A stretch of 64,000 bases of DNA from Thermoactinospora rubra (GTDB lineage Bacteria > Actinomycetota > Actinomycetes > Streptosporangiales > Streptosporangiaceae). The translations under genes were made by a program, and so were the position numbers. Position 1 is the stretch's first letter, and every line of letters starts with the position of its first letter. The stretch covers positions 1 through 64,000 of the forward strand of contig NZ_KZ084334.1 of the NCBI RefSeq assembly GCF_002093975.1, written 5' to 3'. The notes under the pieces were generated by a model. The model searched no databases and was not told where the DNA came from. It saw nothing but the letters and a program-made list of their open reading frames with translations. Shown piece after piece: positions 1 through 64,000 of the stretch.

Positions 1-417
1 CAGCTCGCCGCCCTCGTGGATGGAGCCGGGCGTCTCGGGGGCCACATGGCTGGGCACGCCGCCGGGGAAGGAGAACTGGCGGAACAGCCGCCGCATGCCC
101 ACCGCATCCTGGGAGATATCCGGATATTTCTCGCTATAGGTGCCCTCCAGCCAGGCGTGCGCCACCGCCGCCGGGCCGCCGTGCCCGGGCCCGGCGATGT
201 AGATCATGTCCTGGTCGCGCTCGGCGATGATCCGGTTGAGGTGGGCGAAGCAGAAGGTCAGCCCCGGCGTGGTGCCCCAGTGGCCCAGCAGCCGCGGCTT
301 GATGTACTCGGGCCGCAGCGGCTCGGCGAGCAGGGGATTGTCCAGCAGGTAGATCTGCCCGACGGAGAGGTAGTTGGCGGCGCGCCAGTAGGCGTCGATC
401 CTGTCCATGCCGTCCAT
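1..417 (-). CDS. xfp: phosphoketolase (XFP), N-terminal part, cut by window edge
   Basis: The first ~139 residues of a thiamine-diphosphate phosphoketolase, which cleaves xylulose-5-P or fructose-6-P with phosphate to acetyl-phosphate and an aldose phosphate. The reverse strand reads [15 protein letters not shown] near the start, then [35 protein letters not shown] and [16 protein letters not shown], all signature stretches of the XFP N-terminal domain. The start at 417 is preceded by GGAAGG nine bases upstream; an in-frame ATG at 408 is the alternative. The rest lies left of the window, so completeness cannot be judged. A possible hypoxia-type box lies 37-50 bp upstream. Confidence 0.9.
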
Positions 418-453
418 GCCTGTGAGCCTTCCGCGCGGTCCCTCGTTCCTGCA

Positions 454-467
454 GAGACCTTGGTCCC
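454..467. promoter_or_regulatory. imperfect palindrome upstream of xfp, DevR/OsdR-like candidate
   Basis: GAGACCTTGGTCCC (reverse GGGACCAAGGTCTC) is a 14-bp near-palindrome 37-50 bp upstream of the phosphoketolase start. It resembles the GGGACTWWAGTCCC core of the DevR/DosR hypoxia box. That xfp belongs to such a regulon here is inference; no regulator gene is in the window. Confidence 0.3.
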
Positions 468-686
468 TACCCCGTCGGGCCGTCCGCCACCTCTGATCGC
501 CCATTTGGGGGAGGTCCGGAAGGCGCGGCCGATGATCGAGACCGCCCGGGCGCCGGTCAGGGAAAACGGTGCCGACCTGCACCGTTACGCGGGGGCGTGG
601 CCTTCCACGCCTCCCCGAATCGCACGCCGGGGCTCTGGAAGGCGACGCGGCACGTGACGTCGTTGGCGGCGTGCAGGGGTTGGAGA

Positions 687-915
687 TCAGAGGCGCGTCG
701 CCTGGCCGAGGCTCAGCCCCATGAAGATCATGAAAGGTTCGAGGTTGGACAAGCCGGCTTCGGTGTGATCGAAGATGGGGATCTCCGTAAAGCCCAGCGA
801 TCGGTACAGGGCCTTGATCTCCCCCGTCGTCGCGTCGACGGGCTTGAGCGCGCCGGTGCCGACGACCTGTCCTTCCTCCCCGCCGGCCCGTGCGATCAGC
901 AGGCGGCCCGTGGTC
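687..915 (-). pseudogene. GNAT acetyltransferase with internal deletion of the CoA-binding motif
   Basis: The reverse strand reads [20 protein letters not shown] then [12 protein letters not shown], the beta-strand 4 region of a GNAT N-acetyltransferase, and then runs straight into [14 protein letters not shown], the C-terminal motif B region. About 40 residues carrying motif A (R/QxxGxG/A, which binds the pyrophosphate of acetyl-CoA) are missing at the junction. The N-terminal third is also gone: beyond about 915 the DNA is antisense to an ABC ATPase remnant. The product could not bind CoA normally, so I call it a remnant. The exact right boundary is uncertain by about 20 bp. Confidence 0.7.
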
Positions 916-926
916 CGAGCAGATGA

Positions 927-1211
927 GGCAGTTCCTGGCTGAACGGGGGCCGGCTGCAGGTCAGCGGCGGCATCGAGGACCTGCTCGACGAGCATCTCGT
1001 GCTCACCGGACCGGAAGAGGCCTCGGCGGCGGGGACGCGGGTGGTGGGCGCGAGCCGTACCGGCAGGCAGGTCAGCATGCTGGTCAGGGGCGCGCCCCCG
1101 CCCGATCCGCGCTGGCAGGCGCGGCGCCCCGGGCTGGAGGAGCCGGTCATGGGCTACCTGCGCAGCCCCGAGTCGGCGGCACTGCCGGGGCTGACGGGGG
1201 TGGGCGCGTGA
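927..1211 (+). pseudogene. C-terminal remnant of an ABC transporter ATPase
   Basis: After an in-frame stop at 924-926 the frame reads GGIEDLLDEHLVLTGPEE and then an ~70-residue tail ending in GLTGVGA. This is the C-terminal regulatory part of actinobacterial drug/antibiotic-type ABC ATPases, downstream of the nucleotide-binding domain. Walker A, signature and Walker B segments are absent. The stop TGA (1209-1211) overlaps the GTG start (1208) of a permease remnant, preserving the original operon order. It abuts the GNAT remnant, indicating a deletion joint near 915-930. Confidence 0.7.
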
Positions 1212-1994
1212 TCTGGGTGACCTGGCGCCGGCACCGGGCGCAGATCCTCGTGACCACAGGCTTCCTGGCGCTGCTGGGCGTGCTGCTGCTGGGCTCGGCG
1301 GTCGAGGCGAGCCGGTATGTGGCCGAGCACGCCCCGCCCGGCTGCCCGGGAGCCGCCGTGGCGTGCGGGGACCTCGCGGCGGCGCTCGGGCAGCGCTACG
1401 ACGCGGTCTACTCGGTGTTCGGCTGGATGCCGCTGGTGGCGCCGGCGTTGATCGGGGCGCTCTGGGGAGCGCCGCTGCTCGGCCGCGAGTACGAGCGCGG
1501 CACCCACCGCCTGGCCTGGACCCAGTCCGTGCCCGTGTGGCGGTGGCCGGCGGTCAAGCTGGCGGTCCTGGGCGGGGCGGTCGTGGCCGGTGGGCTGCTG
1601 CTTTCGCTCATGGTGAGCCTGTGGCGGCCGGTGTTCAGGACGGGGGTCGACTCCACGTTCGGCAACATCGGCGTGTTCAACATGGTCGGCGTGGTGGCTG
1701 TATGCGTTCGCGCTGGGCACGCTGGCCGGCGCGGTGTTCCGGCGCACGCTGCCGGCGATGGCGCTGGTCGTGGCCGGCGTGACGGTGACGATGTTCACGC
1801 TGTTCCAGGTGAGCGACCACTACGCCGAGGCGTGGGAGCAGTGCCTGTTCGGCAAGGGATACCGGTACGCGGTGTACTGCCATCCGCCGTCCAGGTTCTG
1901 GCGCTTCCAGTGGACCGAGGCGGGAATCCTGGCGCTCGCGGCGGCGGTCCTCGGCGGCCTGGCCGTGCGCCGTGCGCTCCGCCGGCCCGGCTGA
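1208..1994 (+). pseudogene. ABC-2 type permease with one frameshift
   Basis: From GTG 1208 the frame encodes a membrane protein beginning VIWVTWRRHRAQ with hydrophobic segments (TTGFLALLGVLLLG, PLVAPALIGALWGAP, AVVAGGLLLSLMV) and the ABC permease motif REYERGTHRLAWTQS. Near 1695-1700 the frame breaks; the continuation, WLYAFALGTLAGAVFRR then PAMALVVAGVTVTM, is in a different frame and ends at 1994. One single-base indel explains the break. Its ATPase partner immediately upstream is also broken, which favours decay over a sequencing slip. The family usually exports drugs or peptides; the substrate is unknown. Confidence 0.75.
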
Positions 1995-2063
1995 CAGGCC
2001 CGGTTCCATCAGGAAGGCCCGCACCGGCGAACGGTGCGGGCCCGATGCCTGGGCGGCAAAAGG

Positions 2064-2270
2064 TCAGGCGGGAACGATGTTCTCGGCCTGCAGGCCCTTC
2101 TGGCCCTGCGTGACGTCGAAGGCCACCCGCTGGCCCTCGTGCAGCTCCCGGTAACCGCCCTGGGAGACGATGTTGGAGTAGTGCGCGAAGACGTCGCCGG
2201 CGCCGCCGTCCTGCTCGATGAAGCCGAAGCCCTTTTCAGCGTTGAACCACTTCACGGTTCCGGTGCTCAT
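2064..2270 (-). CDS. cold-shock protein (CspA family)
   Basis: A 68-residue single cold-shock domain. It contains both RNA-binding motifs, KGFGFIEQ (RNP1) and DVFAHYSNI (RNP2-type), and the opening [12 protein letters not shown] of the family. The length is typical (65-70). The start at 2270 has an excellent ribosome site, AAGGAGA six bases upstream; longer readings into the leader are not supported. Such proteins bind single-stranded RNA and act as RNA chaperones in the cytoplasm. The gene stands alone, downstream in the same direction of the DUF5994-GNAT gene and separated from it by a terminator. Confidence 0.95.
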
Positions 2271-2351
2271 GTCGATCTCCTTGACAGGCAGAAGTGGAGT
2301 CCGCCCTGTGCGGATTCCTCGTCGGTGATGAGCCCATCCGGAGATGACCGG

Positions 2352-2390
2352 CAAACAAAAAACGCACCCGAGGTCACAGCCCTCAGGTGC
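2352..2390 (-). terminator. Rho-independent terminator after the DUF5994-GNAT gene
   Basis: On the reverse strand GCACCTGAGG and CCTCGGGTGC form a 10-bp stem (one mismatch) around a 7-base loop, followed at once by GTTTTTTGTTTG. This is the clearest intrinsic terminator in the window and insulates the cold-shock gene from the gene ending at 2429. Confidence 0.85.
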
Positions 2391-2428
2391 ATCTAAAGTC
2401 CCTATGGGTTACCACAACGTCTGTGAGC

Positions 2429-3757
2429 CTAGCACACCCGGGAGGCCGCGGTGTCGTTTCGGGTGTAGGTGTAGAGCCGGTCGACCAACGCGAATCCGGC
2501 CGTGTCGAAGAGGGACGCGCCCTCGCCGTCGGCGTAGAGGACGGCCTCGTGCGCTCCGTGCGCGTAGAGCAGGGCGAGCGCCCGGTCCAGCAGGGCCCGG
2601 TCGAGTTCCTGGTCGGCGTGGGCGGCGTCGGGCCCGAACCACCACAGGGTGCCGACGCCGTCCGACGGCGTCGCGGCGACGGCCTCGGCGGCGAGGTCGT
2701 GGCCGGGGATGGTCAGCCACCAGCCCGAAGGGACCGAACTCGGCGCGACCTGGATCTGTGAGCTCACGGCCACCGGGCGGATGCCGGCCGACACGCGGCG
2801 CAGGTAGCGCCACGAGTCGGAGCTGGAGAAGCCCGCCTGCTCCAGGACGAGGGAGGTGACCGGGCGGCGTGCCGCCGGGAGGGCGGCCAGGGTCGGGTTC
2901 AGCGCCGAGGCGAACGCGAAGGCGTGCACGGCGGATCTGCGCCTCAGGCGGCGCAGCGCGTGCTCGACCAGGATCTCGACGACGGCCGGGACCTCACGAG
3001 CGTGCAACCAGAGGATCAACCCCGCATCGTCTCGGGGGCGCACCGCGTACGACACGGCGCCGAGCACGGCGCCCGCCTTGTCGACCAGCACATCGGTGTG
3101 CGGCGGATCGAGCTCCGCCCAGGGAAGGGGGTTGCCGGCCGACGTCCCCGTCACCGCGTCGCCGAGCATCCGGGGGGAGCACGCCGGCTGGCCGGGAAGG
3201 CGGTCGGCGTTCACCAGCGCCAGCGTCGCCGCCAGGTCGGCGGAGCCGTACGGGCGTACGGCGGAGCCTCGAACGGGAGGCGGCGCGGGTTCCGCGCCGG
3301 ACGCCGGCCGGGCGGTCGCGCCGCGGGCCAGGATGTCGGCGGCGAACATGCTGCTTCCAGGGCACGCCGCGGCGGCCATCGCGGCCTCGGCCACGGATTC
3401 GGCCGTGTCCGGCGGGATCACCAGGAGCAGCAGGCCGTCCTGGTCGCCGCGGATCACCCTGATCGTCCCCGCGGTCCCGGGCAGGTAGCTGATCCGGAGG
3501 AATCGGCCCTTCATCACGAGGTGGTGGGGGACGACGTCCCAGGCGTCCGGATCGAGCCGTACCCGCAGGACCGGGCCGAAGCGGGGGTCGAGGGCGGCGA
3601 GGAGAGCCGGGAGTTCGCGCTGCGGATCGCGGGACCTGGGCCACCAGGCGCCGTCGAACATGCCCTCGCGGGTGAGCGTCGGCTCCAGCAGCAGCCTGGC
3701 ACCCGGGAGCTCGGCACCGCCTGCCGAAGTGGATGGTGCCGGCGAGTTCGGCGTCAT
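2429..3757 (-). CDS. DUF5994-GNAT fusion protein
   Basis: A 442-residue protein. Residues ~20-140 match the actinobacterial DUF5994 family (EGMFDGAWWPRSRD, then ELPALLAALDPRFGPVLRV and LLLLVIPPDTAE). Residues ~165-440 have the layout of one or two GNAT acyltransferase-like domains (VRPYGSADLAATLALVN, WLHAREVPAVVEILVEHAL, VTSLVLEQAGFSSSDSWRYL, ALALLYAHGAHEAVLYADG, LFDTAGFALVDRLYTYTRN). No signal peptide or membrane segment is visible, so it is probably cytoplasmic. The acceptor substrate cannot be read from sequence. The start at 3757 lacks a strong ribosome site; an upstream leader is possible. The two-domain fusion is unusual, and the function is unknown. Confidence 0.7.
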   Translation of the reverse strand: MTPNSPAPSTSAGGAELPGARLLLEPTLTREGMFDGAWWPRSRDPQRELPALLAALDPRFGPVLRVRLDPDAWDVVPHHLVMKGRFLRISYLPGTAGTIRVIRGDQDGLLLLVIPPDTAESVAEAAMAAAACPGSSMFAADILARGATARPASGAEPAPPPVRGSAVRPYGSADLAATLALVNADRLPGQPACSPRMLGDAVTGTSAGNPLPWAELDPPHTDVLVDKAGAVLGAVSYAVRPRDDAGLILWLHAREVPAVVEILVEHALRRLRRRSAVHAFAFASALNPTLAALPAARRPVTSLVLEQAGFSSSDSWRYLRRVSAGIRPVAVSSQIQVAPSSVPSGWWLTIPGHDLAAEAVAATPSDGVGTLWWFGPDAAHADQELDRALLDRALALLYAHGAHEAVLYADGEGASLFDTAGFALVDRLYTYTRNDTAASRVC

Positions 3758-3895
3758 GGCGTGCCGCCCGTCTCCGGCTCGTGGAGCCGGCTGCTCGTCC
3801 GGGGCATCGCCGGCTGACTGCCGACCTGTGGAATGTCCTCGGTCCCCTCCACCGTACGCCTCGCGGCGGGCGCCGGACAGGAGCGCACCGGCCGA

Positions 3896-4670
3896 TCATC
3901 CGAGCCGGTCCGCCAAGGCGCCGCCGGTTTCCAGCCAGCCGAGCCGCCGGGCGAGGTGCCTGGCGGCTTCGATGACGGCCTCGACGTACGGTGACCGGTC
4001 GCCCGCCCGCCACAGCAACGACCACGGATACCAGGTCTCCGGCTCCACCAGCGGCTTCCAGACGGTGCCCGGGCGGCTGGAGGCGGCGGCGGAGGAGGGA
4101 AGGCACAGCAGGCATCGGCCCTGGAGGACGAGGTCGGCCGCGGCCCGCGTGCTCTCCACCGTCCCCTCGTAGACGGCGGGGACGAAGCCCTTCGAACGGC
4201 ACAGCTCCACGACGAACTGGTTGAACTCCGGAGCGCGGTCCTCCTCGCCCAGCAGGAGACGTTCGCCGGCGAGCGCGATGACCGGGACGCCGTCCTGGGC
4301 GGCGAACGGGTGCGTGCCGGGCACCAGCACGCCCAGCCGGTCGAGGCGGACGAGCTCCGAGGCCACCGCCGGCGGCGTCAACGAGGCCCGCCCGCAGCGC
4401 GGGGGCCTGCGACGCGGCGCTGCGGGCAGCCTGGGCGGCACGGTCGACGTGGGCGAGGATCTGCCGCGCTTCGACCAGGAACACCCGGCCCGCCTCGGTC
4501 AACGCCACGCGATGGGTGGTGCGGTCCAGCAGCCGGACCCCCAGCTCCCGCTCCAGCCTTCGCACCTGCTGGCTCAACACCGACTGCACGATGTGCTCCC
4601 GCAGCGCGGCCCGCCCGAAGTGGAGTTCTTCGGCAAGCGTGACGAAATACCGGATCTGCCGCAGCTCCAT
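3896..4670 (-). pseudogene. LysR-family regulator, deleted and frameshifted
   Basis: From ATG 4670 the frame encodes a full LysR N-terminal helix-turn-helix (MELRQIRYFVTLAEELHFGR, then LSQQVRRLERELGVRLLDRT and ALTEAGRVFLVEARQIL). Around 4370-4390 it loses frame; the effector-domain half (VASELVRLDRLGVLVPGTHP, LLLGEEDRAPEFNQFVVEL, then WYPWSLLWRAGD) continues in another frame to 3896. The span is 775 bp, about 40 codons short of a normal ~300-residue LysR and not divisible by three, so a deletion plus a frameshift removed the start of the co-inducer domain. The DNA-binding part could still be made as a truncated protein. Confidence 0.8.
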
Positions 4671-4756
4671 GAAGCCGCCTTCATTTGGTCTGCTCGTTCC
4701 AGCGTAGACAAGCCCGCACGTGGTGAGATGGAACCGGTGGCTAAGGAGGGTGGGAA

Positions 4757-6016
4757 CTGGACGCGCTCGAGTACCTGGGACTGCTCTCCGAGGTCTCCAC
4801 GGCGATGAACAGCAGCCTGGACGTCGACACCACGCTGCAGCGGCTGGCCCGGCTCCTGGTGCCCAGGCTGGCGGACTGGTGCGCGGTCGACGTGGTGGAA
4901 GGCGGCGTGGAGGGCGGGCACGTGCGGCGCGTGAGCGTGGCCCGCCGGGGCCTGGAAGAGCATGCCGGCCACCTGTCCGAGAAGCTGGGCCCGTTGCCGA
5001 GGGAGGTGGAGGCGCCGCTCCTGCGGACGCTCCGCGGCTCCGGCCCGATGCTGATCGGCCGCTCGGCCGGGGGCGGCCAGGCCGACGGTTCGGTGCAGGA
5101 GGCGCTTGTCCAGCTCCGCCGGCTTCTCGGCGCCGACTCGGCGATCGTGGCCCCCTTGCGCGTGCGAGGCCAGGTGCTGGGGGCGCTGACGCTGGCCCGC
5201 TTCGATCCCGGCGAGGCGCTGACCGACGACGACCTGCCGATCGTGGAGGACCTGGCGCATCGGGCCGCGCTCGCCGTCGACAACGCGCGCCTGTACGGCT
5301 TGCAGCACGAGATGGCCTACCGGCTTCAGCAGGCGTTGCTGCCCAGGCTGCCCGACCTCGGCCCGCTGGAGGTGGCCGCCCGGTACCTGCCGGCCCGCGA
5401 GTCCTCCCGCGTCGGGGGAGACTGGTACGACGTCTTCCGGCTCCCCGACCGGGTGCCCGCCCTGGTGATCGGAGACGTCGCCGGTCACGACATCGACGCC
5501 GCCGCGCAGATGGGCGAGGTGCGCAACATGCTCCGCGCGCTCGCCTTCGACCGGCGCGAATCGCCGGCGCGGATCGTGGCCCGCCTGGACCTGGCCCTCG
5601 CCGGGCTGGGCGGCGGGTTCTTCACCACCATGGTCCTGGCCCGGGTCGAGGGCCCGCCGTCCGGCCCCTGGCGTCTTCGGTGGACCAATGCCGGCCATCC
5701 CGCGCCGTTGCTCGTGGGCGCGGACGGCCGTACCCACTTCCTGGAGGGCGGCCACGCTCCGCTTCTCGGCTTCGACGCCACCCTCCCCCGTCACGACGCC
5801 GTCGAGGCGTTGCCCCCGCGCTCGACCGTCCTGCTCTACACCGACGGGCTGATCGAGCGCCGCACGGAGCCGATCGACCGCAGCATGATCAGGCTGCGCA
5901 GGCAGGCGGCGGCGCTGGCCCTGGCGGACATCCAGACGTTCTGCGACGAGCTGGTGGCTCCCAACGAGGACGACGACGTCGCCCTGCTCGCCGTACGGGT
6001 GCCGGCATCCGGATGA
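4757..6016 (+). CDS. GAF-domain PP2C-type (SpoIIE) serine phosphatase
   Basis: A cytoplasmic two-domain signalling phosphatase of about 419 residues. A GAF sensor domain (roughly residues 20-180) is followed by a SpoIIE/PP2C domain with the metal-binding motifs GGDWYDVF, VIGDVAGHDIDAAA and a C-terminal EDDDVALLAV. The family dephosphorylates anti-anti-sigma factors in partner-switching networks; no partner gene is nearby. Start: a perfect AGGAGG (4744-4749) sits seven bases before a CTG at 4757, and the residues read from it (LDALEYLGLLSEVSTAMNSS) look like the normal GAF lead-in. There is no ATG, GTG or TTG between the stop at 4742 and ATG 4805. I therefore favour the CTG start; ATG 4805 gives 403 residues. 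Confidence 0.85.
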   Translation: MDALEYLGLLSEVSTAMNSSLDVDTTLQRLARLLVPRLADWCAVDVVEGGVEGGHVRRVSVARRGLEEHAGHLSEKLGPLPREVEAPLLRTLRGSGPMLIGRSAGGGQADGSVQEALVQLRRLLGADSAIVAPLRVRGQVLGALTLARFDPGEALTDDDLPIVEDLAHRAALAVDNARLYGLQHEMAYRLQQALLPRLPDLGPLEVAARYLPARESSRVGGDWYDVFRLPDRVPALVIGDVAGHDIDAAAQMGEVRNMLRALAFDRRESPARIVARLDLALAGLGGGFFTTMVLARVEGPPSGPWRLRWTNAGHPAPLLVGADGRTHFLEGGHAPLLGFDATLPRHDAVEALPPRSTVLLYTDGLIERRTEPIDRSMIRLRRQAAALALADIQTFCDELVAPNEDDDVALLAVRVPASG

Positions 6017-6107
6017 TTGTCACGGCGCCTGATGAGACGAGTCCGACTCGGGGGTTTCCGTCCGCGCGCAGATGTGCTGAGCTGGGCGCGTACCCGAAGG
6101 GAATCGC

Positions 6108-6968
6108 ATGATCCTGGTCATCGGCGCGCGCAGCCGGCTCGGCGCCGAAGCGGTCCGCGTCCTGGCCCGCTCCGGGCAGAGCGTGAGGGTCCTGGCGCGC
6201 CACGCCGGAGCTCACCTCCAGCTCCCAGGCGTGGAGACCGTCGTCGGCGACCTGGCGGACGGTGACAGCCTGGGCCGGGCCATGCGCGGCGCGGACCGGG
6301 TCCTGATGGCGACCCCGCCCTCGCCGGACACGGTGGCCTGGACGCGACACGCCGTGGCCGCGGCGATGCGCGCGCAGGTGAGGCTGTTCGTCCGCTGCTC
6401 GATGATGGGCGCGGATCCGGCCTCGCCGGGCGTGCTCATGAGGGGCCACGGCCTGAGCGACGTCGCGCTGGCGGAGTCCGGGGTGCCGTTCGTCATCCTG
6501 CGCCCCAACTCCTGCATGCAGGACTGCCTGGCCGCCATCCTCGTCTCGGTCGACGCCCGAGGCCGCTTCCGCGCGTCGATGGGCCAGGTCAGGGTCAGCA
6601 TGGTCGACGCGCGGGACGTGGCCGCCGCCGCCCACGCGGTGCTCGCCCAGCCCGGTCACGCGGGCAACGCCTACGTCCTCACCGGCCCGGAGGCGCTGTC
6701 GTACCAGGACATCGCCGACCAGCTGACCAAGGTCCTGGCGACCAGGGTCACCTATGTCGACAGCCCGCCCCCCGCATCGGAACGGGCCTATGCCGCCAGC
6801 GGGCTCGACCTCTGGCACAGCGGCGCCCTCGCCGAGTGGGACGACCACCGGCGGCGCTCCGGACGGGACGGCCCCGCCTCGCAGGTCGGCGACGACCTTC
6901 CCCGCCTCATCGGCCGCCCGGCGTGCTCGCTGTCCCAGCTCATCGGGGAAACCGTCGTCCAGCCCTGA
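6108..6968 (+). CDS. NAD(P)-binding NmrA/SDR-like oxidoreductase
   Basis: A 286-residue atypical short-chain dehydrogenase of the NmrA type. The N-terminus has a Rossmann opening, ILVIGARSRLGAEAVRVLA, a variant of GxxGxxG, followed by VVGDLADGDSLGRAMRGADR, the usual acidic second-strand segment. The middle part (VRLFVRCSMMGA, PFVILRPNSCMQD, VSMVDARDVAAAAHAVL, YVLTGPEALSYQDIADQL) matches proteins annotated as NmrA or azoreductase-like. It is cytoplasmic; members bind NAD(P) as redox sensors or reduce small molecules. The start at 6108 has GGGAATCGC just upstream. The gene is monocistronic, 91 bp after the phosphatase. The substrate is unknown. Confidence 0.8.
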   Translation: MILVIGARSRLGAEAVRVLARSGQSVRVLARHAGAHLQLPGVETVVGDLADGDSLGRAMRGADRVLMATPPSPDTVAWTRHAVAAAMRAQVRLFVRCSMMGADPASPGVLMRGHGLSDVALAESGVPFVILRPNSCMQDCLAAILVSVDARGRFRASMGQVRVSMVDARDVAAAAHAVLAQPGHAGNAYVLTGPEALSYQDIADQLTKVLATRVTYVDSPPPASERAYAASGLDLWHSGALAEWDDHRRRSGRDGPASQVGDDLPRLIGRPACSLSQLIGETVVQP

Positions 6969-7096
6969 GATCGGGCGGGAAAGGCACCTTGGTCTGCGAC
7001 AATGGAGGGGAGACGGCGTCCGCCCCTCCGCTTCGCGGTCCGCCGCTTCCCGCGGGAGGCGTGGACACCGTGCCGTGCCCGCGTTCCAGAGGAGAC

Positions 7097-7141
7097 ATGA
7101 CCGTGGCCGAGTGGCTGATGCTCCACAAGGAGGCCTCATGA
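7097..7141 (+). CDS. putative 14-residue leader peptide, ATGA-coupled to the next gene
   Basis: A short frame, MTVAEWLMLHKEAS, starts at ATG 7097 behind GAGGAGA and ends in TGA 7139-7141, which overlaps the ATG (7138) of the next gene as ATGA. The ribosome site of the downstream gene (AAGGAGG, 7127-7133) lies inside the leader, so its translation would be coupled. Reality rests only on the two good ribosome sites and the overlap. Confidence 0.4.
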   Translation: MTVAEWLMLHKEAS

Positions 7142-7380
7142 CGGCCGCGGACGCATGGACGGATCTGCTGTCCGGCCTGGAAGGCGGTCAGCAGCGGGTG
7201 ACGGTCCACCTGGCCGGTGGCCAGTCGCTCAAGGGAGTCGTCGTCGAGCTGGACCGCACTCGGCAGGTCGTCGTCCTCGACGAGTACGCGCACGGGTCCG
7301 CCGCGGCGAGACACGAATCCCCCGTCCACACGGTCCTTCTGCCGGGGATCCAGGCTGTGACGGTCCACAAGCAGGAGTAG
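7138..7380 (+). CDS. small beta-rich protein, possible Sm/SH3-like barrel
   Basis: An 80-residue protein of no family I can name. After a short amphipathic N-terminal helix (AWTDLLSGLEGG) it is made of alternating strands: QRVTVHLAGGQSLKGVVVEL, then RQVVVLDEY, a Gly/Ala/His-rich stretch, and HTVLLPGIQAVTVHKQE. The pattern 'V-x-L-x-G-G-x-x-L-x-G-x-V-x-x-x-D' is that of small beta-barrels such as LSm/Hfq or SH3-like folds, but an RNA-binding role is only a guess. The start at 7138 has AAGGAGG five bases upstream and overlaps the leader stop by ATGA. It is cytoplasmic, with no transmembrane segment. The end faces the TetR gene. Confidence 0.6.
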   Translation: MTAADAWTDLLSGLEGGQQRVTVHLAGGQSLKGVVVELDRTRQVVVLDEYAHGSAAARHESPVHTVLLPGIQAVTVHKQE

Positions 7381-7415
7381 CCGAACACGGCCGCGGCCGG
7401 AAGCTCGGCCCAGGG

Positions 7416-8006
7416 TCAGCGCGGTTGGCGCAGCCCCGCGATGAGGAGCCCGACCATGCGGCGCGCGTCGTAGCGGGGGTCGCTGTCCGCGCCGATGCAG
7501 AGGTTCCCGACGCCGCGCATGAGCTCGTAGGGCTGCAGGCCGGAGCGTATCTCGCCCGAGGCGGCCGCGGCTTCGAGCAGCCGGCCGCAGACGGGCAGGA
7601 GGCGGTCGAGGAAGTAGGCGTGCAGCGCGTCGAAGCCGGGAGTGCCGGGCTGGAGCACGGCGGCGAGCCCGTGCTTGGTGACCAGGAAGTCGGCGAAGAG
7701 GCCGATCCATTGCTCGAGCGCGGCGTAGGGGGTCGCGCTGGACTCCAGCAGGGCCGGGCCGGCCTCGGCGCAGGCCTCGATCTGGTGCCGGTAGACGGCG
7801 ATGATCAGGTCCGCCCGGGTCGGGAAGTGGCGGTAGATCGTGGCCGTCCCGACACCGGCCTTGGCCGCGATGTCGCGAATCGGGGCATCCACGCCTGAGG
7901 TCACGAAGATCGCGGCGGCCGCGTCGAGCAGGGTCTTCTCGTTGCGCCGGGCATCGGCTCGCTTGGGCCGGGCCGCCTGCCCCGCCCTCCGGTCGCTCTC
8001 GTTCAT
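7416..8006 (-). CDS. TetR-family transcriptional repressor
   Basis: A 196-residue TetR regulator. The N-terminal helix-turn-helix is clear: LLDAAAAIFVTSGVDAPIRD, then IAAKAGVGTATIYRHFPTRA and DLIIAVYRHQ. The remaining helices form the ligand-binding and dimer domain. I start at ATG 8006; a longer reading to 8072 would pass through the operator palindromes and is unlikely. It is divergent from an alpha/beta hydrolase, and two near-identical palindromes in the shared 182-bp gap are the probable binding sites for autoregulation and control of the hydrolase. The inducer is unknown. Confidence 0.9.
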   Translation of the reverse strand: MNESDRRAGQAARPKRADARRNEKTLLDAAAAIFVTSGVDAPIRDIAAKAGVGTATIYRHFPTRADLIIAVYRHQIEACAEAGPALLESSATPYAALEQWIGLFADFLVTKHGLAAVLQPGTPGFDALHAYFLDRLLPVCGRLLEAAAASGEIRSGLQPYELMRGVGNLCIGADSDPRYDARRMVGLLIAGLRQPR

Positions 8007-8038
8007 CCCGCCGTTTCCCTCCGCCACGAGATTGCTAA

Positions 8039-8080
8039 ACGGGACAAGGTCCCGTATCTTTAATCGGGACAACGTCCCGT
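8039..8080. promoter_or_regulatory. two palindromic operators between tetR and hydrolase genes
   Basis: ACGGGACAAGGTCCCGT (8039-8055) and TCGGGACAACGTCCCGT (8064-8080) share the arm CGGGAC...GTCCCG and have centres 25 bp apart. Both lie between the divergent starts at 8006 and 8189. The paired arrangement suits cooperative binding of two TetR dimers. That the adjacent TetR protein binds them is inference from position and symmetry. Confidence 0.75.
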
Positions 8081-8188
8081 TTTCTCATGATGCCAGACCA
8101 GGGACCCGACGACCAGGCCACGCGGTACCGGCACGCTTCTCGGGCCCGGCACACCGCCCCGCCAAGGAACCAAACGAAGGGCACAGCC

Positions 8189-9106
8189 ATGTCCAGCTCC
8201 ACCATCGCGCCCACGACGGTCATGTCCGCGAAGCCGGTCGTCCTGCCCGCCCCGGACCGCGGCGAGGACCTCCAGGTCCGCGTATCCGCGCCCGCGACCG
8301 GCGGCGACCTGCCCGTCATCGTCTTCTCGCACGGCTTCGGCTGGTCGATGAACGGCTACGCCCCGCTGGCGGACTTCTGGGCCGCCCACGGCTTCGTGGT
8401 CGTGCAGCCCACCCACCTCGACTCAAGGACGCTCGGCCTGCCCGCCGACGACCCCCGCACACCGCGGATCTGGCGCTTCCGCGTCGAGGATCTCAAGCGC
8501 GTCATCGACGAGCTCGACGCCTTGGAGGCTTCCGTGCCGGGCCTCAGGGGGCGCCTCGACCGCGGCCGCATCGCCGTGGCAGGCCACTCCTGGGGAGCTC
8601 AGACAGCCGGCACGCTGCTGGGCGCGCGAGTGCTCGGCGCCGACGGCGTTCCCGGGGAGGACTTGTCCGACCCGCGAGTCAAGGCGGGCGTCCTGCTCGC
8701 CATGCCCGGCCGGGGCGACGACCTGACTCCCTTCGCGGCCGAGAACTTTCCCTTCATGAAGCCGTCCTTCGACCGCATGACCACGCCGGCTCTCATCGTC
8801 GCCGGGGACCGGGACCAGTCCGCGCTGTCCACCCGGGGGCCGGACTGGTTCACCGACCCCTACTTCCTCAGCCCGGGGAGCAAGAGCCTGCTCACGCTGT
8901 TCGAGGCCGAGCACTCCCTCGGCGGCATCGCGGGGTACGAGGTCGCGGAGACGACGGACGAGAGTCCCGAGCGCGTCGCGCTGATCCAGCGGCTCACCTG
9001 GGCTTACCTGCGCAGCGCCCTCTACCCCGGGGACACCGCCTGGCAGGCGGCGCGCTCCGCGCTGGAGGAGGATCCCCACCCGCTGGGGAAGCTGCAGAAC
9101 AAGTAG
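8189..9106 (+). CDS. alpha/beta hydrolase (chlorophyllase/PAF-acetylhydrolase-like)
   Basis: A 305-residue serine hydrolase. The oxyanion segment VIVFSHGFGWS (residues 44-54) is followed by the nucleophile elbow AGHSWG (Ser134), the acid strand TTPALIVAGDRDQS, and a late FEAEHSLGG that supplies the histidine. The layout fits the dienelactone/chlorophyllase-like group that hydrolyses esters. No signal peptide is seen, so it is cytoplasmic. I use ATG 8189; the in-frame ATG 8087 would place 34 odd residues over the promoter. It is probably repressed by the divergent TetR. The natural substrate is unknown. Confidence 0.85.
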   Translation: MSSSTIAPTTVMSAKPVVLPAPDRGEDLQVRVSAPATGGDLPVIVFSHGFGWSMNGYAPLADFWAAHGFVVVQPTHLDSRTLGLPADDPRTPRIWRFRVEDLKRVIDELDALEASVPGLRGRLDRGRIAVAGHSWGAQTAGTLLGARVLGADGVPGEDLSDPRVKAGVLLAMPGRGDDLTPFAAENFPFMKPSFDRMTTPALIVAGDRDQSALSTRGPDWFTDPYFLSPGSKSLLTLFEAEHSLGGIAGYEVAETTDESPERVALIQRLTWAYLRSALYPGDTAWQAARSALEEDPHPLGKLQNK

Positions 9107-9152
9107 GCGGGCCCGCCGGTGAGCCGGGGCGGCCGGGCTCGGTGGTCCGCGG

Positions 9153-10106
9153 TCATCTCGACCCGGCTGGCCGGCTCGCCTCGGGTTCGGGGAGCCAGGC
9201 GTGGTCCGGCGCCGAGAGCCAGTCGTGCGTGGCGGTCAGGTCGTCCACCGCCTCGTGGAGGGCGCGCAGGCCGGGGTGATCGAGACCGGCGTGCCACATC
9301 ATCGTCCAGGGAAACAGGGCGACCGGGTCGGTGAGCGGGCGCAGGACGGCTCCGGGGACGGCCGGCTGGGTCGTCAGGGTGAGGATGGGGGCGTTGCGGT
9401 CGCGGATGTGCCGGCCGAGCTCGTCGACGCCCTGGACGTGCGGATGCGCCGCGGCCGGGTCCACCCCGAAGGGGGCCAGCAGCTGGAGCACCGCGTGCTC
9501 CCACCCGGGCGTCGCGTGGTTGCCGGCGCGGATGCACACCCCGGTGCCGCGCAGCGATTCCAGGGGCACGACGTCCAGGCGGGCCAGCGCGTGATGCTCG
9601 GGCAGCAGGACGGCGATGGGCTCATACCGGACGACGCGGTCGTGCACCCCGTCGAGCGGCCCTGGACTGCGGCCGAAGGTGACATCCAGGCGTCCGGACA
9701 GCACCAGCGGCGCGGCCGCCTCGGTGCCGGTGTGGAAGCGGGCGAAGAACTCCACGCCTGGAGCCCGCGCCCGTGCCGCCGTCAGCACCAGCGCGGGGGT
9801 CAGGCCGGAGCCGACGACGTCGACGGTCAGCGATCGTGGCCCGCCGTGCAGATCCAGCACGGTCGAGTCGTAAAGCGCCAGGATCTCCCGTGCCCGGCCC
9901 AGCAGCAGGCTGCCCGCGGAGGTGAGCGTGACGCGGCGGGTGGATCGCTCCAGCAACCGCACACCCAGCCGGTCCTCCAGGCGCCGGATGTCGCGGCTGA
10001 GGACCTGCTGCGCCAGGAAGAGCCGTTGGGCGGCGCGGCTGAAATGCAGCTCCTCCGCCACGGCCACGAAGTTGCGCAGCAGCCGGATCTCCACGTTGTC
10101 GGACAC
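9153..10106 (-). CDS. LysR-family transcriptional regulator
   Basis: A complete 317-residue LysR regulator. The N-terminal winged helix (residues ~6-65) reads IRLLRNFVAVAEELHFSRAA, then QQVLSRDIRRLEDRLGVRLL and TSAGSLLLGRAREIL. The effector domain includes GRLDVTFGRSPGPLDGVHDR, IAVLLPEHHALARLDVVPLE and LRALHEAVDDL. It is divergent from the alpha/beta hydrolase at 10279 with 172 bp between them, the classic arrangement of a LysR activator and its target. No T-N11-A box stands out clearly. It converges with the hydrolase ending at 9106, 46 bp away. The inducer is unknown. Confidence 0.92.
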   Translation of the reverse strand: MSDNVEIRLLRNFVAVAEELHFSRAAQRLFLAQQVLSRDIRRLEDRLGVRLLERSTRRVTLTSAGSLLLGRAREILALYDSTVLDLHGGPRSLTVDVVGSGLTPALVLTAARARAPGVEFFARFHTGTEAAAPLVLSGRLDVTFGRSPGPLDGVHDRVVRYEPIAVLLPEHHALARLDVVPLESLRGTGVCIRAGNHATPGWEHAVLQLLAPFGVDPAAAHPHVQGVDELGRHIRDRNAPILTLTTQPAVPGAVLRPLTDPVALFPWTMMWHAGLDHPGLRALHEAVDDLTATHDWLSAPDHAWLPEPEASRPAGSR

Positions 10107-10278
10107 GGCTCCGTTCTACCCGGTTAACACAGCAGGCGCGTAAGTGGAGCTCGAACAAGTGTTGGACCGCATGCGGGGGGATCGATCAGGATCGCCTCAC
10201 GAGTTCCGCCGTGGAGGGGGGCACCATGGCCGCATCGCCGGCTGGACCCCCGACCCCGTGACCAGGAGGACTGTTCCC

Positions 10279-11106
10279 ATGACCCAGGCATCGACCGTTC
10301 CCGCCGCCGGCCACGTCATCGAGATCCCGGGCGGACGCCTGTACTACGAGGTGCGCGGCCAGGGGCCGCTCGTGGCGCTCGTCGGCGCCCCGATGGACGC
10401 CACCTCCTTCGAGCCGCTGGCCGACCTGCTGGCCGCCGACCACACCGTGCTCACCACCGACCCGCGCGGCATCAACCGCAGCCCGCTCGACGACCCGGAC
10501 CAGGATTCCACGCCGGAGCTGCGCGCGGAGGACCTGTCCCTGCTGCTGACCCGTCTGGAGGCCGGACCGGCCACGGTCCTGGGCTCCAGCGGCGGCGCGG
10601 TCACCGCGCTGGCGCTGGCGCAGGCCCGCCCCGAGCAGGTCCGCGCGGTCGTCGCCCACGAACCGCCGCTGATCGAGCTGCTGCCGGACCGCGAGCGGCT
10701 CCACGCCGCGACCGACGACCTCGTCGCCGCCTATCTCGCCGGCGACGTGGCCGGGGCCTGGGCGAAGGTCATGGCGCAGGCCGGCATCGACGTGCCCGAG
10801 GAGGCGCTGGAGGCGATGTTCGGCGGTGACCGCGACCCGCAGGCGGTGGCCGACGAACGCCGCTGGTTCGCCCACGAGATGCGGGCCACCACCCGGTGGC
10901 GCCCCGACCTGGACCTGCTCCGGGCTTCGCCGGTCGACGTCGTGGTCGGCATCGGCGAGGACTCCGCCGGGCAGCTGTGCGACCGGACCTCCCGGGCGCT
11001 GGCCGCGGCGCTGGGCCTCGAGCCCGTCATCTTCCCCGGCGACCACACCGGCTTCGCCGACCACCCCGGCCGTTTCGCCGCCCGGTTGCGGGCCGTCCTG
11101 CGCTGA
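10279..11106 (+). CDS. alpha/beta hydrolase, probable LysR target
   Basis: A 275-residue alpha/beta hydrolase. It shows the oxyanion region LVALVGAPMDATSF, nucleophile elbow LGSSGGAV (Ser104), VVAHEPP after the elbow, and a late GDHTGFADHPGRFA carrying the catalytic histidine. The elbow is GSSGG rather than GHSMG, as in several actinobacterial alpha/beta hydrolase and thioesterase-like groups. The start at 10279 has AGGAGGA nine bases upstream; the upstream in-frame 10144 reading crosses the promoter. It is cytoplasmic. It probably responds to the divergent LysR regulator. The substrate is not evident. Confidence 0.85.
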   Translation: MTQASTVPAAGHVIEIPGGRLYYEVRGQGPLVALVGAPMDATSFEPLADLLAADHTVLTTDPRGINRSPLDDPDQDSTPELRAEDLSLLLTRLEAGPATVLGSSGGAVTALALAQARPEQVRAVVAHEPPLIELLPDRERLHAATDDLVAAYLAGDVAGAWAKVMAQAGIDVPEEALEAMFGGDRDPQAVADERRWFAHEMRATTRWRPDLDLLRASPVDVVVGIGEDSAGQLCDRTSRALAAALGLEPVIFPGDHTGFADHPGRFAARLRAVLR

Positions 11107-11200
11107 GATCCCGTACGGCCCGGCCCGCGAACGTTCTCTCGTCAAGCTCCGGGTACGGAAGCCTGCACACGACAGCTCGGTCCCACCAGCGGGGGCAGAC

Positions 11201-11498
11201 GTGAACGACATCTGGACCGTGGTCCACGCCGAACGCGAGGCACTGATCCGGGACCTGGAGGCCCTCCCCGCCGAGCGGTGGGCCACGCCGTCACTGTGTC
11301 CGGGGCCCGCTCGGCCTCAGCCGGAGCTGTCCGGTCGCGCACGTCGCCACCGCGCTGCGTCACCAGCTCCGCACCGGCGTGGCGCTCGGCGGGGGCAAGA
11401 AACGCGCACGTGGGCTGCGCTTGATCGCGACCGACGCGGGGATCGACGCCGGCGAACTGACGGGTCCAGGCGTCCCGGCGCTGACCGGAGAGCACTGA
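11201..11498 (+). pseudogene. maleylpyruvate isomerase-family (TIGR03083/DinB-like) remnant
   Basis: From GTG 11201 the frame reads VNDIWTVVHAEREALIRDLE then ERWATPSLCPG, the N-terminus of the mycothiol-dependent maleylpyruvate isomerase/DinB-like family. Just after the conserved SLCPG the frame is lost; a second frame continues HVATALRHQLRTGVALGGGK and KRARGLRLIATDAG to a stop at 11498. The W-x-V-x-D-V-x-A-H-L block with the metal-binding histidine is missing. The remnant is ~100 codons against ~210 for the family. Three 14-bp tandem repeats overlap its 3' end. Confidence 0.65.
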
Positions 11499-11522
11499 CC
11501 GGAGAGCACTGACCCGAGAGCA
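11481..11522. repeat. 14-bp tandem repeat, three copies
   Basis: CTGACCGGAGAGCA is repeated at 11481, 11495 and 11509 (the last with one change). The array spans the stop of the maleylpyruvate-isomerase-type remnant, so the TGA is duplicated. Confidence 0.9.
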
Positions 11523-11561
11523 CTGCAGGCTGAATGCCCCTCCCCCAGGCCGGCGTCCTGG

Positions 11562-12872
11562 TCAACTGGCGTGCAGCTGTTCGACCAGCAACCGGTAGGT
11601 CTGCCGGGGCCTGCCGGGACCGGTCGACCGCGCCGGCGGCAGCTGCCAGGCCAGGCCCTGTTCGATGAGGTTCAGCAGCACACGGCGCGCGGCCCGCGGC
11701 GTCATGTCCAGCAGCTCCGCCACCGTGCCCGCGTCGACCACCAGCGGTGCGTCGCCGCCCGCGCCGGCCGCCCGCGCCAGCTTCTCCAGCGTCACCAGCG
11801 CCTTCGCCCGCTTGTCCTCCCGCAGCACCTGGCGGGCGTCCGGCCTGCCCGATCGCAGCAGCGCGCTCCTCGGCAGCGAGGCGCCGGGACGGGTCAGCGC
11901 CTTGCGCGCGTCGGCTTCGGCCGCCTGTGCCGTACTGCCCAGCCCGATCCCGATCTCGATCGCCAGGCCCAGTTCCTCCCGCACCCGCCGGACGAACGGC
12001 TGTTCGGTGAGGTCGTTGGTCGCCGTCACCAGGGACCCGTAGGTCGCGATCACGTAGAAGCCGTCCTCGCCGTCGGGCAGCACGGTCGCCCCCATCCGCC
12101 GGGCTTCCTTGAGCAGCACCGTGTGCACCGCCAGCCGCAGCTCGTTGCGGCCCGGTCCCGCCGGGGTGTCGGCGGGCAGCTTCACGATGCCCACGACGAT
12201 CTGCGCCTCCTCGAGGCGGCTGCCGATGCCGAGCAGCGCCGCCGTGCGCACCGCCAGCCGAATCGTCGCGGTGGTCGGGCGCATCAGCAGGACCGGGACG
12301 CTCTCGCTCTCGAGGCGTTGCGCCACGGTGCGGACGCTGGTCAGCGCCAGCGTCGTCGTGCCGCTGCGCCATTGCTCGCGGTGGAAGTCGAGGAACTCGG
12401 CGGGCGAACCCGGGTCGCGGTACTCGTAGACACGCACCCCGTCGCTGGGCAGCCGGACGTCGGAGTAGGCCTCCCGCACCTCCCGCTCGGGAACCGAGTC
12501 GATGCTCACCCGGCCCACGTCGACGCCGAGTTCGAGCTTCGCCCGCAGCAACGTCCCGAACAGGGCGGAACCGGACAGCGGTATGGAGGTGGCCGGCACG
12601 TCGAGCACGCCCGATTCCTGCGCCAGATCGTGCGGCAGCGGCCCGGCGAAAAGGCATGCGTCCAGGTCGCTTTGGACCCTCTGCAACGCCCGGGGAATCT
12701 CCAGCTCATCGGCGTAGGAAATGCCGGCCAACTCGAAATCCAGCACTCCGGCGGCCGCCATTCCCGCGCCGACCTCCAAGATGCGCTCGATCAGGTCGTC
12801 GGGCGCGACGACCCCCACCACCGGCCGGCGCGGCGTGGCTGCATCGCTGAGAGTCGCCAACGATTCTCGCAC
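11562..12872 (-). CDS. multi-domain winged-helix regulator with degenerate nucleotide-cyclase-like domain
   Basis: A 436-residue protein next to the catabolic operon. Residues ~15-190 look like an alpha/beta sensor (VVGVVAPDDLIERILEVGAG, then VQSDLDACLFAGPLPHDL). Residues ~205-335 (QIVVGIVKLPAD, LRLAVHTVLLKEARRMGATV, then EIGIGLGSTAQAAEADARKA) have the strand-helix pattern of GGDEF/GTP-cyclohydrolase-III folds but no GGDEF signature. The C-terminus (VAELLDMTPRAARRVLLNLI then EQGLAWQLP) is a winged helix. It is soluble. It lies 42 bp downstream of the last gene of the left-reading operon and in the same direction, and is the only regulator of this 18-kb locus, so a role as its ligand-sensing switch is a reasonable inference. 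Confidence 0.65.
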   Translation of the reverse strand: MRESLATLSDAATPRRPVVGVVAPDDLIERILEVGAGMAAAGVLDFELAGISYADELEIPRALQRVQSDLDACLFAGPLPHDLAQESGVLDVPATSIPLSGSALFGTLLRAKLELGVDVGRVSIDSVPEREVREAYSDVRLPSDGVRVYEYRDPGSPAEFLDFHREQWRSGTTTLALTSVRTVAQRLESESVPVLLMRPTTATIRLAVRTAALLGIGSRLEEAQIVVGIVKLPADTPAGPGRNELRLAVHTVLLKEARRMGATVLPDGEDGFYVIATYGSLVTATNDLTEQPFVRRVREELGLAIEIGIGLGSTAQAAEADARKALTRPGASLPRSALLRSGRPDARQVLREDKRAKALVTLEKLARAAGAGGDAPLVVDAGTVAELLDMTPRAARRVLLNLIEQGLAWQLPPARSTGPGRPRQTYRLLVEQLHAS

Positions 12873-12914
12873 TCCTCCTACCCCTGATCGGCCGCCCAGT
12901 CTATCCCTCCGGCG

Positions 12915-14156
12915 TCACGTTGACACGAACTCGGCGTGCACCTTGGCGAACGCCTCGGCGATGTCGTCGGCGTCGGAATCGGTGTAGGCCTCATTCCACG
13001 ACACCACCAGCCACGTCCGCCCGATGAGCCGCTCCGCGTTCGGGCACAATCCTTCCGGATAATGCCACTCTTTTCGCGCGGGCGGCGCGGTGAGCGGAAA
13101 TGCCGAACCGCCATAGAGATTGCGTTCGGCCAGCACCGGATAACGGTAGGCCGGCATGCTCAGGTAACCCGCGGAGACCGGGACGCCCTCGGCGGCCAGC
13201 GCTTTCGCCCACTCCTCATTGGACGGCAGAGCCGGGTCGAGCACCACCGGGAACAGCCACACGGCATGACTGTCGAGGTCGGCGGGCACGGTCAGGCCGG
13301 GCAGCCCGGCCAGCCGTTCGGCGAGCCGTTTGGCCGTCGCCCGACGCCGGCTGACCACGCCGGCCAGCTTGGGCAGCTGCGCCCGCGCCACCGCGGCCTG
13401 CAGCTCGGTCATCCGGTAGTTCATGCCCAGCGACAGGTGCGTGCGCCGCCCGGTGTGCCGGGGCCAACCCTTGTCGGCGAACAGCCGCATCGCCGTCGCC
13501 AGCCGTTCGTCGCCGGTGATCGCCAACCCGCCGTCGCCGCTGGTGATGTGCTTGTACTGCTGCAGGCTGAAACACCCGACGTGCCCGGCGGTGCCGGCGA
13601 GCGCGCCGCCGGGGAGCTCGGTGAGGTACGCCTGGGCGCAGTCCTCGATCAGCACCAGGTCGTGCGCCCGGGCGAGCTCGGCCAGCTCGGCGATCGGCGC
13701 CGGAGCGCCCATCAGGTGCACCGCGATGATCGCGCGGGTCCGCTCGGAGACGTTCGCCTCGACCGAGGCCGGGTCCAGCAGGCCGGTGCGCGGGTCGACG
13801 TCGGCGAACACGGGGACCGCGTTCTGCGCCAGGATCGGGATCACCGTACCGAAGTCGGTGATCGGCGTGGTGATGATCTCATCGCCCGGCGCGGGGTCCA
13901 CCGCGCCCACCGCCAGGTGCAGCGCCGCCGTACCGGAACTGCACGCCACCGCGTGCCTGACCCCGTGGTAGGCGGCGAACTCCCGTTCCAGCGCCGGCAC
14001 CTCGGTGCCCCCGCTGGCGCACAGGTGGGCGCTGTCCAGCACCCTGCGCACGGCCGCCGCCTCCTCCGGGCCGATGGTACGGCCGGCTGGCTCGGTCGGG
14101 CCGGGCAGCGGAGCCGTACGCACGGGTGTGCCGCCGTGCAGCGCGAGCGTGGACAT
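12915..14156 (-). CDS. DegT/DnrJ/EryC1-type PLP aminotransferase (first copy)
   Basis: A 413-residue fold-type I PLP enzyme of the sugar aminotransferase family. The PLP-binding lysine is Lys202 in SLQQYKHITSGDGG; VACSSGTAALHLAVGA binds the phosphate, and IEDCAQAY carries the aspartate that contacts the pyridine ring. Family members transaminate keto-sugars, usually in antibiotic or cell-wall sugar biosynthesis. Here it lies last among the enzymes of an operon with an ABC importer, lyase and hydrolases, so removal of an amino group from an imported sugar is possible. Its ATG overlaps the FAH gene stop by one base (TGATG). Confidence 0.85.
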   Translation of the reverse strand: MSTLALHGGTPVRTAPLPGPTEPAGRTIGPEEAAAVRRVLDSAHLCASGGTEVPALEREFAAYHGVRHAVACSSGTAALHLAVGAVDPAPGDEIITTPITDFGTVIPILAQNAVPVFADVDPRTGLLDPASVEANVSERTRAIIAVHLMGAPAPIAELAELARAHDLVLIEDCAQAYLTELPGGALAGTAGHVGCFSLQQYKHITSGDGGLAITGDERLATAMRLFADKGWPRHTGRRTHLSLGMNYRMTELQAAVARAQLPKLAGVVSRRRATAKRLAERLAGLPGLTVPADLDSHAVWLFPVVLDPALPSNEEWAKALAAEGVPVSAGYLSMPAYRYPVLAERNLYGGSAFPLTAPPARKEWHYPEGLCPNAERLIGRTWLVVSWNEAYTDSDADDIAEAFAKVHAEFVST

Positions 14157-15073
14157 CAGCTCTCCCCGTGCTCGAAACCGTGCTCGAAACCGTGCTCGAA
14201 ACCGTGCTCGAACCGCACCCGGTTGCGCAGCGTGCCGACGGTGCCGATGCGCACCTCGACCGTGCCGCCGTCGGGCACCGGCCCGATGCCGTCGGGCGTG
14301 CCGGTGGCGATCACGTCGCCGCGTTCCAGGGTCATCAGCGCGGACAGCCGCCGCAGCAGCTCGCCCATGCCGAAGATCATCTTGCTGGTGCTGGAGCGTT
14401 GCCGGATCTCGCCGTCCACCCGCACCTCCAGCTCCAGGTCCTGCGGGTCGGGCACCTCGTCCGGGCTGACCAGCCACGGGCCGACCGGGCCGTAGCCGTC
14501 GATGCTCTTGCTGAGGTCCCACGGATGGCGGGCCTCGATGTCGGCGAGCTGGAAGTCCCGCGCGGTCAGGTCGTTCATGACCGAGTAGCCGGCGACCGCC
14601 GTCCGCCAGTCCTCGCCGGCGCCCAGGTTCCTGATCCGGCGCCCGACCACCACCACGAGCTCGCCCTCGTGGTCGATCCGCCGGGTCGCGGGCGGCACGC
14701 TGATCTCCGCGCCGTGCCCGGCCAGTGTGTTCGGGCCCTTGAGGAAGATCACCGGCCGTTCCGGCGGCGTGAACCCGCCCTCCTCGGCGTGGGCGCGGTA
14801 GTTCAGCGCGAGGCAGACGATCTTCGACATGCCCCGCACCGCCGGGGCGAAGGTGACCTCCTCCTCGGCGAAGGTCCCCTCGGCGCGCGCCGCCGCCAGC
14901 TCCGCGGCCTTGGCCGCCAGCTCGGCGCGGTCGGCCCGCTCCAGCAGGTCCAGCGCGTCCCGCGGCGCCGACGGGTCGACCAGCTCGACCGGCACCACGC
15001 GGTATCCGGCGCCGTCCGGGCAGCCGATGGCCAGGCGCTGCTCGCCGGCGAGGTGGATGTAGCAAAGCCTCAC
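14156..15073 (-). CDS. fumarylacetoacetate hydrolase-family enzyme
   Basis: A 305-residue FAH-fold enzyme. The divalent-metal triad is present: Glu136 and Glu138 in RIDHEGELVVVVGRRI and Asp168 in YSVMNDLTARDFQ; LALNYRAHAEE, IFLKGPNTL and ATGTPDGIG are family signatures. Members cleave or decarboxylate acylpyruvates; one branch is the 2,4-diketo-3-deoxy-rhamnonate/fuconate hydrolase of non-phosphorylative sugar pathways, which suits the dehydratase in this locus. The C-terminus carries four FEHG units encoded by a 12-bp tandem repeat. The start overlaps the upstream amidohydrolase stop. Confidence 0.85.
   Translation of the reverse strand: MRLCYIHLAGEQRLAIGCPDGAGYRVVPVELVDPSAPRDALDLLERADRAELAAKAAELAAARAEGTFAEEEVTFAPAVRGMSKIVCLALNYRAHAEEGGFTPPERPVIFLKGPNTLAGHGAEISVPPATRRIDHEGELVVVVGRRIRNLGAGEDWRTAVAGYSVMNDLTARDFQLADIEARHPWDLSKSIDGYGPVGPWLVSPDEVPDPQDLELEVRVDGEIRQRSSTSKMIFGMGELLRRLSALMTLERGDVIATGTPDGIGPVPDGGTVEVRIGTVGTLRNRVRFEHGFEHGFEHGFEHGES
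14171..14206. repeat. 12-bp tandem repeat, three full copies in the FAH 3' end
   Basis: CTCGAAACCGTG is repeated perfectly at 14171, 14183 and 14195, with partial copies on both sides. On the coding strand it adds FEHG units to the protein C-terminus; the unit length keeps frame. Confidence 0.95.
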
Positions 15074-15873
15074 AGCTGCTCCTTCAACAGGGCTTGGTAG
15101 GCGCCGCCGAGCACGGTGCGCCGATCGGCCAGGGAGAGCTCGGCGAAGAGCACCCGGCCGATGGAGTAGCGAAGATCGATGAAGGGGAAGTCCGAGCCGT
15201 AGATCACGCGGTGCGCGCCGAGCTCGCCGACCATCCGCGCGAGCCAGCGGCCGGTGAAGAACGATCCGCAGATCTCCAGGTACAGGTTGGGGAAGCGGGC
15301 GGCCAGGTCGATGACCTTCGGGAAGCCCTCCGCCACCGCGCCCGCGTGCCCGGCCAGCACCTTCACATCGGGATAGCGCTCGAAGACCTCACCCAGCAGC
15401 GCCGGATCGTCCACGTCGGATCCCGTCCAGGTGTGGGTGAGCACGGGGGCGCCGGTCTGCTGCGCCCACTCCCACGCCACCCGGTACCGCGGCCCGTTGA
15501 GCGGGTAGCGGTGCAGGTCCGGGTGCAGCTTGACGCCGATCATGCCGGGCGCCCCCGCCCACCTGGCCAGCTCGCCTTCCGGGTCCTGGTGGGGGTTCAG
15601 CACGATGTAGGCGCTGAGCCGGTCGGGGAACTCGCGCACGGCCGCCGCGGCCGCCTCGTTGCCGCGCCGCGCGTCCAGCTCGATGCCGTGGGTCGAGGAG
15701 AGTACGGCACGCCGTACGCCGCAGCGGTCCATCACCCGCACCATGGCCGCGGCACTCGGGTCGGGTGTGTAGAAGCGGCTGTAGGGGCCGAGGTGGGCAT
15801 GCGCGTCGATCACGTCCACGCCCCGCAGCGGCGCGCGCTCCAGCACCGGCCCCGTCAGGGCATCGGCCGTCAT
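15070..15873 (-). CDS. amidohydrolase_2-family metal hydrolase (active-type copy)
   Basis: A 267-residue TIM-barrel amidohydrolase. All expected metal and catalytic positions are visible: VIDAHAHLG (His25 and His27), a histidine in APVLTHTWTG, a histidine in VKVLAGHAGAV, and the aspartate in RVIYGSDFPFID. The family includes sugar lactonases (such as L-fuconolactonase) and decarboxylases. Within this locus, lactone hydrolysis between the oxidoreductase and the enolase-type dehydratase is the most economical guess. Start ATG 15873 overlaps the upstream partner's stop by 4 bp (ATGA), suggesting coupled synthesis with the degenerate paralogue. Confidence 0.85.
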   Translation of the reverse strand: MTADALTGPVLERAPLRGVDVIDAHAHLGPYSRFYTPDPSAAAMVRVMDRCGVRRAVLSSTHGIELDARRGNEAAAAAVREFPDRLSAYIVLNPHQDPEGELARWAGAPGMIGVKLHPDLHRYPLNGPRYRVAWEWAQQTGAPVLTHTWTGSDVDDPALLGEVFERYPDVKVLAGHAGAVAEGFPKVIDLAARFPNLYLEICGSFFTGRWLARMVGELGAHRVIYGSDFPFIDLRYSIGRVLFAELSLADRRTVLGGAYQALLKEQL

Positions 15874-16610
15874 GCGGCGCCCCGCAGCAGCTCGCGTGCC
15901 GATCCGGCGCCGACCGCGCGCACGGCCTCGTCGTCCAGTTCCGACCACAGCAGCCGGGTGACCGCGTCGGCCGGATCGCGTAGCGGCATCCCCGTGCCGA
16001 ACAGCACGCTGCGCGTCCCGAACCGTTCGACCAGCCACTCCAGGCCGAGGTGGCTGCCCAGGTAGGACAGGTCGACGTGCACGTTGGCGTTGCGGCCGAG
16101 CACCCCGGCCAGCTCGCGCAGCTTGCGGTACCCGACCCGGCACACCACCACGTGCAGCTCGGGGCGTGCGCTCGCCACCTGCTCGATCTCGGGCCAGGAC
16201 GTCTGATCCATGTCCAGCAGCAGCGGCAGACCGGCCTCGGCCATCTCCTCCAGCAGGGGCGCGACGTCCGGTCCGGCCAGCTGGAAGCCGTGGTCGTGCG
16301 GATACAGCCGGATCGCCCGCACCCCGCTCGCGACCGCGTTCGCCACGAAGCCGGGTCCGACCTCGCCGCAGGTGTCGGGCAGCCCGACCCAGCACGGCAG
16401 GAGCCGCTCGTCGCCGGCGATCTCCTCCAGGAGCAGCCGGTTGCCCTCGGCGGGGTCGTGCCGCCACGCCGCGGAATGCGCGACCAGCGCGCTGCCGATG
16501 CGCAGCCGTTCCATGGTCCTGCGCAGCTCGGCGACGCCGCCGTCGCCGACGTCCTCGGCGGGCAGCCGGCCGATCATGGCGTTGACGTCCAGCAGTTCGG
16601 TTCGTCTCAT
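15870..16610 (-). CDS. amidohydrolase-like protein lacking the metal ligands
   Basis: A 246-residue paralogue of the adjacent amidohydrolase, recognisable by its barrel pattern (LLPCWVGLPDTCGEVGPGFV, AIRLYPHDHGFQLAGPDVAP, VHVDLSYLGSHLGLEWLVE). The usual HxH is replaced by DVNAMIG, the strand-5 and strand-6 histidines by LLLDMDQTSW and VVVCRVGYRK, and the late G-S-D-F-P by LFGTGMPLRDP. It therefore probably cannot hydrolyse by the family mechanism. It overlaps its neighbours by 4 bp on both sides, so it is kept in strict stoichiometry; a structural or regulatory partner of the active copy is one reading. No signal peptide is visible. Confidence 0.75.
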   Translation of the reverse strand: MRRTELLDVNAMIGRLPAEDVGDGGVAELRRTMERLRIGSALVAHSAAWRHDPAEGNRLLLEEIAGDERLLPCWVGLPDTCGEVGPGFVANAVASGVRAIRLYPHDHGFQLAGPDVAPLLEEMAEAGLPLLLDMDQTSWPEIEQVASARPELHVVVCRVGYRKLRELAGVLGRNANVHVDLSYLGSHLGLEWLVERFGTRSVLFGTGMPLRDPADAVTRLLWSELDDEAVRAVGAGSARELLRGAA

Positions 16611-17821
16611 GCGGTCCGCTTCGCCTTCCGCACCAGCGCCACCGCGGTCACCACGTCCCACATCTCCTCCGGCTCGGCCAGCAGCAGGTTGTGCGGCAGC
16701 CACACGGTCTCCGCGCATGCCCGCTCGCACACCGGCAGGTCCAGCTCGGCGTACCGGGTCGGCACGTGCTCCGGCCGCCACCCGGTGGCCGCCACGTCGA
16801 AGTTCCGCTCGGCGAACAACGGCTGGCGCGGCAGCGGGCGCGGGTAGCCCGGCGTGGCCGGGATGCCGTGCTCCTGCAACGCCTGACAGAACTCCGGGAG
16901 CGGCGGGCCGCCGAACTCCTCGGCCCGGTACCTGAAGGCGTACAGGTGGTGGGCGTGCGCGGTCGTGCGGGGATCGCGGGCCAGCGGTACGATGCCCGGC
17001 AGCTCGGCCAGTTCCCGGTCCAGCAGCTCGGCGCACGCCTCGCGGCGGGCGATCTGCTCCGGCAGGCGCGCCAGCCCGGCCGACAGCACCGCCGCCTGGA
17101 ACGCCGTGAGCCGCCAGTTGCCGCCGAGGGAGAAGTGGTCGTACCAGCCGAACCCGGGGCGGCGGCCGCAGTTGCGCAGCTCGCGTGCGGTCGCGGCGAG
17201 TCGCGCGTCGCCGGTGCTGAGCGCGCCGCCCTCGCCGCCGGTGAGGTTCTTCGAGCCCTGGAACGACCAGGAGCCGAACTCGCCGAACGTGCCGACGGCC
17301 TGCCCCTTCCAGGAGGCGCCGTGCGCGTGGGCGCTGTCCTCGATGAGGGCGAGCCCGTGCCGCGAGCAGATGTCGCGCAGGCGGTCCAGGTCGGCCGGGT
17401 GGCCGGCGAAGTGCACGGCGATCACCGCTGTGGTGTTCGGGCCGATCGCGGCCTCGACGGCGTCCGGGTCGATGCAGTAGGTGTCGGGGTCGATGTCGGC
17501 GAACACCGGCAGCGCGTTGACCTTCAGCACCGCCGAGGCGGTGGCCAGGAACGTATAGGGCGGCACGATCACCTCGTCGCCGCTGCCGATGCCCAGCGCC
17601 GCCATGGCGATCTCCAGGCTCACCGTGCCGTTGGTGCAGGTGACGACGTGCTCGGCGCCGAGGAATTCGGCGTAGGCCCGCTCGAAGGCGAGCACCGCGG
17701 GCGCGTCGACCCCGTTCCACTCGCCGGATTCGACGACGCGGCGCAGCGCCTCGGCTTCGGCGGCGTCGTGCCGCGGCCACGACGGCCACGGCCTGGCCCG
17801 GACCGGGTTGCTGGTGGGCAT
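16607..17821 (-). CDS. DegT/DnrJ/EryC1-type PLP aminotransferase (second copy)
   Basis: A 404-residue sugar aminotransferase, clearly different from the copy at 12915. Catalytic Lys191 lies in SWSFQGSKNLTGGEGG, the canonical motif; VVTCTNGTVSLEIAM and LALIEDSAHAHGA bind the cofactor. The substrate loop RNCGRRPGFGWYDHFSLGGN is typical of ScyA-like 3-amino-sugar enzymes. Its ATG directly abuts the stop of the lyase gene and its own stop overlaps the next start by 4 bp. Two such enzymes with two Gfo-type proteins recall the NtdA/NtdC pair of kanosamine biosynthesis, but the importer argues for a catabolic direction. Confidence 0.88.
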   Translation of the reverse strand: MPTSNPVRARPWPSWPRHDAAEAEALRRVVESGEWNGVDAPAVLAFERAYAEFLGAEHVVTCTNGTVSLEIAMAALGIGSGDEVIVPPYTFLATASAVLKVNALPVFADIDPDTYCIDPDAVEAAIGPNTTAVIAVHFAGHPADLDRLRDICSRHGLALIEDSAHAHGASWKGQAVGTFGEFGSWSFQGSKNLTGGEGGALSTGDARLAATARELRNCGRRPGFGWYDHFSLGGNWRLTAFQAAVLSAGLARLPEQIARREACAELLDRELAELPGIVPLARDPRTTAHAHHLYAFRYRAEEFGGPPLPEFCQALQEHGIPATPGYPRPLPRQPLFAERNFDVAATGWRPEHVPTRYAELDLPVCERACAETVWLPHNLLLAEPEEMWDVVTAVALVRKAKRTA

Positions 17822-20065
17822 TCAGCTGTTCCTTTCGATGTCAACCGACTCGATGTGGACCGACTCGATGTGGACCGACCACGTGCCCGCGGCGGGCAGC
17901 ACCACGTGCGCCCATCCGTCCGCCGTGGTCAGGGGAAGCACGACGTCGTTGAGCCGGACCACCGAGCCCGGTTCCGCCGCCAATCGCACGCCCGTACGGC
18001 TAGCGCACGTGAGTTCCGCGCTGGTGCGGCCGTCCGCGCGGGTGAGCACCGCCGACCGAAGCTCACCGGTGACGGCGGCCAGCACCTCGCGGCCGCCGTA
18101 CTCGATGCGTGTGCCGCTCCACAGCACGGCCGAGGAGATCGCGCCGCCGTCGGCGCGCACCAGGCAGCCGTCGCCCAGCGTGACCGTGGACCGGCCGCTC
18201 CGCACGACTGTGCCCGGTTCGACTGCGCCCGCTTCGACTGGGCCCGGCTCGACGGTCAGCTCCGGTGGCTCGGCCGCGTAGGGAACCAGGACGTGGGTGA
18301 CCGTGCCGGGACGGTAGGTGAGGCTGAGCCCGTGCAGGGTGCCGGCTTCGGCGCCGGCCGTGGTGGGCACCGTGGTGGCGCCCTCCGTGAAGCGGGCCTT
18401 GACCGGCGTCGACGGGCTCAGCACGACCAGGCCGGGAGCCGACGACGAACGGTACCCGCCCGGCGTCTCCCGCCAGGGCGACAGGCCGTTCAGGGTCCAC
18501 TCGAACTCCTCGGCCACCTCGTCGGTGATCACCCAGTAGCCCGGCGTCCCGGCGTCCGGCTTGACCAGCACCACCTGGCGGCGGTGCCGTACGCCCAGCC
18601 CGTCGTGCGTGGCGGCCAGCACGTCGGCCACCGGTGACATCAGCACGTGCTCGACCCGGGCGTCGTGCTCGTCGGCCATCTCGCGGCCGGGCAGCAGCAC
18701 CGTGTTGTGCGCCCGCCCCGCCCGGTACCAGCTCTGGTAGGCCGGGTCGTCGTAGCTGTCCGGGCCGCCCGCCTCCCAGGCCAGCGGCCTGCCGAAGGCG
18801 GCGAGCACGAAGTCCAGCACCGTGCGGTGGCTGTGGGTCTCCAGCTCGTGTTCGATCAGCGGCCCGCAGTTCACCACGGCGAACAACCCGCCCTCAGCGG
18901 CCCGCTGCACGGCGAACTTGCTGTGCGCCAGCCAGGCCGACCGCTCGGGGGCGGCCGCGCTCGGCGCCCGCTCGAACTCCTCGACCGGGTCGCCGCGGCC
19001 GGGCCGGGGCGGCAGCCAGGACAGCACCTCGGCGATCCGCCCGGCGGGCAGCCCGCGCACCGCCGCGTCCTTGTAGTGCGGCCGCTCCAGCAGGTAGTGG
19101 CCGCGCAGCAGCAGCTCGGCGCTGCGGACGAGATGCGAGTCGTTGAACGGCGGCACCCAGCCCCCGGGCGAGGTGATCGACAGCAGCCAGTCGTGCATGG
19201 CGGCGAACCGGGGGTGCGCGACCAGGTCCCAGCCGAGCCGCTGCTCTCCCGCGATCGCCGCGAACTGCAGCGCGCCCAGGCACATCGTGTGGTAGGACGG
19301 CGCCCGCTCGTAGTGGCCGCCGTCGGCGTACACGTCCAGCTCCAGGTGTTCGAGCAGCCGCCGGTGCGCCAGCCGCGCCCACCCGGCCGACTCGGCCGCC
19401 TCGGGCAGGAACGCCGCGATCTGGGCCAGGACCGAGCACCCGGCCAGCTGCCAGTTGCCGTGCCGGAACGCGGTGTGCTCCTCGGCCAGCCAGCGCGCGC
19501 CGCCGAGCACCGTCTTGAGCATGCGCGCCCAGCTCGCCTCCGGCATGGCCGTGCCGAAGACGTGCAGCGCCTCCATGAAGACCTGTGCCCGGCCCGCGAC
19601 GCCCAGGGTGTACCAGACGACGTCCAGCCCGGGCCACTCGCCCTTCACCGAGTCGCGGGAGGCGTACCAGGCGTCCACGATGGCGGCGAACTCGGCGAGG
19701 TAACGCTCGTCGCCGGTCAGGGCGTAGGCGCGGGTGAGCGGCTGTGCCCAGTGGAGGTAGTGGAAGCCGTAGAGGCCGGACCTGCCGTGTGCCGGGTCGA
19801 GGAAGTCCACCGGCTTGCCCAGCAGCTTCTCGGCCTGGGCGAGAGTCGCCGCCCTGGCCTGCGGCCCGGCCCGGCGGGCCCACCGCAGCGGGTCCATCGC
19901 CGGGGCGACGTCCCGCCCGGCCAGGTGGTCACGCAGCGCGGCGATGCTCGGGGCGCCGAAGGCGGCGAGCAGGTCGGCGTCGGGGATGTGCCGCATGCGG
20001 CGGGTGTCCACGTGCGGCGGCTTCTCCACGAAGCCGGTCATAGGTCCGGTCATGGGTCCGGTCAT
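17822..20065 (-). CDS. heparinase II/III-like polysaccharide lyase, cytoplasmic
   Basis: A 747-residue enzyme. An alpha/alpha-toroid half (YGFHYLHWAQPLTRAYALTG, VWYTLGVAGRAQVFMEALH, HGNWQLAGCSVLAQIAAFLP, YADGGHYERAPSYHTMCLGA) is followed by the heparinase II/III C-terminal beta domain (LFAVVNCGPLIEHELETHSH, DVLAATHDGLGVRHRRQVV). Tyr and His in YERAPSYH and the histidines near HELETHSH are the likely catalytic and metal residues. Members eliminate uronate-containing glycans. There is no signal peptide, so it probably acts on imported oligosaccharides. Three in-frame ATGs in 12-bp repeats make the start ambiguous (20065, 20053 or 20041). Confidence 0.8.
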   Translation of the reverse strand: MTGPMTGPMTGFVEKPPHVDTRRMRHIPDADLLAAFGAPSIAALRDHLAGRDVAPAMDPLRWARRAGPQARAATLAQAEKLLGKPVDFLDPAHGRSGLYGFHYLHWAQPLTRAYALTGDERYLAEFAAIVDAWYASRDSVKGEWPGLDVVWYTLGVAGRAQVFMEALHVFGTAMPEASWARMLKTVLGGARWLAEEHTAFRHGNWQLAGCSVLAQIAAFLPEAAESAGWARLAHRRLLEHLELDVYADGGHYERAPSYHTMCLGALQFAAIAGEQRLGWDLVAHPRFAAMHDWLLSITSPGGWVPPFNDSHLVRSAELLLRGHYLLERPHYKDAAVRGLPAGRIAEVLSWLPPRPGRGDPVEEFERAPSAAAPERSAWLAHSKFAVQRAAEGGLFAVVNCGPLIEHELETHSHRTVLDFVLAAFGRPLAWEAGGPDSYDDPAYQSWYRAGRAHNTVLLPGREMADEHDARVEHVLMSPVADVLAATHDGLGVRHRRQVVLVKPDAGTPGYWVITDEVAEEFEWTLNGLSPWRETPGGYRSSSAPGLVVLSPSTPVKARFTEGATTVPTTAGAEAGTLHGLSLTYRPGTVTHVLVPYAAEPPELTVEPGPVEAGAVEPGTVVRSGRSTVTLGDGCLVRADGGAISSAVLWSGTRIEYGGREVLAAVTGELRSAVLTRADGRTSAELTCASRTGVRLAAEPGSVVRLNDVVLPLTTADGWAHVVLPAAGTWSVHIESVHIESVDIERNS
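17835..17879. repeat. 15-bp tandem repeat, three copies at lyase 3' end
   Basis: TCGATGTGGACCGAC occurs at 17850 and 17865 exactly and at 17835 with two changes. It encodes the C-terminal SVHIE/SVHIE/SVDIE of the lyase and lies within 15 bp of its stop. Confidence 0.9.
18217..18261. repeat. 15-bp degenerate tandem repeat inside the lyase gene
   Basis: ACTGTGCCCGGTTCG, ACTGCGCCCGCTTCG and ACTGGGCCCGGCTCG follow one another and encode VEPGP/VEAGA/VEPGT in a surface linker of the beta domain. Divergence suggests it is older than the other arrays. Confidence 0.75.
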
Positions 20066-20066
20066 G
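20036..20066. repeat. 12-bp tandem repeat duplicating the lyase start codon
   Basis: Units of AGGTCCGGTCAT/GGGTCCGGTCAT (reverse ATGACCGGACCC) repeat about 2.7 times, giving the N-terminus MTGPMTGPMTGF. Each unit carries an ATG, so the array multiplies possible start codons; it also overlaps the stop of the upstream oxidoreductase gene. Confidence 0.9.
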
Positions 20067-21081
20067 AGCCCACCGGCACCGGCCGGCCGCTGTCGATCGA
20101 GGCGTGCACGGCCTCCAGCACGGCGGTCACGTGCAGCGAGCTCTCCAGCGTGATCAGCGGCTCCCGGTCGTGCGCCACGCAGTCGATCATGTGCCAGACG
20201 GCGTCGCGCGCCGCGCCCGCCGCACGGCCGTGCACGGTGCGCAGCAGCAGGTTGCGGGGGTAGGTGAAGTCCTTCTGCGTGGCGATCTCGATCTGCTCGC
20301 GCTTGCGGTCGAGGTGGATCACCCCGTCCGTGCCGATCACCTCGACGAACGAGTCGGTCATGGTGGGGAAGGTGTTGGGGTAGGTCCAGCAGGCCTCGAA
20401 GGTGGCGATCCCGCCGCGGGCGAACCGCGCCTGCGCCTGTATGGCGTCCGGGGTGTCGATGCCCCTGCCGCGCAGCACCCCGGACACCGCGTTGGCGTAG
20501 ACCTCGACGATCGTGTCGTCGAACAGCCAGCACATCAGGTCGATGTCGTGGCTGGACAGGAACCACGCGGGGGTGGTGCCCGCCGCCCACGGCAGCATCT
20601 CGGTCGGCACGTAGATGGTGTCGTTCTTGCGGGCGTACCCGAGCACCGGCGCGCCGAGGTCACCGGCCTCGATCCGGCTCTTGGCCTGCGCGTAGGCCGG
20701 CACCCACCGGTGGTTGAACAGCGTCATGCCCTTGACCCCGGCACGCCGGACCGCGGCGAGCGCGCGCTCGGCGTCGGCGACGGAGGTGGTGAACGGCTTT
20801 TCCACCAGGACGTGCTTGCCGGCCTCGGCGGCGGCGACGACCACGTCGGCGTGGTGGTGGTCGGGGGTGGCGACCACCACCAGGTCGACCTCGGGGTCGC
20901 TCACGAGTGCCTCGTGGTCGAGGTGCACCCGGGCGCCCGTCTGCTCGGCGAGCGCCGCGGCGCCGGCCTCGGTACGGCTCGACACGGCCGTGAGCACCGC
21001 CGCGTGGTGGCCGGCGACGGCTTCGGCGTGCGCCCGGCCCATGATGCCCGCGCCGACGATGCCCACCCGCACTGCGTCCAT
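20062..21081 (-). CDS. Gfo/Idh/MocA-family NAD(P)-dependent oxidoreductase
   Basis: A 339-residue sugar dehydrogenase-type protein. The N-terminal Rossmann domain has the canonical VGIVGAGIMGRAHAEAV and the HVLVEKPFTTS motif with the lysine of the EKP triad; the C-terminal sheet domain carries FLSSHDIDLMCWLF with the catalytic-type histidine. Such enzymes oxidise hydroxyls of sugars or inositols to ketones. Start ATG 21081 follows AAGGAGT; a longer start at 21126 would run into the preceding gene. The 3' end overlaps the lyase start by 4 bp. It probably acts early on the imported sugar. Confidence 0.88.
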   Translation of the reverse strand: MDAVRVGIVGAGIMGRAHAEAVAGHHAAVLTAVSSRTEAGAAALAEQTGARVHLDHEALVSDPEVDLVVVATPDHHHADVVVAAAEAGKHVLVEKPFTTSVADAERALAAVRRAGVKGMTLFNHRWVPAYAQAKSRIEAGDLGAPVLGYARKNDTIYVPTEMLPWAAGTTPAWFLSSHDIDLMCWLFDDTIVEVYANAVSGVLRGRGIDTPDAIQAQARFARGGIATFEACWTYPNTFPTMTDSFVEVIGTDGVIHLDRKREQIEIATQKDFTYPRNLLLRTVHGRAAGAARDAVWHMIDCVAHDREPLITLESSLHVTAVLEAVHASIDSGRPVPVGS

Positions 21082-21095
21082 GGTTCGATGACTCC

Positions 21096-22391
21096 TTAGT
21101 TGGTGGCGGCGAGCAGGTCGTTCCACTCGCGCTCGGCGTCGGCGAGCGCCTGCTGCGCCGTCTTCGTGCCGGACATGAAGGCCCGGATCTGCTCCCGCAG
21201 CCGCTCGCGCAGCTCCTCGTCCTTACCGGTGCCCATCGACGACAGCGTGGTCTTGGGCAGCTGCTTGGCGATCTGCGCGCGCGCCTTGTCGATGAGGCTG
21301 TCGTCCTTGGGCTGGCTGAACAGCGGATCCTTCAGCGACTCCACCGTCGAGGGATAGATGGGGGCGAGCTTGCAGAACGCGGTCTGGTTCGCGGCGTTGG
21401 TGAGGTAGAGCGCGAACTCGGCCGCGGCCTTGACGTTCTTGCTCTTCGCGGGCACCACGAAGGTCTGCTGGTCCGGCACGACGTAGGTCCCGGCCGCGCC
21501 GAGCGCGCCGGGGCCGACGGCCATCTTGGCGTACACGTCGGGGTTGTTCTTCTGCAGGCCCACCAGGACCGCGGGGAAGCTCAGCGCCGCGAAGGCGACC
21601 TGCCGGTTGGCCAGCGTCTGCGGGTACTGGCGCTCGTCCTTGACGGTGGCGCCGGGGGCGATCGCGCCGTCCTTCATGCCCTGCGCCCACTGCTTGAGTA
21701 CGGCCTGCGCCTGCGGGGTGTTGAACCCGGCCTTCTTCTTGTCGGGCGTCAGCAGCGGCACGCCCTCCATCTCCAGGATGATGTCGTTGGGGATGCCGTT
21801 CATGCCGTAGGTGGCGGAGTCGGCGGCGTGCACGCGCTTGCCCCATTCCATCGCCTCAGTGAAGTTCTCCGGCGGGTCGGCCGGGTCGAGGCCGGCCTTC
21901 TTGACCAGCTCGGTGTTGATGATCGACACCGGGGAGCCGCCGTTGTACCAGGGCAGGCCGACGAGCTTGCCGTCGCGCTCCAGCGGCGCGAGCAGCGTCG
22001 GCTGGTAGCCCTTGCGCTGCTCCGGGGTGACGTAGGGGGTCAGGTCGGCCAGCGCGGGCACGAACTGCTCGAGGTTCAGGTTGGTCAGGTTGACCACGTC
22101 CGGCACGTCGCCGCTGGCGACCGCGGACAGCAGCTTCGGCACCACGTCGTTGCCCGGCACGTCGACCCACGTCAGGGTGACGTCGGGGTGGTCCTTGCGG
22201 TAGCCGTCGATCAGGCCCTGGACGTAGTCGCCGAAGTTCTTCTTCAGGTTGATGGTCCAGAACGTCAGGTTGACCGGGCCGCTGCCGCCGCTCGCCGTGT
22301 CGTCCTTCGACGTGCCGGGGACGCAGGCCGTCACGCCGACGGCGAGCGCCGCGCAGGCGGCGAGCACTCTGATTCTTCTGCGGACTGACAC
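21096..22391 (-). CDS. ABC sugar-transporter substrate-binding lipoprotein
   Basis: A 431-residue extracellular solute-binding protein (family 1). The N-terminus is a lipoprotein signal: RRR, the hydrophobic VLAACAALAVGV, then the lipobox VTAC with lipidated Cys23. The mature part opens VNLTFWTINLKKNFGDYV and contains DVVNLTNLNLEQFVPALADL and LVGLPWYNGGSPVSIINTEL, the usual sugar-binding layout. It is anchored outside the membrane and delivers substrate to the permeases at 22579 and 23517. Gene order is split: the binding protein leads the left-reading operon while its permeases lead the right-reading one. No ATPase gene is present; a shared MsiK-type ATPase is likely. Confidence 0.93.
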   Translation of the reverse strand: MSVRRRIRVLAACAALAVGVTACVPGTSKDDTASGGSGPVNLTFWTINLKKNFGDYVQGLIDGYRKDHPDVTLTWVDVPGNDVVPKLLSAVASGDVPDVVNLTNLNLEQFVPALADLTPYVTPEQRKGYQPTLLAPLERDGKLVGLPWYNGGSPVSIINTELVKKAGLDPADPPENFTEAMEWGKRVHAADSATYGMNGIPNDIILEMEGVPLLTPDKKKAGFNTPQAQAVLKQWAQGMKDGAIAPGATVKDERQYPQTLANRQVAFAALSFPAVLVGLQKNNPDVYAKMAVGPGALGAAGTYVVPDQQTFVVPAKSKNVKAAAEFALYLTNAANQTAFCKLAPIYPSTVESLKDPLFSQPKDDSLIDKARAQIAKQLPKTTLSSMGTGKDEELRERLREQIRAFMSGTKTAQQALADAEREWNDLLAATN

Positions 22392-22419
22392 CGATGGCCT
22401 CCGGGGATCGGTGGGGTGG

Positions 22420-22449
22420 TTGACACCCTGCTGACTGGGGGGCTAGCTT
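22420..22449 (+). promoter_or_regulatory. putative promoter for the right-reading permease operon
   Basis: A perfect -35 TTGACA (22420-22425) is followed after 18 bp by TAGCTT (22444-22449). Transcription would start near 22456, leaving about a 120-base leader before ATG 22579. Consensus match only. Confidence 0.45.
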
Positions 22450-22451
22450 CG

Positions 22452-22476
22452 CCTTAATTTCTACGGTCCTTAAAGG
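22452..22476. promoter_or_regulatory. candidate operator between facing promoters
   Basis: CCTTAA at 22452 and the palindrome CCTTAAAGG at 22468-22476 (same-sense units 16 bp apart) form an AT-rich island lying between the -10 boxes of both promoters, where one bound repressor could block both operons. Confidence 0.4.
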
Positions 22477-22489
22477 CTGTTCCGGACCA

Positions 22490-22517
22490 AGGTTATAGCG
22501 AGCGGTGTGGGTGTCAA
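22490..22517 (-). promoter_or_regulatory. putative promoter for the left-reading catabolic operon
   Basis: On the reverse strand TTGACA (22517-22512) is followed after 16 bp by TAACCT (22495-22490). The transcript would start near 22483 and lead into the binding-protein gene at 22391. Confidence 0.45.
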
Positions 22518-22578
22518 GAGCAACCAGCGGTCGAGCACGAGCCCCCGGCACAGAACCCGACACAGAAGGGTGTGGTGA

Positions 22579-23517
22579 ATGGTCACGACAGGCCTGCCAC
22601 GACAGGCGGCGTCCACCGGGACCCCTGCCGCGCCGGCGGGACGGCGAAGACGGCGCCCGCTGACCGTCCCGTTCCTCTTCCTCGCCCCGGCGCTCGTGCT
22701 GCTCGCGGTGTTCTTCCTGTGGCCGGCGGTCACCGCCGTCCAGCTGGCGTTCTTCTCCTACGACGTGGTGAGCGCGCCGCAATGGGTGGGCCTGGCCAAC
22801 TTCGGGCAGATGATGCAGGACCCCCGGTTCTGGAAGGCGCTGGGCAACTCCGGGCTGTTCCTGGTGCTCATGCTGCCGATCCTGGTGTGCGTGCCGCTGC
22901 TGCTCGCGGTGCTGGTGAACATGCCGCTGCGCGGGATCAAGGCGTTCCGCGTCATGTACTACCTGCCGGTGGTCACCTCGATGGTGGTCGTGGCGATCGC
23001 CTGGAACTACGTCTTCCACCAGCGCGGCGTGCTGAACTGGCTGCTCACCTCGCTCGGCCTGCTCGATGAGCCCGTCCAGTACCTGCTCGAACCGGGCTGG
23101 GCGCTGCCCGCGCTGGTGCTCGTGGAGAGCTGGAAGTCCATGGGGTACTACATGGTGATCTACCTGGCCGGGCTGCAGTCCATCCCGCGCGACCTTTATG
23201 AGGCGGCCGAAGTGGACGGCGCGAACGCCTGGCAGCGGCTGGCCAGCATCACCACCCCGCTGCTGCGGCCGTACGTGGCCGTGGTGCTCGTGCTCGGCGC
23301 GATGGACGCGATGCAGGTGTTCACCTCGGTGTTCGTCATGACCCAGGGCGGGCCGCAGGACGCCACGATGACGCTCGGCTACTACATCTACGACTCGGCC
23401 TTCCGCCGGTTCGACGTCGGCTACGCCAACGCCATGGGCATCGTCCTGTGGGCGATCCTCGTGGTGTTCTCCGTGGTCAGCTACCGCACGACCAGGGGAA
23501 GGATGGTGAGCGCCTGA
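22579..23517 (+). CDS. ABC sugar transporter permease (MalF/UgpA type)
   Basis: A 312-residue inner-membrane permease with about six transmembrane segments, starting LTVPFLFLAPALVLLAVFFL after a basic N-terminus. The EAA loop that contacts the ATPase is clear: IPRDLYEAAEVDGANAWQR. The C-terminal segment VLWAILVVFSVVSYRT is the last span. The start follows GTGTGGTGA; a weak site, but the frame is unambiguous. Its stop overlaps the next permease ATG (TGATG). It pairs with the divergent lipoprotein to import a carbohydrate. Confidence 0.93.
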   Translation: MVTTGLPRQAASTGTPAAPAGRRRRRPLTVPFLFLAPALVLLAVFFLWPAVTAVQLAFFSYDVVSAPQWVGLANFGQMMQDPRFWKALGNSGLFLVLMLPILVCVPLLLAVLVNMPLRGIKAFRVMYYLPVVTSMVVVAIAWNYVFHQRGVLNWLLTSLGLLDEPVQYLLEPGWALPALVLVESWKSMGYYMVIYLAGLQSIPRDLYEAAEVDGANAWQRLASITTPLLRPYVAVVLVLGAMDAMQVFTSVFVMTQGGPQDATMTLGYYIYDSAFRRFDVGYANAMGIVLWAILVVFSVVSYRTTRGRMVSA

Positions 23518-24335
23518 TGTGGCCGGCCCGCCGGATCGGCCTGTACGGTGTCCTGTCGCTCATCGCGGCGCTGTTCGTGCTGCCGTTCCTCATCCTGCTG
23601 TCCTCCAGCCTCAAGCCGGCCACGCAGCCGCTGCACGAGTTCCCGCCGCAGCCGGTGCCGCTGCCCCCGGTGCTCGACTGGTTCGCCGAGGCGTGGACGA
23701 AGATCGACTTTCCGGTCTACCTGTGGAACTCCGTGCTGCTGGAGATCCTCACCCTGCCCGCCTACCTGCTGATCTCGGCCTTCGCCGGATACGCGCTGGC
23801 CTGCTACGACTTCCGTGGCCGGCAGCTTGTGTTCTACCTGATCGTCTCCACGATGTTCCTGCCCGGCGAGGTCATGCTGGTCCCCCGGTTCCTCGTGGTG
23901 TCGCAGCTGGGCATGGTCGACACCTTCGCCGGGGTCGTGCTGCCGGGTCTGATGTCGGCGTTCGGGATCTTCCTCGCCCGCCAGGCGTTCGAGCAGCTGC
24001 CCAGAGAGCTGTTCGACGCCGCCCGGATCGACGGCGCGGGCCACTGGCAGACGTTCTGGCGGGTCGCGCTGCCGCAGGTCCGGCCCACGCTGGCCACGCT
24101 GGCGATCTTCGGCTTCATCAACGTGTGGAACAACTTCATCTGGCCGCTGGTGGTGCTGTCCAGCGAGGACAAGTACCCGCTCGCGCTCGGCCTGGCCTAC
24201 CTGGCCGGCACGTTCGGCGACGACCAGCGCAGCATGGCCGCCGGCACGGTGATGGCCGCGCTGCCGGTGGTGGTCTTCTTCATCGCCATGCAACGGCACT
24301 TCGTCGAGGGACTGAAGGGTTCGGTCAAGGGCTGA
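23517..24335 (+). CDS. ABC sugar transporter permease (MalG/UgpE type)
   Basis: A 272-residue second permease half, with six predicted spans from GLYGVLSLIAALFVLPFLIL to TVMAALPVVVFFIAMQ. The EAA loop reads LPRELFDAARIDGAGHWQ, and the C-terminus HFVEGLKGSVKG is the MalG-type ending. ATG 23517 lies within the upstream stop (TGATG), and AAGG just upstream is the ribosome site. A longer start at 23448 would overlap the first permease by 70 bp and is not needed. Confidence 0.93.
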   Translation: MWPARRIGLYGVLSLIAALFVLPFLILLSSSLKPATQPLHEFPPQPVPLPPVLDWFAEAWTKIDFPVYLWNSVLLEILTLPAYLLISAFAGYALACYDFRGRQLVFYLIVSTMFLPGEVMLVPRFLVVSQLGMVDTFAGVVLPGLMSAFGIFLARQAFEQLPRELFDAARIDGAGHWQTFWRVALPQVRPTLATLAIFGFINVWNNFIWPLVVLSSEDKYPLALGLAYLAGTFGDDQRSMAAGTVMAALPVVVFFIAMQRHFVEGLKGSVKG

Positions 24336-25240
24336 TGCGCATCGGGCTGGTGGACCTGGACACCTCGCACCCCGGCGAGTTCGTGCCCATCGTGCGCGCG
24401 CTCGGGCACGAGGTGGTGGGGGTGGTCGACGGCGGCACCGTGTGGGACCGCGGGTACGCGCACGAGTTCGCCGCCCGCCACGGCATTCCCCACGTGTTCG
24501 GCTCCTGCGCCGAACTCGCCGCCGAGGTGGACGCGGCGTTCCTGCACGGCTGCGACTGGGACGCGCGTGTCGAACGCGCGGCGCCGTTCGCGGAGGCCGG
24601 GGTGGCCCTGCTGGTCGACAAGCCGTTCGGCGGCGACACCGCGACGATCCGCACGCTGCTGGAGTGGGAGCGGGGCGGGCTGCGCGTCACCGGCGGCTCG
24701 TCGCTTCGCTGGTGCGCGGAGGTCGCCGGCTTCGCGGCCGGCGGCGAGCGGCCGCACTTCGCGCTCACCGGCTGCTCCGGCGATCCGTTCGACTACGGGA
24801 TCCACGCCTACTCGATGCTGCACGGGCTGCTCGGCCCCGGCGTGGTCGCCGCCAGGCACCTCGGCGGGTACGGCCAGCAGCGGGTGGAGCTGCGCTGGTC
24901 CGACGGGCGCACCGGCATGGTGTCGGTCGGCGAGACGGCGGAGCGGCACCCGTTCCACGCCACCGTTCTCACCGGATCGTCGGTGACCCATCTCACCGCG
25001 GCGCCCGGCGGCCTCTATGCGAGCTTCCTCGCCGCCGTGCTGCCCGGCCTCGCGGGCGAGGCGCCCCTGCCGCCGCTGCCGGAGCTGGTCGAACCGGAAC
25101 TGGCCGCGCTCGCCGCGCTGATGTCGGAAAGGGACGGCGGGCGCTGGGTGGCGCTGGACGAACCGGCGCTGGACACGGTGCGCTACGACGGCGCCGGGTT
25201 CGCCGCCCGGTACCGGGCGGCCCGGCGGGGCACCGCATGA
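24335..25240 (+). CDS. Gfo/Idh/MocA-like protein without the canonical Rossmann loop
   Basis: A 301-residue protein with the two-domain layout of the family: ALLVDKPFGGD (EKP-type motif) and GDPFDYGIHAYSMLHGLLG in place of the catalytic helix. The N-terminus, however, reads MRIGLVDLDTSHPGEFVPIV, with no GxGxxG dinucleotide loop. The DTSHPG signature marks a distinct branch whose cofactor use is unclear. It is cytoplasmic. ATG 24335 overlaps the permease stop by one base and its own stop overlaps the dehydratase start, so it is fully co-translated with the importer and the dehydratase. Confidence 0.75.
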   Translation: MRIGLVDLDTSHPGEFVPIVRALGHEVVGVVDGGTVWDRGYAHEFAARHGIPHVFGSCAELAAEVDAAFLHGCDWDARVERAAPFAEAGVALLVDKPFGGDTATIRTLLEWERGGLRVTGGSSLRWCAEVAGFAAGGERPHFALTGCSGDPFDYGIHAYSMLHGLLGPGVVAARHLGGYGQQRVELRWSDGRTGMVSVGETAERHPFHATVLTGSSVTHLTAAPGGLYASFLAAVLPGLAGEAPLPPLPELVEPELAALAALMSERDGGRWVALDEPALDTVRYDGAGFAARYRAARRGTA

Positions 25241-26439
25241 TGAGGGTCCTGGACACCGTGGTGTCGTTCCGCCCGGTGCCGTTCACCACGACGCTCATGC
25301 TCAGCTCCGGCCCGATCACCGGCCTCACCGAGGCCCTGGTGGAGGTGACGGTTCTCGGCCCGGCCGGCCGGCCGGCGCGCGGGCGGGGTTCGGTGCTGCT
25401 GTCCTACCCGTGGACCGGCGAGCCCGGCGGCGACGCCGCCATGCGGCAGACGGCCGAGCGGTTCGCCAGGGACGCGACCGGCCTGACGGCGGCCGACCCG
25501 CTGCGGCTCGGCGTCGAGCTGACCGGCGACCTCACCACGCTGACCGAGATCGTCTGCGCCGCTCCGCTGGACGCGGCGCTGCACGACGCCTGGGCGAACG
25601 CGCTCGGCGGCCGCGCCTACGAGAACTACACCGCCGAGCACCTGGCCGGCGACCTCGGCGACTATCTCGGCCCGGAGTTCCGCGGCCGCTACCCGGCGGA
25701 CTTCCTGCGCGCCGTGCCCCGGCCCGCTCTGCCCGTGCAACACGTGGTGGGCGTCGGCGATCCGCTCACCCCCGGCGAGGGCGGCCGGCCGCTCACGGAC
25801 TGGATGGCGGCCGAGGGCGTGCGCTGCTTCAAGGTGAAGGTGGCGGGCCGGGACCCGGTGGCCGACGCACGCCGGATCGCCGACGTGTACCGGGTCGCCA
25901 CGGCCGGCGGGCGAAGCGTGTGGTTGTCGCTCGACCCCAACGAGGCCTACTCCTCGCCGGAGGCGGCGGCCGAGCTGCTGCACGCGCTCGCCCGCCTCTC
26001 CCCCGCCGCCCACCGGGCGGTGCGGTACATGGAGCAACCGGTGCCGCGGGACTCCACGGCGGACATGAGCGGGCTGGCGCGAATGCTGCCCGTGCTCGCC
26101 GACGAATCGGTCACCGGCCTGGCCGGCTTCGCGAGCCTGCGGTCGCGCGGCTGGCCGGGCCTGGCGTTGAAGACGGCCCGCGGTCACACGCTGAGCCTGC
26201 TGGCGTACTGCTGGGCCCGCCGGCACGGGCTCTTCACCGCCATGCAGGACCTCACCTGCACCGGCGACGCGCTGCTGCACTCGGCCGCGTTCGCGTCCTA
26301 TCTGGACTGCTCGGTGCCGACGCTGGAATGCAACAGCAGGCAGTACGCCCCCGAGGCCAACACCGGCCGGGCGGGCCTGCTGGCGGTCCGCGACGGCGAG
26401 CTGAGCCTGAGCGCGCTACCGCGGAAAGGGATCAGATGA
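25237..26439 (+). CDS. enolase-superfamily (mandelate racemase type) acid-sugar dehydratase
   Basis: A 400-residue enolase-superfamily enzyme. The catalytic KxK is Lys199/Lys201 in VRCFKVKVAGRDP; metal ligands follow as Asp233 (SLDPNEAY), Glu266 (RYMEQPV) and Asp289-Glu290 (VLADESVTG); Lys312 in LALKTARGH completes the site. The layout fits muconate-lactonizing/dehydratase-like subgroups rather than the His-Asp dyad group of classical mandelate racemase. Expected chemistry is proton abstraction next to a carboxylate, for example dehydration of an aldonate to a 2-keto-3-deoxy acid. The start is ATG 25237 or 25240 (ATGATG); overlaps occur at both ends. Confidence 0.85.
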   Translation: MMRVLDTVVSFRPVPFTTTLMLSSGPITGLTEALVEVTVLGPAGRPARGRGSVLLSYPWTGEPGGDAAMRQTAERFARDATGLTAADPLRLGVELTGDLTTLTEIVCAAPLDAALHDAWANALGGRAYENYTAEHLAGDLGDYLGPEFRGRYPADFLRAVPRPALPVQHVVGVGDPLTPGEGGRPLTDWMAAEGVRCFKVKVAGRDPVADARRIADVYRVATAGGRSVWLSLDPNEAYSSPEAAAELLHALARLSPAAHRAVRYMEQPVPRDSTADMSGLARMLPVLADESVTGLAGFASLRSRGWPGLALKTARGHTLSLLAYCWARRHGLFTAMQDLTCTGDALLHSAAFASYLDCSVPTLECNSRQYAPEANTGRAGLLAVRDGELSLSALPRKGIR

Positions 26440-28316
26440 CCCTGTTACGTTTCCCGGTCCCCCGGCCCCGCGCCTCCTACCCCGAGCCGGGCCGCTTCCA
26501 CGCACCGCCGGGCGCGGCCGTGCACTGCTCGCCCGGCGCCCAGCGCGCGGGCCGCATCGTGGCGCGGGCCACCGGGCTCCCCCTGCGCCTGGCCGGGCAC
26601 GAGCCGCGGATCGTGGTCGCGCCGGAGCCCGAGGCCGGGCGGCTCCACCCGCCGCGCCGGCCGGACGGCTTCGCGGTGCGGGTCGCGCCGGACCGGATCG
26701 AGCTGGCCGCCGCCGGCCTCCGTGCCCTCGGCTACGCGGCCACCGTCCTCGCCGAGCGGGGTCTCGGCTGCGGGCGCGTGGTCGACTTCGCCGACCTCGC
26801 CGTCCGTGCCGTCCACCTCGACCTCAAGGGCCCGATGCCCGCGCCGGCCTACCTGACCGGCCTGCTGGCCGAACTTTCGCGGTGCCGCGTCAACGCCGTG
26901 CTCGTCGAGTACGAGGACAAGTTCCCCTACAGCGCGGGCCTCGGGCTGGCCGGCGCGCAGGCGCTCACCCGCGAGCAGCTGCGGGAACTGCTCGACGCCG
27001 CCCGGGAGCACGACATCGACGTGATCCCGCTGGTGCAGTGCCTGGGCCACAACGAGCACGTCCTCGCCCACGAACGCCACCGGGCGCTGGCCGAGGACGA
27101 CCGGCACGCCGACCTGTGCCCGGCCCTGCCCGGATCGCTGGAGCTCGTCGGCGCGCGGCTGGCGGAGCTGATCGCCGCGCACCCGGACGCGAGGCTGGTG
27201 CACATCGGCGGCGACGAGCCGTGGTCGCTGGGCCGCTGCCCCCGCTGCCGGGCCTACGCCGCCGAGCACGGCAAGGCCCGGCTGTGGGCGGACTACGTGG
27301 CCCGGGTGGCGCGGATCGTGGCCGAGGCCGGGCGCACGCCGGTGGTGTGGGACGACGTGCTGCACGGGCAACGCGACCTGTCCGTCGTGGACCTCCTGCC
27401 GGCCGGGACCGTCCTCATGCAGTGGGAGTACTGGGAGCACACCGAGCACACGGGGCACATCCGGTGGGGCGCGCCGCCGAGCATGGTCGCCCCGGCGGCG
27501 TTGCGCGACGACCCCGAGGCGCTGCCGGGGTTCCCGGCCAACGGCGTGCTGCACGACCTGGAATCCCTGCCCGAACACGAGCAGGACGTGCTGCGCGCGG
27601 TCAAGTACGACCACGGATCCCGCTCGCTGGCCTGGCTGCGCGGGCTCACCGCGCTCGGGGTGCCCGTGCTGGGCGCCGCCGCCGCGCGCGGCGCCGACGG
27701 CGAGGACGTCTGCGCGCCCCGGTGGCATCGGCGCATCGGCAACATCACGCAGTGGGCCCGGCAGGCCCGAGCCGCCGGCGCGCTGGGCGTGGTCACCACC
27801 GCGTGGTCGGCCTACAGCGCGGTCACCGCGCCCTGCGAACCGCTCGCCACCGCCGAGCCCGGCTTCGCGGCGTCCGGCCTGCTCTACTGGAACGCCGACC
27901 TCGGCGAATCCGAGCTGGACGCCGCGCTCGACGGGATGCCGCGCCTCCTCCGCCTGCTGGACAGCGCCGAGCCGCACCACTGGGCGGCGGCACGACGCGC
28001 GTTCACGGCACGGGAAGGCGGCACCCTGTGGGCGCTGCTGGCCGAACACGCCGACATCGAGGCCCGCACCGCCGAGGCCGCTCGCGCCGCGGCCTTCCAC
28101 ATCCACGCCGCCGAGGCGAAGTCCCCGGCGCTGGCCTGGGCGCGCGCCGAGGTGGCGGGCCGATGCTCGGCTCTGGTGGCCGAGTGGCTGGCGTGGCGGG
28201 AGGCGTTCGCCCGCGAGCTGCGCACCCACTACGTGCCCGCCGCGGCCGACCACGTAGCCGCCGTGAAGGCGGCCGAGCCGCTGCACCGGCTGCGCGCGCT
28301 GCTGGACGCGCTGTGA
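26436..28316 (+). CDS. GH20-like beta-N-acetylhexosaminidase-family enzyme
   Basis: A 626-residue protein. The N-terminal part (to ~125) resembles the GH20b substrate-assist domain, and the TIM barrel starts near VRAVHLDLKGPMPAPAYL. The GH20 Asp-Glu pair is Asp260-Glu261 in LVHIGGDEPWSLG, and the downstream tryptophans (VLMQWEYWE) and VTTAWSAYS line the -1 pocket. In GH20 the aspartate orients the 2-acetamido group, so an N-acetylamino sugar at the non-reducing end is the likely target. No signal peptide is seen. Codon 4 is the rare TTA. The ATG overlaps the dehydratase stop (ATGA). A repeat array follows the stop. Confidence 0.8.
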   Translation: MTLLRFPVPRPRASYPEPGRFHAPPGAAVHCSPGAQRAGRIVARATGLPLRLAGHEPRIVVAPEPEAGRLHPPRRPDGFAVRVAPDRIELAAAGLRALGYAATVLAERGLGCGRVVDFADLAVRAVHLDLKGPMPAPAYLTGLLAELSRCRVNAVLVEYEDKFPYSAGLGLAGAQALTREQLRELLDAAREHDIDVIPLVQCLGHNEHVLAHERHRALAEDDRHADLCPALPGSLELVGARLAELIAAHPDARLVHIGGDEPWSLGRCPRCRAYAAEHGKARLWADYVARVARIVAEAGRTPVVWDDVLHGQRDLSVVDLLPAGTVLMQWEYWEHTEHTGHIRWGAPPSMVAPAALRDDPEALPGFPANGVLHDLESLPEHEQDVLRAVKYDHGSRSLAWLRGLTALGVPVLGAAAARGADGEDVCAPRWHRRIGNITQWARQARAAGALGVVTTAWSAYSAVTAPCEPLATAEPGFAASGLLYWNADLGESELDAALDGMPRLLRLLDSAEPHHWAAARRAFTAREGGTLWALLAEHADIEARTAEAARAAAFHIHAAEAKSPALAWARAEVAGRCSALVAEWLAWREAFARELRTHYVPAAADHVAAVKAAEPLHRLRALLDAL

Positions 28317-28367
28317 ACACGACCCCTGCGGACACGACCCTGCGAACACGACCGCTGTGAACACGAC
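28311..28367. repeat. degenerate 13-16 bp tandem repeat after the GH20-like gene
   Basis: CTGTGAACACGACC, CTGCGGACACGACC, CTGCGAACACGACC and CTGTGAACACGACA follow one another between the GH20-like stop and the ribosome site of the next gene. The first unit contains the gene's TGA stop, which is duplicated in the last. Confidence 0.8.
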
Positions 28368-28379
28368 AAGGAGGAAGCG

Positions 28380-29963
28380 ATGGAGATGAGGGGATTAGAC
28401 CGGCGGCAGGTCCTGCGCGGCGCGGTGCTCGGCGGTGTCGGGCTGGCCGGCTTATCGGTGTTCGGCACCTCCCGCGCCCCGGCGCTGGCCGACACCGCCG
28501 ACTACACCTCGCGTGCCGCGTTCGACGCGCTCGACCTCGGCTTCAACAACGGCGACGGACTGAAGAACGAGACCAACGAGAGCTTCGGCCAGCTCGGCTG
28601 GGGCGAGTCCTACGTGCTGCAGTCCTACCTGCTGATGTACGAGGCGAACGGCGACGCCTACTACCTGGACAAGGCCGCCGACCACATCGACAGCGTGCTC
28701 GCCAACCGGGACCACGTGCGCGGCGTGACCGACTGGAAGGGCCGTTCCCTGCCGGGCTGGCGGCTGGGGCACCCGTACTCGTGCGGCGAGCTGTTCCTCA
28801 AGGACGCCTCCGGCACCGAGATCCTGCGGCTGCGCTCGCCACGGGCGTACTCCAAGCTCATCGAGGTCACGGTGAGCGAGGGCACCAACCCCGGCACGTT
28901 CAAGATCTACGCCAGGCATCCGCTGCCCAGCTTCAACAAGCCGGGCGACCCGTGCGAGGAGACGCACGACAACCTGTCGATGGATCCGGGCAGCCCCGAC
29001 TACGTGGTGCGCAGGCTGTGGGACGGCTTCAGCATCAACGACGTCGGGCTCACCGCGAAGGACCTGCGGCCCTCCCCCGCTCCCGGCCCGAACCCGATGC
29101 CGCTGTCGGCGACGATGGCCGCGCCGTTCTTCCACTCCTCCGTCCACACCGGCCAGATCGCCTACCCCATCGCCAAGTACGCCCGGCTGGTGGCCCGCTC
29201 TCCGCGGCTGCGCCGGAGCAGGTCGATGCGGGCGCGGGCCGCCGAGTACTACCAGGCCGCCGCCGCGGCGCTCCACATCCACGACGACGAGGTCCGCACG
29301 ACCCCCGCCGGTGGCGCGCTCTACGGCTACCACAAGGGCGACCCGGTGAACCTCGACGGCTCGGACCTGCCGCACAACTACTCGACCAGCATGGCGCGCG
29401 GGTGGCTGGAGCTCGCGATGGCCGGCCAGGACCCGGAACCCCGGGCCAGGGCCGAGGCACTGGTGCGCAACTTCCGCGACGACATCAAGCGCCTTCCCGA
29501 CGGCACCGGCTCGTGGACCTACTACTGGACCGGCGGCGACTGCTACCGCGGCTGGACGCGGGAGAGCGGAATCTCGGAGAACATGCCGGCCATCGGCGCG
29601 GGCACGCGCGGTGAGGACATCTCGCACGGGCACATCGAGATGACCATGGCGATCACCGCGCACCTGGCCGGGGTGCTGTTCAACACCCCGGACATGCGCA
29701 TGCTGGCGAACACGCTGACCCGCAAGGTGCTCAAGACGCAGGACGGCAGGCCCGTGACCAGCAACTGGGTCGACGGGTCCGGGGTGACGACCGGTTACCG
29801 CCAGATCGTGGCGGGCTGGCTCGGGCTCGCGCCGTTCGCCGAAGACCGCACCGCGTTGGTCGGCACGGTTCACCAGATGCTCCGGGACACCAACCCGGTG
29901 CCCGGCTCGGTGACCATGTACGCCTCGGCGTGGTTGAACTGGGCTACCCGCGTATCCCCGTGA
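28380..29963 (+). CDS. Tat-exported alpha/alpha-toroid protein, probable glycan-active enzyme
   Basis: A 527-residue exported protein. The N-terminus is a Tat signal: LDRRQVLRGAVLGGVGLAGL, then an ALAD-type cleavage region near residue 39. The mature chain is helical with repeating hairpins (FGQLGWGESYVLQSYLLMYE, YLDKAADHIDSVLANRD, LPHNYSTSMARGWLELAMAG, ISHGHIEMTMAITAHLAGVL), the pattern of alpha/alpha toroids seen in polysaccharide lyases and uronyl epimerases. I cannot assign a family. RBS AAGGAGG lies six bases upstream. TTA codons occur at positions 6 and 25. It is the last gene of the right-reading operon, so it may act outside on the polymer that the locus consumes. Confidence 0.7.
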   Translation: MEMRGLDRRQVLRGAVLGGVGLAGLSVFGTSRAPALADTADYTSRAAFDALDLGFNNGDGLKNETNESFGQLGWGESYVLQSYLLMYEANGDAYYLDKAADHIDSVLANRDHVRGVTDWKGRSLPGWRLGHPYSCGELFLKDASGTEILRLRSPRAYSKLIEVTVSEGTNPGTFKIYARHPLPSFNKPGDPCEETHDNLSMDPGSPDYVVRRLWDGFSINDVGLTAKDLRPSPAPGPNPMPLSATMAAPFFHSSVHTGQIAYPIAKYARLVARSPRLRRSRSMRARAAEYYQAAAAALHIHDDEVRTTPAGGALYGYHKGDPVNLDGSDLPHNYSTSMARGWLELAMAGQDPEPRARAEALVRNFRDDIKRLPDGTGSWTYYWTGGDCYRGWTRESGISENMPAIGAGTRGEDISHGHIEMTMAITAHLAGVLFNTPDMRMLANTLTRKVLKTQDGRPVTSNWVDGSGVTTGYRQIVAGWLGLAPFAEDRTALVGTVHQMLRDTNPVPGSVTMYASAWLNWATRVSP

Positions 29964-30267
29964 GTCGCCCGGCGGCACCGGCGGATTCGCCCGGTATGGG
30001 GTTAGAGAGCGCTGTATGTGCCAGAGGGGCCTGAGGAAGCGTTCGCAACGGAGGGACGCTTGTGATGGCTCCGAACTCGCGCTCCACAAGACCGGAACCC
30101 CTGCACCACCAGCCCGCCGTACGACTCGTCTACTCGGTCAACGACGCGGTGACGCTGCACAGGCGGCTGCCGAGCCGTCTGGGGCCTGCCGCGGGGCCGG
30201 GCTGGCCGGATCACGGCCAGCCCGGCGCTCCACCGCAGCTCGCCCAGCCCGCCATCCAGACGGGCGC
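29964..30267. other. 304-bp intergenic region between convergent genes
   Basis: It holds no gene I can support. The main feature is a strong hairpin (30197-30225) placed to end the alcohol dehydrogenase transcript; the reading frames across it are unlike any family I know. Confidence 0.6.
30197..30225 (-). terminator. strong hairpin after the alcohol dehydrogenase gene
   Basis: CCGGGCTGGCC and GGCCAGCCCGG form a perfect 11-bp stem with a 7-base loop, 43 bp beyond the dehydrogenase stop. There is no T run, which is common for actinobacterial terminators. Confidence 0.6.
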
Positions 30268-31449
30268 TCACGTGGTCCTGGCCGGCTGGAAGACGGCGCG
30301 CACGCAGCCGTCCAGCTTGTGCTTGAACAGCTCGTATCCCTTCGCGCCCTCCTCCAGCGGCATCGGATGGGTCAGCAGGAACGAAGCGTCGATCTCGCCC
30401 TTGGCCATCCGGTCCAGGATCATGGGGATGTACCGGTGCCCGTGCTGCTGGCCGCTGCGCAGCGTCAGGCCCTTGTTCATGAGCGCGCCCATGGGGAACT
30501 TGTCGACGAAGCCGAGGAAGACCCCCAGCACCGCCACCGTGCCGCCCTTGCGGCACGCCTGGATCGCCTGGCGCAGCGACAGCCCGCGGTCGGTCTGCAG
30601 GCGCAGGGCCTGCTTGACCCGGTCATAGGCGTACTGCCCGCCGGTCCCGTGACTCTCCATGCCCACGGCCTCGATGCACACGTCCGGTCCCCGCCCGCCG
30701 GTGGCCTCCTTGAGCGCCTCCAGCACGTCGGTTTCCTCGTAGTTCAGCGGCTCGGCGCCCACCCGGCCGGCGGCCATGGCCAGGCGTTCCGGGAAGCGGT
30801 CGATGGCGATGACACGTTCGGCGCCCATCAGATAGGCGGCCTTGGCGGCCATCTGCCCCACACCGCCGCAACCCCACACCGCCACCACGTCGCCGGGCCC
30901 GACCCCGCCCATGTCGGCGCCCATCCAGCCGGTGGGCACGGCGTCGGAGGCGAAGACGGCGCCGGCATCGGGCACCGCGTCGGGCACGGGGAAGGCGTTG
31001 ACGTCGGCGTACGGCACGCGCACGTACTCGGCGTGGCTGCCGGCGAACCCGCCCATCGCGTGCGAGTACCCGAAGATTCCCGCGGTGGCGTGGCCGTTGA
31101 GCGCCTCCAGGAACCCCGGATCGGGGTTGGTGTTGTCGCACAGCGACCACATCTGGGAGCGGCAGTAGCGGCAGCGGCCGCAGCCGATGATCGAGCAGAC
31201 CGTCACCCGCTCGCCGACCCGCCGTTCCCGCACGTCCGGCCCCACCTCGGCCACCTCGCCGAGGAACTCGTGGCCGATGACGTCCCCGGCCATCATGGTC
31301 GGCACGTATCCGTCGAGGAGGTGCAGATCCGAGCCGCAGACCGAGCTGGCGGTGACGCGGACGATCGCATCCTGCCGGTTGAGGATGGTCGGGTCGGGGA
31401 CCTCCTCAACCGCCACCTCGTTGATCCCCGCCCAGCACAGCGCCTTCAT
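30268..31449 (-). CDS. zinc-dependent alcohol dehydrogenase (FdhA-like MDR family)
   Basis: A 393-residue medium-chain dehydrogenase. Catalytic zinc ligands are in VTASSVCGSDLHLLDG (Cys38) and GDVIGHEFLGEV; the structural-zinc lobe is CGRCRYCRSQMWSLC. The Rossmann motif is VVAVWGCGGVGQMAAKAAYL with ERVIAIDRFPERL, indicating NAD. The insertion VGMESHGTGGQYAYDRVKQA is typical of glutathione-independent formaldehyde dehydrogenase-like enzymes. It is cytoplasmic. Its ATG (31449) overlaps the stop of the small upstream membrane-associated protein by 4 bp, so the two are co-translated. Confidence 0.92.
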   Translation of the reverse strand: MKALCWAGINEVAVEEVPDPTILNRQDAIVRVTASSVCGSDLHLLDGYVPTMMAGDVIGHEFLGEVAEVGPDVRERRVGERVTVCSIIGCGRCRYCRSQMWSLCDNTNPDPGFLEALNGHATAGIFGYSHAMGGFAGSHAEYVRVPYADVNAFPVPDAVPDAGAVFASDAVPTGWMGADMGGVGPGDVVAVWGCGGVGQMAAKAAYLMGAERVIAIDRFPERLAMAAGRVGAEPLNYEETDVLEALKEATGGRGPDVCIEAVGMESHGTGGQYAYDRVKQALRLQTDRGLSLRQAIQACRKGGTVAVLGVFLGFVDKFPMGALMNKGLTLRSGQQHGHRYIPMILDRMAKGEIDASFLLTHPMPLEEGAKGYELFKHKLDGCVRAVFQPARTT

Positions 31450-31859
31450 CGCGCGCCCCTTCTCATCAACGTGCGCGCCACCGGCAGCGCCACCCGGCCC
31501 ACCGGGGTGCGGTGCCCCTCGGGCTGGTCGTCCACGCGCAGCACCTCGCCGGTCTCCAGCAGCTGCTTGATCTCCCGCAGCCGCCGCCGGGCCGCCCCGT
31601 CGGCGTCGCGCACGGCGATCTCGCAGCCCCGGCCGCCGGGTGCGGCGCTGATCCGCACCTCGTGCCGCTCGGACAGGCCGGCCAAGGCGTCGGGACGGCC
31701 CGTGCCGCTCAGCTCCGCCGGATCGGCCTCGACGGTGACGACGTACCATGCCGCGCCCCGCCGTGCGGCTCGTCGCCGGCGTGCCCGGCCGTACCGGACC
31801 GCGACAGCCGTACCGCCCGCTGCCAAGGCGGCCACCGCCAGATCTCGCTTGAGCCTCAT
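31446..31859 (-). CDS. small N-terminally hydrophobic protein, partner of the alcohol dehydrogenase
   Basis: A 137-residue protein of unknown function. A short hydrophobic segment (LAVAALAAGGTAVAVRYG) is followed by many arginines and a soluble domain: WYVVTVEADPAEL, LSERHEVRISAAPG, EIAVRDADGAARRRLREIKQ, LLETGEVLRVDDQPEGHRTP. The end of the domain resembles proteins encoded beside zinc alcohol dehydrogenases in other actinomycetes. The first segment could anchor it to the membrane. ATG 31859 is the first start; the gene is upstream of and overlaps the dehydrogenase. Confidence 0.65.
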   Translation of the reverse strand: MRLKRDLAVAALAAGGTAVAVRYGRARRRRAARRGAAWYVVTVEADPAELSGTGRPDALAGLSERHEVRISAAPGGRGCEIAVRDADGAARRRLREIKQLLETGEVLRVDDQPEGHRTPVGRVALPVARTLMRRGAR

Positions 31860-31972
31860 GGCGGACCCCTTCCAGTGGTCGAACCCCGCCTCTGCCCCAG
31901 CGGCACGGCCCAAACACGCCGGACGGCGGGCGACGGTACGGCGGCCATCCGCACGAACCGGTCGGTCACCGG

Positions 31973-32401
31973 CTACACACGCGAAGGTGCGACGCGCCTG
32001 GCCAGGACGAGCCCCGCGACGATGAGCGCCGCGCCGAAGCCGAGGAAACCCAGATCCCACAGCAGCTGATCGGGGCCGTGACGGACGTGGTGCACGCCGA
32101 GGAGCTGGCGATCGATGATGCCCTCGACCACGTTGAAGACGCCCCATCCAGTGATGATCCACCCGGTGAGCTCCCGGCCCGAGACCGGGCCGATCCGCGC
32201 GAGCGCCGCGATCCCCAGGCAGACCAGGACGAGGCACCCCAGGTGGAACAGGCCATCACCGATCATGTTGAGCCGGTCGTCGTGGGGATACCAGCCGGTG
32301 AGCATGTGGTGCCAGCCGAGGAGCTGGTGCAGCACGATCCCGTCGGCGAACCCGCCGATCCCCAGGCCGAGCATCAGCCCGGCGACACGAGTGGAAGCCA
32401 T
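31973..32401 (-). CDS. DUF2243 integral membrane protein
   Basis: A 142-residue four-helix membrane protein. The family signature GFADGIVLHQLLGWHHMLTG lies at the N-terminus, and GVFNVVEGIIDRQLLGVHHV repeats the His-rich pattern in the second half. Both halves look like an internal duplication with HH pairs that could bind heme or metal. The role of the family is unknown. ATG 32401 gives the usual length. Upstream lie a 15-bp repeat pair and a degraded region. Confidence 0.85.
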   Translation of the reverse strand: MASTRVAGLMLGLGIGGFADGIVLHQLLGWHHMLTGWYPHDDRLNMIGDGLFHLGCLVLVCLGIAALARIGPVSGRELTGWIITGWGVFNVVEGIIDRQLLGVHHVRHGPDQLLWDLGFLGFGAALIVAGLVLARRVAPSRV

Positions 32402-32462
32402 GGGGGGCCGCTACCCCAGACGAGACGATCGCCTCGCAGCGTGCCCCCGTGGCAGGTGAACC

Positions 32463-32492
32463 GTTGTCGTCTTGTGAGCTGTCGTCTTGTGA
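32463..32492. repeat. 15-bp tandem repeat, two copies
   Basis: GTTGTCGTCTTGTGA and GCTGTCGTCTTGTGA are adjacent in the gap between the DUF2243 gene and the next remnant. Confidence 0.85.
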
Positions 32493-32537
32493 ACGTCCGC
32501 TGCCCGCGATGGCGCCGGAAGGGGGTAGGCGGCGGGC

Positions 32538-32640
32538 ATGATGGGACGAGCGCTGTGGCAGGGGTTGGTCGCCGGCACGGTGGGAGCCGTGGCGATGACG
32601 CTCGGCGAGAAGGCCGAGCAAGGCGCGGCGCCTCCGACGC
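32538..32640 (+). pseudogene. N-terminal fragment of a small hydrophobic protein
   Basis: The frame MMGRALWQGLVAGTVGAVAM then TLGEKAEQ is the start of an actinobacterial membrane protein type I recognise only as conserved hypothetical. After ~30 codons it runs into sequence antisense to a P450 remnant, so the gene has lost its 3' part at a joint near 32640. Confidence 0.5.
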
Positions 32641-32921
32641 CAAGGGCCGGCTGCCAAACCAGCACACCGCCACGGTCGGCCGGATCACGTCGAGCAGTTC
32701 CACGGCCGCGGTGTGCGGTCCAGCCGCTGCCGTCGGCGTCCACGTGGGTGGCCACCACGTCGGCTGCCGAGCCCGGGCGCGTAGTGGCAGCTCCCTCGCG
32801 CAGGTCCCACGCCGCGGCGCTGTAGATCGGGCAGCCAGCCGTACCCCTTGAGCAGCAGCATCGGCGTGTTACCGGCAACAGGCATGGAACGCGCCTGCCT
32901 AAGCCGAAAGCCTCCGGTCAT
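32640..32921 (-). pseudogene. CYP152-like P450 peroxygenase remnant
   Basis: The reverse strand begins near ATG 32921 or 32885 and reads GNTPMLLLKGYGWLPDLQRR, the N-terminus of CYP152-type fatty-acid peroxygenases. It then jumps to ADVVATHVDADGSG and, in a second frame, TAAVELLDVIRPTVAVCWF, the I-helix region with the R-P-T of this family. At least 150 codons between, and the whole C-terminal half with the heme Cys, are gone. The remnant ends at the joint with the hydrophobic fragment. It is certainly inactive. Confidence 0.65.
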
Positions 32922-32964
32922 GCGGAGGACCCTCCACTCGACGGGGATGAGGCCATCGAGGGTC

Positions 32965-33822
32965 TCAGGCGTCGTCCGCTCTCCTTGGACGGCCCGGCGT
33001 GGTAGGGCTCGCCGGCCGTACGGGCAGGGGCCGGCTCTCGCCGCGGGCGAGGCAGTGGACGCGGTCGGCCACCCCGGCCTCCTCGGCGTGCCGCTGGAAG
33101 TCCTCCAGCGGCGAGGTGAACACCGTGTAGTCGTCGTAGTGGACCGGCAGCACCGTCCGCGGGTTCATCAGGTGCACCCAGCGGGCGCCCTGCTCCCCCG
33201 TCATGGTCACCAGGAGCATGCCGAGCAGCTTGGTGCCGCCCAGGTGGACGACGGCCACGTCGATGTCGGGGAACCGGATCGGGATGCTGGCCAGAAGGCG
33301 ATGGTCCATCAGGGTGTCGCCGCTGATGAGCAGGCGCAGGGCGACCCGGTCGTGGAGATCGCGGAACTCGAGCATGCTCCCCATGACGGGCGGCAGCAGC
33401 CACTGCGCGGGACCGGGCGCGTGGCGCGCCGGCAGGGCGGTGATCTGCACCGTGCCGCCGCCGCGGCGGCGCAGCGCGGTGTCATGCCACACCTCCAGGC
33501 CGGTCGCCGCGCCGAAGCCCTGCCGCCGCAGCCTGCGCGCCGCCTGCGGCGTGGTGACGATCGGCGTGTCCCGGTCGAGCCCTCTGCGCGCCACCCGGTC
33601 CCAGTGGTCGCCGTGCAGGTGGGACAGCACGACGGCGTCCAGTGCCGGCAGCTCGCCGATCTCGAGCGCCGGATCGGTGCGGCGGCGTGAGGTCAAGCCG
33701 TACCCCAGGTAGGCGCGCTGGCCGCGGTGGAGGAAGTTCGGGTCGGTGAGCAACGTGAAGCCGTTGCACCGGATGAGCGTGGTGGCGTTGCCGATGAACA
33801 ACACGCTGTCCGGAGAGGGCAT
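32965..33822 (-). CDS. metallo-beta-lactamase-fold hydrolase
   Basis: A 285-residue MBL-fold protein. The metal signature is VVLSHLHGDHWDRV (His68, His70, Asp72, His73), with further ligands in ALPARHAPGP, LLISGDTLMDH and VLPVHYDDYTVF. The opening SVLFIGNATTLIRCNGFTLL is that of the UlaG/NAPE-PLD-like branch, which includes lactonases and phosphodiesterases. It is cytoplasmic with no signal. ATG 33822 is preceded by GAGGAGGGGCC. It is monocistronic. The substrate is unknown. Confidence 0.88.
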   Translation of the reverse strand: MPSPDSVLFIGNATTLIRCNGFTLLTDPNFLHRGQRAYLGYGLTSRRRTDPALEIGELPALDAVVLSHLHGDHWDRVARRGLDRDTPIVTTPQAARRLRRQGFGAATGLEVWHDTALRRRGGGTVQITALPARHAPGPAQWLLPPVMGSMLEFRDLHDRVALRLLISGDTLMDHRLLASIPIRFPDIDVAVVHLGGTKLLGMLLVTMTGEQGARWVHLMNPRTVLPVHYDDYTVFTSPLEDFQRHAEEAGVADRVHCLARGESRPLPVRPASPTTPGRPRRADDA

Positions 33823-34278
33823 GGCCCCTCCTCGGGAGTGGTTCGTATAGGGTCTTCAGCCCGCTGCGGCGCCGTGTCGGGCCGCTACCCACGGCAGGCT
33901 GCGGCATTCCTGGCGACCCCGGCGGCATGCGCGAGACCACCGGCGACGCTGCGATGAACGACGCTGCACTGAACTCGGCCGGCGTTGTTTACAACGCTAG
34001 ATACAACGATGTAAAACGGGATAACCATTGGGTCAGGAGTGTGATGGGATGCCACTGGACGACATCACCCGGCGACGGGTGCCCGGCCTCGGCCCAGGAC
34101 CTCCCGTTCTCACCGGTTACGGCGGAGCGGCGAGCCGGGAGGGGCCACTCAGCGGCGGGCGGTCCTCACGACGTGCACCGTCACCACGAACGCCGCCCGC
34201 CAGGTGGCGCCGTCTCCGGACGAGGTGGCCAAGCCGCTCGACCGGCCGGGGCCGCCTTCTCCCCCGCCGGTCCGGCCC
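33823..34278. other. 456-bp gap upstream of the GH43 gene
   Basis: The left part carries the metallo-hydrolase promoter region and an operator-like element at 33984-34015. The rest has open frames but none with a ribosome site and recognisable content; it may be decayed transporter DNA, since a permease tail follows at 34279. Confidence 0.5.
33984..34015. promoter_or_regulatory. operator-like symmetric element
   Basis: The palindrome GTTGTTTACAAC (33984-33995) is followed by GATACAACGATGTAAA; TTTACA (33988) and TGTAAA (34010) also form an inverted pair and TACAACG is repeated. It is strikingly AT-rich. It may once have controlled a transporter-GH43 operon. Confidence 0.45.
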
Positions 34279-34385
34279 GGCAACCTGACCACGCTCACCA
34301 CGCTGACCGTGCCGGTACTGATCCTGTCCACGCTGACGCAGCACTACGTCATCGACGGCACTTCCCCAGCGGCTCGAAAGGCTGA
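34279..34385 (+). pseudogene. 3' remnant of a MalG-type sugar permease
   Basis: The frame reads LTVPVLILSTLTQHYVIDGT and, after a one-base slip, SGSKG-stop, which copies the ending of MalG-type permeases (hydrophobic span, Q-R/H-Y-x-x-x-G, G-x-K-G). It stops three bases before the GH43 ATG, the place of a permease in many GH43 operons. No other part of the permease is present. Confidence 0.4.
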
Positions 34386-34388
34386 CAC

Positions 34389-36560
34389 ATGCGCATCGCA
34401 GCGGTCGCTTCGCTCGTCCTGTCCTTATTCTCCGCTCCTTCCTTCTACGCCAACCCGGTGTCGGCCTCCTTCGCCGACACCTTCGCCGACCCGGCGGTCA
34501 TCCGGGGGCTCGACGGCTACTGGTACTCCTACGGCACGTCCGACCCGCTGCGTGAGGGCGAGGGCAAGCACCATCGGCTGCCCATCGCCCGCTCCGGCGA
34601 CCTGGTGAGCTGGGAGTACGTCGGGGACGCCTTCGGCGAGGACAACCTGCCGCCCTACGCCGCGCCGGAGACCATGCTGTGGGCTCCGGACGTCCGCTAC
34701 CTCGACGGGCGGTACGTCATGTACTTCACCGTCACCAACACCGCCGGCACGCCGCACCCGTGGGACTTCTCGATCGGGGTCGCCACGGCGCCGTCGCCGA
34801 CGGGACCGTGGACCCACCAGCCCGCTCCCGTGGTACCGCCGCGGCCGGCCGGGGACTCGTACTGGAACACGATCGACCCGGCGCAGTTCACGGACGTCGA
34901 CGGGCGGAAATATCTCTACTTCGGGGGATTCTTCGGAGGGGTGTGGGTCACCGAGCTCACCCCTGACGGGCTGAAGACCGTGGGGCAGCCCACGCAGGTC
35001 GCGATCGACAACAAGTTCGAGGGCGCCTACGTCGTGCGGCGCGACGGGTTCTACTACCTGCTGGCCTCCTCCGCCAACTGCTGCGCGGGCCCCACCACCG
35101 GCTACTCGGTGCTGGCCGGGCGGGCCACCAGCCCGCGCGGACCGTTCGTCGACCGGGAGGGGCAGCCGCTGCTCGCCTCCCGCGCCGGCGGCACCCCGGT
35201 CCTGGACCAGAACGGCAACCGCTGGATCGGCGTCGGCCACCACTCGCAGCTGACGGACCTGTCCGGGCAGGACTGGATGCTCTACCACGGCATCGACCGA
35301 TCGGACCCGTTCCTGGACGAGCCTTACGGCATCAACGAGCGGCCCATGCTGCTGGACCGGCTGGACTGGATCGACGGCTGGCCGGTGGTGCGCGCCGGGG
35401 CCGGACCGTCGGAGCGGTCGAAGCAGACACCGGTCACGCGCGGGTTCGTGGACGAGCGTTTCACCGATCCGGGCTTGCCGGGATGGCGCGGCGTGGACGG
35501 CTGGGCCGTACAAGACGGATATGTACGGCACAGCGCCGCCGGCGGCCAGGCGACGCTCACCGCCCGCCGCGGTGTCGGCGGGGACGTGCGCGCCGAGACC
35601 GACCTGCGGGTGGCGACCGGCCGCTCGGGAGGGCTGCGGATCGGCCGGGCGACCGCTGTGGTGTCCGGCGACGAGCTGGTCGTGAGCGCCGGCGGGGCAC
35701 GCCGTACGGCCGCGCTGCCGGGCGGCGCGGCGACCTGGCGCAACCTGGCCGTCACGGTCGAGGGCCGGACGATCACCGCCCAGGCCGGCTCGGCCGACCG
35801 GATCGGCAGTCCCGAGGCCATGGTGCGGCTCGACTCGCCGGTGCCGCTGTCGGGTGCGTTCGGGCTGGTCGCCGACGGCCAGGCCGACTTCGACAACGTG
35901 AGCGTGGCGCGGCTGTACACCCCGGTCACCCGCCCGGCGCCGGTGCCTCGTCCCGGCCGGTTGCTGGACGGCGACGAGTTCGACGGCCGGGGCAGCGGCT
36001 GGCAGTGGGTGCGCGAGGACGCCGCCGCCCGCGTCGCCGACGGCGTGCTGCGCTGGCCGGTCCAGGGCTCCGACCTGGTGGGCACGGCCAACACCGCGAG
36101 CGTGCTGCTGCGCACCCCGCCGGAGGGCGACTACATCGTCGAGACGAAGGTGACCCTCGACCTGGGCGAGGACGCGGTACGCAACTACCAGCAGGCCGGC
36201 CTGGTCGCCTACGTCTCCGACGACGACTTCGCCCGCCTCAGCCAGGTGGCCATCTGGAACACCCGGCAGGTGGAGTACGGCAGGGAGCTCCCGTTCGCCG
36301 GCCGCCTGTCCTACGGCGGGAACATCGTCGGCCCGCCCGCCAAGACCACCTGGCTCCGGCTGGCCCACCGCGTCGACCCGGCCGACGGCGAGCACGAGTT
36401 CCGCGCCGGCTCCAGCCGCGACGGCAAGACGTGGACGTGGGGCGGCGTGTGGACGTTCCCGAAGGACACCGCGCCACGCATCGGGCTGGTGGCGCACGGA
36501 GGCGCGCAGCCGGCCGTCGACGCCGAGTTCGACTACGTGCGCGTCTACCAGGGCAGGTGA
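34389..36560 (+). CDS. exported GH43-family glycosidase with two C-terminal beta domains
   Basis: A 723-residue exported enzyme. A signal peptide (MRIAAVASLVLSLFSAPSFY, cleaved near residue 27) is followed by a five-bladed GH43 propeller to ~340: the base Asp in TFADPAVIRGLDGYWYSYGT, the pKa-modulating Asp in MLWAPDVRYLDGRYVMYFT, and the acid Glu in KFEGAYVVRRDGFYYLLAS. Two beta-sandwich domains follow (~350-515 and ~530-722, the latter ending FDYVRVYQGR). GH43 enzymes act on arabinan or xylan side chains; the specificity is not readable. Codon 13 is TTA. A permease tail and an operator-like palindrome upstream suggest a lost import operon. Confidence 0.88.
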   Translation: MRIAAVASLVLSLFSAPSFYANPVSASFADTFADPAVIRGLDGYWYSYGTSDPLREGEGKHHRLPIARSGDLVSWEYVGDAFGEDNLPPYAAPETMLWAPDVRYLDGRYVMYFTVTNTAGTPHPWDFSIGVATAPSPTGPWTHQPAPVVPPRPAGDSYWNTIDPAQFTDVDGRKYLYFGGFFGGVWVTELTPDGLKTVGQPTQVAIDNKFEGAYVVRRDGFYYLLASSANCCAGPTTGYSVLAGRATSPRGPFVDREGQPLLASRAGGTPVLDQNGNRWIGVGHHSQLTDLSGQDWMLYHGIDRSDPFLDEPYGINERPMLLDRLDWIDGWPVVRAGAGPSERSKQTPVTRGFVDERFTDPGLPGWRGVDGWAVQDGYVRHSAAGGQATLTARRGVGGDVRAETDLRVATGRSGGLRIGRATAVVSGDELVVSAGGARRTAALPGGAATWRNLAVTVEGRTITAQAGSADRIGSPEAMVRLDSPVPLSGAFGLVADGQADFDNVSVARLYTPVTRPAPVPRPGRLLDGDEFDGRGSGWQWVREDAAARVADGVLRWPVQGSDLVGTANTASVLLRTPPEGDYIVETKVTLDLGEDAVRNYQQAGLVAYVSDDDFARLSQVAIWNTRQVEYGRELPFAGRLSYGGNIVGPPAKTTWLRLAHRVDPADGEHEFRAGSSRDGKTWTWGGVWTFPKDTAPRIGLVAHGGAQPAVDAEFDYVRVYQGR

Positions 36561-36589
36561 TCGACCCCTCGCCGGGCACCCACGGCGGG

Positions 36590-36618
36590 CCGGCGGCTCC
36601 GTGACGGACGGCCGCCGG
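36590..36618 (+). terminator. possible hairpin terminator after GH43
   Basis: CCGGCGGC (36590-36597) pairs with GCCGCCGG (36611-36618) across a 13-base loop, 30 bp beyond the GH43 stop. No T run, so support is modest. Confidence 0.35.
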
Positions 36619-36706
36619 TCCGCGCGGCGAGCGAAAGCCCGGCCGCGCGTGTGAACCGGCTCATCGGTGGTAGCCGGTCAGCGAAGACGACGACCCAGGG
36701 GGCACC

Positions 36707-37009
36707 ATGACCGAGCGCCTGACCGACGAGGAGATCGACACCGCTCTGGCGGCCCTGGGGGGCTGGCGCCGGGACGGCGACGCCCTGGTCAAGGACGTGC
36801 CGATCACCCCGGACAGCTACGGCTGGCTGAGCGAGGCGGTGAGCAACGAGGCCGACGCGCTGGGCCACCATCCTCAGATCCAGCGCACGGAGGACGGCAT
36901 CCGCTTCCGGCTGTCGACCCACAGCGCGGGCGGGGTGACGCCGCGGGACGTCGAGCTCGCCGCGCACATCGACCAGGTCCTCGCCGGCGGGGCCCGTGAC
37001 CGCGGCTGA
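36707..37009 (+). CDS. pterin-4a-carbinolamine dehydratase
   Basis: A 100-residue protein of the PCD/DCoH family, which dehydrates 4a-hydroxytetrahydrobiopterin during recycling of the aromatic amino-acid hydroxylase cofactor. The motif with the active-site histidines is present: DALGHHPQIQRTEDGIRFRL, then STHSAGGVTPRDVELAAHID. The length is standard (~95-105). The ribosome site GGGGG lies seven bases before ATG 36707. No hydroxylase or pterin gene is near, so the physiological partner is unknown. Confidence 0.93.
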   Translation: MTERLTDEEIDTALAALGGWRRDGDALVKDVPITPDSYGWLSEAVSNEADALGHHPQIQRTEDGIRFRLSTHSAGGVTPRDVELAAHIDQVLAGGARDRG

Positions 37010-37353
37010 CGCGGCCTTGGCCGGCGCGCTTGGCCGTACCATTGTCGAACATGTCGGCGATAAGCGGCCGGCAGGCCCGGAGGGTGGCCATCACGTCCCG
37101 GCGGCTGTGCGGGCCGGCCCCAGAGCTGCGGGACGTGTCGCATCACGCCTGGACCGGCGCATGCTGACGCTCGAGGCGGTCCACACGGGCGTGCGGGTCG
37201 ACAGGCTGCTAAAACGACCTGGCCGCCTTCGTGCTGCGGGAGCCCCGTGACGGCGTGCCGGCGGATCGTGCCCGACAGTGACGCTCCGCCTGGAGAGCCT
37301 GGACGCATCCGGCGGTCGCGGTCCACGGGGCCGCTCAGCGGCTGCCGGCCTCC
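37010..37353. other. 344-bp region without a supported gene
   Basis: Short frames (for example NDLAAFVLREP around 37210-37245, preceded by a stop) look like scraps of decayed genes, but I cannot tie them to a family and see no promoter or strong hairpin. Confidence 0.4.
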
Positions 37354-37875
37354 TCAGCCGCCTCGTGCTTTGTCCTGGCCCTGGCGGCGGAGCGAGAGCA
37401 CGGCCGCCGCGGCGCCGAGCCCGAGGGTGACCGCGACCAGCCCCCAGCCGAGTCCCTTGCGTTCGAGCCCGAGTATGGCGTCGACCGACAGCTTGCCCGG
37501 CCCGTGCACGGCCAGGGCGGCCGCGCCGGCACCCAGCACGAGCGGGTACTCGAAGCCGCCGTGCTGGGTCCACAACCCCTTGGGAAGGTGGGCCGAGACG
37601 ATCGCGTTGGTCATGGTGGCGATGAGGCCGGCCGAGGACAGCGGCGTCGCCGCGCCCAGCGCGATGCCGGCGCCCGAGCCGAGCTCGCCCAGCCCGGCGG
37701 CCATGCCCATGAGCCTGCCGTTCGGGTAGCCGAGCGCGGTCATCATCTCGCCGGTCCCCTCGGGGCCGCCCCCGCCGAACCAGCCGAACAGCTTCTGCGC
37801 GCCGTGCCCCATGAGGAGCATCCCCGCGGGCACCCGGAGCAGCAGCACCCCGATGTCTTCTGCTGTCACCTTCAT
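37354..37875 (-). CDS. DoxX-family membrane protein
   Basis: A 173-residue four-helix integral membrane protein. The N-terminus IGVLLLRVPAGMLLMGHGAQ then KLFGWFGG is the DoxX signature; further spans are LMGMAAGLGELGSGAGIALG, GLIATMTNAIVSAHLPKGLW and WGLVAVTLGLGAAAAVLSL. Family members accompany redox enzymes, in mycobacteria in a complex with superoxide dismutase. The start at 37875 is nine bases after the stop of the broken cupin regulator, whose end contains its ribosome site (GGGGTAGGAG). Confidence 0.9.
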   Translation of the reverse strand: MKVTAEDIGVLLLRVPAGMLLMGHGAQKLFGWFGGGGPEGTGEMMTALGYPNGRLMGMAAGLGELGSGAGIALGAATPLSSAGLIATMTNAIVSAHLPKGLWTQHGGFEYPLVLGAGAAALAVHGPGKLSVDAILGLERKGLGWGLVAVTLGLGAAAAVLSLRRQGQDKARGG

Positions 37876-37884
37876 GACCGGCTC

Positions 37885-38320
37885 CTACCCCTTTGACCAG
37901 CCATCATGAAGGATGTCCCGATGGTGTCCGGTGACGCCCACGGCCGCGTCCGCCTTCCGCGCGGTCCAGCTGGGCAGGTCGACGGGCTCGTTGACGCTGC
38001 CTCGGCCGGCGACCGCCCATACCGCCTTGGCCTCGCCGTCGCCGATGTCGGACACGCGGTGCGGGGTCATGGAGTCGAAGACGATCGAGTCGCCCGGGCC
38101 GAGGTCGACGGTCTCGAACTCCAGCTGCACGCGCGCAGCTGCCCGTAGAGGACGCACCCGTATTCGCGGCCCGCGCGCCGGTGCAGCCGGCCGGCCGTCA
38201 AGCGGTGGCACACCCTGTGCTCCTCGATCGCCGACCTGACCACCGGCACGTTCCTCCTCGCCGAGGCAACCCGTGCGAGTCGGAGTTCAGGGCGCTGCCG
38301 TGGAACCTCCACGACGGCCC
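37885..38320 (-). pseudogene. XRE-cupin type regulator remnant
   Basis: The reverse strand ends with an intact small-barrel cupin half: VQLEFETVDLGPGDSIVFDS, MTPHRVSDIGDGEAKAVWAV. The preceding strand, AGREYGCVLYGQL, is in another frame, with the break near 38130, and the helix-turn-helix half expected in HTH-cupin regulators is missing; upstream frames to ~38320 are degenerate. Normal members are ~190 residues. It was probably the regulator of the doxX gene immediately downstream. Confidence 0.65.
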
Positions 38321-38495
38321 GGGAAGCTGACAGCCCGACCGCGACCGCGCCGGCGAGGGCGACGCGCCGCCCGGCTCAGCGACCTGTTCACGAAGCGTCG
38401 GCTGTTACCGGGAGGGCCGGGCCCGCCGATCTGCTCGCCGCCTTCGTGAGTTCAGTCCGGCCGAACCCACGGCGGGCCTGTCGCCGAAAGAGCTG

Positions 38496-39155
38496 TCATC
38501 CCTGCCGGGCATCGGGCCGCCGGCGCGCCATGAGAACTCCCCCGAGCTTGCTCTCGGCCGAGCTCAAGGTCATCTGCGCCTCGACCGTGAAGCCGGCGTC
38601 GTCGAGCCAGGCGGCCGCCTGGTCGGGCCGGCGGCGATGGACGTAGACCTGCATCGGGTGGCCACCGTAGCCCTGGGTGATCAACCGGGACTCGTCGCCG
38701 ACGTGGAAGCCGAGGAGCAGGGGGCCGCCGGGCCGCAGCACCCGCCGGAAGTGCGTGAGGACCCGGCCGATCTCCTCGTCGGGAACGTGGATCAGCGAGT
38801 ACCAGGCGACCAGGCCGGCCATCGAGGCGTCGGCGAGGTCGAGGTCCGTCATGGAGCCGACCTCGAACCGCAGGCCGGGGTGCTCGCGCCGAGCCACCTC
38901 GATCATCGCGGGCGACAGGTCGATCCCGAACGCGTCCACGCCCAGCTCCCGCAGGTGGGCCGTGATTCTCCCGGACCCGCACCCCACGTCGGCCACCGGC
39001 CCCGGGCCGGTGGCCCGCACCAGGTCGGCGAACAGCGCCAGGAACGCGCGTTCGTAGGGTGTTTGATCGAGCAGGTCGCGCACCTGGTCCGCGTAGCTCT
39101 CCGCGACGGTGTCGTAGGACGCCCGGGTGTCGGCCAGCCAGCCTTCGGCGATCAT
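38496..39155 (-). CDS. class I SAM-dependent methyltransferase
   Basis: A 219-residue methyltransferase (Methyltransf_11/25 type). Motif I is VADVGCGSGRITAHLRELGV, with the acidic end of strand 2 in AFGIDLSPAMIEVARREH; motif II-III regions are MAGLVAWYSLIHVP and HFRRVLRPGGPLLLGFH. The N-terminal ASYDTVAESYADQVRD helix is typical of small-molecule methyltransferases. I start at ATG 39155; a TTG nine bases upstream is possible. It is cytoplasmic and monocistronic. The acceptor is unknown. Confidence 0.9.
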   Translation of the reverse strand: MIAEGWLADTRASYDTVAESYADQVRDLLDQTPYERAFLALFADLVRATGPGPVADVGCGSGRITAHLRELGVDAFGIDLSPAMIEVARREHPGLRFEVGSMTDLDLADASMAGLVAWYSLIHVPDEEIGRVLTHFRRVLRPGGPLLLGFHVGDESRLITQGYGGHPMQVYVHRRRPDQAAAWLDDAGFTVEAQMTLSSAESKLGGVLMARRRPDARQG

Positions 39156-39189
39156 GCCGGACAAGGTAGCCCACGTGAGCTCGGCGCCG

Positions 39190-39570
39190 TCATCCGATCC
39201 CGCATGCTCCCCCGGGTTCCTCGGGCCCGAGCGTGGCCAGGAGCCTGCGGGCCTCGTCCTTGCCGAGGGCGGCGATGGCGGCCCGGCTGATCCGGTCGAC
39301 CTCCGGGCTCGGTCCGCCGCCCGGCGCGAAGGTCTCCTCGTCGCGCATGAGCGCTTCGACCTCGTCGAGGACGCGCCGCTGCGCCGCCGTCAGGTCGGTG
39401 TGCGTGGCGCGGTACCGAGACAGCTGCTCCAGCCATAAGCGGCTGCGCGTCCGCGCCGGCAGCCGAGCGTAGATCTCGCGCCTGCGGGCCATGGGATGGG
39501 CGCTGAACTCGTCATAGGTCTCAGGGAGACGGTCCTCACCGCCTGCCGGGGGGTGCTGCTCTTCGTCCAT
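39190..39570 (-). CDS. small protein resembling fulvocin C-related family
   Basis: A 126-residue protein. The central part, MARRREIYARLPARTRSRLW then LEQLSRYRATHTDLTAAQRR, has the pattern I associate with proteins annotated 'bacteriocin fulvocin C-related', and the end GGACGIG carries a single cysteine. There is no signal peptide, so a bacteriocin role is doubtful. ATG 39570 has GGAGAT four bases upstream, a good site. It follows arcA in the same direction 77 bp away. Function unknown. Confidence 0.6.
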   Translation of the reverse strand: MDEEQHPPAGGEDRLPETYDEFSAHPMARRREIYARLPARTRSRLWLEQLSRYRATHTDLTAAQRRVLDEVEALMRDEETFAPGGGPSPEVDRISRAAIAALGKDEARRLLATLGPEEPGGACGIG

Positions 39571-39647
39571 GATCTCCTGCCGGAACGAACCGGAACGAAA
39601 GGGACCTCCTTCGACTATCCCAGGTGAGGAACGAACCCGCTCCCCGA

Positions 39648-40469
39648 TTACGCCGCGTCGCGCTCGATGGGGCAGGTCATGCAGTGCGCCCCGCCGCGGC
39701 CCTTGCCCAGCTCGAAGCCCTCGATCTCGATGACCTCGACGCCGTGCGCGCGTAGCTTGCGGTTGGTGAACTGGTTCTTGTGGTAGCCGACCACGACGCC
39801 GGGTTCGAGGGCGAAGAAGTTGTTGCCCGAGTCCCACTGCTCGCGGGCCTGCTGGTAGTCGTCGCCGCCGGTTGGGATGACCTCCAGCCGGGACAGCCCG
39901 AGCGAGTCCTCCAGCGCGCCGACGAAGCTCGCGTCGCGCCGCACCTCCAGCGTGCCCGGCTTGTCGCCGGGACGCAGCGAGTAGGTCGTGGCCGTCTCCA
40001 GGAAGGGCGGGTAGGCGGTGGCCTTGTCGACGTCCCGGAAGGTGAAGACGGTGTCGAGGTGCATGGAGGAGCGTTGCCTGGGGATGTGGACGGCGATGAC
40101 GCGCTCGGCGGCCCCGGCGGCGAACAGCGACAGCGCGATGTGCTCGATGGTGCGCGCGTTGGTGCGCTCGGACATGCCGATCGCGACGGTCAGGTGGGTG
40201 ACGGCGCGTTCGATGGCGTGCTGCTTGGACTCGAAGCTCGCGTCGAGCGCCTCGGCGAGCAGCTGCCGGTGGTGGTAGACCTCGATGCCGCGCTCGCGCA
40301 TCATCGCGACGAAGGCGTCGTGCTCGCGCTGCGCCTGTTCGACCCAGAGGATGTCGTCGAACAGCAGCCGGTCGTTGTTGGCCGGCGTGAGCCGCTTCAT
40401 GCTCAGCTCGGGCCGGTGCACGATGACCTTGCGCAAGGTGCCGACCTCGGAATGCACTCCGAAGGACAT
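39648..40469 (-). pseudogene. arcA: arginine deiminase with a ~135-codon in-frame internal deletion
   Basis: The 273-residue frame has both ends of arginine deiminase: [40 protein letters not shown] at the N-terminus, then [32 protein letters not shown] and [16 protein letters not shown] with the catalytic cysteine. The usual length is ~410. The middle is missing: THLTV is joined in frame to AIGMSERT, removing the block with NxLFTRDSS (substrate arginine contacts and catalytic Asp). Without it hydrolysis of arginine to citrulline and ammonia is not expected. The adjacent antiporter gene is also broken, supporting loss of the pathway. Confidence 0.8.
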
Positions 40470-40491
40470 GCCGGTTCCTCTCGACTAGCGA

Positions 40492-41877
40492 CTAGATGGT
40501 GATGAAGCCGGTGGACAGCCCGATGACGCCGAGGACGGCGCCCGCGCAGACCACGGCGAACAGCAGCTCGGCGGGTGAGAAGACGCGCCTGCCGCGTTCG
40601 CGGCGGGTGATGGCGAACAGCACGGTGCCGGGCGCGTAGACGATGCACGACAGCAGCACGAACTCCAGCCCGGCCGCGAAGATCAGGAAGGCGGTGTAGA
40701 CGGCCGCGAGCGCGGCGACCGCCACGTCCTTGGCACGGCCGCCCAGCTTCAGCGCGTACCCGGCGGCCAGCAGGTACGGGATCAGCGACAGCGCGCTCGT
40801 CAGCTTGAGCGTGAAGGAGAAGGCGTCGTCGGAGAACAGCGTGACGGCCAGCACGAGCGTGATGAGCGCGCTGGTCAGCACCAGCGCCGCCGCGGGCGCG
40901 CCGTGGGCGTTCTCCCGCCGCAGGAAACGCGGCATGTCCTCGTCCCTGGCCGCCCCGAACAGCACCTCGGCCGCCATCAGCGTCCAGGCCAGGTAGGCGC
41001 CCAGCACCGAGACGATCAGCCCGGCGCTGATGAACACCGCGCCCCACGGCCCGACCACCGACTCCAGCACCCCGCCATGGACGGCTGGCGCACCTGCGCC
41101 AGGTCGGCGCGGGGCAGCACGCCGTACGGGAGCACCGACACCGAGGCGAACAGCGCCAGCACGCTCAGGAAGCCGAGCACCGTCGCCCGCCCCACATCCT
41201 CACGCCTGCGCGCGTAGCGGGAGTAGACGCTGGCCCCCTCCACGCCGAGGAAGACGAAGACCGTCACCAGCATGGTGGCCCTCACCTGGTCGAACAGCGG
41301 TCCCGCGCCCTCGCCGCCCCAGAGGTTGGCCGCGAACACCTCGCCGCGCGGCGCCACGATCATGATCACCACGAACAGCACGATCGGCACCAGCTTCGCG
41401 ACCGTCACGATCTTGTTGATCGCCGTCGCCTCGCGCACCCCTCGCATGATCATGAAGTGGAAGGCCCAGACCCCGATCGCCGAGACGGCCACCGTCAGGA
41501 GCGTGTTGCCCTCGCCGAAGCCCGGGACGACCGCGCCGAGCGTCGACTTGATCAGCACCCAGTACGACACATTGCCCACGCAGGCGCTGGCCCAGTAGCC
41601 GAAGGCGGAGAAGAAGCCGGGGAACTCGCCGAACCCGGCCTTGGCGTAGGCGTAGACGCCCGCGTTCAGGTCCGGCTTGCGTACGGCCAGCGTCTGGAAG
41701 ACGAACGCCAGCATGAGCATGCCCACGCCCGCGATCAGCCAGGCGACGAGCGCCCCGAACACGCCGGTGGCCTGGGCGAAGTTGCGCGGCAGCGAGAACA
41801 CGCCGGCCCCGACCATGGAGCCGACCACCATCGCGGTCAGCGCCAGCGGCCGAGGAGATCTTGGTTTCGGTGCTCAA
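40492..41877 (-). pseudogene. arcD: arginine/ornithine antiporter (APC family) with two frameshifts
   Basis: The start is a TTG at 41877 behind CAGGAGG; it reads STETKISS and then needs a frame change to continue LALTAMVVGSMVGAGVFSLP, the opening of ArcD-type antiporters. A second break near 41075 (a G run one base short, in QPSMAG|VLESVV) separates the first nine or so spans from the last four (PWGAVFISAGLIVSVLGAYL, FAVVCAGAVLGVIGLSTGF). Corrected, the protein would be ~460 residues, normal for the family. It would exchange arginine for ornithine across the membrane, serving arcA. TTGA overlaps the upstream stop. Confidence 0.8.
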
Positions 41878-42898
41878 GGCTGAGCCTCCTGACTGCCGGG
41901 AGGTACGGTGACCGTCCGTTCGACCTTGAATCCGGTGAACCCGTACAGCACGCTCAGCAGCGGGCTGAAGATGTTGAACAAGCAGAACGGCAGGTAGGCC
42001 AGCGTGGAGACGCCCAGCACCGCGCCCATGAACGCGCCGCAGGAGTTCCACGGCACCAGCGGCGAGGTGACCGTGCCGCTGTCGGCCGTCAGCCGGGACA
42101 GGTTCGTCGGCGCCAGCCCGCGTCTGGCGAACTCGGCGCGGAAGACCCGGGCGGGCAGCACCAGCGCGATGTACTGGTCGCCGGCGACGACGTTGAGGCC
42201 GAAACGCGCTGGCGAACACGGTCAGGAACAGCCGTCCCGTCCCCCTGGCCGCGCACCATCGGCTCGATGAGCCGGTTGATCAGGCCGAACTCCTCCAGGA
42301 TCGTGCCGAAGGTCACCGCGGGCTGGGTGAACATCCCGACCAGACCGGCGAACAGCGCCGAGGCGATCAGCGCCAGGGTGGCCGGCACCTTGCGGGCCGA
42401 CAGCACCACGAGCAGCAGCAGCGGCAGCAGGTTGAGCGGCGTGATCCAGAAGATGTCGCCCAGCGACCTCAGCTCGACCGTGGTCCAGGAGCTGCCGATC
42501 GACATGGCGATGACCGCGCAGATCAGCGCGGTCGCGGCGTAGTACCAGCCGGGCGAGAGCACCTGGATCCCGTAGTAGACGAGGGTCGGGATGGTGCCCG
42601 GCATGTTCCAGGTGCCGATCAGCGCGCCGACCGCCGGCAGGATGAACAGGGCGGTGGTGATCGACGACAGCGCGCGCTGCCCGCTGGCCTGCAGGTCCTC
42701 CCACCGGTGGCCGTTCTTCAGCACGACCAGCCCCGCGATCATCGCGCACAGGACCAGCGCGATCTGGATCGGGCCGTCCAGCGCGTCGAGCCCGAACAGC
42801 GCCAGCGAGCCGCCGATGAGCACCACCAGGGCCACCAGCGGCCAGATGGCGTCCCCCAGCGACGGCTCGCGCGGGTGCCGGACCTGTCCGCCAGCCAT
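41874..42898 (-). pseudogene. NhaC-type Na+/H+ antiporter, deleted and frameshifted
   Basis: From ATG 42898 the frame encodes NhaC-like spans (IWPLVALVVLIGGSLALFGL, ICAVIAMSIGSSWTTVE). Right after SSWTTV about 90 residues, including the usual G-A-Y-F-G-D-K-x-S-P-L block, are missing. Further breaks at ~42245 (G run) and ~42205 (T run) divide off the end, RVFRAEFARRGLAPTNLSRL, PLVPWNSCGAFMGAVLGV. At least one deletion and two indels. It lies upstream of arcD in the same direction and overlaps it by TTGA, forming a decayed antiporter-arcD-arcA unit. Confidence 0.78.
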
Positions 42899-42985
42899 GG
42901 ATCAACCCTCACCGGGGGAGCTCGGAGAGCCTGGCGCCCGCAGCCCACCGACGGCTGCCGGCGCATCGGACGATCCCGAGCGCGC

Positions 42986-43483
42986 CTAGCGCGCGGCTTG
43001 GGCCACCTCGAGCGCCTCGCGCAGCTGGAGCTCCGCATCCTCGCTGAGCGAGGTCTGCATGATCTCGCCGCCGTACGGCGCGACCTCGGCGATCACCTTG
43101 TCCGGCGTGCTCCGCGTGACCAGCAGGAACAGGGCCGCGCCACCCGTCTGCAGCCGCCGGCCGAGGTCCTTCATGAAGGCGTCGTCGACGCCGACGTCGG
43201 TCGCCGCGCCCATGGCGGCTCCCGCCGCGGCGCCCACCGCCATGCCCAGCAGAGGCGAGAGGAAGATCAGGCCGATCAGCCCGCCCCAGAGGCTGCCCAT
43301 GGTCGCGCCGGCGCCGACGGTGCTGTGCAGCTGGTGGAGCTTGATCTTGTCGTCGGCCTTCTTCTCCGCGACGACCGCGTCGGCCAGCGTGATCAGGTTC
43401 TGGCGCTGGAGCTCCATGAGGCGGTCGCGGACTCTCATGGCGGTGTCCACGCCAGGGTAGGCGACGGCGATCAGCGTGCTCAT
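42986..43483 (-). CDS. DUF1269 membrane-associated protein
   Basis: A 165-residue protein of the DUF1269 family: an N-terminal ferredoxin-like half (TLIAVAYPGVDTAMRVRDRL), a glycine-rich hydrophobic hairpin in the middle (LWGGLIGLIFLSPLLGMAVG, AAAGAAMGAATDVGVDDAF) and a C-terminal half (AALFLLVTRSTPDKVIAEVA, ALEVAQ). The hairpin probably inserts in the membrane. Stress-associated context is common, but the role is unknown. ATG 43483 has GGGGGAT just upstream. It is monocistronic, intact among decayed neighbours. Confidence 0.85.
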   Translation of the reverse strand: MSTLIAVAYPGVDTAMRVRDRLMELQRQNLITLADAVVAEKKADDKIKLHQLHSTVGAGATMGSLWGGLIGLIFLSPLLGMAVGAAAGAAMGAATDVGVDDAFMKDLGRRLQTGGAALFLLVTRSTPDKVIAEVAPYGGEIMQTSLSEDAELQLREALEVAQAAR

Positions 43484-43627
43484 GGAGCATCCCCCGTTTC
43501 GATGGTGAGAGCCAGGCCGTTTCCCGCCTCCCAGAACTTCACCCTCGTTCCGCCACGAACCCCGGCCTCAACCTGGCATTTGTAAATCATTCGCAAACGG
43601 CGGCGCGCCTTCGCCCGGTCACGGCGC

Positions 43628-44119
43628 TCATCCCGGCAGCTCGGCCAGCCAGCGCAGGGCGCCGAGCCCGGGCGTGAAGAAGTACTCGCCGCCGCGGGTG
43701 GTGACGAAGGACGGCAGGCCGGTGAGCCGACGCCGGACGGGCCGCTGCGGGATCGTGAACGTGCCCGTGCCCTCGTTGGCGCCGCACAGCGGGTCCCGCT
43801 CGCCGTCCCGGCCGATGAAGATGCCGCTGTTGACCCACTCTTCCTGGACGAACTCGAACCGGCGGCTCAGGGAAGCGCCGACGCCGGCGAACAGGATGCC
43901 GCACTCGCCGCCGGACGGGACGCCGTGGGCGGCCTCCCGCTCCATCTCGGCGACCTGATGGCCGTGGACCGCGGCGATCACCTCGTGGCCCCTCGCCGCG
44001 AGGTCGAGCGAGGCCATGCACCCGAATCCGGTGCCGGCCCCCGTGATGAGAATCCGCTTCCCCCATGAACCCCGCAATGCCGTCCGTCGTACCCGGCAGG
44101 CAGGGCGTAACCATTGCAA
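43628..44119 (-). pseudogene. chimera of a short-chain dehydrogenase start and a Dyp-type peroxidase end
   Basis: Codons ~19-62 read GKRILITGAGTGFGCMASLD, LAARGHEVIAAVHGHQVAEM, an SDR Rossmann opening with TGxxxGxG. The frame then passes directly into CGILFAGVGASLSRRFEFVQ, EEWVNSGIFIGRDGERDPL and SFVTTRGGEYFFTPGLGALR, the C-terminal end of a Dyp-type/heme peroxidase family protein. Two genes have been joined in frame by a deletion near residue 65. An extra G near the original SDR start also disrupts its ATG. The heme-ligand region and the SDR catalytic YxxxK are both absent. Confidence 0.7.
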
Positions 44120-44153
44120 ACCGGATGCCCAAGGACCTTCACTCGCGGGATCA

Positions 44154-44172
44154 TTAGGATAGGCTTACCTTA
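44154..44172. promoter_or_regulatory. iron box (DmdR1/IdeR-type operator)
   Basis: TTAGGATAGGCTTACCTTA matches the actinobacterial iron box TTAGGTTAGGCTAACCTAA at 16 of 19 positions and keeps dyad symmetry. It ends 21 bp before the GTG of the acylase-acetyltransferase gene, so iron-loaded DmdR/IdeR should repress it. The regulator gene is not in this window. Confidence 0.85.
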
Positions 44173-44193
44173 CTGTTCAGGAACGGGGGATCC

Positions 44194-46935
44194 GTGACCA
44201 TCGTCGTCGGCCGGGACGCCTGGGGCATTCCGCACGTGAAGGCGGACAACGCCCTGGAGCTCGCCTTCGCGCAGGGGCGCGTCACCGCCGTGGACCGGGC
44301 CTGGCAGTTGGAGATCGAACGGCACCGCGCCCGGGGCACGTCCGCCGCCTTCCTCGGCGCCGAGGCCGCGGGCTGGGACGTCTTCGCCCGCCAGGCCCGG
44401 CTCGACGACACCGCCCGGCGCTGCTTCGCCGCGCTCCGGCGCGGGGATCCGGACACCGCCGCCTGGGTCGCGGCCTACGCCGACGGCGTCAACGACGGGC
44501 TGGCGGAGGGCGCCCGCCGCGCCCCCGAGTTCGCGGCCGTGGGCCTGGAGCCGGGGCGCTGGGAGCCGTGGACCCCGATGGGGATCTGGCTCTCGGCGCA
44601 CATCCTGTTCGCGGGCTTCCCGGCCAAGCTGTGGCGGGAGGAGGTCATCCGCCACCTGGGGCCGGAGGCCGTCGGGCTGTTCGCCACGGACGGGCCGGGC
44701 ACCTCGGGCAGCAACGGCTGGCTGCTGGCCGGCGTTCGCACCGCGACCGGCCTGCCCCTGATCGCGGGGGATCCGCACCGCTTCATCGAGGACCCGGGCG
44801 TCTACCAGCAGATCCACCTGGCCTGCCCGGAGTACGACGTCGTCGGCCTGGCGATTCCCGGCATCCCCGGCATCGCCCACTTCGGCCACACCGGCACGGT
44901 GGCGTGGGCCATCACCAACGCCATGGCCGACTACCAGGACCTCTACCGGGAACGGCTGCGCCGTACCGGGGAGGGGGTGGAGGCGCTCGGGCCCGGAGGG
45001 TGGCGGCCCGCCCACCGGCACACCGAGACCGTCGAGGTGGCCGGGGACGAGCCCGTCGAGGTGGAGGTCGTCGAGACCGAACGCGGCCCCGTGATCATCT
45101 TCCTCGGCGGGCCGGCCGAGGGCGAGGGCGAGGGCATCAGCCTGCGCTACCCGCCGCGCGTCCGCGAGGACCTGGGCTTCGGCGCGCTGCCCGCGCTGCT
45201 GGCGGCCCGCCGCGTCGCCGACGTGGACCGGGCGCTGGACGCCTGGGCCGAGCCCCTCAACGTCGTCCTGGCCGCCGACGTCGAGGGCGGCCTGCTGCAC
45301 CGGGTCGCGGGCGCCGTCCCCGTGCGTCACGACGACAACCGCGTGCGCGCCGTACCGGCGTGGGAGGCCGGCCACGAGTGGCGCGGCTGGCACCGCCCGC
45401 CCCGCGGCGAGGTCCGCGACGGGCTCGCCGTCATGGCCAACGACCGCGGCCTGGCCGCGCCGCTGGGCGTGGAGTTCGCCGCGCCGCACCGCGCCGCCCG
45501 CATCCGGCGCCTGCTGGAGAGCCGGAACGCCTGGTCGGCCGCGGACATGGCGGCGATCCACACGGACGACCACCTGTCCTCCGCCGCGCCCCTCCTGGAC
45601 CACCTCTCGCGCTTGGACGGCCTCAGCCCGCCCGCCGCCCGGCTGCGCGACCGGCTGCTGGCCTGGGATCGGCGCATGGCGGCCGGAAGCGCCGACGCGG
45701 GGGCGTTCGCGGCTGTGCGCGGCGCGGTCGTCCGGCGGCTCGCGGCGCACCCCGCGCTGGCCGCGCTCAGCCGGCCCCCGGCCTATCCCGCGCTGTTCCT
45801 GCCCTGGCTGAACCTGGCCTCCCGCGTCGCCTACGCGCTGGAGCACCTGCTGCGGGAGGACCTGACCGCGGGCCCGCTGCCCGGGCTCGACGCCGCCCGC
45901 GCGGTGCGGGAGGCGCTCGAGGAGGTGGCCGCGACCGGCAACCCCGGCATGACGTGGGGGCAGACCCACCGGCTCGCCGCATGGCGCGCCCTGCCGTACG
46001 GCCAGGACGCTCGCGAGCGGCCGCCGGCGCTGTCCGGCGACCACGACTGCGTGCTGTGCACCTCCAGCGTGCCCGGCGTCACCGACCTCGCCGCGCGAGG
46101 GCCGGCGGCCCGCTACGTGTGGGACCTGGCCCGGCGCGAGGACAGCCGGTGGGTCGTCCCGTTCGGCGCCTCGGGCGTGCCGGGGTCGCCCCACCACCGC
46201 GACCAGCTCCCGTTGTGGCTGAACGGGGAGCTCGTGCCCGTGATCACCGACTGGGACCGGCTGGCCACCGAGTCCTTCCCCACCCCGAACCCCACCCCGA
46301 GCCCCACCCCGAGGAGGACCACCCCCATGACCGCACGCGCCTGGACGGCGGCGGGCCGCGCTCCCGTCCACGAGCAGCACGTCGAGGGCTTCGGCACCGT
46401 GCGCCTCCTGCGCGTCGACCCGGCCGCCGACGTCGACGTGCTCCACGGCTGGGTGACGCAGGAGCGGGCCCGGTTCTGGGGCATGAGCGGCTTCAGCCGT
46501 GAGGAGGTGCTGCGGACCTACGAGCACCTCGACTCGCTCACCACGCACCACGCCTACCTGGCCGTCCGGGACGACACGCCGCTCGCGCTGTTCCAGACCT
46601 ACGAGCCGCAGGCCGACCGGGTCAGCGAGTGCTACGACCCCGAGCCCGGCGACATCGGCGCCCACGTGCTGATCGGCCCGGCCGAGGGCGAGGCGCGGCC
46701 GGGCTTCACCGGCGCGCTGCTGTCGGTGCTCGTCTCCTTCGCGTTCGGCACGCTGGGACGGCGGCGCATCGTGGCCGAGCCCGACGCCGGCAACGACAAG
46801 GCGATCAGCCGTCTGGTCAGGATGGGCGCCGAGCTCGGGCCGGTGGTGGTGCTGCCCGAGGTCGACCTGCCGGAGGTGTACCTGCCGGCCAAGCGGGCGC
46901 AGCTGGCCTTCCTCACCCGGGAGCCGGTCTCCTAG
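44194..46935 (+). CDS. penicillin acylase-type Ntn hydrolase fused to siderophore-type acetyltransferase
   Basis: A 913-residue frame. Residues 1-~700 are a penicillin-amidase-family N-terminal-nucleophile hydrolase: VGRDAWGIPHVKADNALELA, then the autocleavage site GTSGSNGWLLAG with nucleophile Ser173, GIPGIAHFGHTGTVAWAITN and the late WGQTHRLA. No signal peptide, unlike PvdQ. Residues ~712-913 (EQHVEGFGTVRLLRVDPA, FWGMSGFSREEVLRTYEHL, DIGAHVLIGP, RIVAEPDAGNDKAISRLVRM) are an IucB/AlcB/DesC-like acyltransferase that acylates N-hydroxy-amines in hydroxamate siderophores. A Pro-Thr linker encoded by a 12-bp repeat joins them. ATG 46327 with GAGGAGGA upstream may allow separate translation of the second domain. 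Iron-box control fits siderophore maturation or recycling. Confidence 0.85.
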   Translation: MTIVVGRDAWGIPHVKADNALELAFAQGRVTAVDRAWQLEIERHRARGTSAAFLGAEAAGWDVFARQARLDDTARRCFAALRRGDPDTAAWVAAYADGVNDGLAEGARRAPEFAAVGLEPGRWEPWTPMGIWLSAHILFAGFPAKLWREEVIRHLGPEAVGLFATDGPGTSGSNGWLLAGVRTATGLPLIAGDPHRFIEDPGVYQQIHLACPEYDVVGLAIPGIPGIAHFGHTGTVAWAITNAMADYQDLYRERLRRTGEGVEALGPGGWRPAHRHTETVEVAGDEPVEVEVVETERGPVIIFLGGPAEGEGEGISLRYPPRVREDLGFGALPALLAARRVADVDRALDAWAEPLNVVLAADVEGGLLHRVAGAVPVRHDDNRVRAVPAWEAGHEWRGWHRPPRGEVRDGLAVMANDRGLAAPLGVEFAAPHRAARIRRLLESRNAWSAADMAAIHTDDHLSSAAPLLDHLSRLDGLSPPAARLRDRLLAWDRRMAAGSADAGAFAAVRGAVVRRLAAHPALAALSRPPAYPALFLPWLNLASRVAYALEHLLREDLTAGPLPGLDAARAVREALEEVAATGNPGMTWGQTHRLAAWRALPYGQDARERPPALSGDHDCVLCTSSVPGVTDLAARGPAARYVWDLARREDSRWVVPFGASGVPGSPHHRDQLPLWLNGELVPVITDWDRLATESFPTPNPTPSPTPRRTTPMTARAWTAAGRAPVHEQHVEGFGTVRLLRVDPAADVDVLHGWVTQERARFWGMSGFSREEVLRTYEHLDSLTTHHAYLAVRDDTPLALFQTYEPQADRVSECYDPEPGDIGAHVLIGPAEGEARPGFTGALLSVLVSFAFGTLGRRRIVAEPDAGNDKAISRLVRMGAELGPVVVLPEVDLPEVYLPAKRAQLAFLTREPVS
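46278..46313. repeat. 12-bp tandem repeat, three copies, encoding the fusion linker
   Basis: CCCCACCCCGAA, CCCCACCCCGAG, CCCCACCCCGAG span exactly 36 bp and encode the TPNPTPSPTP linker just before the internal ribosome site and ATG 46327. Confidence 0.95.
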
Positions 46936-47029
46936 CGACGTCGCGGGCGCCGGCTCGCCAGCGCGCTGCAAGCGTGCGTCAATGGGCGCTTCCCATAGTG
47001 GGGACTCCAGCTCCTCGGGAGGTGACCGG

Positions 47030-48196
47030 ATGACGTCCACGCGGACACCGGCCGCGACGGCGGTGCGCGCGCAGCCTCAGCCCGGCCGCCGGCTGGCGGA
47101 GGCCGAGCGGTGGTTCGTGCGCCAGGGGCTGCCCAGGCTGCGGCGCGCGCCCGGGCGCGGCGACACCGTGACCAGGATGGCCCCCGTGCTGGGTCTCCTC
47201 GGCATCGTCCACTGGATCCCCGCCGACTTGCCCGAGGTCCTGGTGATCTGCATGGTCGCCGCCGCGGCCGTCCCGTTGCGCCACTGGATCGGCGGCCGGC
47301 TCCGGTCCCCTCTCGCGCGCCTGACGGCCGTGGCCTGTGTCTGCCTGTACGGCTCCAGCACGCGGCCCATCGTCGAGGGCTTGAGAACGGCGATCGAGAC
47401 GCGCCACCTCCCGCAGGGTCTCCTGGTCTGGACCACGGTGGTCCTGCTCGGCGCGGGCTTCGCCCTGGCCTACCTGTGCACGGCCTTCGGGCTGGTGCCG
47501 CTGGCCGGCCGGGCGCTGCTCCACGCCCTCGGCGACCTAAGGAACGGCTTCCAGCTACAGGCCCGCAGCATGCCCATGCTGCTCTTCCTCACCTTGTTCT
47601 TCTTCTTCACCGGCGAGCTGTGGCAGCTGGCCGGACGGCTGACCTGGCAGCGCGAGGCTCTCGTGATCGCCATCTTCGCCATCGTGACGGTGTTCGCGTC
47701 CGGCGCCCGGCTGCGTGAGGAGATCGCGCAGATCGAGGACGGCCTGTCGGCCGAGGCCGTGATCACCGCGTGCCGGGGCACCCCGCTCGAAGGCTCCGCG
47801 GCCTGCCGCGCCGGATGGCGGGCCGCCCCGCTGTCGCGCCTGCAGAACCTGAACCTGCTGTTCCTGCTCGCCAGCAGGCAGCTCGTCCAGGCGGTCGTGG
47901 TCGGCGTCGGCATGTTCGCGTTCTTCGTGACGCTGGGCCTCGTCCTCATCGACCCGCACACGATGCAGGAGTGGATCGGCGCGCCGCCGCAGCCGTCCGC
48001 CCTCGTGCCGGCCGTACCGGCCGAGCTGGTGCGCGTGTCACTGCTGCTGGCCGGCTTCTCCAGCATGTACTTCGCCTTCTCGGCCATGGTCGATCCGAAC
48101 TACCGCAAGCAGTTCTTCCCGCCGGTGATCCGCGAGCTGGAGAGGGTGCTCGCGGTGCGCGCCGTGTACCTGACGCTCGCCCGCGGCGGCTCCTAG
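47030..48196 (+). CDS. integral membrane protein of unknown function
   Basis: A 388-residue membrane protein. A basic soluble start is followed by spans around MAPVLGLLGIVHWIP, VLVICMVAAAAVPLRHWI, TTVVLLGAGFALAYLCTAFG, PMLLFLTLFFFFTGELWQLA, ALVIAIFAIVTVFASG and, near the end, LVQAVVVGVGMFAFFVTLGL and LLLAGFSSMYFAFSAMVDP. A soluble helical insert (~215-285) lies between the halves. I do not recognise a family. ATG 47030 has GGGAGG seven bases upstream. It lies 94 bp after the acylase fusion and converges on propionyl-CoA synthetase, sharing the stop tetranucleotide CTAG. Confidence 0.8.
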   Translation: MTSTRTPAATAVRAQPQPGRRLAEAERWFVRQGLPRLRRAPGRGDTVTRMAPVLGLLGIVHWIPADLPEVLVICMVAAAAVPLRHWIGGRLRSPLARLTAVACVCLYGSSTRPIVEGLRTAIETRHLPQGLLVWTTVVLLGAGFALAYLCTAFGLVPLAGRALLHALGDLRNGFQLQARSMPMLLFLTLFFFFTGELWQLAGRLTWQREALVIAIFAIVTVFASGARLREEIAQIEDGLSAEAVITACRGTPLEGSAACRAGWRAAPLSRLQNLNLLFLLASRQLVQAVVVGVGMFAFFVTLGLVLIDPHTMQEWIGAPPQPSALVPAVPAELVRVSLLLAGFSSMYFAFSAMVDPNYRKQFFPPVIRELERVLAVRAVYLTLARGGS

Positions 48197-50040
48197 CCGA
48201 GGCGCTCGATCTCCTCCAGCGCGGCCGGATCCTCGATCGTCGAGGGCACCCGGTACTGCCTGCCGTCGGCGATGGCGCGCATCGTGGCCCGCAGGATCTT
48301 GCCCGACCTGGTCTTGGGCAGGCGGGAGACCACCCTGACGCGCTTGAACGCCGCCACGGGGCCGATCTGGTCGCGGACGAGCGCCACCAGCTCCGCCTCG
48401 ACGTCGGGCTCGGCGCGCTCGACGCCGCTCTTGAGCACCACGTACCCCACCGGTACCTGGCCCTTGAGCTGGTCCGTCACGCCGATCACCGCACACTCGG
48501 CCACGTCGGGGTGGGTGGCCAGGACCTCCTCCATCGCCCCCGTGGACAGCCGGTGTCCGGCCACGTTGATCACGTCGTCCGTGCGCCCCATGACGAACAG
48601 GTAGCCGTCCTCGTCGACGTGGCCGCCGTCGCCCGTCAGGTAGTGGCCGGGATAGCGGGCCAGGTAGGACTGCACGAACCGGTCGTGGTCCCGGTACAGG
48701 GTGGGCAGCGTGCCGGGCGGCAGCGGCAGCCGTACCACGATCGCCCCGTCGACGCCGGGCGGGCACTCGCGGCCCTGCTCGTCCAGGATGCGCACGTCGT
48801 AGCCGGGCACGGGCACCGTCGGGGAGCCCGGCTTGGGCTGAAGCGGCTCGATGCCCATGCAGTTGGCGGCGACGGGCCAGCCGGTCTCGGTCTGCCACCA
48901 GTGGTCGATCACGGGGACGCCCAGCAGGTCCGTGGCCCAGTGGTAGGTGTCGGGGTCCAGCCGTTCCCCGGCGAGGAAGAGGTAGCGCAGGTCCGGCAGG
49001 TCCCGCAGGAGCCGTCCCGACGGGTCCTCCTTCTTGATCGCGCGGATGGCGGTGGGCGCGGTGAACAGGGTCTTGACCTTGTGGTCGGCGGCCACGCGCC
49101 AGAACGCGCCCGCGTCCGGCGTGCCGACCGGCTTGCCCTCGTACAGGACGGTCGTGCATCCGGCCAGCAGGGGCCCGTAGACGATGTAGGAGTGGCCGAC
49201 CACCCAGCCCACGTCCGAGGCGGCCCAGAACACCTCGCCGGGATGGGTGTCGTAGACGGCGCCCATCGACCACCGCAGGGCGACGGCGTGGCCGCCGTTG
49301 TCGCGGACGATGCCCTTGGGCGCCCCGGTGGTGCCGGAGGTGTAGAGGATGTAGAGCGGGTCCGTCGCGGCCACCGGCACGCAGCCGGTCTCCTCCGCCT
49401 TGGCCGCCGTCTGCGCCCAGTCCAGCTCCCCGTCCCGCAGCTGCGCCTCGGCCTGCGGGCGTTGCAGGATCACGCAGGCGTCCGGCCGGTGCGAGGCCCG
49501 GTCGAGCGCGGCGTCCAGCAGCGGCTTGTACTCGACGATCCGCCCCGGCTCCAGCCCGCAGGAGGCGCTGAGGATCACCTTCGGCTCGGCGTGGTCGATC
49601 CTGGCCGCGAGCTCGGGGGCGGCGAACCCGCCGAACACCACCGAGTGCACCGCGCCGATGCGGGCGCAGGCCAGCATCCCGATGACCGCTTCTGGCACCA
49701 TGGGCATGTAGATCACGACCGTGTCGCCCTCGGTCACGCCCAGGCTCTGCAGCATGCCCGCCGTCCGGGCGACCTCGCCGCGCAGTTCCTCGTAGGTGAA
49801 CCGGCGCAGCGTCCCGGTGACCGGGCTGTCGTAGATCAGCGCGGGCTGGTCGCCGCGGCCGTCCGCCACGTGCCGGTCGAGGGCGTTGAAGCAGGTGTTG
49901 AGCCGCCCGTCGGGAAACCACCGCCCGTCCTCGAACACCGTCTTGGGCTCCACGTCCCACGCGATCGCCCGCGCCGCCTCGCCCCAGAAGCCCTCGGGGT
50001 CTTCCAGGCTGCGCCTGTAGGTCTGCTCATAGCCGGCCAT
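48193..50040 (-). CDS. prpE: propionyl-CoA synthetase-like acyl-CoA ligase
   Basis: A 615-residue AMP-forming acetyl/propionyl-CoA synthetase. Motifs: the AMP-binding loop LYILYTSGTTGAPKGIVRDN, WAASDVGWVVGHSYIVYGPL, HWWQTETGWPVAANCMGIEP, TGDGGHVDEDGYLFVMGRTD and the C-terminal acetyl-regulated lysine in KTRSGKILRATMRAIADG. The PrpE-like QTETGWP and LNTCFNALDRHV point to propionate rather than acetate, but both may be used. ATG 50040 is preceded by GAGAGG; a second ATG nine bases upstream is possible. It is cytoplasmic and convergent with the membrane gene. Confidence 0.88.
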   Translation of the reverse strand: MAGYEQTYRRSLEDPEGFWGEAARAIAWDVEPKTVFEDGRWFPDGRLNTCFNALDRHVADGRGDQPALIYDSPVTGTLRRFTYEELRGEVARTAGMLQSLGVTEGDTVVIYMPMVPEAVIGMLACARIGAVHSVVFGGFAAPELAARIDHAEPKVILSASCGLEPGRIVEYKPLLDAALDRASHRPDACVILQRPQAEAQLRDGELDWAQTAAKAEETGCVPVAATDPLYILYTSGTTGAPKGIVRDNGGHAVALRWSMGAVYDTHPGEVFWAASDVGWVVGHSYIVYGPLLAGCTTVLYEGKPVGTPDAGAFWRVAADHKVKTLFTAPTAIRAIKKEDPSGRLLRDLPDLRYLFLAGERLDPDTYHWATDLLGVPVIDHWWQTETGWPVAANCMGIEPLQPKPGSPTVPVPGYDVRILDEQGRECPPGVDGAIVVRLPLPPGTLPTLYRDHDRFVQSYLARYPGHYLTGDGGHVDEDGYLFVMGRTDDVINVAGHRLSTGAMEEVLATHPDVAECAVIGVTDQLKGQVPVGYVVLKSGVERAEPDVEAELVALVRDQIGPVAAFKRVRVVSRLPKTRSGKILRATMRAIADGRQYRVPSTIEDPAALEEIERLG

Positions 50041-50144
50041 GGTGCCCATCCTCTCCCCGGCCGCCGCCGTACGGTAGACCCGCGCCTCCTGGGGTACCCG
50101 GTACCCCGTCCGAAGCTGGATCAGGCAGGCGAAGGGGTGGCGGC

Positions 50145-50525
50145 GTGACGAGCCGGTTCGCGCAGTGGACGCTCGATGTGCACGACAGCAGGAAGATGGC
50201 CGCGTTCTGGGCGGCGGTGCTGGGTTATGAGATCGAGCACGACGGCGAGGGGCCGCACCTGTGGCCGCCCGCGGACGCGCCGAGGAACTCGCTGACGGTC
50301 TGGCTCCAGCCGGCCGACGCGCCGAAGCGCGGCAAGAACCGCAACCATCCCGACCTCTATGTCCCCGACGGCGGCGACGTGGACGCCGAGGTCGAGCGGC
50401 TGATCGGGCTGGGCGCCACGCGGGTGGACGTCGGCCAGCGTGGTGACGAGGGGTTCGTCGTGCTGGCCGATCCGGAGGGCAACGAGTTCTGCCTGCTGTA
50501 CCGGCGGCATCCGCAGGGCGCCTAG
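50145..50525 (+). CDS. VOC (glyoxalase/bleomycin-resistance) family protein
   Basis: A 126-residue vicinal-oxygen-chelate protein with two beta-alpha-beta-beta modules: FAQWTLDVHDSRKMAAFWAA, VLGYEIEHDGEGPHLWPPA and HPDLYVPDGGDVDAEVERLI, FVVLADPEGNEFCLLY. The 'DPEGNEFCL' ending is the family hallmark and provides the glutamate ligand. Small soluble enzymes or binding proteins; the ligand cannot be predicted. GTG 50145 is the first codon that keeps the first strand; GGGTGG lies just upstream. Its stop shares CTAG with the convergent small frame. Confidence 0.85.
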   Translation: MTSRFAQWTLDVHDSRKMAAFWAAVLGYEIEHDGEGPHLWPPADAPRNSLTVWLQPADAPKRGKNRNHPDLYVPDGGDVDAEVERLIGLGATRVDVGQRGDEGFVVLADPEGNEFCLLYRRHPQGA

Positions 50526-50668
50526 GAGGGGGCGCGCGACGCCCGGTCCAGCACGTCGCGGACGAGGGCGGCCACCTCCTGCGGCGTGAACTCCATGGCG
50601 TTCTCCCCGACGCTGACCTCGAAGCTGCAGCAGGTGGGGTCGGGCGCGGAGCGGACCCGGCCCCACAT
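50522..50668 (-). CDS. small cysteine-containing frame, unknown or remnant
   Basis: A 48-residue reading frame, MWGRVRSAPDPTCCSFEVSV then AMEFTPQEVAALVRDVLDRA. The tail looks like a genuine helical protein end, and the upstream DNA in another frame (LDTLGSRMPAYV) reads like its missing continuation, so this may be the 3' part of a frameshifted gene. I know no family. There is no convincing ribosome site. It converges with the VOC gene through CTAG. Confidence 0.35.
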   Translation of the reverse strand: MWGRVRSAPDPTCCSFEVSVGENAMEFTPQEVAALVRDVLDRASRAPS

Positions 50669-50717
50669 AGGCGGGCATGCGGGAGCCCAGGGTGTCGAGG
50701 CGGACCCCGGCCGGTGC

Positions 50718-51308
50718 TCAGCGGGACTGCAGGGCGTCCAGCGCGACGGCCTGGGCGACGGCCAGACGCCAGTCGAGCCGCCGATCGAAGATCTCCAGCA
50801 CGTACGAGTCGCGCACGCGCATCTTCTTCGTCAACGCCAGCACCCGGCTGCCGTCGGGAGCGTGGAAGTCGAAGTGGTACGGGATGAAGAACGGGATCGC
50901 GTCCACCACCGGCATCAGGTCCCACAGCCGGCGGACGATCGCCACGCTCATGCCGCGTTCGGACCCGACCATGCCTTCGAGGGCGGGCTGGTCGAGATGC
51001 CGGGTGGAACGCAGCAGCAAGCGGGCGAAGTCCTTGCGGAACGACCCGATGGGCACGCCGGACCGGTCGAGGACGTCGTAGGCGGCGCCAAGGTCGACGA
51101 GCTGACGGGCCTTGAAGGAGAACAGCGGCGTCCGGCGGTCCTCATCGGCGTAGAAGCGGACCTGTTCCTTCAACGCCATCCGCTTGTGCCGGGCGACGGC
51201 GACGAGCGGCCCCTCCTTGCCGTCTGCCTGCACGGCGTGGACGGCGTAGCGGTTGACCATGGGTGTGATCCGCTGGCGTACTCGGAAGATCGAATTGAGG
51301 GTGTTCAT
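50718..51308 (-). CDS. LURP-one-related (tubby-like) protein
   Basis: A 196-residue protein of the LOR family, a tubby-like beta-barrel with a central helix. Diagnostic segments: YAVHAVQADGKEGPLVAVAR, KEQVRFYADEDRRTPLFSFK, YDVLDRSGVPIGSFRKDFAR, ALTKKMRVRDSYVLEIFDRR and the central C-terminal helix LAVAQAVALDALQ. In actinomycetes such proteins are intracellular and of unknown role, possibly lipid-binding. ATG 51308 follows AAGGAAAGAAACC. It lies 29 bp after the lipoprotein peptidase gene in the same direction, so it may belong to that operon. Confidence 0.8.
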   Translation of the reverse strand: MNTLNSIFRVRQRITPMVNRYAVHAVQADGKEGPLVAVARHKRMALKEQVRFYADEDRRTPLFSFKARQLVDLGAAYDVLDRSGVPIGSFRKDFARLLLRSTRHLDQPALEGMVGSERGMSVAIVRRLWDLMPVVDAIPFFIPYHFDFHAPDGSRVLALTKKMRVRDSYVLEIFDRRLDWRLAVAQAVALDALQSR

Positions 51309-51337
51309 AGGTTTCTTTCCTTGATCTGGGGCCGGGG

Positions 51338-52870
51338 TCACCGGCACCGCTTGCCGTCCGCGGGCGGGCGGCCGTCGATGAGGTAGGTGTCGACCGCGTC
51401 GTTGACGCACGCGCTGCCGTCCATGCCGTAGGCGCCGTGGCCGTCGCCGTCGTAGGCGAGCAGCACCCCGGAGGAAAGCTGGCCCGCCAGCCCCTGCGCC
51501 CACCGGTACGGCGTGGCCGGATCCTTGGTCACACCGACGACCAGGATCGGGGCGGCCCCCGGCGCGGTGATCGTATGCGGTTTGCCGACCGGCTTGACCG
51601 GCCAGTACGCGCACTGCAGATCGAACCAGGCGGTCTCCTCTCCGAAGATGGGCGCCACCTTGCCCAGCTCCGGCTGCAGCGCCTGGGCCTGCGCGACCGT
51701 GGTCACGCGGGGCGGCCCGTCCAGGCAGAAGTTCGCCGTGAAGGCCTCGGCGAAGTTGCTCTCACCGTCCCCTGATCCGCCCAGGTCGAGCAGAGCCGCA
51801 CCGTCGCCGGCCATGGCCTCCTTGAAGCCGGTCCGCATCGCGGGCCAGGACTTCTTGTCGTACAGGGCTGCGCCGATGACGGCGATGGCCGTCCGCTTGT
51901 CGAGCCTGTCCGCGCCGTCTCCGGGCAGCGGCGTGCGGTCGAGGCGCTCGAGCAGCTCGGCCAGGCTGCGCTTGGCCGCCTTCGGCTCGGTGCCCAGCGG
52001 GCAGTCGGGGCGCTTCGCGCAGTCGGCGACGAAGGAGTCCAGCGCCAGTTCCCGTCCCACCGCCTGCGCGCGGAGCCCGCCCGTCGGCCACTCGCGGGGA
52101 TCGACGGCGCTGTCCAGGACCAGCCGGCCGACCCTGCCGGGGAACTGCTCTGCGTAGGAGGCGCCGAGGAAGGTGCCGTAGGAGTAGCCGAGATAGTGCA
52201 GCTTGGCGTCGCCGAGCACCCCGCGCAGGATGTCCATGTCCCTGGCGACCTCCGCGGTGGAGACATGACCGAGCAGCCTGCCCGAACCCGCCCGGCAGTG
52301 GGTGGCGAACTCCTTGAAGTGCTTCACGTAGTCGCTCGCCGTGGGCTCCGCGCTCGCGCGCGGGTTGCTCGCGGTGGGCACGTAGACGTTTCCACCGGTC
52401 GAGGACCGGCAGCTGATCGCCGCGCTCCTTCCGACGCCGCGCGGGTCGAAGCCCACGACGTCGAACCGGGCACGCAGCCGCTCGGTGAGGATCGAGCCGG
52501 AATCTTGGGCGAGGTCCAGTCCCGAGCCGCCAGGCCCGCCCGGGTTGAGCAGCAGGGAGCCGATCCGCCGGCTCTGGTCGGCGGCGCGCTTGCGGTTGAC
52601 CGCCACGGTGATCGTTTCGCCGCCCGGGTCGGCGTAGTCGAGCGGCACCCGGATGCGGCCGCACTCGAAGCCGTCATCGCAGGCCTTCCAGGTGATCTTC
52701 TGCTCGTAGAAGGGACGGAGCGCCCCGGCGTCGGCGGGGACGGACGAAGGTCTGCTGTCGGTGTGCCCGCCGGCGGCGCAACCGGCGGCGAGCAGGCCCA
52801 GCAGCACGCCTCCGGCGGCCAGCGCGCGCCGGGCCCAGGACGGTGCGTGGCCGCGTCGGGACGGCGTCAT
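51338..52870 (-). CDS. secreted alpha/beta-hydrolase lipoprotein (tripeptidyl aminopeptidase, SlpD/SlpE type)
   Basis: A 510-residue exported protease-like hydrolase. The N-terminus has arginines, a hydrophobic stretch (LAAGGVLLGLLAAGC) and a lipobox with Cys31. The peptidase S33/TAP layout follows: ITWKACDDGFECGRIRVPLD, SLLLNPGGPGGSGLDLA (oxyanion), DVVGFDPRGVGRS, the nucleophile in YLGYSYGTFLGASYAEQFP, the acid in ILVVGVTKDPATPY and the His in YDGDGHGAYG. It removes tripeptides from N-termini outside the cell. It overlaps the ABC permease gene by 4 bp (ATGA). Confidence 0.88.
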   Translation of the reverse strand: MTPSRRGHAPSWARRALAAGGVLLGLLAAGCAAGGHTDSRPSSVPADAGALRPFYEQKITWKACDDGFECGRIRVPLDYADPGGETITVAVNRKRAADQSRRIGSLLLNPGGPGGSGLDLAQDSGSILTERLRARFDVVGFDPRGVGRSAAISCRSSTGGNVYVPTASNPRASAEPTASDYVKHFKEFATHCRAGSGRLLGHVSTAEVARDMDILRGVLGDAKLHYLGYSYGTFLGASYAEQFPGRVGRLVLDSAVDPREWPTGGLRAQAVGRELALDSFVADCAKRPDCPLGTEPKAAKRSLAELLERLDRTPLPGDGADRLDKRTAIAVIGAALYDKKSWPAMRTGFKEAMAGDGAALLDLGGSGDGESNFAEAFTANFCLDGPPRVTTVAQAQALQPELGKVAPIFGEETAWFDLQCAYWPVKPVGKPHTITAPGAAPILVVGVTKDPATPYRWAQGLAGQLSSGVLLAYDGDGHGAYGMDGSACVNDAVDTYLIDGRPPADGKRCR

Positions 52871-53658
52871 GCGTCCCTCCTGTGCGTCAGATGGATCGCG
52901 AGCGCGAGCACCACGACGGTCCAGGCGCAGCACACGCCGAACCAGACCCACGCGTCATCCGAGGTCATCGTGATGAGTTCGGTCCCGCTCGGGTAGGGCA
53001 GGACCTCGTCGGCCCACTCACCGATGTGCGGGACGAGGCCGGCGAGGAACGGCAGCACGTAGACGACGCCGATACCGGCGAGGATTGCGCCCGCCGCGTG
53101 CCGTACCACCGCGCCGATGGCCATCCCGAAGACCGCCAGCACGGCCAGGTAGGGGGCGTACCCGAACAGCACCCGCAGCATCTCGGGGCCGAGGTCCCCG
53201 ATCGTCTCGCTGGAGGCGTACTGGATCCCGAACGCGGCCCAGGCCGCGACCTGCGAGGCCACGGCGACCGCCGCGGCGAGCACGAGTGCCTTGGCCAGGA
53301 GCAGGTGCCACCGTCGCGGGACGCTCATCAGCGACGTGCGGATGGTGCCCGAGCGGTACTCGCCGGTGATCGTCAGGATGCCCAGCACCAGGATGACGAG
53401 CTCGGCGAGCCCCATCCCCAGCTGGGTCGTGCTCACCAGCTCGCCCATGGTGGCCGTTTCTGCGCCATAGAGCGACATGGCCGCCGCCACGGCGAAGCCG
53501 GCGCTGGTCAGGACGGAGATCAGCGCGAAGATCGCGAGACACCAGCGGAAGGATCGGACGGAGCGGAACTTGGTCCACTCCGCGCGGACGGCGTCGCCGA
53601 AGGTGAATCTCGCGGAGTCCGGGCGAGCGGCGATCGCCGGTTGTGCCTGTGTTGTCAT
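52867..53658 (-). CDS. ABC-2 type transporter permease
   Basis: A 263-residue membrane protein. After a soluble N-terminus with DAVRAEWTKFRSVRSFRWC, spans are LAIFALISVLTSAGFAVAAA, LAELVILVLGILTITGEYRS, LLLAKALVLAAAVAVASQVA, YLAVLAVFGMAIGAVVRHA, AILAGIGVVYVLPFLAGLV and WVWFGVCCAWTVVVLALAI. TGEYRSGTIRTSL is the coupling-loop motif of this family. It pairs with the ATPase 13 bp upstream. These systems export drugs, peptides or lipids; a lipoprotein peptidase in the same operon hints at a peptide. Confidence 0.9.
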   Translation of the reverse strand: MTTQAQPAIAARPDSARFTFGDAVRAEWTKFRSVRSFRWCLAIFALISVLTSAGFAVAAAMSLYGAETATMGELVSTTQLGMGLAELVILVLGILTITGEYRSGTIRTSLMSVPRRWHLLLAKALVLAAAVAVASQVAAWAAFGIQYASSETIGDLGPEMLRVLFGYAPYLAVLAVFGMAIGAVVRHAAGAILAGIGVVYVLPFLAGLVPHIGEWADEVLPYPSGTELITMTSDDAWVWFGVCCAWTVVVLALAIHLTHRRDA

Positions 53659-53671
53659 TGACGTCTCCTTG

Positions 53672-54592
53672 TCACGCGCCGGCAGGGGCCGGGCTCGCCT
53701 GGTACTCGACGCTGTCGTGGGTCAGCTTCATGAACACGGCCTCCAGCGAGTCGGTCCGCGTCCAGAGCTCGTGGAGGGCCGCCCCCGCCGCCAGGGCGAG
53801 GTCGCCGACGCGGTCGGAGGGCAGTCCGCTCACCGTGAGCGAGCCGTCCGGCTCCGCGCTCACCTGGGCTCCCGCCTCCTCCAGGGCGGGAGCGAGCGTG
53901 GTCGCGTGCGGGGTGCGCAGCCGAACCGTCCGCAGGGAGTTGGCGGCGACGAAGTCCTTCAGGGACGCGTCGGCGATGAGCCGTCCCTGGCCGATCACGA
54001 CGACGTGGTCGGCGGTGCCCTGCATCTCGTTCATGAGGTGGCTGGAGGCGAACACGACCCGCCCCTGCGCGGCGAGCGACTTCATGAGCGTGCGGACCCA
54101 CAGGATCCCCTCGGGGTCCAGCCCGTTCATCGGCTCGTCGAGCATGAGGATCCCCGGATCGCCGAGCATGGCGCCAGCGATGCCCAGGCGCTGCCTCATC
54201 CCGAGGGAGAAGGCGCCGACGCGCTTACCGGCCACGGCCGACAGGCCCACCAGGCCGAGGACCTCCTCCACCCGGGCGCGCGGGATGCCGTTGGCCTGGG
54301 CCATCCACAGCAGGTGGTGGAAGGCGGACCGGCCGGGGTGGACGGCGTCGGCGTCCAAGAGCGCGCCGATCTCGCGCAGCGGATGGCGCAGCTTGCGGTA
54401 CGGCTTGCCGTTCACCGTGACCGAGCCGCGCGTCGGGCGGTCCAAGCCCATGATCATGCGCATGGTCGTGGACTTGCCCGAGCCGTTGGGCCCGAGGAAC
54501 CCGGTGACCCTTCCCGGCTCGACGGCGATGGACAGGTCGTCCACCGCCACGGTCTTGCGGAACCGTTTGGTCAGCCGCTGTGTCTGTATCAT
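53672..54592 (-). CDS. ABC transporter ATPase (drug/antibiotic export type)
   Basis: A 306-residue ATPase. Walker A is LGPNGSGKSTTMRMIMGLD, the signature is FSLGMRQRLGIAGAMLGDPG, Walker B is ILMLDEPMNGLDP and the switch histidine is in VVFASSHLMNEMQ. A C-terminal regulatory domain (~215-306) follows, ending HDSVEYQASPAPAGA. It is the first gene of the ATPase-permease-peptidase operon, with GGGAGAGCAG upstream of ATG 54592. The 3' end of the gene resembles in type the decayed ATPase remnant at 927. Confidence 0.93.
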   Translation of the reverse strand: MIQTQRLTKRFRKTVAVDDLSIAVEPGRVTGFLGPNGSGKSTTMRMIMGLDRPTRGSVTVNGKPYRKLRHPLREIGALLDADAVHPGRSAFHHLLWMAQANGIPRARVEEVLGLVGLSAVAGKRVGAFSLGMRQRLGIAGAMLGDPGILMLDEPMNGLDPEGILWVRTLMKSLAAQGRVVFASSHLMNEMQGTADHVVVIGQGRLIADASLKDFVAANSLRTVRLRTPHATTLAPALEEAGAQVSAEPDGSLTVSGLPSDRVGDLALAAGAALHELWTRTDSLEAVFMKLTHDSVEYQASPAPAGA

Positions 54593-54688
54593 CTGCTCTC
54601 CCTGGTGCGGCGCTCCCTGGCGGGGTGCGCAACGAGCACCAAAGGTGACAAATCAGACTTTCACTGCGGTTGTGACCCAATTAACACG

Positions 54689-54726
54689 ACGGCCTGACGC
54701 GGCGACTCGCACCGCGTCAGGCCGTC
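54689..54726 (-). terminator. strong hairpin after the GH87 gene
   Basis: GACGGCCTGACGCGG (54689-54703) pairs perfectly with CCGCGTCAGGCCGTC (54712-54726), a 15-bp stem with an 8-base loop, 30 bp beyond the GH87 stop. No strong T run. Confidence 0.7.
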
Positions 54727-54758
54727 AGCGCCCCCTCAGCGCCCCCTCAGCGGCGCCT
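54726..54758. repeat. 11-bp tandem repeat, three copies at the GH87 3' end
   Basis: CAGCGCCCCCT at 54726 and 54737 and CAGCGGCGCCT at 54748 lie between the terminator hairpin and the GH87 stop codon. Confidence 0.85.
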
Positions 54759-56734
54759 CACCACGGCGAGGGCGGCGGCGGGGTGACGACCGGCGGGCGG
54801 TCGTCGCAGGTGACGGTGTTCGGCAGCATCCACGGGGCGAGCCAGCCGCCGTCGTTGCCGCCGCGGTCGAGGAGCGTGAACTCCGAGCCCGTGGGCGGGA
54901 AGCCGAAGGAGCCGCAGTTGTTGACGCCGACCGCCCCCACGTTGCGGGCGTCCACGTTCTCGAACGACGCCGACCCCTTCACGCGGGCGCTGACCACCGA
55001 GGTGCCGGTGCCGTCGACGCGGATGTCCCTGAACGCCACGTGCGGGATGGAGTACAGGTCCTTCACCGACCACTCGCTCACCAGCATGATCGCGTTGTAG
55101 GTGTTGTCGAGGTAGTGGTCGCCCACGACCTGGACGTCGGCCTCGATGCTGCGGTCGAGCGCGTAGAACCAGATCGCGCCCAGCCCGATCTTCCAGTTCA
55201 GCTCGAACGTCCCGGCCCGGACCACGGTGTTGTCCCGGAACAGCAGCTCGCCGGCGAACGGCTCGGCGCCGAAGCGCGCGCCGGCGTGCAGGCCGCTGCC
55301 CTCGCGCACCGGGTCGGCGACGAGGTTGCCCGAGACGGTGTTGTCCGTCCCGCCGTAGATCGCGATGCCGTTGGCGAGGGAGGGCGACTGGACGGTGTTG
55401 CGCGTGAAGACGTTGCGCGCGTCGGCGGTCTTCTCCGACCACATGGCCAGCCCGTCGTCGCCGGTGTTGCGGACGAAGTTGCCCGACACGACCGAGCCGG
55501 TGACGCCGGTGTGGAAGTTCAGCGCGTCGGCGATCTGGTCCACGATGACGTTGTCGCGCACCGTCAGGCCGGACATCGGCCCGTCGAACCACATGCCGAC
55601 CTTGGTGTGCCGGATGTGCAGGCCTTCGATGGTCGAGTCGCTCATCGCCCCGCCGATGCCGTTGACCTGGTCGGTGTCGATGCGCTCGCGCACGTCGCCC
55701 TCGATGGCGAAGCCCGACAGGTGGACGTTGCGGCTGCCGCCCTCGGCGGCGGGCCTGCCGTAGAAGCCGACGCCGGTGTGGACCGAGCCGTCCGGGGCGG
55801 GCGTGTCGAGGGCGACCTCGCGACCCTTGATGATCGTGTACCAGCTGCCCGCGCCCTCGATGGTCACGTCGTCGACGATGATGTGCCGGTTGACCTGGTA
55901 GGTCCCGGGCGGGAGGTACACCGGCAGCCTCTTGCGCTTGGCGAAGGCGATGGCCCGCTCCAGGGCGCGGGCGGAGTCGCGGCGGCCGGTCGGGTCGGCG
56001 CCGAAGGCCAGGACGTTCGCCGCCGCGAGCCGGATCCTGGGCGGGCCGACCAGCTCGGAGTCCAGCAGGTCGATGACCGTCCAGGCCGCGTTGCCGCCCG
56101 CGGGGACGGTGAGCCGCACCTTGTCGCCCGCCCGGTAGGTACGGCCGAGCAGCAGCCGCTGCTCGTCGTAGAAGTGCATCGGGCGGAACGGCTTGGCGAT
56201 GCTCACCCCGGGCGTGGAGGCGGGCACGCACGAGCACTCGGTGATCCACCAGTTGGGGTGCAGCAGGTCGGCCTGCGGGTCGTTGGTGAAGGGGTACTGG
56301 TTGTACAGCCAGGAGTACTGGGAGGTGAGCGTCATCGTCTTGCGGCCGCCGCCGTTGACGGTGACCTCGAGCGGCGCGGTGATGCCGCCCCCGCGCGGGG
56401 CGTCGGGGATGCTGTAGCGGACGGTGATCGCGTTCGCCGCGCTCGGCAGCGTGAACTCCACGTACTGGCCGGGCGTGAGCCGGACCGCCGAGCGGCCGGA
56501 CGCCTCGGCGGGCAGCGTGTAGGGCGTCCGGTCGGGGCCGATGACGGTGCCGGTGGTGACCGCGTTCTCCGCCTCCTGCTCCAGGAAGGGCACCTCGGCC
56601 CCGCGGCCGGCGACCAGCGCGGGGTCGAGCGCGGCCCGCGTGACGACGGGCGCCGCGGCGGGCTGGGCCAGCGCGGGCGTGCCGGAGACGGCCAGCATGA
56701 CCGCCGTGACCAAGGCCGGGAGTGCTCGGGACAT
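54758..56734 (-). CDS. exported GH87-like alpha-1,3-glucanase (beta-helix)
   Basis: A 658-residue exported protein. Signal peptide MSRALPALVTAVMLAVSGTP then ALA-Q cleavage near 23. A CBM35-like domain (~50-230: FLEQEAENAVTTG, GQYVEFTLPSAANAITVRYS) precedes a right-handed beta-helix (~236-600) starting ANVLAFGADPTGRRDSARAL. The GH87 catalytic aspartates fit Asp403 in QIADALNFHTG and Asp426-Asp427 in RNTGDDGLAMWSE. GH87 enzymes hydrolyse alpha-1,3-glucan (mutan, fungal wall) or mycodextran. It is the last gene of an operon with an importer and GH13 glucosidase, which fits import and hydrolysis of the released oligosaccharides. Confidence 0.75.
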   Translation of the reverse strand: MSRALPALVTAVMLAVSGTPALAQPAAAPVVTRAALDPALVAGRGAEVPFLEQEAENAVTTGTVIGPDRTPYTLPAEASGRSAVRLTPGQYVEFTLPSAANAITVRYSIPDAPRGGGITAPLEVTVNGGGRKTMTLTSQYSWLYNQYPFTNDPQADLLHPNWWITECSCVPASTPGVSIAKPFRPMHFYDEQRLLLGRTYRAGDKVRLTVPAGGNAAWTVIDLLDSELVGPPRIRLAAANVLAFGADPTGRRDSARALERAIAFAKRKRLPVYLPPGTYQVNRHIIVDDVTIEGAGSWYTIIKGREVALDTPAPDGSVHTGVGFYGRPAAEGGSRNVHLSGFAIEGDVRERIDTDQVNGIGGAMSDSTIEGLHIRHTKVGMWFDGPMSGLTVRDNVIVDQIADALNFHTGVTGSVVSGNFVRNTGDDGLAMWSEKTADARNVFTRNTVQSPSLANGIAIYGGTDNTVSGNLVADPVREGSGLHAGARFGAEPFAGELLFRDNTVVRAGTFELNWKIGLGAIWFYALDRSIEADVQVVGDHYLDNTYNAIMLVSEWSVKDLYSIPHVAFRDIRVDGTGTSVVSARVKGSASFENVDARNVGAVGVNNCGSFGFPPTGSEFTLLDRGGNDGGWLAPWMLPNTVTCDDRPPVVTPPPPSPW

Positions 56735-56746
56735 GGGCGAGACCTT

Positions 56747-58267
56747 TCAGACGAGCCAGACGGCGGTGTCGGGAGGCAGGCGCTCGCCGTCCAGCGGGCC
56801 GCTGGCCAGCAGCACCCGCTCGTGCGGCGGCAGCCGTACGGGATCGGAGCCGAGGTTGACCACGCAGGTCAGCCCCGACTCGCGGGCGAAGGCCAGCACC
56901 TCGGCGGGAGAGTCCAGCCAGGTCAGCGTGCCGTCGCCGAGCAGGTCGCGGCGCAGGCGCAGGGCCTTGCGGTAGAGGGTGAGCATGGAGCCGAGGTCCT
57001 CGCGCTGCGCCTCCACGGTGAGCTTGCGCCACTCCTCCGGCTGGGGCAGCCACGGCGTGCCGGTGCTGAAGCCGAACGGCGGCTCCTCCCCCGACCAGGG
57101 GATCGGCACCCGGCAGCCGTCGCGCCCCGGGACCGTGTGCCCCGAGCGCCGCCACATCGGGTCCTGGCGCAGCTCGCCGGGGATGTCCTCGACCTCGGGC
57201 AGGCCGAGCTCCTCGCCCTGGTAGACGTAGACGCCGCCGGGCAGCGCCATCGCCAGCAGGGCGGCGGCGCGGGCGCGGCGGTAGCCCAGTTCGAGGTCGG
57301 AGTGGACGCCGTCGCGGCGGTCGGCGTGGTCCCAGGAGGTGTCGGCCCTGCCGTACCGGGTGACGACGCGGGCCACGTCGTGGTTGGACAGCACCCACGT
57401 GGGCGGCGCGCCCAGCGGCGCGTGGGTGGCGATCGTCCGCCGGATGCAGGCGCGCAGCGCCGCGGGCTCCCACGGGCAGGCCAGGAAGTCGAAGTTGAAG
57501 GCGGTGTGCAGCTCGTCGGGCCGCAGGTAGCGGGCCAGGCGCTCCTGGTCGGGCAGCCACACCTCGCCGACCAGCATGCGGCCGGGGTAGGAGTCGGCGA
57601 CGCGCCGCCAGCCGCGGTAGATGTCGTGGACGCCGTCCAGGTCCTCGAAGGCGGACTCGGACTTGACCAGCAGCGCCGCCGAGTCGACGCGGACCCCGTC
57701 CACGCCCCGGTCGAACCAGAAGCGCAGCACGTCCTCGAACTCGGCGCGCACCTCCGGGTTGTCCCAGTTGAAGTCGGGCTGGGCGGGGTCGAACAGGTGC
57801 AGGTACCACTGCCCGTCCTCGACCTGGGTCCACGCGGGCCCGCCGAAGATGGACTGCCAGTCGTTGGGCGGGCCGCCGTCGGCGGAGTCGCGGAACCAGA
57901 ACCGGTCCCGCCCGATCCCCCGCAGCGCCTCCTGGAACCACGCGCTCGCCACGGAGGAGTGGTTCGGCACGACGTCGACGATCACCCTGATGCCGGCCTC
58001 GTGCGCCTCCCGGATGAACTGCTCCGCCTCCGCCAGGGTGCCGAAATCCGGGTGGATGTCGCGGTAGTCGGCCACGTCGTAGCCGCCGTCGGCCATCGGC
58101 GAGGGGTACCAGGGGTTGAGCCAGACCGCGTCGACCCCCAGGTCCCGCAGGTACGGCAGGCGGGAGCGCAGCCCGGCCAGGTCGCCGATCCCGTCGCCGT
58201 TGCCGTCGGCGAAGCTGCGAAGGTAGACCTGGTAGATCGCGGCTCCCCGCCACCACGTCTCGGGCAT
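56747..58267 (-). CDS. GH13 alpha-glucosidase
   Basis: A 506-residue cytoplasmic alpha-glucosidase of the oligo-1,6-glucosidase group. The four conserved regions are present: VIVDVVPNHSS, GVDGVRVDSAALL (nucleophile Asp), MLVGEVWLPD (acid Glu) and WVLSNHDVARVVTRYG (stabilising Asp). The N-terminus WWRGAAIYQVYLRSFADGNG is typical. ATG 58267 has AGGAG upstream; GTG 58276 would sit too close to it. Genes on either side encode the importer and GH87, so it probably degrades imported nigero-type alpha-glucosides to glucose. Confidence 0.92.
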   Translation of the reverse strand: MPETWWRGAAIYQVYLRSFADGNGDGIGDLAGLRSRLPYLRDLGVDAVWLNPWYPSPMADGGYDVADYRDIHPDFGTLAEAEQFIREAHEAGIRVIVDVVPNHSSVASAWFQEALRGIGRDRFWFRDSADGGPPNDWQSIFGGPAWTQVEDGQWYLHLFDPAQPDFNWDNPEVRAEFEDVLRFWFDRGVDGVRVDSAALLVKSESAFEDLDGVHDIYRGWRRVADSYPGRMLVGEVWLPDQERLARYLRPDELHTAFNFDFLACPWEPAALRACIRRTIATHAPLGAPPTWVLSNHDVARVVTRYGRADTSWDHADRRDGVHSDLELGYRRARAAALLAMALPGGVYVYQGEELGLPEVEDIPGELRQDPMWRRSGHTVPGRDGCRVPIPWSGEEPPFGFSTGTPWLPQPEEWRKLTVEAQREDLGSMLTLYRKALRLRRDLLGDGTLTWLDSPAEVLAFARESGLTCVVNLGSDPVRLPPHERVLLASGPLDGERLPPDTAVWLV

Positions 58268-58298
58268 GCTGAACACAACTCCTCGCGTATGAGCAGGC

Positions 58299-59264
58299 TC
58301 AGCCCTTGAGGCTGCCTGCGGTGAGACCGGCCATGATGTGCCGCTGGAAGATGAAGAACACGATGATCGTCGGGATGCCGGCGATGACGAGCGCGGCGAT
58401 GAGCACGTTCTGCGGCATCTGGCTGGACAGCGAGGCGATGCCGATGCTCACCGACATCTTCTCCGGGTCCTGCAGCACCAGCAGCGGCCAGACGAAGTCC
58501 CGCCAGACGTTGACGACGGTCAGGATGGACACCACGCCGAGGATCGGCCGGGACACGGGGATCACCACGGACCACAGGATGCGGCCGGGCGAGGCGCCGT
58601 CGATCTCGGCGGCCTCCAGCAGCTCACGCGGGATGGAGTCGAAGAAGCGCTTGAGCAGGAAGATGTTGAAGCCGTTGGCCGCGGCCGGCAGCCAGATCGC
58701 CCACGGCGTGTTGAGCAGGTCCCAGCCGAAGATCGGCAGGTCCTTGACCGTCAGGTAGGCCGGCAGCATGATCACCATGGGCGGGATCATGAGGGTGGCC
58801 AGCATCATGCCCAGCACGAGCTTGCCGAGGACCGGGCGCAGCTTGGACAGCGCGTAGGCCGCCGTCACGTCGACGGTGAGCGTGAACAGCCACGCGCCGC
58901 CGGCGTACAGGGCGGTGTTGCCCATCAGCAGCTTCAGGTCCATCAGCTCCCACGCCTCGGCGAAGGCCTCCAGGCTGAAGCGGGAGGGCAGGAACGTGGG
59001 CGGGATCGCGACGAGCTCCTCGGTGCTCTTCATCGCCCCGGTGACCATCCAGTACAGGGGGAAGACGAAGGCCGCGGTGAAGGAGGCCACCACCAGCGTG
59101 AGCACCAGCCAGTAGACGCGGCGTCCCCACGGCGAGTTGAGCTGGTGGGGCGAGACGACCGTGCGGTGGCCGGCGGGGATGTGCCCGCGGGGGCGCCTGG
59201 TCCCGCGGTGGGCGGCGGGCCGGCGCTCGGCCGTCGCGGGAGGAGCGGTGAGGTTCGCCGTCAC
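58299..59264 (-). CDS. ABC sugar transporter permease (MalG type)
   Basis: A 321-residue membrane permease with a long basic N-terminus and six spans starting VYWLVLTLVVASFTAAFVFP. The EAA loop is IPRELLEAAEIDGASPGRIL, and the C-terminus HIMAGLTAGSLKG is the MalG hallmark. GTG 59264 overlaps the stop of the partner permease by 4 bp (GTGA) and has GAGGGAGGACC upstream. It works with the permease at 59261 and the lipoprotein at 60225. Confidence 0.92.
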   Translation of the reverse strand: MTANLTAPPATAERRPAAHRGTRRPRGHIPAGHRTVVSPHQLNSPWGRRVYWLVLTLVVASFTAAFVFPLYWMVTGAMKSTEELVAIPPTFLPSRFSLEAFAEAWELMDLKLLMGNTALYAGGAWLFTLTVDVTAAYALSKLRPVLGKLVLGMMLATLMIPPMVIMLPAYLTVKDLPIFGWDLLNTPWAIWLPAAANGFNIFLLKRFFDSIPRELLEAAEIDGASPGRILWSVVIPVSRPILGVVSILTVVNVWRDFVWPLLVLQDPEKMSVSIGIASLSSQMPQNVLIAALVIAGIPTIIVFFIFQRHIMAGLTAGSLKG

Positions 59265-60160
59265 GTCCGGTCCTCCCTCGACACGCGCAGGTAGACGGTG
59301 GAGAAGACGAGCAGCACGATCATGAGCATCACGCCGAGCGCGTTGCCGCCGTTGATGTTCCCGAAGTTGAAGGCGTACTGGTACATGAGGTAGACGACCG
59401 TGACGGTGGAGTTCTCCGGCCCGCCGCCGGTCAGCAGGAACGGCTCGATGAAGACCTGCATGGTGGCGATGATCTGCAGCAGCAGCATCACCAGCAGGAT
59501 CAGCTTGGTCTGCGGGATCGTGACGTGCCAGACCCGTTTGAGGATGCCCGCCCCGTCCAGCTCGGCCGCCTCGTACAGCTCGCTCGGGATGGTCTGCAGC
59601 GCGGCCAGGTAGATCAGCGTGCCGCTGCCCAGGTTCATCCAGGTGGAGACGATGACCAGGGAGACCAGCGCGGTGTCGGTGGAGTTGAGCCAGCTCAGCG
59701 TGGGCAGGTGCAGGGCGTCGAGGACGGTGTTGAACAGGCCCGTCTCCGGCTCGTAGAACCACTGGAACAGCAGCACGCCCACGGCCGGCGGCAGCATGAC
59801 CGGCAGGTAGACCACGAACCTGAGGTAGGCGCGGCAGTGGCGCAGCTCGTTGAGCACCAGCGCGATCACGAACGGCACGCCGTACCCGATGATCAGCGCC
59901 AGCAGCGTGAACATCACGGTGTTCTTCCAGGCCGGGCCGAAGGCCGAGTCCTGGAAGACGGTGAGGAAGTTGTCCAGCCCCACCCAGACCGGCGGGTCGA
60001 CGAAGTTGGTGTGCTGGAAGCTGAGGACGATCTCCCAGACCATCGGGTACCAGGAGAAGAACGCGAAGCAGATGAGCGCTCCGCAGAGGAAGCCGTAGGC
60101 GGTGAGGTTCCGCCTGACGGCCCGGCGGCGACTGGCCCGTCGCAGGGTGAGTGTCGTCAT
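59261..60160 (-). CDS. ABC sugar transporter permease (MalF type)
   Basis: A 299-residue permease with six spans (AYGFLCGALICFAFFSWYPM at the start, LGVMLMIVLLVFSTVYLRV at the end) and the EAA loop IPSELYEAAELDGAGILKRV. It is the upstream half of the pair, 64 bp after the binding lipoprotein. No ATPase gene is in the operon; as elsewhere in actinomycetes a shared MsiK-like ATPase elsewhere in the genome probably energises it. Confidence 0.93.
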   Translation of the reverse strand: MTTLTLRRASRRRAVRRNLTAYGFLCGALICFAFFSWYPMVWEIVLSFQHTNFVDPPVWVGLDNFLTVFQDSAFGPAWKNTVMFTLLALIIGYGVPFVIALVLNELRHCRAYLRFVVYLPVMLPPAVGVLLFQWFYEPETGLFNTVLDALHLPTLSWLNSTDTALVSLVIVSTWMNLGSGTLIYLAALQTIPSELYEAAELDGAGILKRVWHVTIPQTKLILLVMLLLQIIATMQVFIEPFLLTGGGPENSTVTVVYLMYQYAFNFGNINGGNALGVMLMIVLLVFSTVYLRVSREDRT

Positions 60161-60224
60161 GCTTGTCCGATCCGTGCCGGGGCCACCCGGACCCGGGCCG
60201 GGTCCGGGCGGCCGTGCCGCCGTG

Positions 60225-61607
60225 TCAGCCCTTCTTCTCCAGCAGGGCGTTGACCTTCGCCTCAGCGTCGGCGAGCAGCTGGTCGATGTTCGCGTCCTGC
60301 CTGGTGAGCACGGCCGACATCGGGGTGTCGAGGATCGCGTAGATCTCCTGGGCGTACGGCCCGGGCTCCGCCTTCGGCGGGATGCCCTTGGAGCCCTCCA
60401 CCCACAGGGCGAACTGGCCGGCGTCGATGTTGGCGTTGGCCGCGCGCAGCTCGGCGACCTTCTTGCCGGAGTCGGTGTCGGGCCGGTACAGGTCGGGGTA
60501 CGGCTGGCCGACGGTGAGGTCGGCGCCCTTGGCGCGGACGTAGTCGAGCTGGCCCTTGCCGGGGGTGAGGAACTCGTACTCGATCCACTTCAGCCCGGCC
60601 CTGATCTGCTCGGGCGTGGCCTTGGGGTTGATCATGTAGCCGGAGCCGCCGTTGAGCAGGGCCTTGGCCTCGGGCACCGCGGTGACGGCGTAGTTGTCGA
60701 ACTTGGCCTGGAAGTCGTTGCGCAGGGCGATGAGCACGTCGGGGGCGCCGAGCATCATGCCCATCTTGCCGCCGGCCATGGCCTTCATCAGCGCGGGCCA
60801 CTCGTTGTACAGGCGCGAGCCCATGCTGTTGTCCCGCCAGCGCATGTCCTTGAGGTTCTGCAGGACGGCCTTGCCCTCGGGGCTGTTGAAGGCGGCCTTC
60901 TTGCCGTCGGGGGTGAGGATGTCGCCGCCGCGGGCGTAGAGGGAGGCGGTGAAGTGCCAGCCGCCGGTGTTGCCGCCGGAGTACTCGCCGAAACCGACGT
61001 AGCCGGGGCCGAGCGCGGCGATCTGCTTGGCGGCGGCCTGCACCTCGGCCCAGGTCTTGGGCGGGTTGGCCGGGTCGAGCCCGGCCTTGGCGAAGACGTC
61101 CTTGTTGTAGACCAGGCCCATGCCGTAGCCGTCGGTGGGCAGGCCGTAGACCTTGCCGTCCTTCTTGAAGATCTCGATGGACTGGTTGTAGTCCTCGAAG
61201 GTGTCGATCTCGTCGAGGTACGGGGTGATGTCGGCGGCCTGGCCGGCCTCGATGAGGCGTCCCACGTTGGGGAAGTTCACGTAGAAGACGGTCTCCAGCT
61301 GGCCGCCGGCCAGCTTGGCCTCGAAGGTCCGCGGCTCGTAGCAGGGGAAGGCGTCCACGGCCTTGGAGATCGTGATGTTCGGGTGGAGCTTCTGGAAGGC
61401 GGCCACGTCCTCCTCGAAGGTGGCGCGCTGCGCGGTGTTGGTCTTCGGGGGCTTGCAGTTGATCGTGATCGACACCGGCGCGCCGGAGGCGGCCGAGCCC
61501 GGCTGGGCCGCCTTGCTCGAGGCCGGCGGCGCGTCGCTGGAGCCGCATCCTGCCAGGCCGAGGGCGAGGCCCGCGCTGAGCAGGGCGGCGAGGTGACGGG
61601 GTTTCAT
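60225..61607 (-). CDS. ABC alpha-glucoside-type substrate-binding lipoprotein
   Basis: A 460-residue solute-binding protein. Lipoprotein signal: MKPRHLAALLSAGLALGLAG then lipidated Cys21 (LAGC), followed by a Ser/Ala-rich linker. The mature domain shows VSITINCKPPKTNTAQRATF, FYVNFPNVGRLIEAGQAADI, YGLPTDGYGMGLVYNKDVFA and GWHFTASLYARGGDILTPDG, typical of family 1 sugar binders. It is anchored outside the membrane. It is the first gene of the operon; ATG 61607 has AGGAGGTAACCACC, a near-perfect ribosome site. A promoter at 61685-61713 and a half-operator TTGCGA (61678) lie upstream. Confidence 0.93.
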   Translation of the reverse strand: MKPRHLAALLSAGLALGLAGCGSSDAPPASSKAAQPGSAASGAPVSITINCKPPKTNTAQRATFEEDVAAFQKLHPNITISKAVDAFPCYEPRTFEAKLAGGQLETVFYVNFPNVGRLIEAGQAADITPYLDEIDTFEDYNQSIEIFKKDGKVYGLPTDGYGMGLVYNKDVFAKAGLDPANPPKTWAEVQAAAKQIAALGPGYVGFGEYSGGNTGGWHFTASLYARGGDILTPDGKKAAFNSPEGKAVLQNLKDMRWRDNSMGSRLYNEWPALMKAMAGGKMGMMLGAPDVLIALRNDFQAKFDNYAVTAVPEAKALLNGGSGYMINPKATPEQIRAGLKWIEYEFLTPGKGQLDYVRAKGADLTVGQPYPDLYRPDTDSGKKVAELRAANANIDAGQFALWVEGSKGIPPKAEPGPYAQEIYAILDTPMSAVLTRQDANIDQLLADAEAKVNALLEKKG

Positions 61608-61684
61608 GGGTGGTTACCTCCTGGACGGTCCCCGACCGACGAGGCTGAAGATTCACAGGCTGGCTACGCGAACAGATTGCGAGA

Positions 61685-61713
61685 AACCTACATTTCGAGA
61701 CAGAGACCAGCAA
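61685..61713 (-). promoter_or_regulatory. putative promoter of the alpha-glucan operon with LacI half-site
   Basis: On the reverse strand TTGCTG (61713-61708) is followed after 17 bp by TAGGTT (61690-61685). TTGCGA at 61678-61683, the arm of the LacI palindrome, touches the start region, where repressor would block transcription. Confidence 0.45.
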
Positions 61714-61771
61714 GTAGCTGAATAGCTCGATGCAAAAAAGTGACAGAGGATGATGGGGCACTCCATGCGAA

Positions 61772-61801
61772 AGCCCGGTGTCCGGAAGCGGACACCGGGC
61801 T
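61772..61801 (-). terminator. hairpin terminator after lacI
   Basis: AGCCCGGTGTCCG (61772-61784) pairs perfectly with CGGACACCGGGCT (61789-61801) around the loop GAAG, 22 bp beyond the lacI stop: a 13-bp GC-rich stem. Confidence 0.8.
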
Positions 61802-61822
61802 CGCCGGGATGCGTGAGGGGTT

Positions 61823-62869
61823 CTAGGCGGTGCGCGCCTTCAGCGGAGCGGTGGACCCGCGCACCACGAGCTCCGGCTCGAACAGCAGCTCGTCGGTCGA
61901 TCCCGCCGTGCCGTCGATCTGGCTGACCAGGAGCGTGACGGCGGTGCGGCCGATGGCCTCGATCGGCTGCCTGACCGTCGTCAGGGGCGGGTTGGTGCAG
62001 TTCATGAACGCCGAGTCGTCGAAGCCCACCACCGACACGTCCTCGGGAACCGACAGGCCCAGCCGCCGCACCGCCCTGACCGCGCCCAGGGCCAGCACGT
62101 CGCTGGCGCAGATGACGCCGGTGACGCCCCTCTTGACGAGCCTGGTGGTGACCGCCTGCCCACCCTCGAGGGAGAACAGCCCGTGCTCGACCGCGCCGGG
62201 GTCGAACTCCAGCCCGGCCTTGGCCATCTCCGCGCGGAAGGCCTCCAGCTTCCGGCGCGAGGGCATGTGGTCGGCGGGCCCCAGCACCATGCCGATCCGC
62301 TCGTGGCCCAGCGAGGCCAGGTGGCCGAACGCCAGCTCCACCGCCACCTCGTCGTCGGTGGACACCCGGGGGAAGGCCAGCCCCTCGGTGGCGGCGTTGA
62401 CCAGCACCACGGGGAGCTTCAGCTCCAGCAGCCGGTGGTAGTGCTCGTGCGGCGCGTCGGCCTCGGCGTAGTGCCCTCCGGCGAACACCACCCCGGACAC
62501 CTGCTGCTCCAGCAGCATCTCGATGTAGTCGGCCTCCGACAGGCCGCCCGCCGTACGGGTGCACAGCACCGGGGTGAACCCGCGCTGGGCCAGCGCGCCG
62601 CCGACCACCTCGGCCAGCGCGGGGAAGATCGGGTTGCCCAGCTCGGGCAGCACCAGGCCCACCAGCCGGGCGCGCTCGCCGCGCAGCTGGGTCGGCCGCT
62701 CGTAGCCCAGCACGTCGAGGGCGGTCAGCACGGCGGCCCGGGTCGCCTCCGACACGCCCGGCTTGCCGTTGAGCACGCGGCTGACGGTGGCCTCGCTGAC
62801 GCCGACCTTCTTGGCCACCTCCGCGAGGCGGCGGGTGGTGGTGCGCCCTGACGTCGGGTTTTCGGTCAC
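61823..62869 (-). CDS. LacI-family repressor of the alpha-glucan locus
   Basis: A 348-residue LacI/GalR regulator. The helix-turn-helix and hinge read RRLAEVAKKVGVSEATVSRV, LNGKPGVSEATRAAVLTAL, followed by the periplasmic-binding-type core (GLVLPELGNPIFPALAEVV, VVLVNAATEGLAFPRVSTDD, GVICASDVLALGAVRAVRRL, SVVGFDDSAFMNCTNPPLT). The start is GTG 62869; an ATG two bases upstream is followed directly by a stop. There is no ribosome site, but a TATGCT -10-like box lies six bases before the GTG, so the message may be leaderless. A CGCAAGC-G-GCTTGCG palindrome upstream suggests autoregulation. Confidence 0.9.
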   Translation of the reverse strand: MTENPTSGRTTTRRLAEVAKKVGVSEATVSRVLNGKPGVSEATRAAVLTALDVLGYERPTQLRGERARLVGLVLPELGNPIFPALAEVVGGALAQRGFTPVLCTRTAGGLSEADYIEMLLEQQVSGVVFAGGHYAEADAPHEHYHRLLELKLPVVLVNAATEGLAFPRVSTDDEVAVELAFGHLASLGHERIGMVLGPADHMPSRRKLEAFRAEMAKAGLEFDPGAVEHGLFSLEGGQAVTTRLVKRGVTGVICASDVLALGAVRAVRRLGLSVPEDVSVVGFDDSAFMNCTNPPLTTVRQPIEAIGRTAVTLLVSQIDGTAGSTDELLFEPELVVRGSTAPLKARTA

Positions 62870-62893
62870 ATCGCAAGCATAGTGTCAATCGTG

Positions 62894-62908
62894 CGCAAGC
62901 GGCTTGCG
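62894..62908. promoter_or_regulatory. LacI-type palindromic operator
   Basis: CGCAAGCGGCTTGCG is a 15-bp palindrome with a single central G, 25 bp upstream of the lacI start and in the shared gap with the discoidin gene. CGCAAG...CTTGCG arms are typical of LacI/GalR operators. Confidence 0.75.
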
Positions 62909-62971
62909 AACGGGCAGCCGGATGCGGCGGCCTTGCGGAGCCCGGATGAAGCTTGCCGTAATCTAGTCGTT

Positions 62972-63000
62972 ACATTGCATGATGCCGTCGAAACATTGCA
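62972..63000. repeat. two direct ACATTGCA repeats upstream of the discoidin gene
   Basis: ACATTGCA at 62972-62979 and 62993-63000 are 21 bp apart, two turns of the helix, in an AT-richer patch ~95 bp before ATG 63093. Activator half-sites are possible. Confidence 0.45.
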
Positions 63001-63092
63001 GCAGTCTGTTCGTCAACTTAGTGTGTGGGGCCACGGTTAGAGCGTCCCTGACCGAGAGCGCCCCCACCCCCCTCTCACGGACAGAGGAAGCG

Positions 63093-64000
63093 ATGAGAAG
63101 CAAGCGCGTGGTGTTACGGCTCTTCGCCGTCATGCTCACGACCGCCGTGGCCCTCCTCGGCTGGGCGGTCCCGCCCTCCTCCGCCGCCGGCGGCCCCAAC
63201 CTCGCGGCGGGCAGGCCCGCCACGGCAGGCAGCAGCGTCAACGGCTACGTCGCCGCCAACCTGACCGACGGCAACCAGGCCACCTACTGGGAGAGCGCCA
63301 ACAACGCCTTCCCGCAGTGGGCCCAGGTCGACCTCGGCGCCAGCACGAGCATCGACCAGGTGGTGCTCAAGCTCCCCGCCACCTGGGAGGCCAGGACCCA
63401 GACCCTGTCGGTGCAGGGCAGCACCGACGGCACCGGCTTCACCACGATCGTCGGCTCGGCCGTCCACACGTTCGCCCCGACGGCCACGATCACCTTCCCC
63501 GCCACGGTCACCCGCTACGTGAGGATCCACATCACCGCCAACACCGGCTGGCCGGCCGGGCAGCTGTCGGAGCTGGAGGTCTACGGCGCCACGGCCTCCT
63601 CCCCCAACCTCGCGGCGGGCAAGGCGATGTCGGCCAGCGGCACCGTCGAAGCCTACGTCGCCGCCAACGCCAACGACGGCAACCAGGCCACCTACTGGGA
63701 GAGCGCCAACAACGCCTTCCCCCAGTGGATCCAGGTGGACCTGGGGGCGGCCGTCAGCGTGAACAAACTCGTCCTCAAGCTCCCCTCCTCCTGGGGCGCC
63801 CGCACCCAGACGCTGACCGTGCGCGGCAGCGCCAACGGCTCGACGTTCACCGACCTGGTCGCCTCCGCCGGCTACTCCTTCACCCCCGCCACCGGCAACA
63901 GCGTGACGATCGCCTTCAACGCCGCCACCGTCCGCCACATCCGGCTGCACATCACCGCCAACACCGGCTGGCCGGCCGGGCAGCTGTCGGAGCTGGAGGT
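63093..64000 (+). CDS. exported protein with two discoidin (F5/8 type C, CBM32-like) domains, cut by window edge
   Basis: The first ~302 residues of an exported protein. Signal peptide MRSKRVVLRLFAVMLTTAVA then LLGWAVPPSSAA, cleaved near 32. Two discoidin domains follow, ~34-165 and ~172 to the edge, each opening NLAAG and containing TYWESANNAFPQWxQVDLGA and the closing HITANTGWPAGQLSELEV. The catalytic part must lie to the right. Such modules bind alpha-glucan or other polysaccharides and are common in bacterial alpha-1,3-glucanases, which suits the adjacent GH87 locus. ATG 63093 has AGAGGAAG upstream. Codon 8 is TTA. Confidence 0.88.
   Translation, partial: MRSKRVVLRLFAVMLTTAVALLGWAVPPSSAAGGPNLAAGRPATAGSSVNGYVAANLTDGNQATYWESANNAFPQWAQVDLGASTSIDQVVLKLPATWEARTQTLSVQGSTDGTGFTTIVGSAVHTFAPTATITFPATVTRYVRIHITANTGWPAGQLSELEVYGATASSPNLAAGKAMSASGTVEAYVAANANDGNQATYWESANNAFPQWIQVDLGAAVSVNKLVLKLPSSWGARTQTLTVRGSANGSTFTDLVASAGYSFTPATGNSVTIAFNAATVRHIRLHITANTGWPAGQLSELE

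Follow-up and report, generated by a model that had tools for sequence, protein, structure and literature searches.

The non-phosphorylating L-fucose and L-rhamnose pathways (route 3, FucA-B-C-F-G) employ a dehydrogenase, a lactonase of the amidohydrolase superfamily and a diketo-acid hydrolase of the FAH family (PMC11199699). Another described system is the ong cluster of the oxidative chitin pathway of Pseudoalteromonas, in which RidA, D-aminoacylase, D-amino-acid deaminase and KDG kinase are encoded (PMC9537276). In our study, a locus lying in a stretch of 64,000 nucleotides of Thermoactinospora rubra DNA (the window) has been analysed, and it was found to share the dehydrogenase, amidohydrolase and FAH-family hydrolase logic of route 3. 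It differs from route 3, however, in having a Gfo/Idh/MocA dehydrogenase and an amidohydrolase with a predicted inactive partner, and a conserved aminotransferase is found where the 4-dehydrogenase would act. Moreover, a lyase belongs to its conserved core, whereas a mandelate-racemase-type dehydratase does not. With the ong cluster the locus has in common a GH20 enzyme, the PLP-dependent removal of nitrogen and a probable cytoplasmic catabolism of amino-sugar acids, and its relatives in Jiangella also share RidA. On the other hand, the ong cluster is without lyase, FAH hydrolase, amidohydrolase pair and transaminase, and none of the 15 genes of our locus encodes D-aminoacylase, D-amino-acid deaminase or KDG kinase. 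A literature search (open library) for this combination of genes found nothing relevant.

Results

Organisation of the locus

Codon-usage gene calling gave 15 open genes (g14-g28) at positions 11562-29963 of the window. Genes g14-g22, nine in number, are read from the minus strand and the other six, g23-g28, from the plus strand; the two groups diverge at 22391/22579 (Table 1). Neighbouring genes on one strand meet at 13 junctions: overlaps of 1 or 4 bp are seen at eight of them, a direct abutment at one and gaps of 14-93 bp at the other four. The intact divergent locus with its named protein families, as given in the original prediction, was borne out by gene calling, Pfam and NCBIfam. The list of families stood overall and had to be amended for g18, which is without metal ligands, and for g26, which falls in the muconate-lactonizing subgroup. 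No ATPase of the importer is encoded among the 15 genes.

Table 1. Coordinates in the window, strands and supporting matches of the genes of the locus
Feature	Position	Strand	Support
g14 putative regulator, degenerate GGDEF/GCH_III-like domain and winged-helix-like C-terminal end	11562..12821	-	PF05165 weak, below cut-off
g15 DegT/DnrJ/EryC1/StrS aminotransferase, accessory	12915..14156	-	DegT, PF01041 3e-87
g16 FAH-family hydrolase	14156..15073	-	FAA_hydrolase, PF01557 2e-65
g17 amidohydrolase, predicted catalytic subunit	15070..15873	-	Amidohydro_2, PF04909 6e-30
g18 metal-less amidohydrolase partner, predicted pseudoenzyme	15870..16610	-	Amidohydro_2, PF04909 8e-16
g19 DegT aminotransferase, core operon	16607..17821	-	DegT, PF01041 2e-105
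g20 heparinase II/III-type lyase	17822..20041	-	Hepar_II_III N + C, PF16889 + PF07940
g21 Gfo/Idh/MocA dehydrogenase	20062..21081	-	GFO_IDH_MocA, PF01408 1e-30
g22 sugar ABC solute-binding protein	21096..22391	-	SBP_bac_1, PF01547 5e-30
divergent promoter region	22392..22578	.	gap between g22 and g23
g23 ABC permease	22579..23517	+	BPD_transp_1, PF00528
g24 ABC permease	23517..24335	+	BPD_transp_1, PF00528
g25 Gfo/Idh/MocA-like protein, accessory	24335..25240	+	no Pfam match; tblastn to annotated Gfo/Idh/MocA proteins
g26 enolase-superfamily protein, muconate-lactonizing type, accessory	25237..26439	+	MR_MLE_C, PF13378
g27 GH20-like beta-N-acetylhexosaminidase, accessory	26436..28316	+	Glyco_hydro_20, PF00728 6e-15
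g28 Tat-exported toroid protein (predicted), inserted beta domain	28380..29963	+	RRQVLRG at residue 8

Conservation of the core among actinomycetes

A search for heparinase in 297 genomes of the class brought up six relatives in which the core recurs within 20-kb neighbourhoods. Further, 28 loci from Nonomuraea, Streptosporangium, Rhizohabitans, Phytoactinopolyspora, Jiangella, Labedaea and Amycolatopsis were retrieved with a g18 profile, so that only the presence of g18 is fixed by the selection and that of every other gene was free to vary. The core, consisting of the putative regulator, two amidohydrolases, the heparinase-like lyase, the Gfo/Idh/MocA enzyme and the ABC importer, was found in 26 of these 28 loci, in seven genera, and g18, g20, g21, g22 and g23 occur together in the same number. 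In the 26 core loci g17, g24 and g14 are absent solely from loci cut short; the exported toroid g28 accompanies the core nearly always and is absent from a few. In 25 of the 28 loci the operon ends with the putative regulator g14, and homologues of g21 are 55-91% identical across all 28. In the two remaining loci (L057 and L058, both Jiangella) a related variant is seen; its DegT aminotransferase shares 61% identity with g15, and it further contains a GSA-type aminotransferase and an FAH gene. Since the gene order is conserved in dozens of genomes, chance is ruled out as its origin. The original prediction had named beforehand, as its refutation test, a synteny limited to this strain, and the seven genera show that it is not so limited.

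The locus nearest to that of the window is the one of N. ceibae. The expectation that some 15 genes would be conserved as a set did not hold, as among the 28 loci the GH20 gene g27 is found only in the window and N. ceibae, and not even N. ceibae has intact copies of g15, g25 and g26. In the DNA alignment with N. ceibae, positions 24345-26436 of the window (all of g25 and g26) are cleanly absent, and g15 is deleted save for a C-terminal remnant of 111 amino acids, which shows that g15 has been lost there. The second DegT gene g15, the second Gfo/Idh gene g25, the enolase homologue g26 and the GH20 gene g27 are hence regarded as accessory, and the conserved set amounts to about nine core genes together with an FAH hydrolase and one aminotransferase.

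The core has different neighbours in different genera. RidA, D-Ser-dehydratase-like and RraA-like genes are added in the Jiangella versions; in Streptosporangium and some Nonomuraea the extra genes are for a BadF-type kinase, SIS and ceramidase-like proteins. These additions are consistent with amino-sugar chemistry. Of 27 g22/g23 regions, 20 share a palindromic promoter motif. It was found neither upstream of the GSA-type aminotransferase genes nor in the window or N. ceibae, and therefore it does not tie the distant aminotransferase and FAH genes, described below, to the core.

Aminotransferases and FAH hydrolase

In most relatives the aminotransferase is a class III enzyme related to glutamate-1-semialdehyde aminomutase (GSA-type), the gene of which mostly adjoins an FAH gene whose product is 46-52% identical to g16. 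Both genes are present, beside the core or elsewhere, in most of the core-bearing genomes. Seven genomes having neither of them near the core carry them elsewhere, adjacent to one another, and these distant copies are 81-85% (aminotransferase) and 84-87% (FAH) identical to Streptosporangium proteins, the next-best matches reaching at most 41% and about 49%, respectively. The gap between 81-90% and at most 41% identity excludes the housekeeping aminomutase as the identity of the GSA-type genes. In the genome of L035 the GSA-type aminotransferase is present and a close FAH orthologue was not found. The linkage of an aminotransferase and an FAH step to the locus, also part of the earlier claims, is upheld.

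Of 149 relatives taken as a panel, 20 have the GSA-type aminotransferase in their genomes, and all 20 carry g18 (E < 1e-90), giving a Fisher p of 6e-22 for the co-occurrence over the 149 genomes, uncorrected for relatedness. Only three genomes have g18 at this level without the GSA-type enzyme, namely that of the window (G000), G005 (taken as N. ceibae) and G009, and in the last the amidohydrolase pair lies in a different locus, without lyase. In the window and N. ceibae the DegT gene g19 is placed between the lyase and g18 instead, and among the 149 genomes g19 is found at a comparable level only in these two. Because these operons are without the GSA-type enzyme and contain the DegT enzyme, transamination looks essential and the enzyme swapped; the simplest reading of the sequences would be that the step was retained and its enzyme family replaced. 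Both kinds of aminotransferase are present in Phytoactinopolyspora halotolerans.

The nearest solved structures to g19 are 2-deoxy-scyllo-inosose aminotransferases. Its resemblance to such biosynthetic keto-cyclitol aminotransferases counts against a catabolic reading. The solved proteins nearest to g16 include HpcE-type enzymes, 2,4-diketo-3-deoxyrhamnonate hydrolase and FAHD1, and g16, though a member of the FAH family, reaches 157 bits where the rhamnonate hydrolase (2,4-diketo-3-deoxy-aldonate) model has a cut-off of 500.

Amidohydrolase pair

The metal ligands of g17 are H25, H27, H147, H176 and D228, and all five are kept in each of the 36 g17-type sequences scored. At the corresponding positions (HxH, H, H and D) g18 has N, M, D, R and G, and the 35 g18-type sequences scored keep none or one ligand each. 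The AlphaFold model of g18 (mean pLDDT 88) has the barrel of the amidohydrolases, and the PDB structures matched to it by Foldseek are amidohydrolases. Only g17 of the two is therefore predicted to be catalytic, g18 being a probable pseudoenzyme; of the amidohydrolases named in the earlier claim, g17 fits with its ligands and g18 is a metal-less homologue. The ligand set of g17, the recognition of both proteins by PF04909 and the barrel fold of g18 are shared with the Amidohydro_2 lactonases and decarboxylases; what sets the locus apart from them is g18, a conserved homologue without metal ligands whose gene adjoins that of g17. As a PF04909 member with intact ligands, g17 is a candidate lactonase.

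Genes of the g17 and g18 types were adjacent wherever they were read. In a maximum-likelihood tree one branch parts the active from the inactive proteins (support 99/97, and all 200 bootstrap trees). Both halves of the tree share much of their inner branching, as would be expected from one ancient split and joint inheritance of the two types; owing to some long branches the deeper placements are unsure. The two proteins may form a heteromer. Such pairs are present in further sugar loci as well: the window genome has two of them elsewhere (G000:C7), accompanied by an importer and a DegT aminotransferase, G045 and G001 show the same combination, and in G081 a single pair is found with an enolase-family gene. 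No description of such an inactive partner pair was found in the papers searched (open library).

Lyase, GH20 enzyme and exported toroid

Heparinase III is the top profile match of g20. The catalytic residues of heparinase III are Asn240, Tyr294 and His424 (PMC12088678); once a 24-residue offset in this numbering, deduced from the sequence that was matched, is allowed for, they align with residues N196, Y250 and H403 of g20, which are invariant. The score of g20 against the equivalog model of the heparin-sulfate lyase HepC is 49 bits, below the cut-off of 700. The lyase resembles the PL12 heparinase III in its catalytic Asn, Tyr and His and in its two-domain architecture; it differs in its low identity, in its neighbourhood of sugar-acid enzymes and in showing no obvious signal peptide on inspection of its start, for which reason it probably acts after import. 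In g27, GGDE at residue 258 aligns with GADE of the best solved relative (8qk1), so that the catalytic Asp-Glu pair is present. The lyase and the GH20 enzyme had been described as being without signal peptides, and none is obvious on inspection, the lyase having in addition the heparinase III triad.

No Pfam match was obtained for g28, which has an N-terminal twin-arginine motif (RRQVLRG). AlphaFold predicts a toroid of helices (pLDDT 84) into which a beta domain is inserted, and the PDB similarity of this model to toroids of the GH76, AGE and GH105 types is weak. An enzyme class from the fold was dropped for g28, as it resembles several toroid families weakly.

Dehydrogenase and enolase homologue

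The best NCBIfam model for g21 is IolG, at 160 bits and hence below the equivalog cut-off of 355. In the enolase superfamily, the known acid-sugar dehydratase type is the mandelate-racemase type. When aligned to a muconate-lactonizing enzyme (3i4k), g26 was found to keep the Lys-x-Lys motif (199 and 201), Asp-Pro-Asn, Glu, Asp and the second Lys, and this residue pattern shows that it is not a mandelate-racemase-type acid-sugar dehydratase. The enolase-type acid-sugar dehydratase of the original prediction is consequently not borne out as stated, g26 also being missing from the core of the relatives; a dehydration by this muconate-lactonizing-type enzyme is possible. As a marker of synteny g26 was rejected, having only distant homologues (33-45%) in different Nonomuraea sugar loci.

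Discussion

The earlier view of a catabolic import locus is supported. The locus is a real, conserved and uncharacterised catabolic one, and the functional class proposed then is likely. On balance we lean towards a role in taking up an acidic amino-sugar glycan and degrading it in the cytoplasm, the route being a transaminative form of the non-phosphorylative sugar-acid pathways. The protein families are given by the sequences, and from them we infer the reactions, their order and the substrate. The exported g28 would trim the polymer outside the cell and g22-g24 would import the oligosaccharide, from which g20 may free the monomers inside by beta-elimination, together with the GH20 enzyme g27 in the window strain. 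The sugar may then be oxidised to a lactone or a keto sugar by g21, and the g17:g18 heteromer would act by hydrolysis, probably opening the lactone. The aminotransferase would turn the ring nitrogen into a keto group, and the 2,4-diketo acid formed in this way would be cleaved by g16, giving pyruvate and a small hydroxy acid. Counting against this scheme are the low model score of g16, the promoter motif not being found upstream of the aminotransferase and the FAH orthologue not found in the genome of L035. The conserved core also has no dehydratase, though the lyase itself could be the source of the 3-deoxy acid; g15, g25 and g26 may form an accessory side branch in the window strain. Lyase, GH20 enzyme and aminotransferase together make a uronate joined with an N-acetyl-amino sugar a plausible substrate. 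A more specific mechanism is offered tentatively, as a minority possibility: an aminotransferase from either of two PLP-enzyme families would remove the nitrogen and make the keto group for the FAH hydrolase in one step, and the catalytic amidohydrolase would work only as a heteromer with its metal-less homologue, the two having split once and been co-inherited.

Other explanations have to be weighed against this catabolism of an acidic amino-sugar glycan. The IolG model of g21, albeit below its cut-off, and the solved relatives of g19 would also fit an aminocyclitol or rhizopine-like catabolism, with an amino-cyclitol glycoside as substrate, g21 as an inositol-type dehydrogenase and g19 and g15 acting on keto-inositols. 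This is unlikely, as cyclitol breakdown offers no role to a lyase whose uronate beta-elimination triad is intact, the aminotransferase of most relatives is of the GSA type and not DegT, and no iol-type downstream gene is present among the 15 genes. An ordinary use of glycosaminoglycan-type polymers through the KduI/KduD/KDG route, in which aminotransferase, FAH hydrolase and amidohydrolases would serve something else, agrees with the heparinase III triad of g20, the GH20 gene of the window and the BadF-type kinase and SIS genes of some relatives. However, KduI, KduD, KDG kinase and GH88 are all absent from the 15 genes and the FAH and aminotransferase genes follow the core from genome to genome, which makes this reading improbable.

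Clusters for the biosynthesis of natural products or surface polysaccharides can hold DegT, Gfo/Idh and heparinase-like genes, and the locus might thus be part of one that makes an amino-sugar-containing product. Against this stand the import solute-binding protein and permeases, the lyase, the FAH hydrolase and the amidohydrolases; the 15 genes include no glycosyltransferase, NRPS, PKS or export gene, and the core is conserved over genera despite its different neighbours. A biosynthetic role hence appears very improbable.

If the proposed catabolism of an acidic amino-sugar glycan is true, soil actinomycetes would have a new route for consuming amino-containing acidic glycans without kinase-based pathways, and one metabolic step would be filled by two aminotransferase families in otherwise matching operons. 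What is new here is the predicted active/inactive amidohydrolase pair and the apparent replacement of the aminotransferase; the conserved pair would now be named and open to direct expression and testing. The locus is also a compact test of gene-neighbourhood logic for predicting an uncharacterised pathway.

A search of plasmids found remote relatives only, mostly rhizobial and haloarchaeal. One haloarchaeal cluster unites D-aminoacylase, FAH, aminotransferase, GH20, Gfo/Idh and heparinase genes, and with a second related cluster it forms a parallel to the locus at the level of families.

Promoter motif and related sugar loci

A palindrome near ATTAtGGaCGtCCaTAAT was found in 20 of the 27 divergent promoter regions (loci L033-L056) lying between the genes of the sugar solute-binding protein (g22) and the ABC permease (g23). 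None was found in this region of the window or of N. ceibae, and the region upstream of the GSA-type aminotransferase gene of the relatives is also without the motif.

The genome of the window has a second sugar locus, L083 (G000:C7:276000-292958), which carries two active/inactive amidohydrolase pairs along with a DegT aminotransferase, an ABC importer and a DHDPS-like aldolase gene, the latter being identified by eye. The same gene arrangement is present in L075 and L077. Distant relatives of the Gfo/Idh/MocA-like protein g25 and the enolase-superfamily protein g26 occur in a different type of Nonomuraea cluster (L009, L010 and L011), which has only one amidohydrolase, several Gfo/Idh proteins and a creatininase-like gene. 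Two clusters on haloarchaeal plasmids (L006 and L008) contain GH20, heparinase, aminotransferase and Gfo/Idh genes, with FAH and D-aminoacylase genes additionally present in L008, and form a parallel to the window locus from another domain of life.

Other features and apparent gene interruptions

Other features of the window
Position	Strand	Feature	Basis
54758-62869		Separate ABC sugar importer, GH13-type enzyme, repetitive exported protein and LacI-type regulator	
40492-41831	minus	Two overlapping frames that together resemble a single amino-acid transporter, apparently broken by a frameshift	by eye only
39648-40469		Arginine-deiminase-like gene adjoining the two overlapping frames	by eye only

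In Phytoactinopolyspora endophytica (L030, 8194-12035), frameshifts appear to interrupt the heparinase and Gfo/Idh genes in the assembly used.
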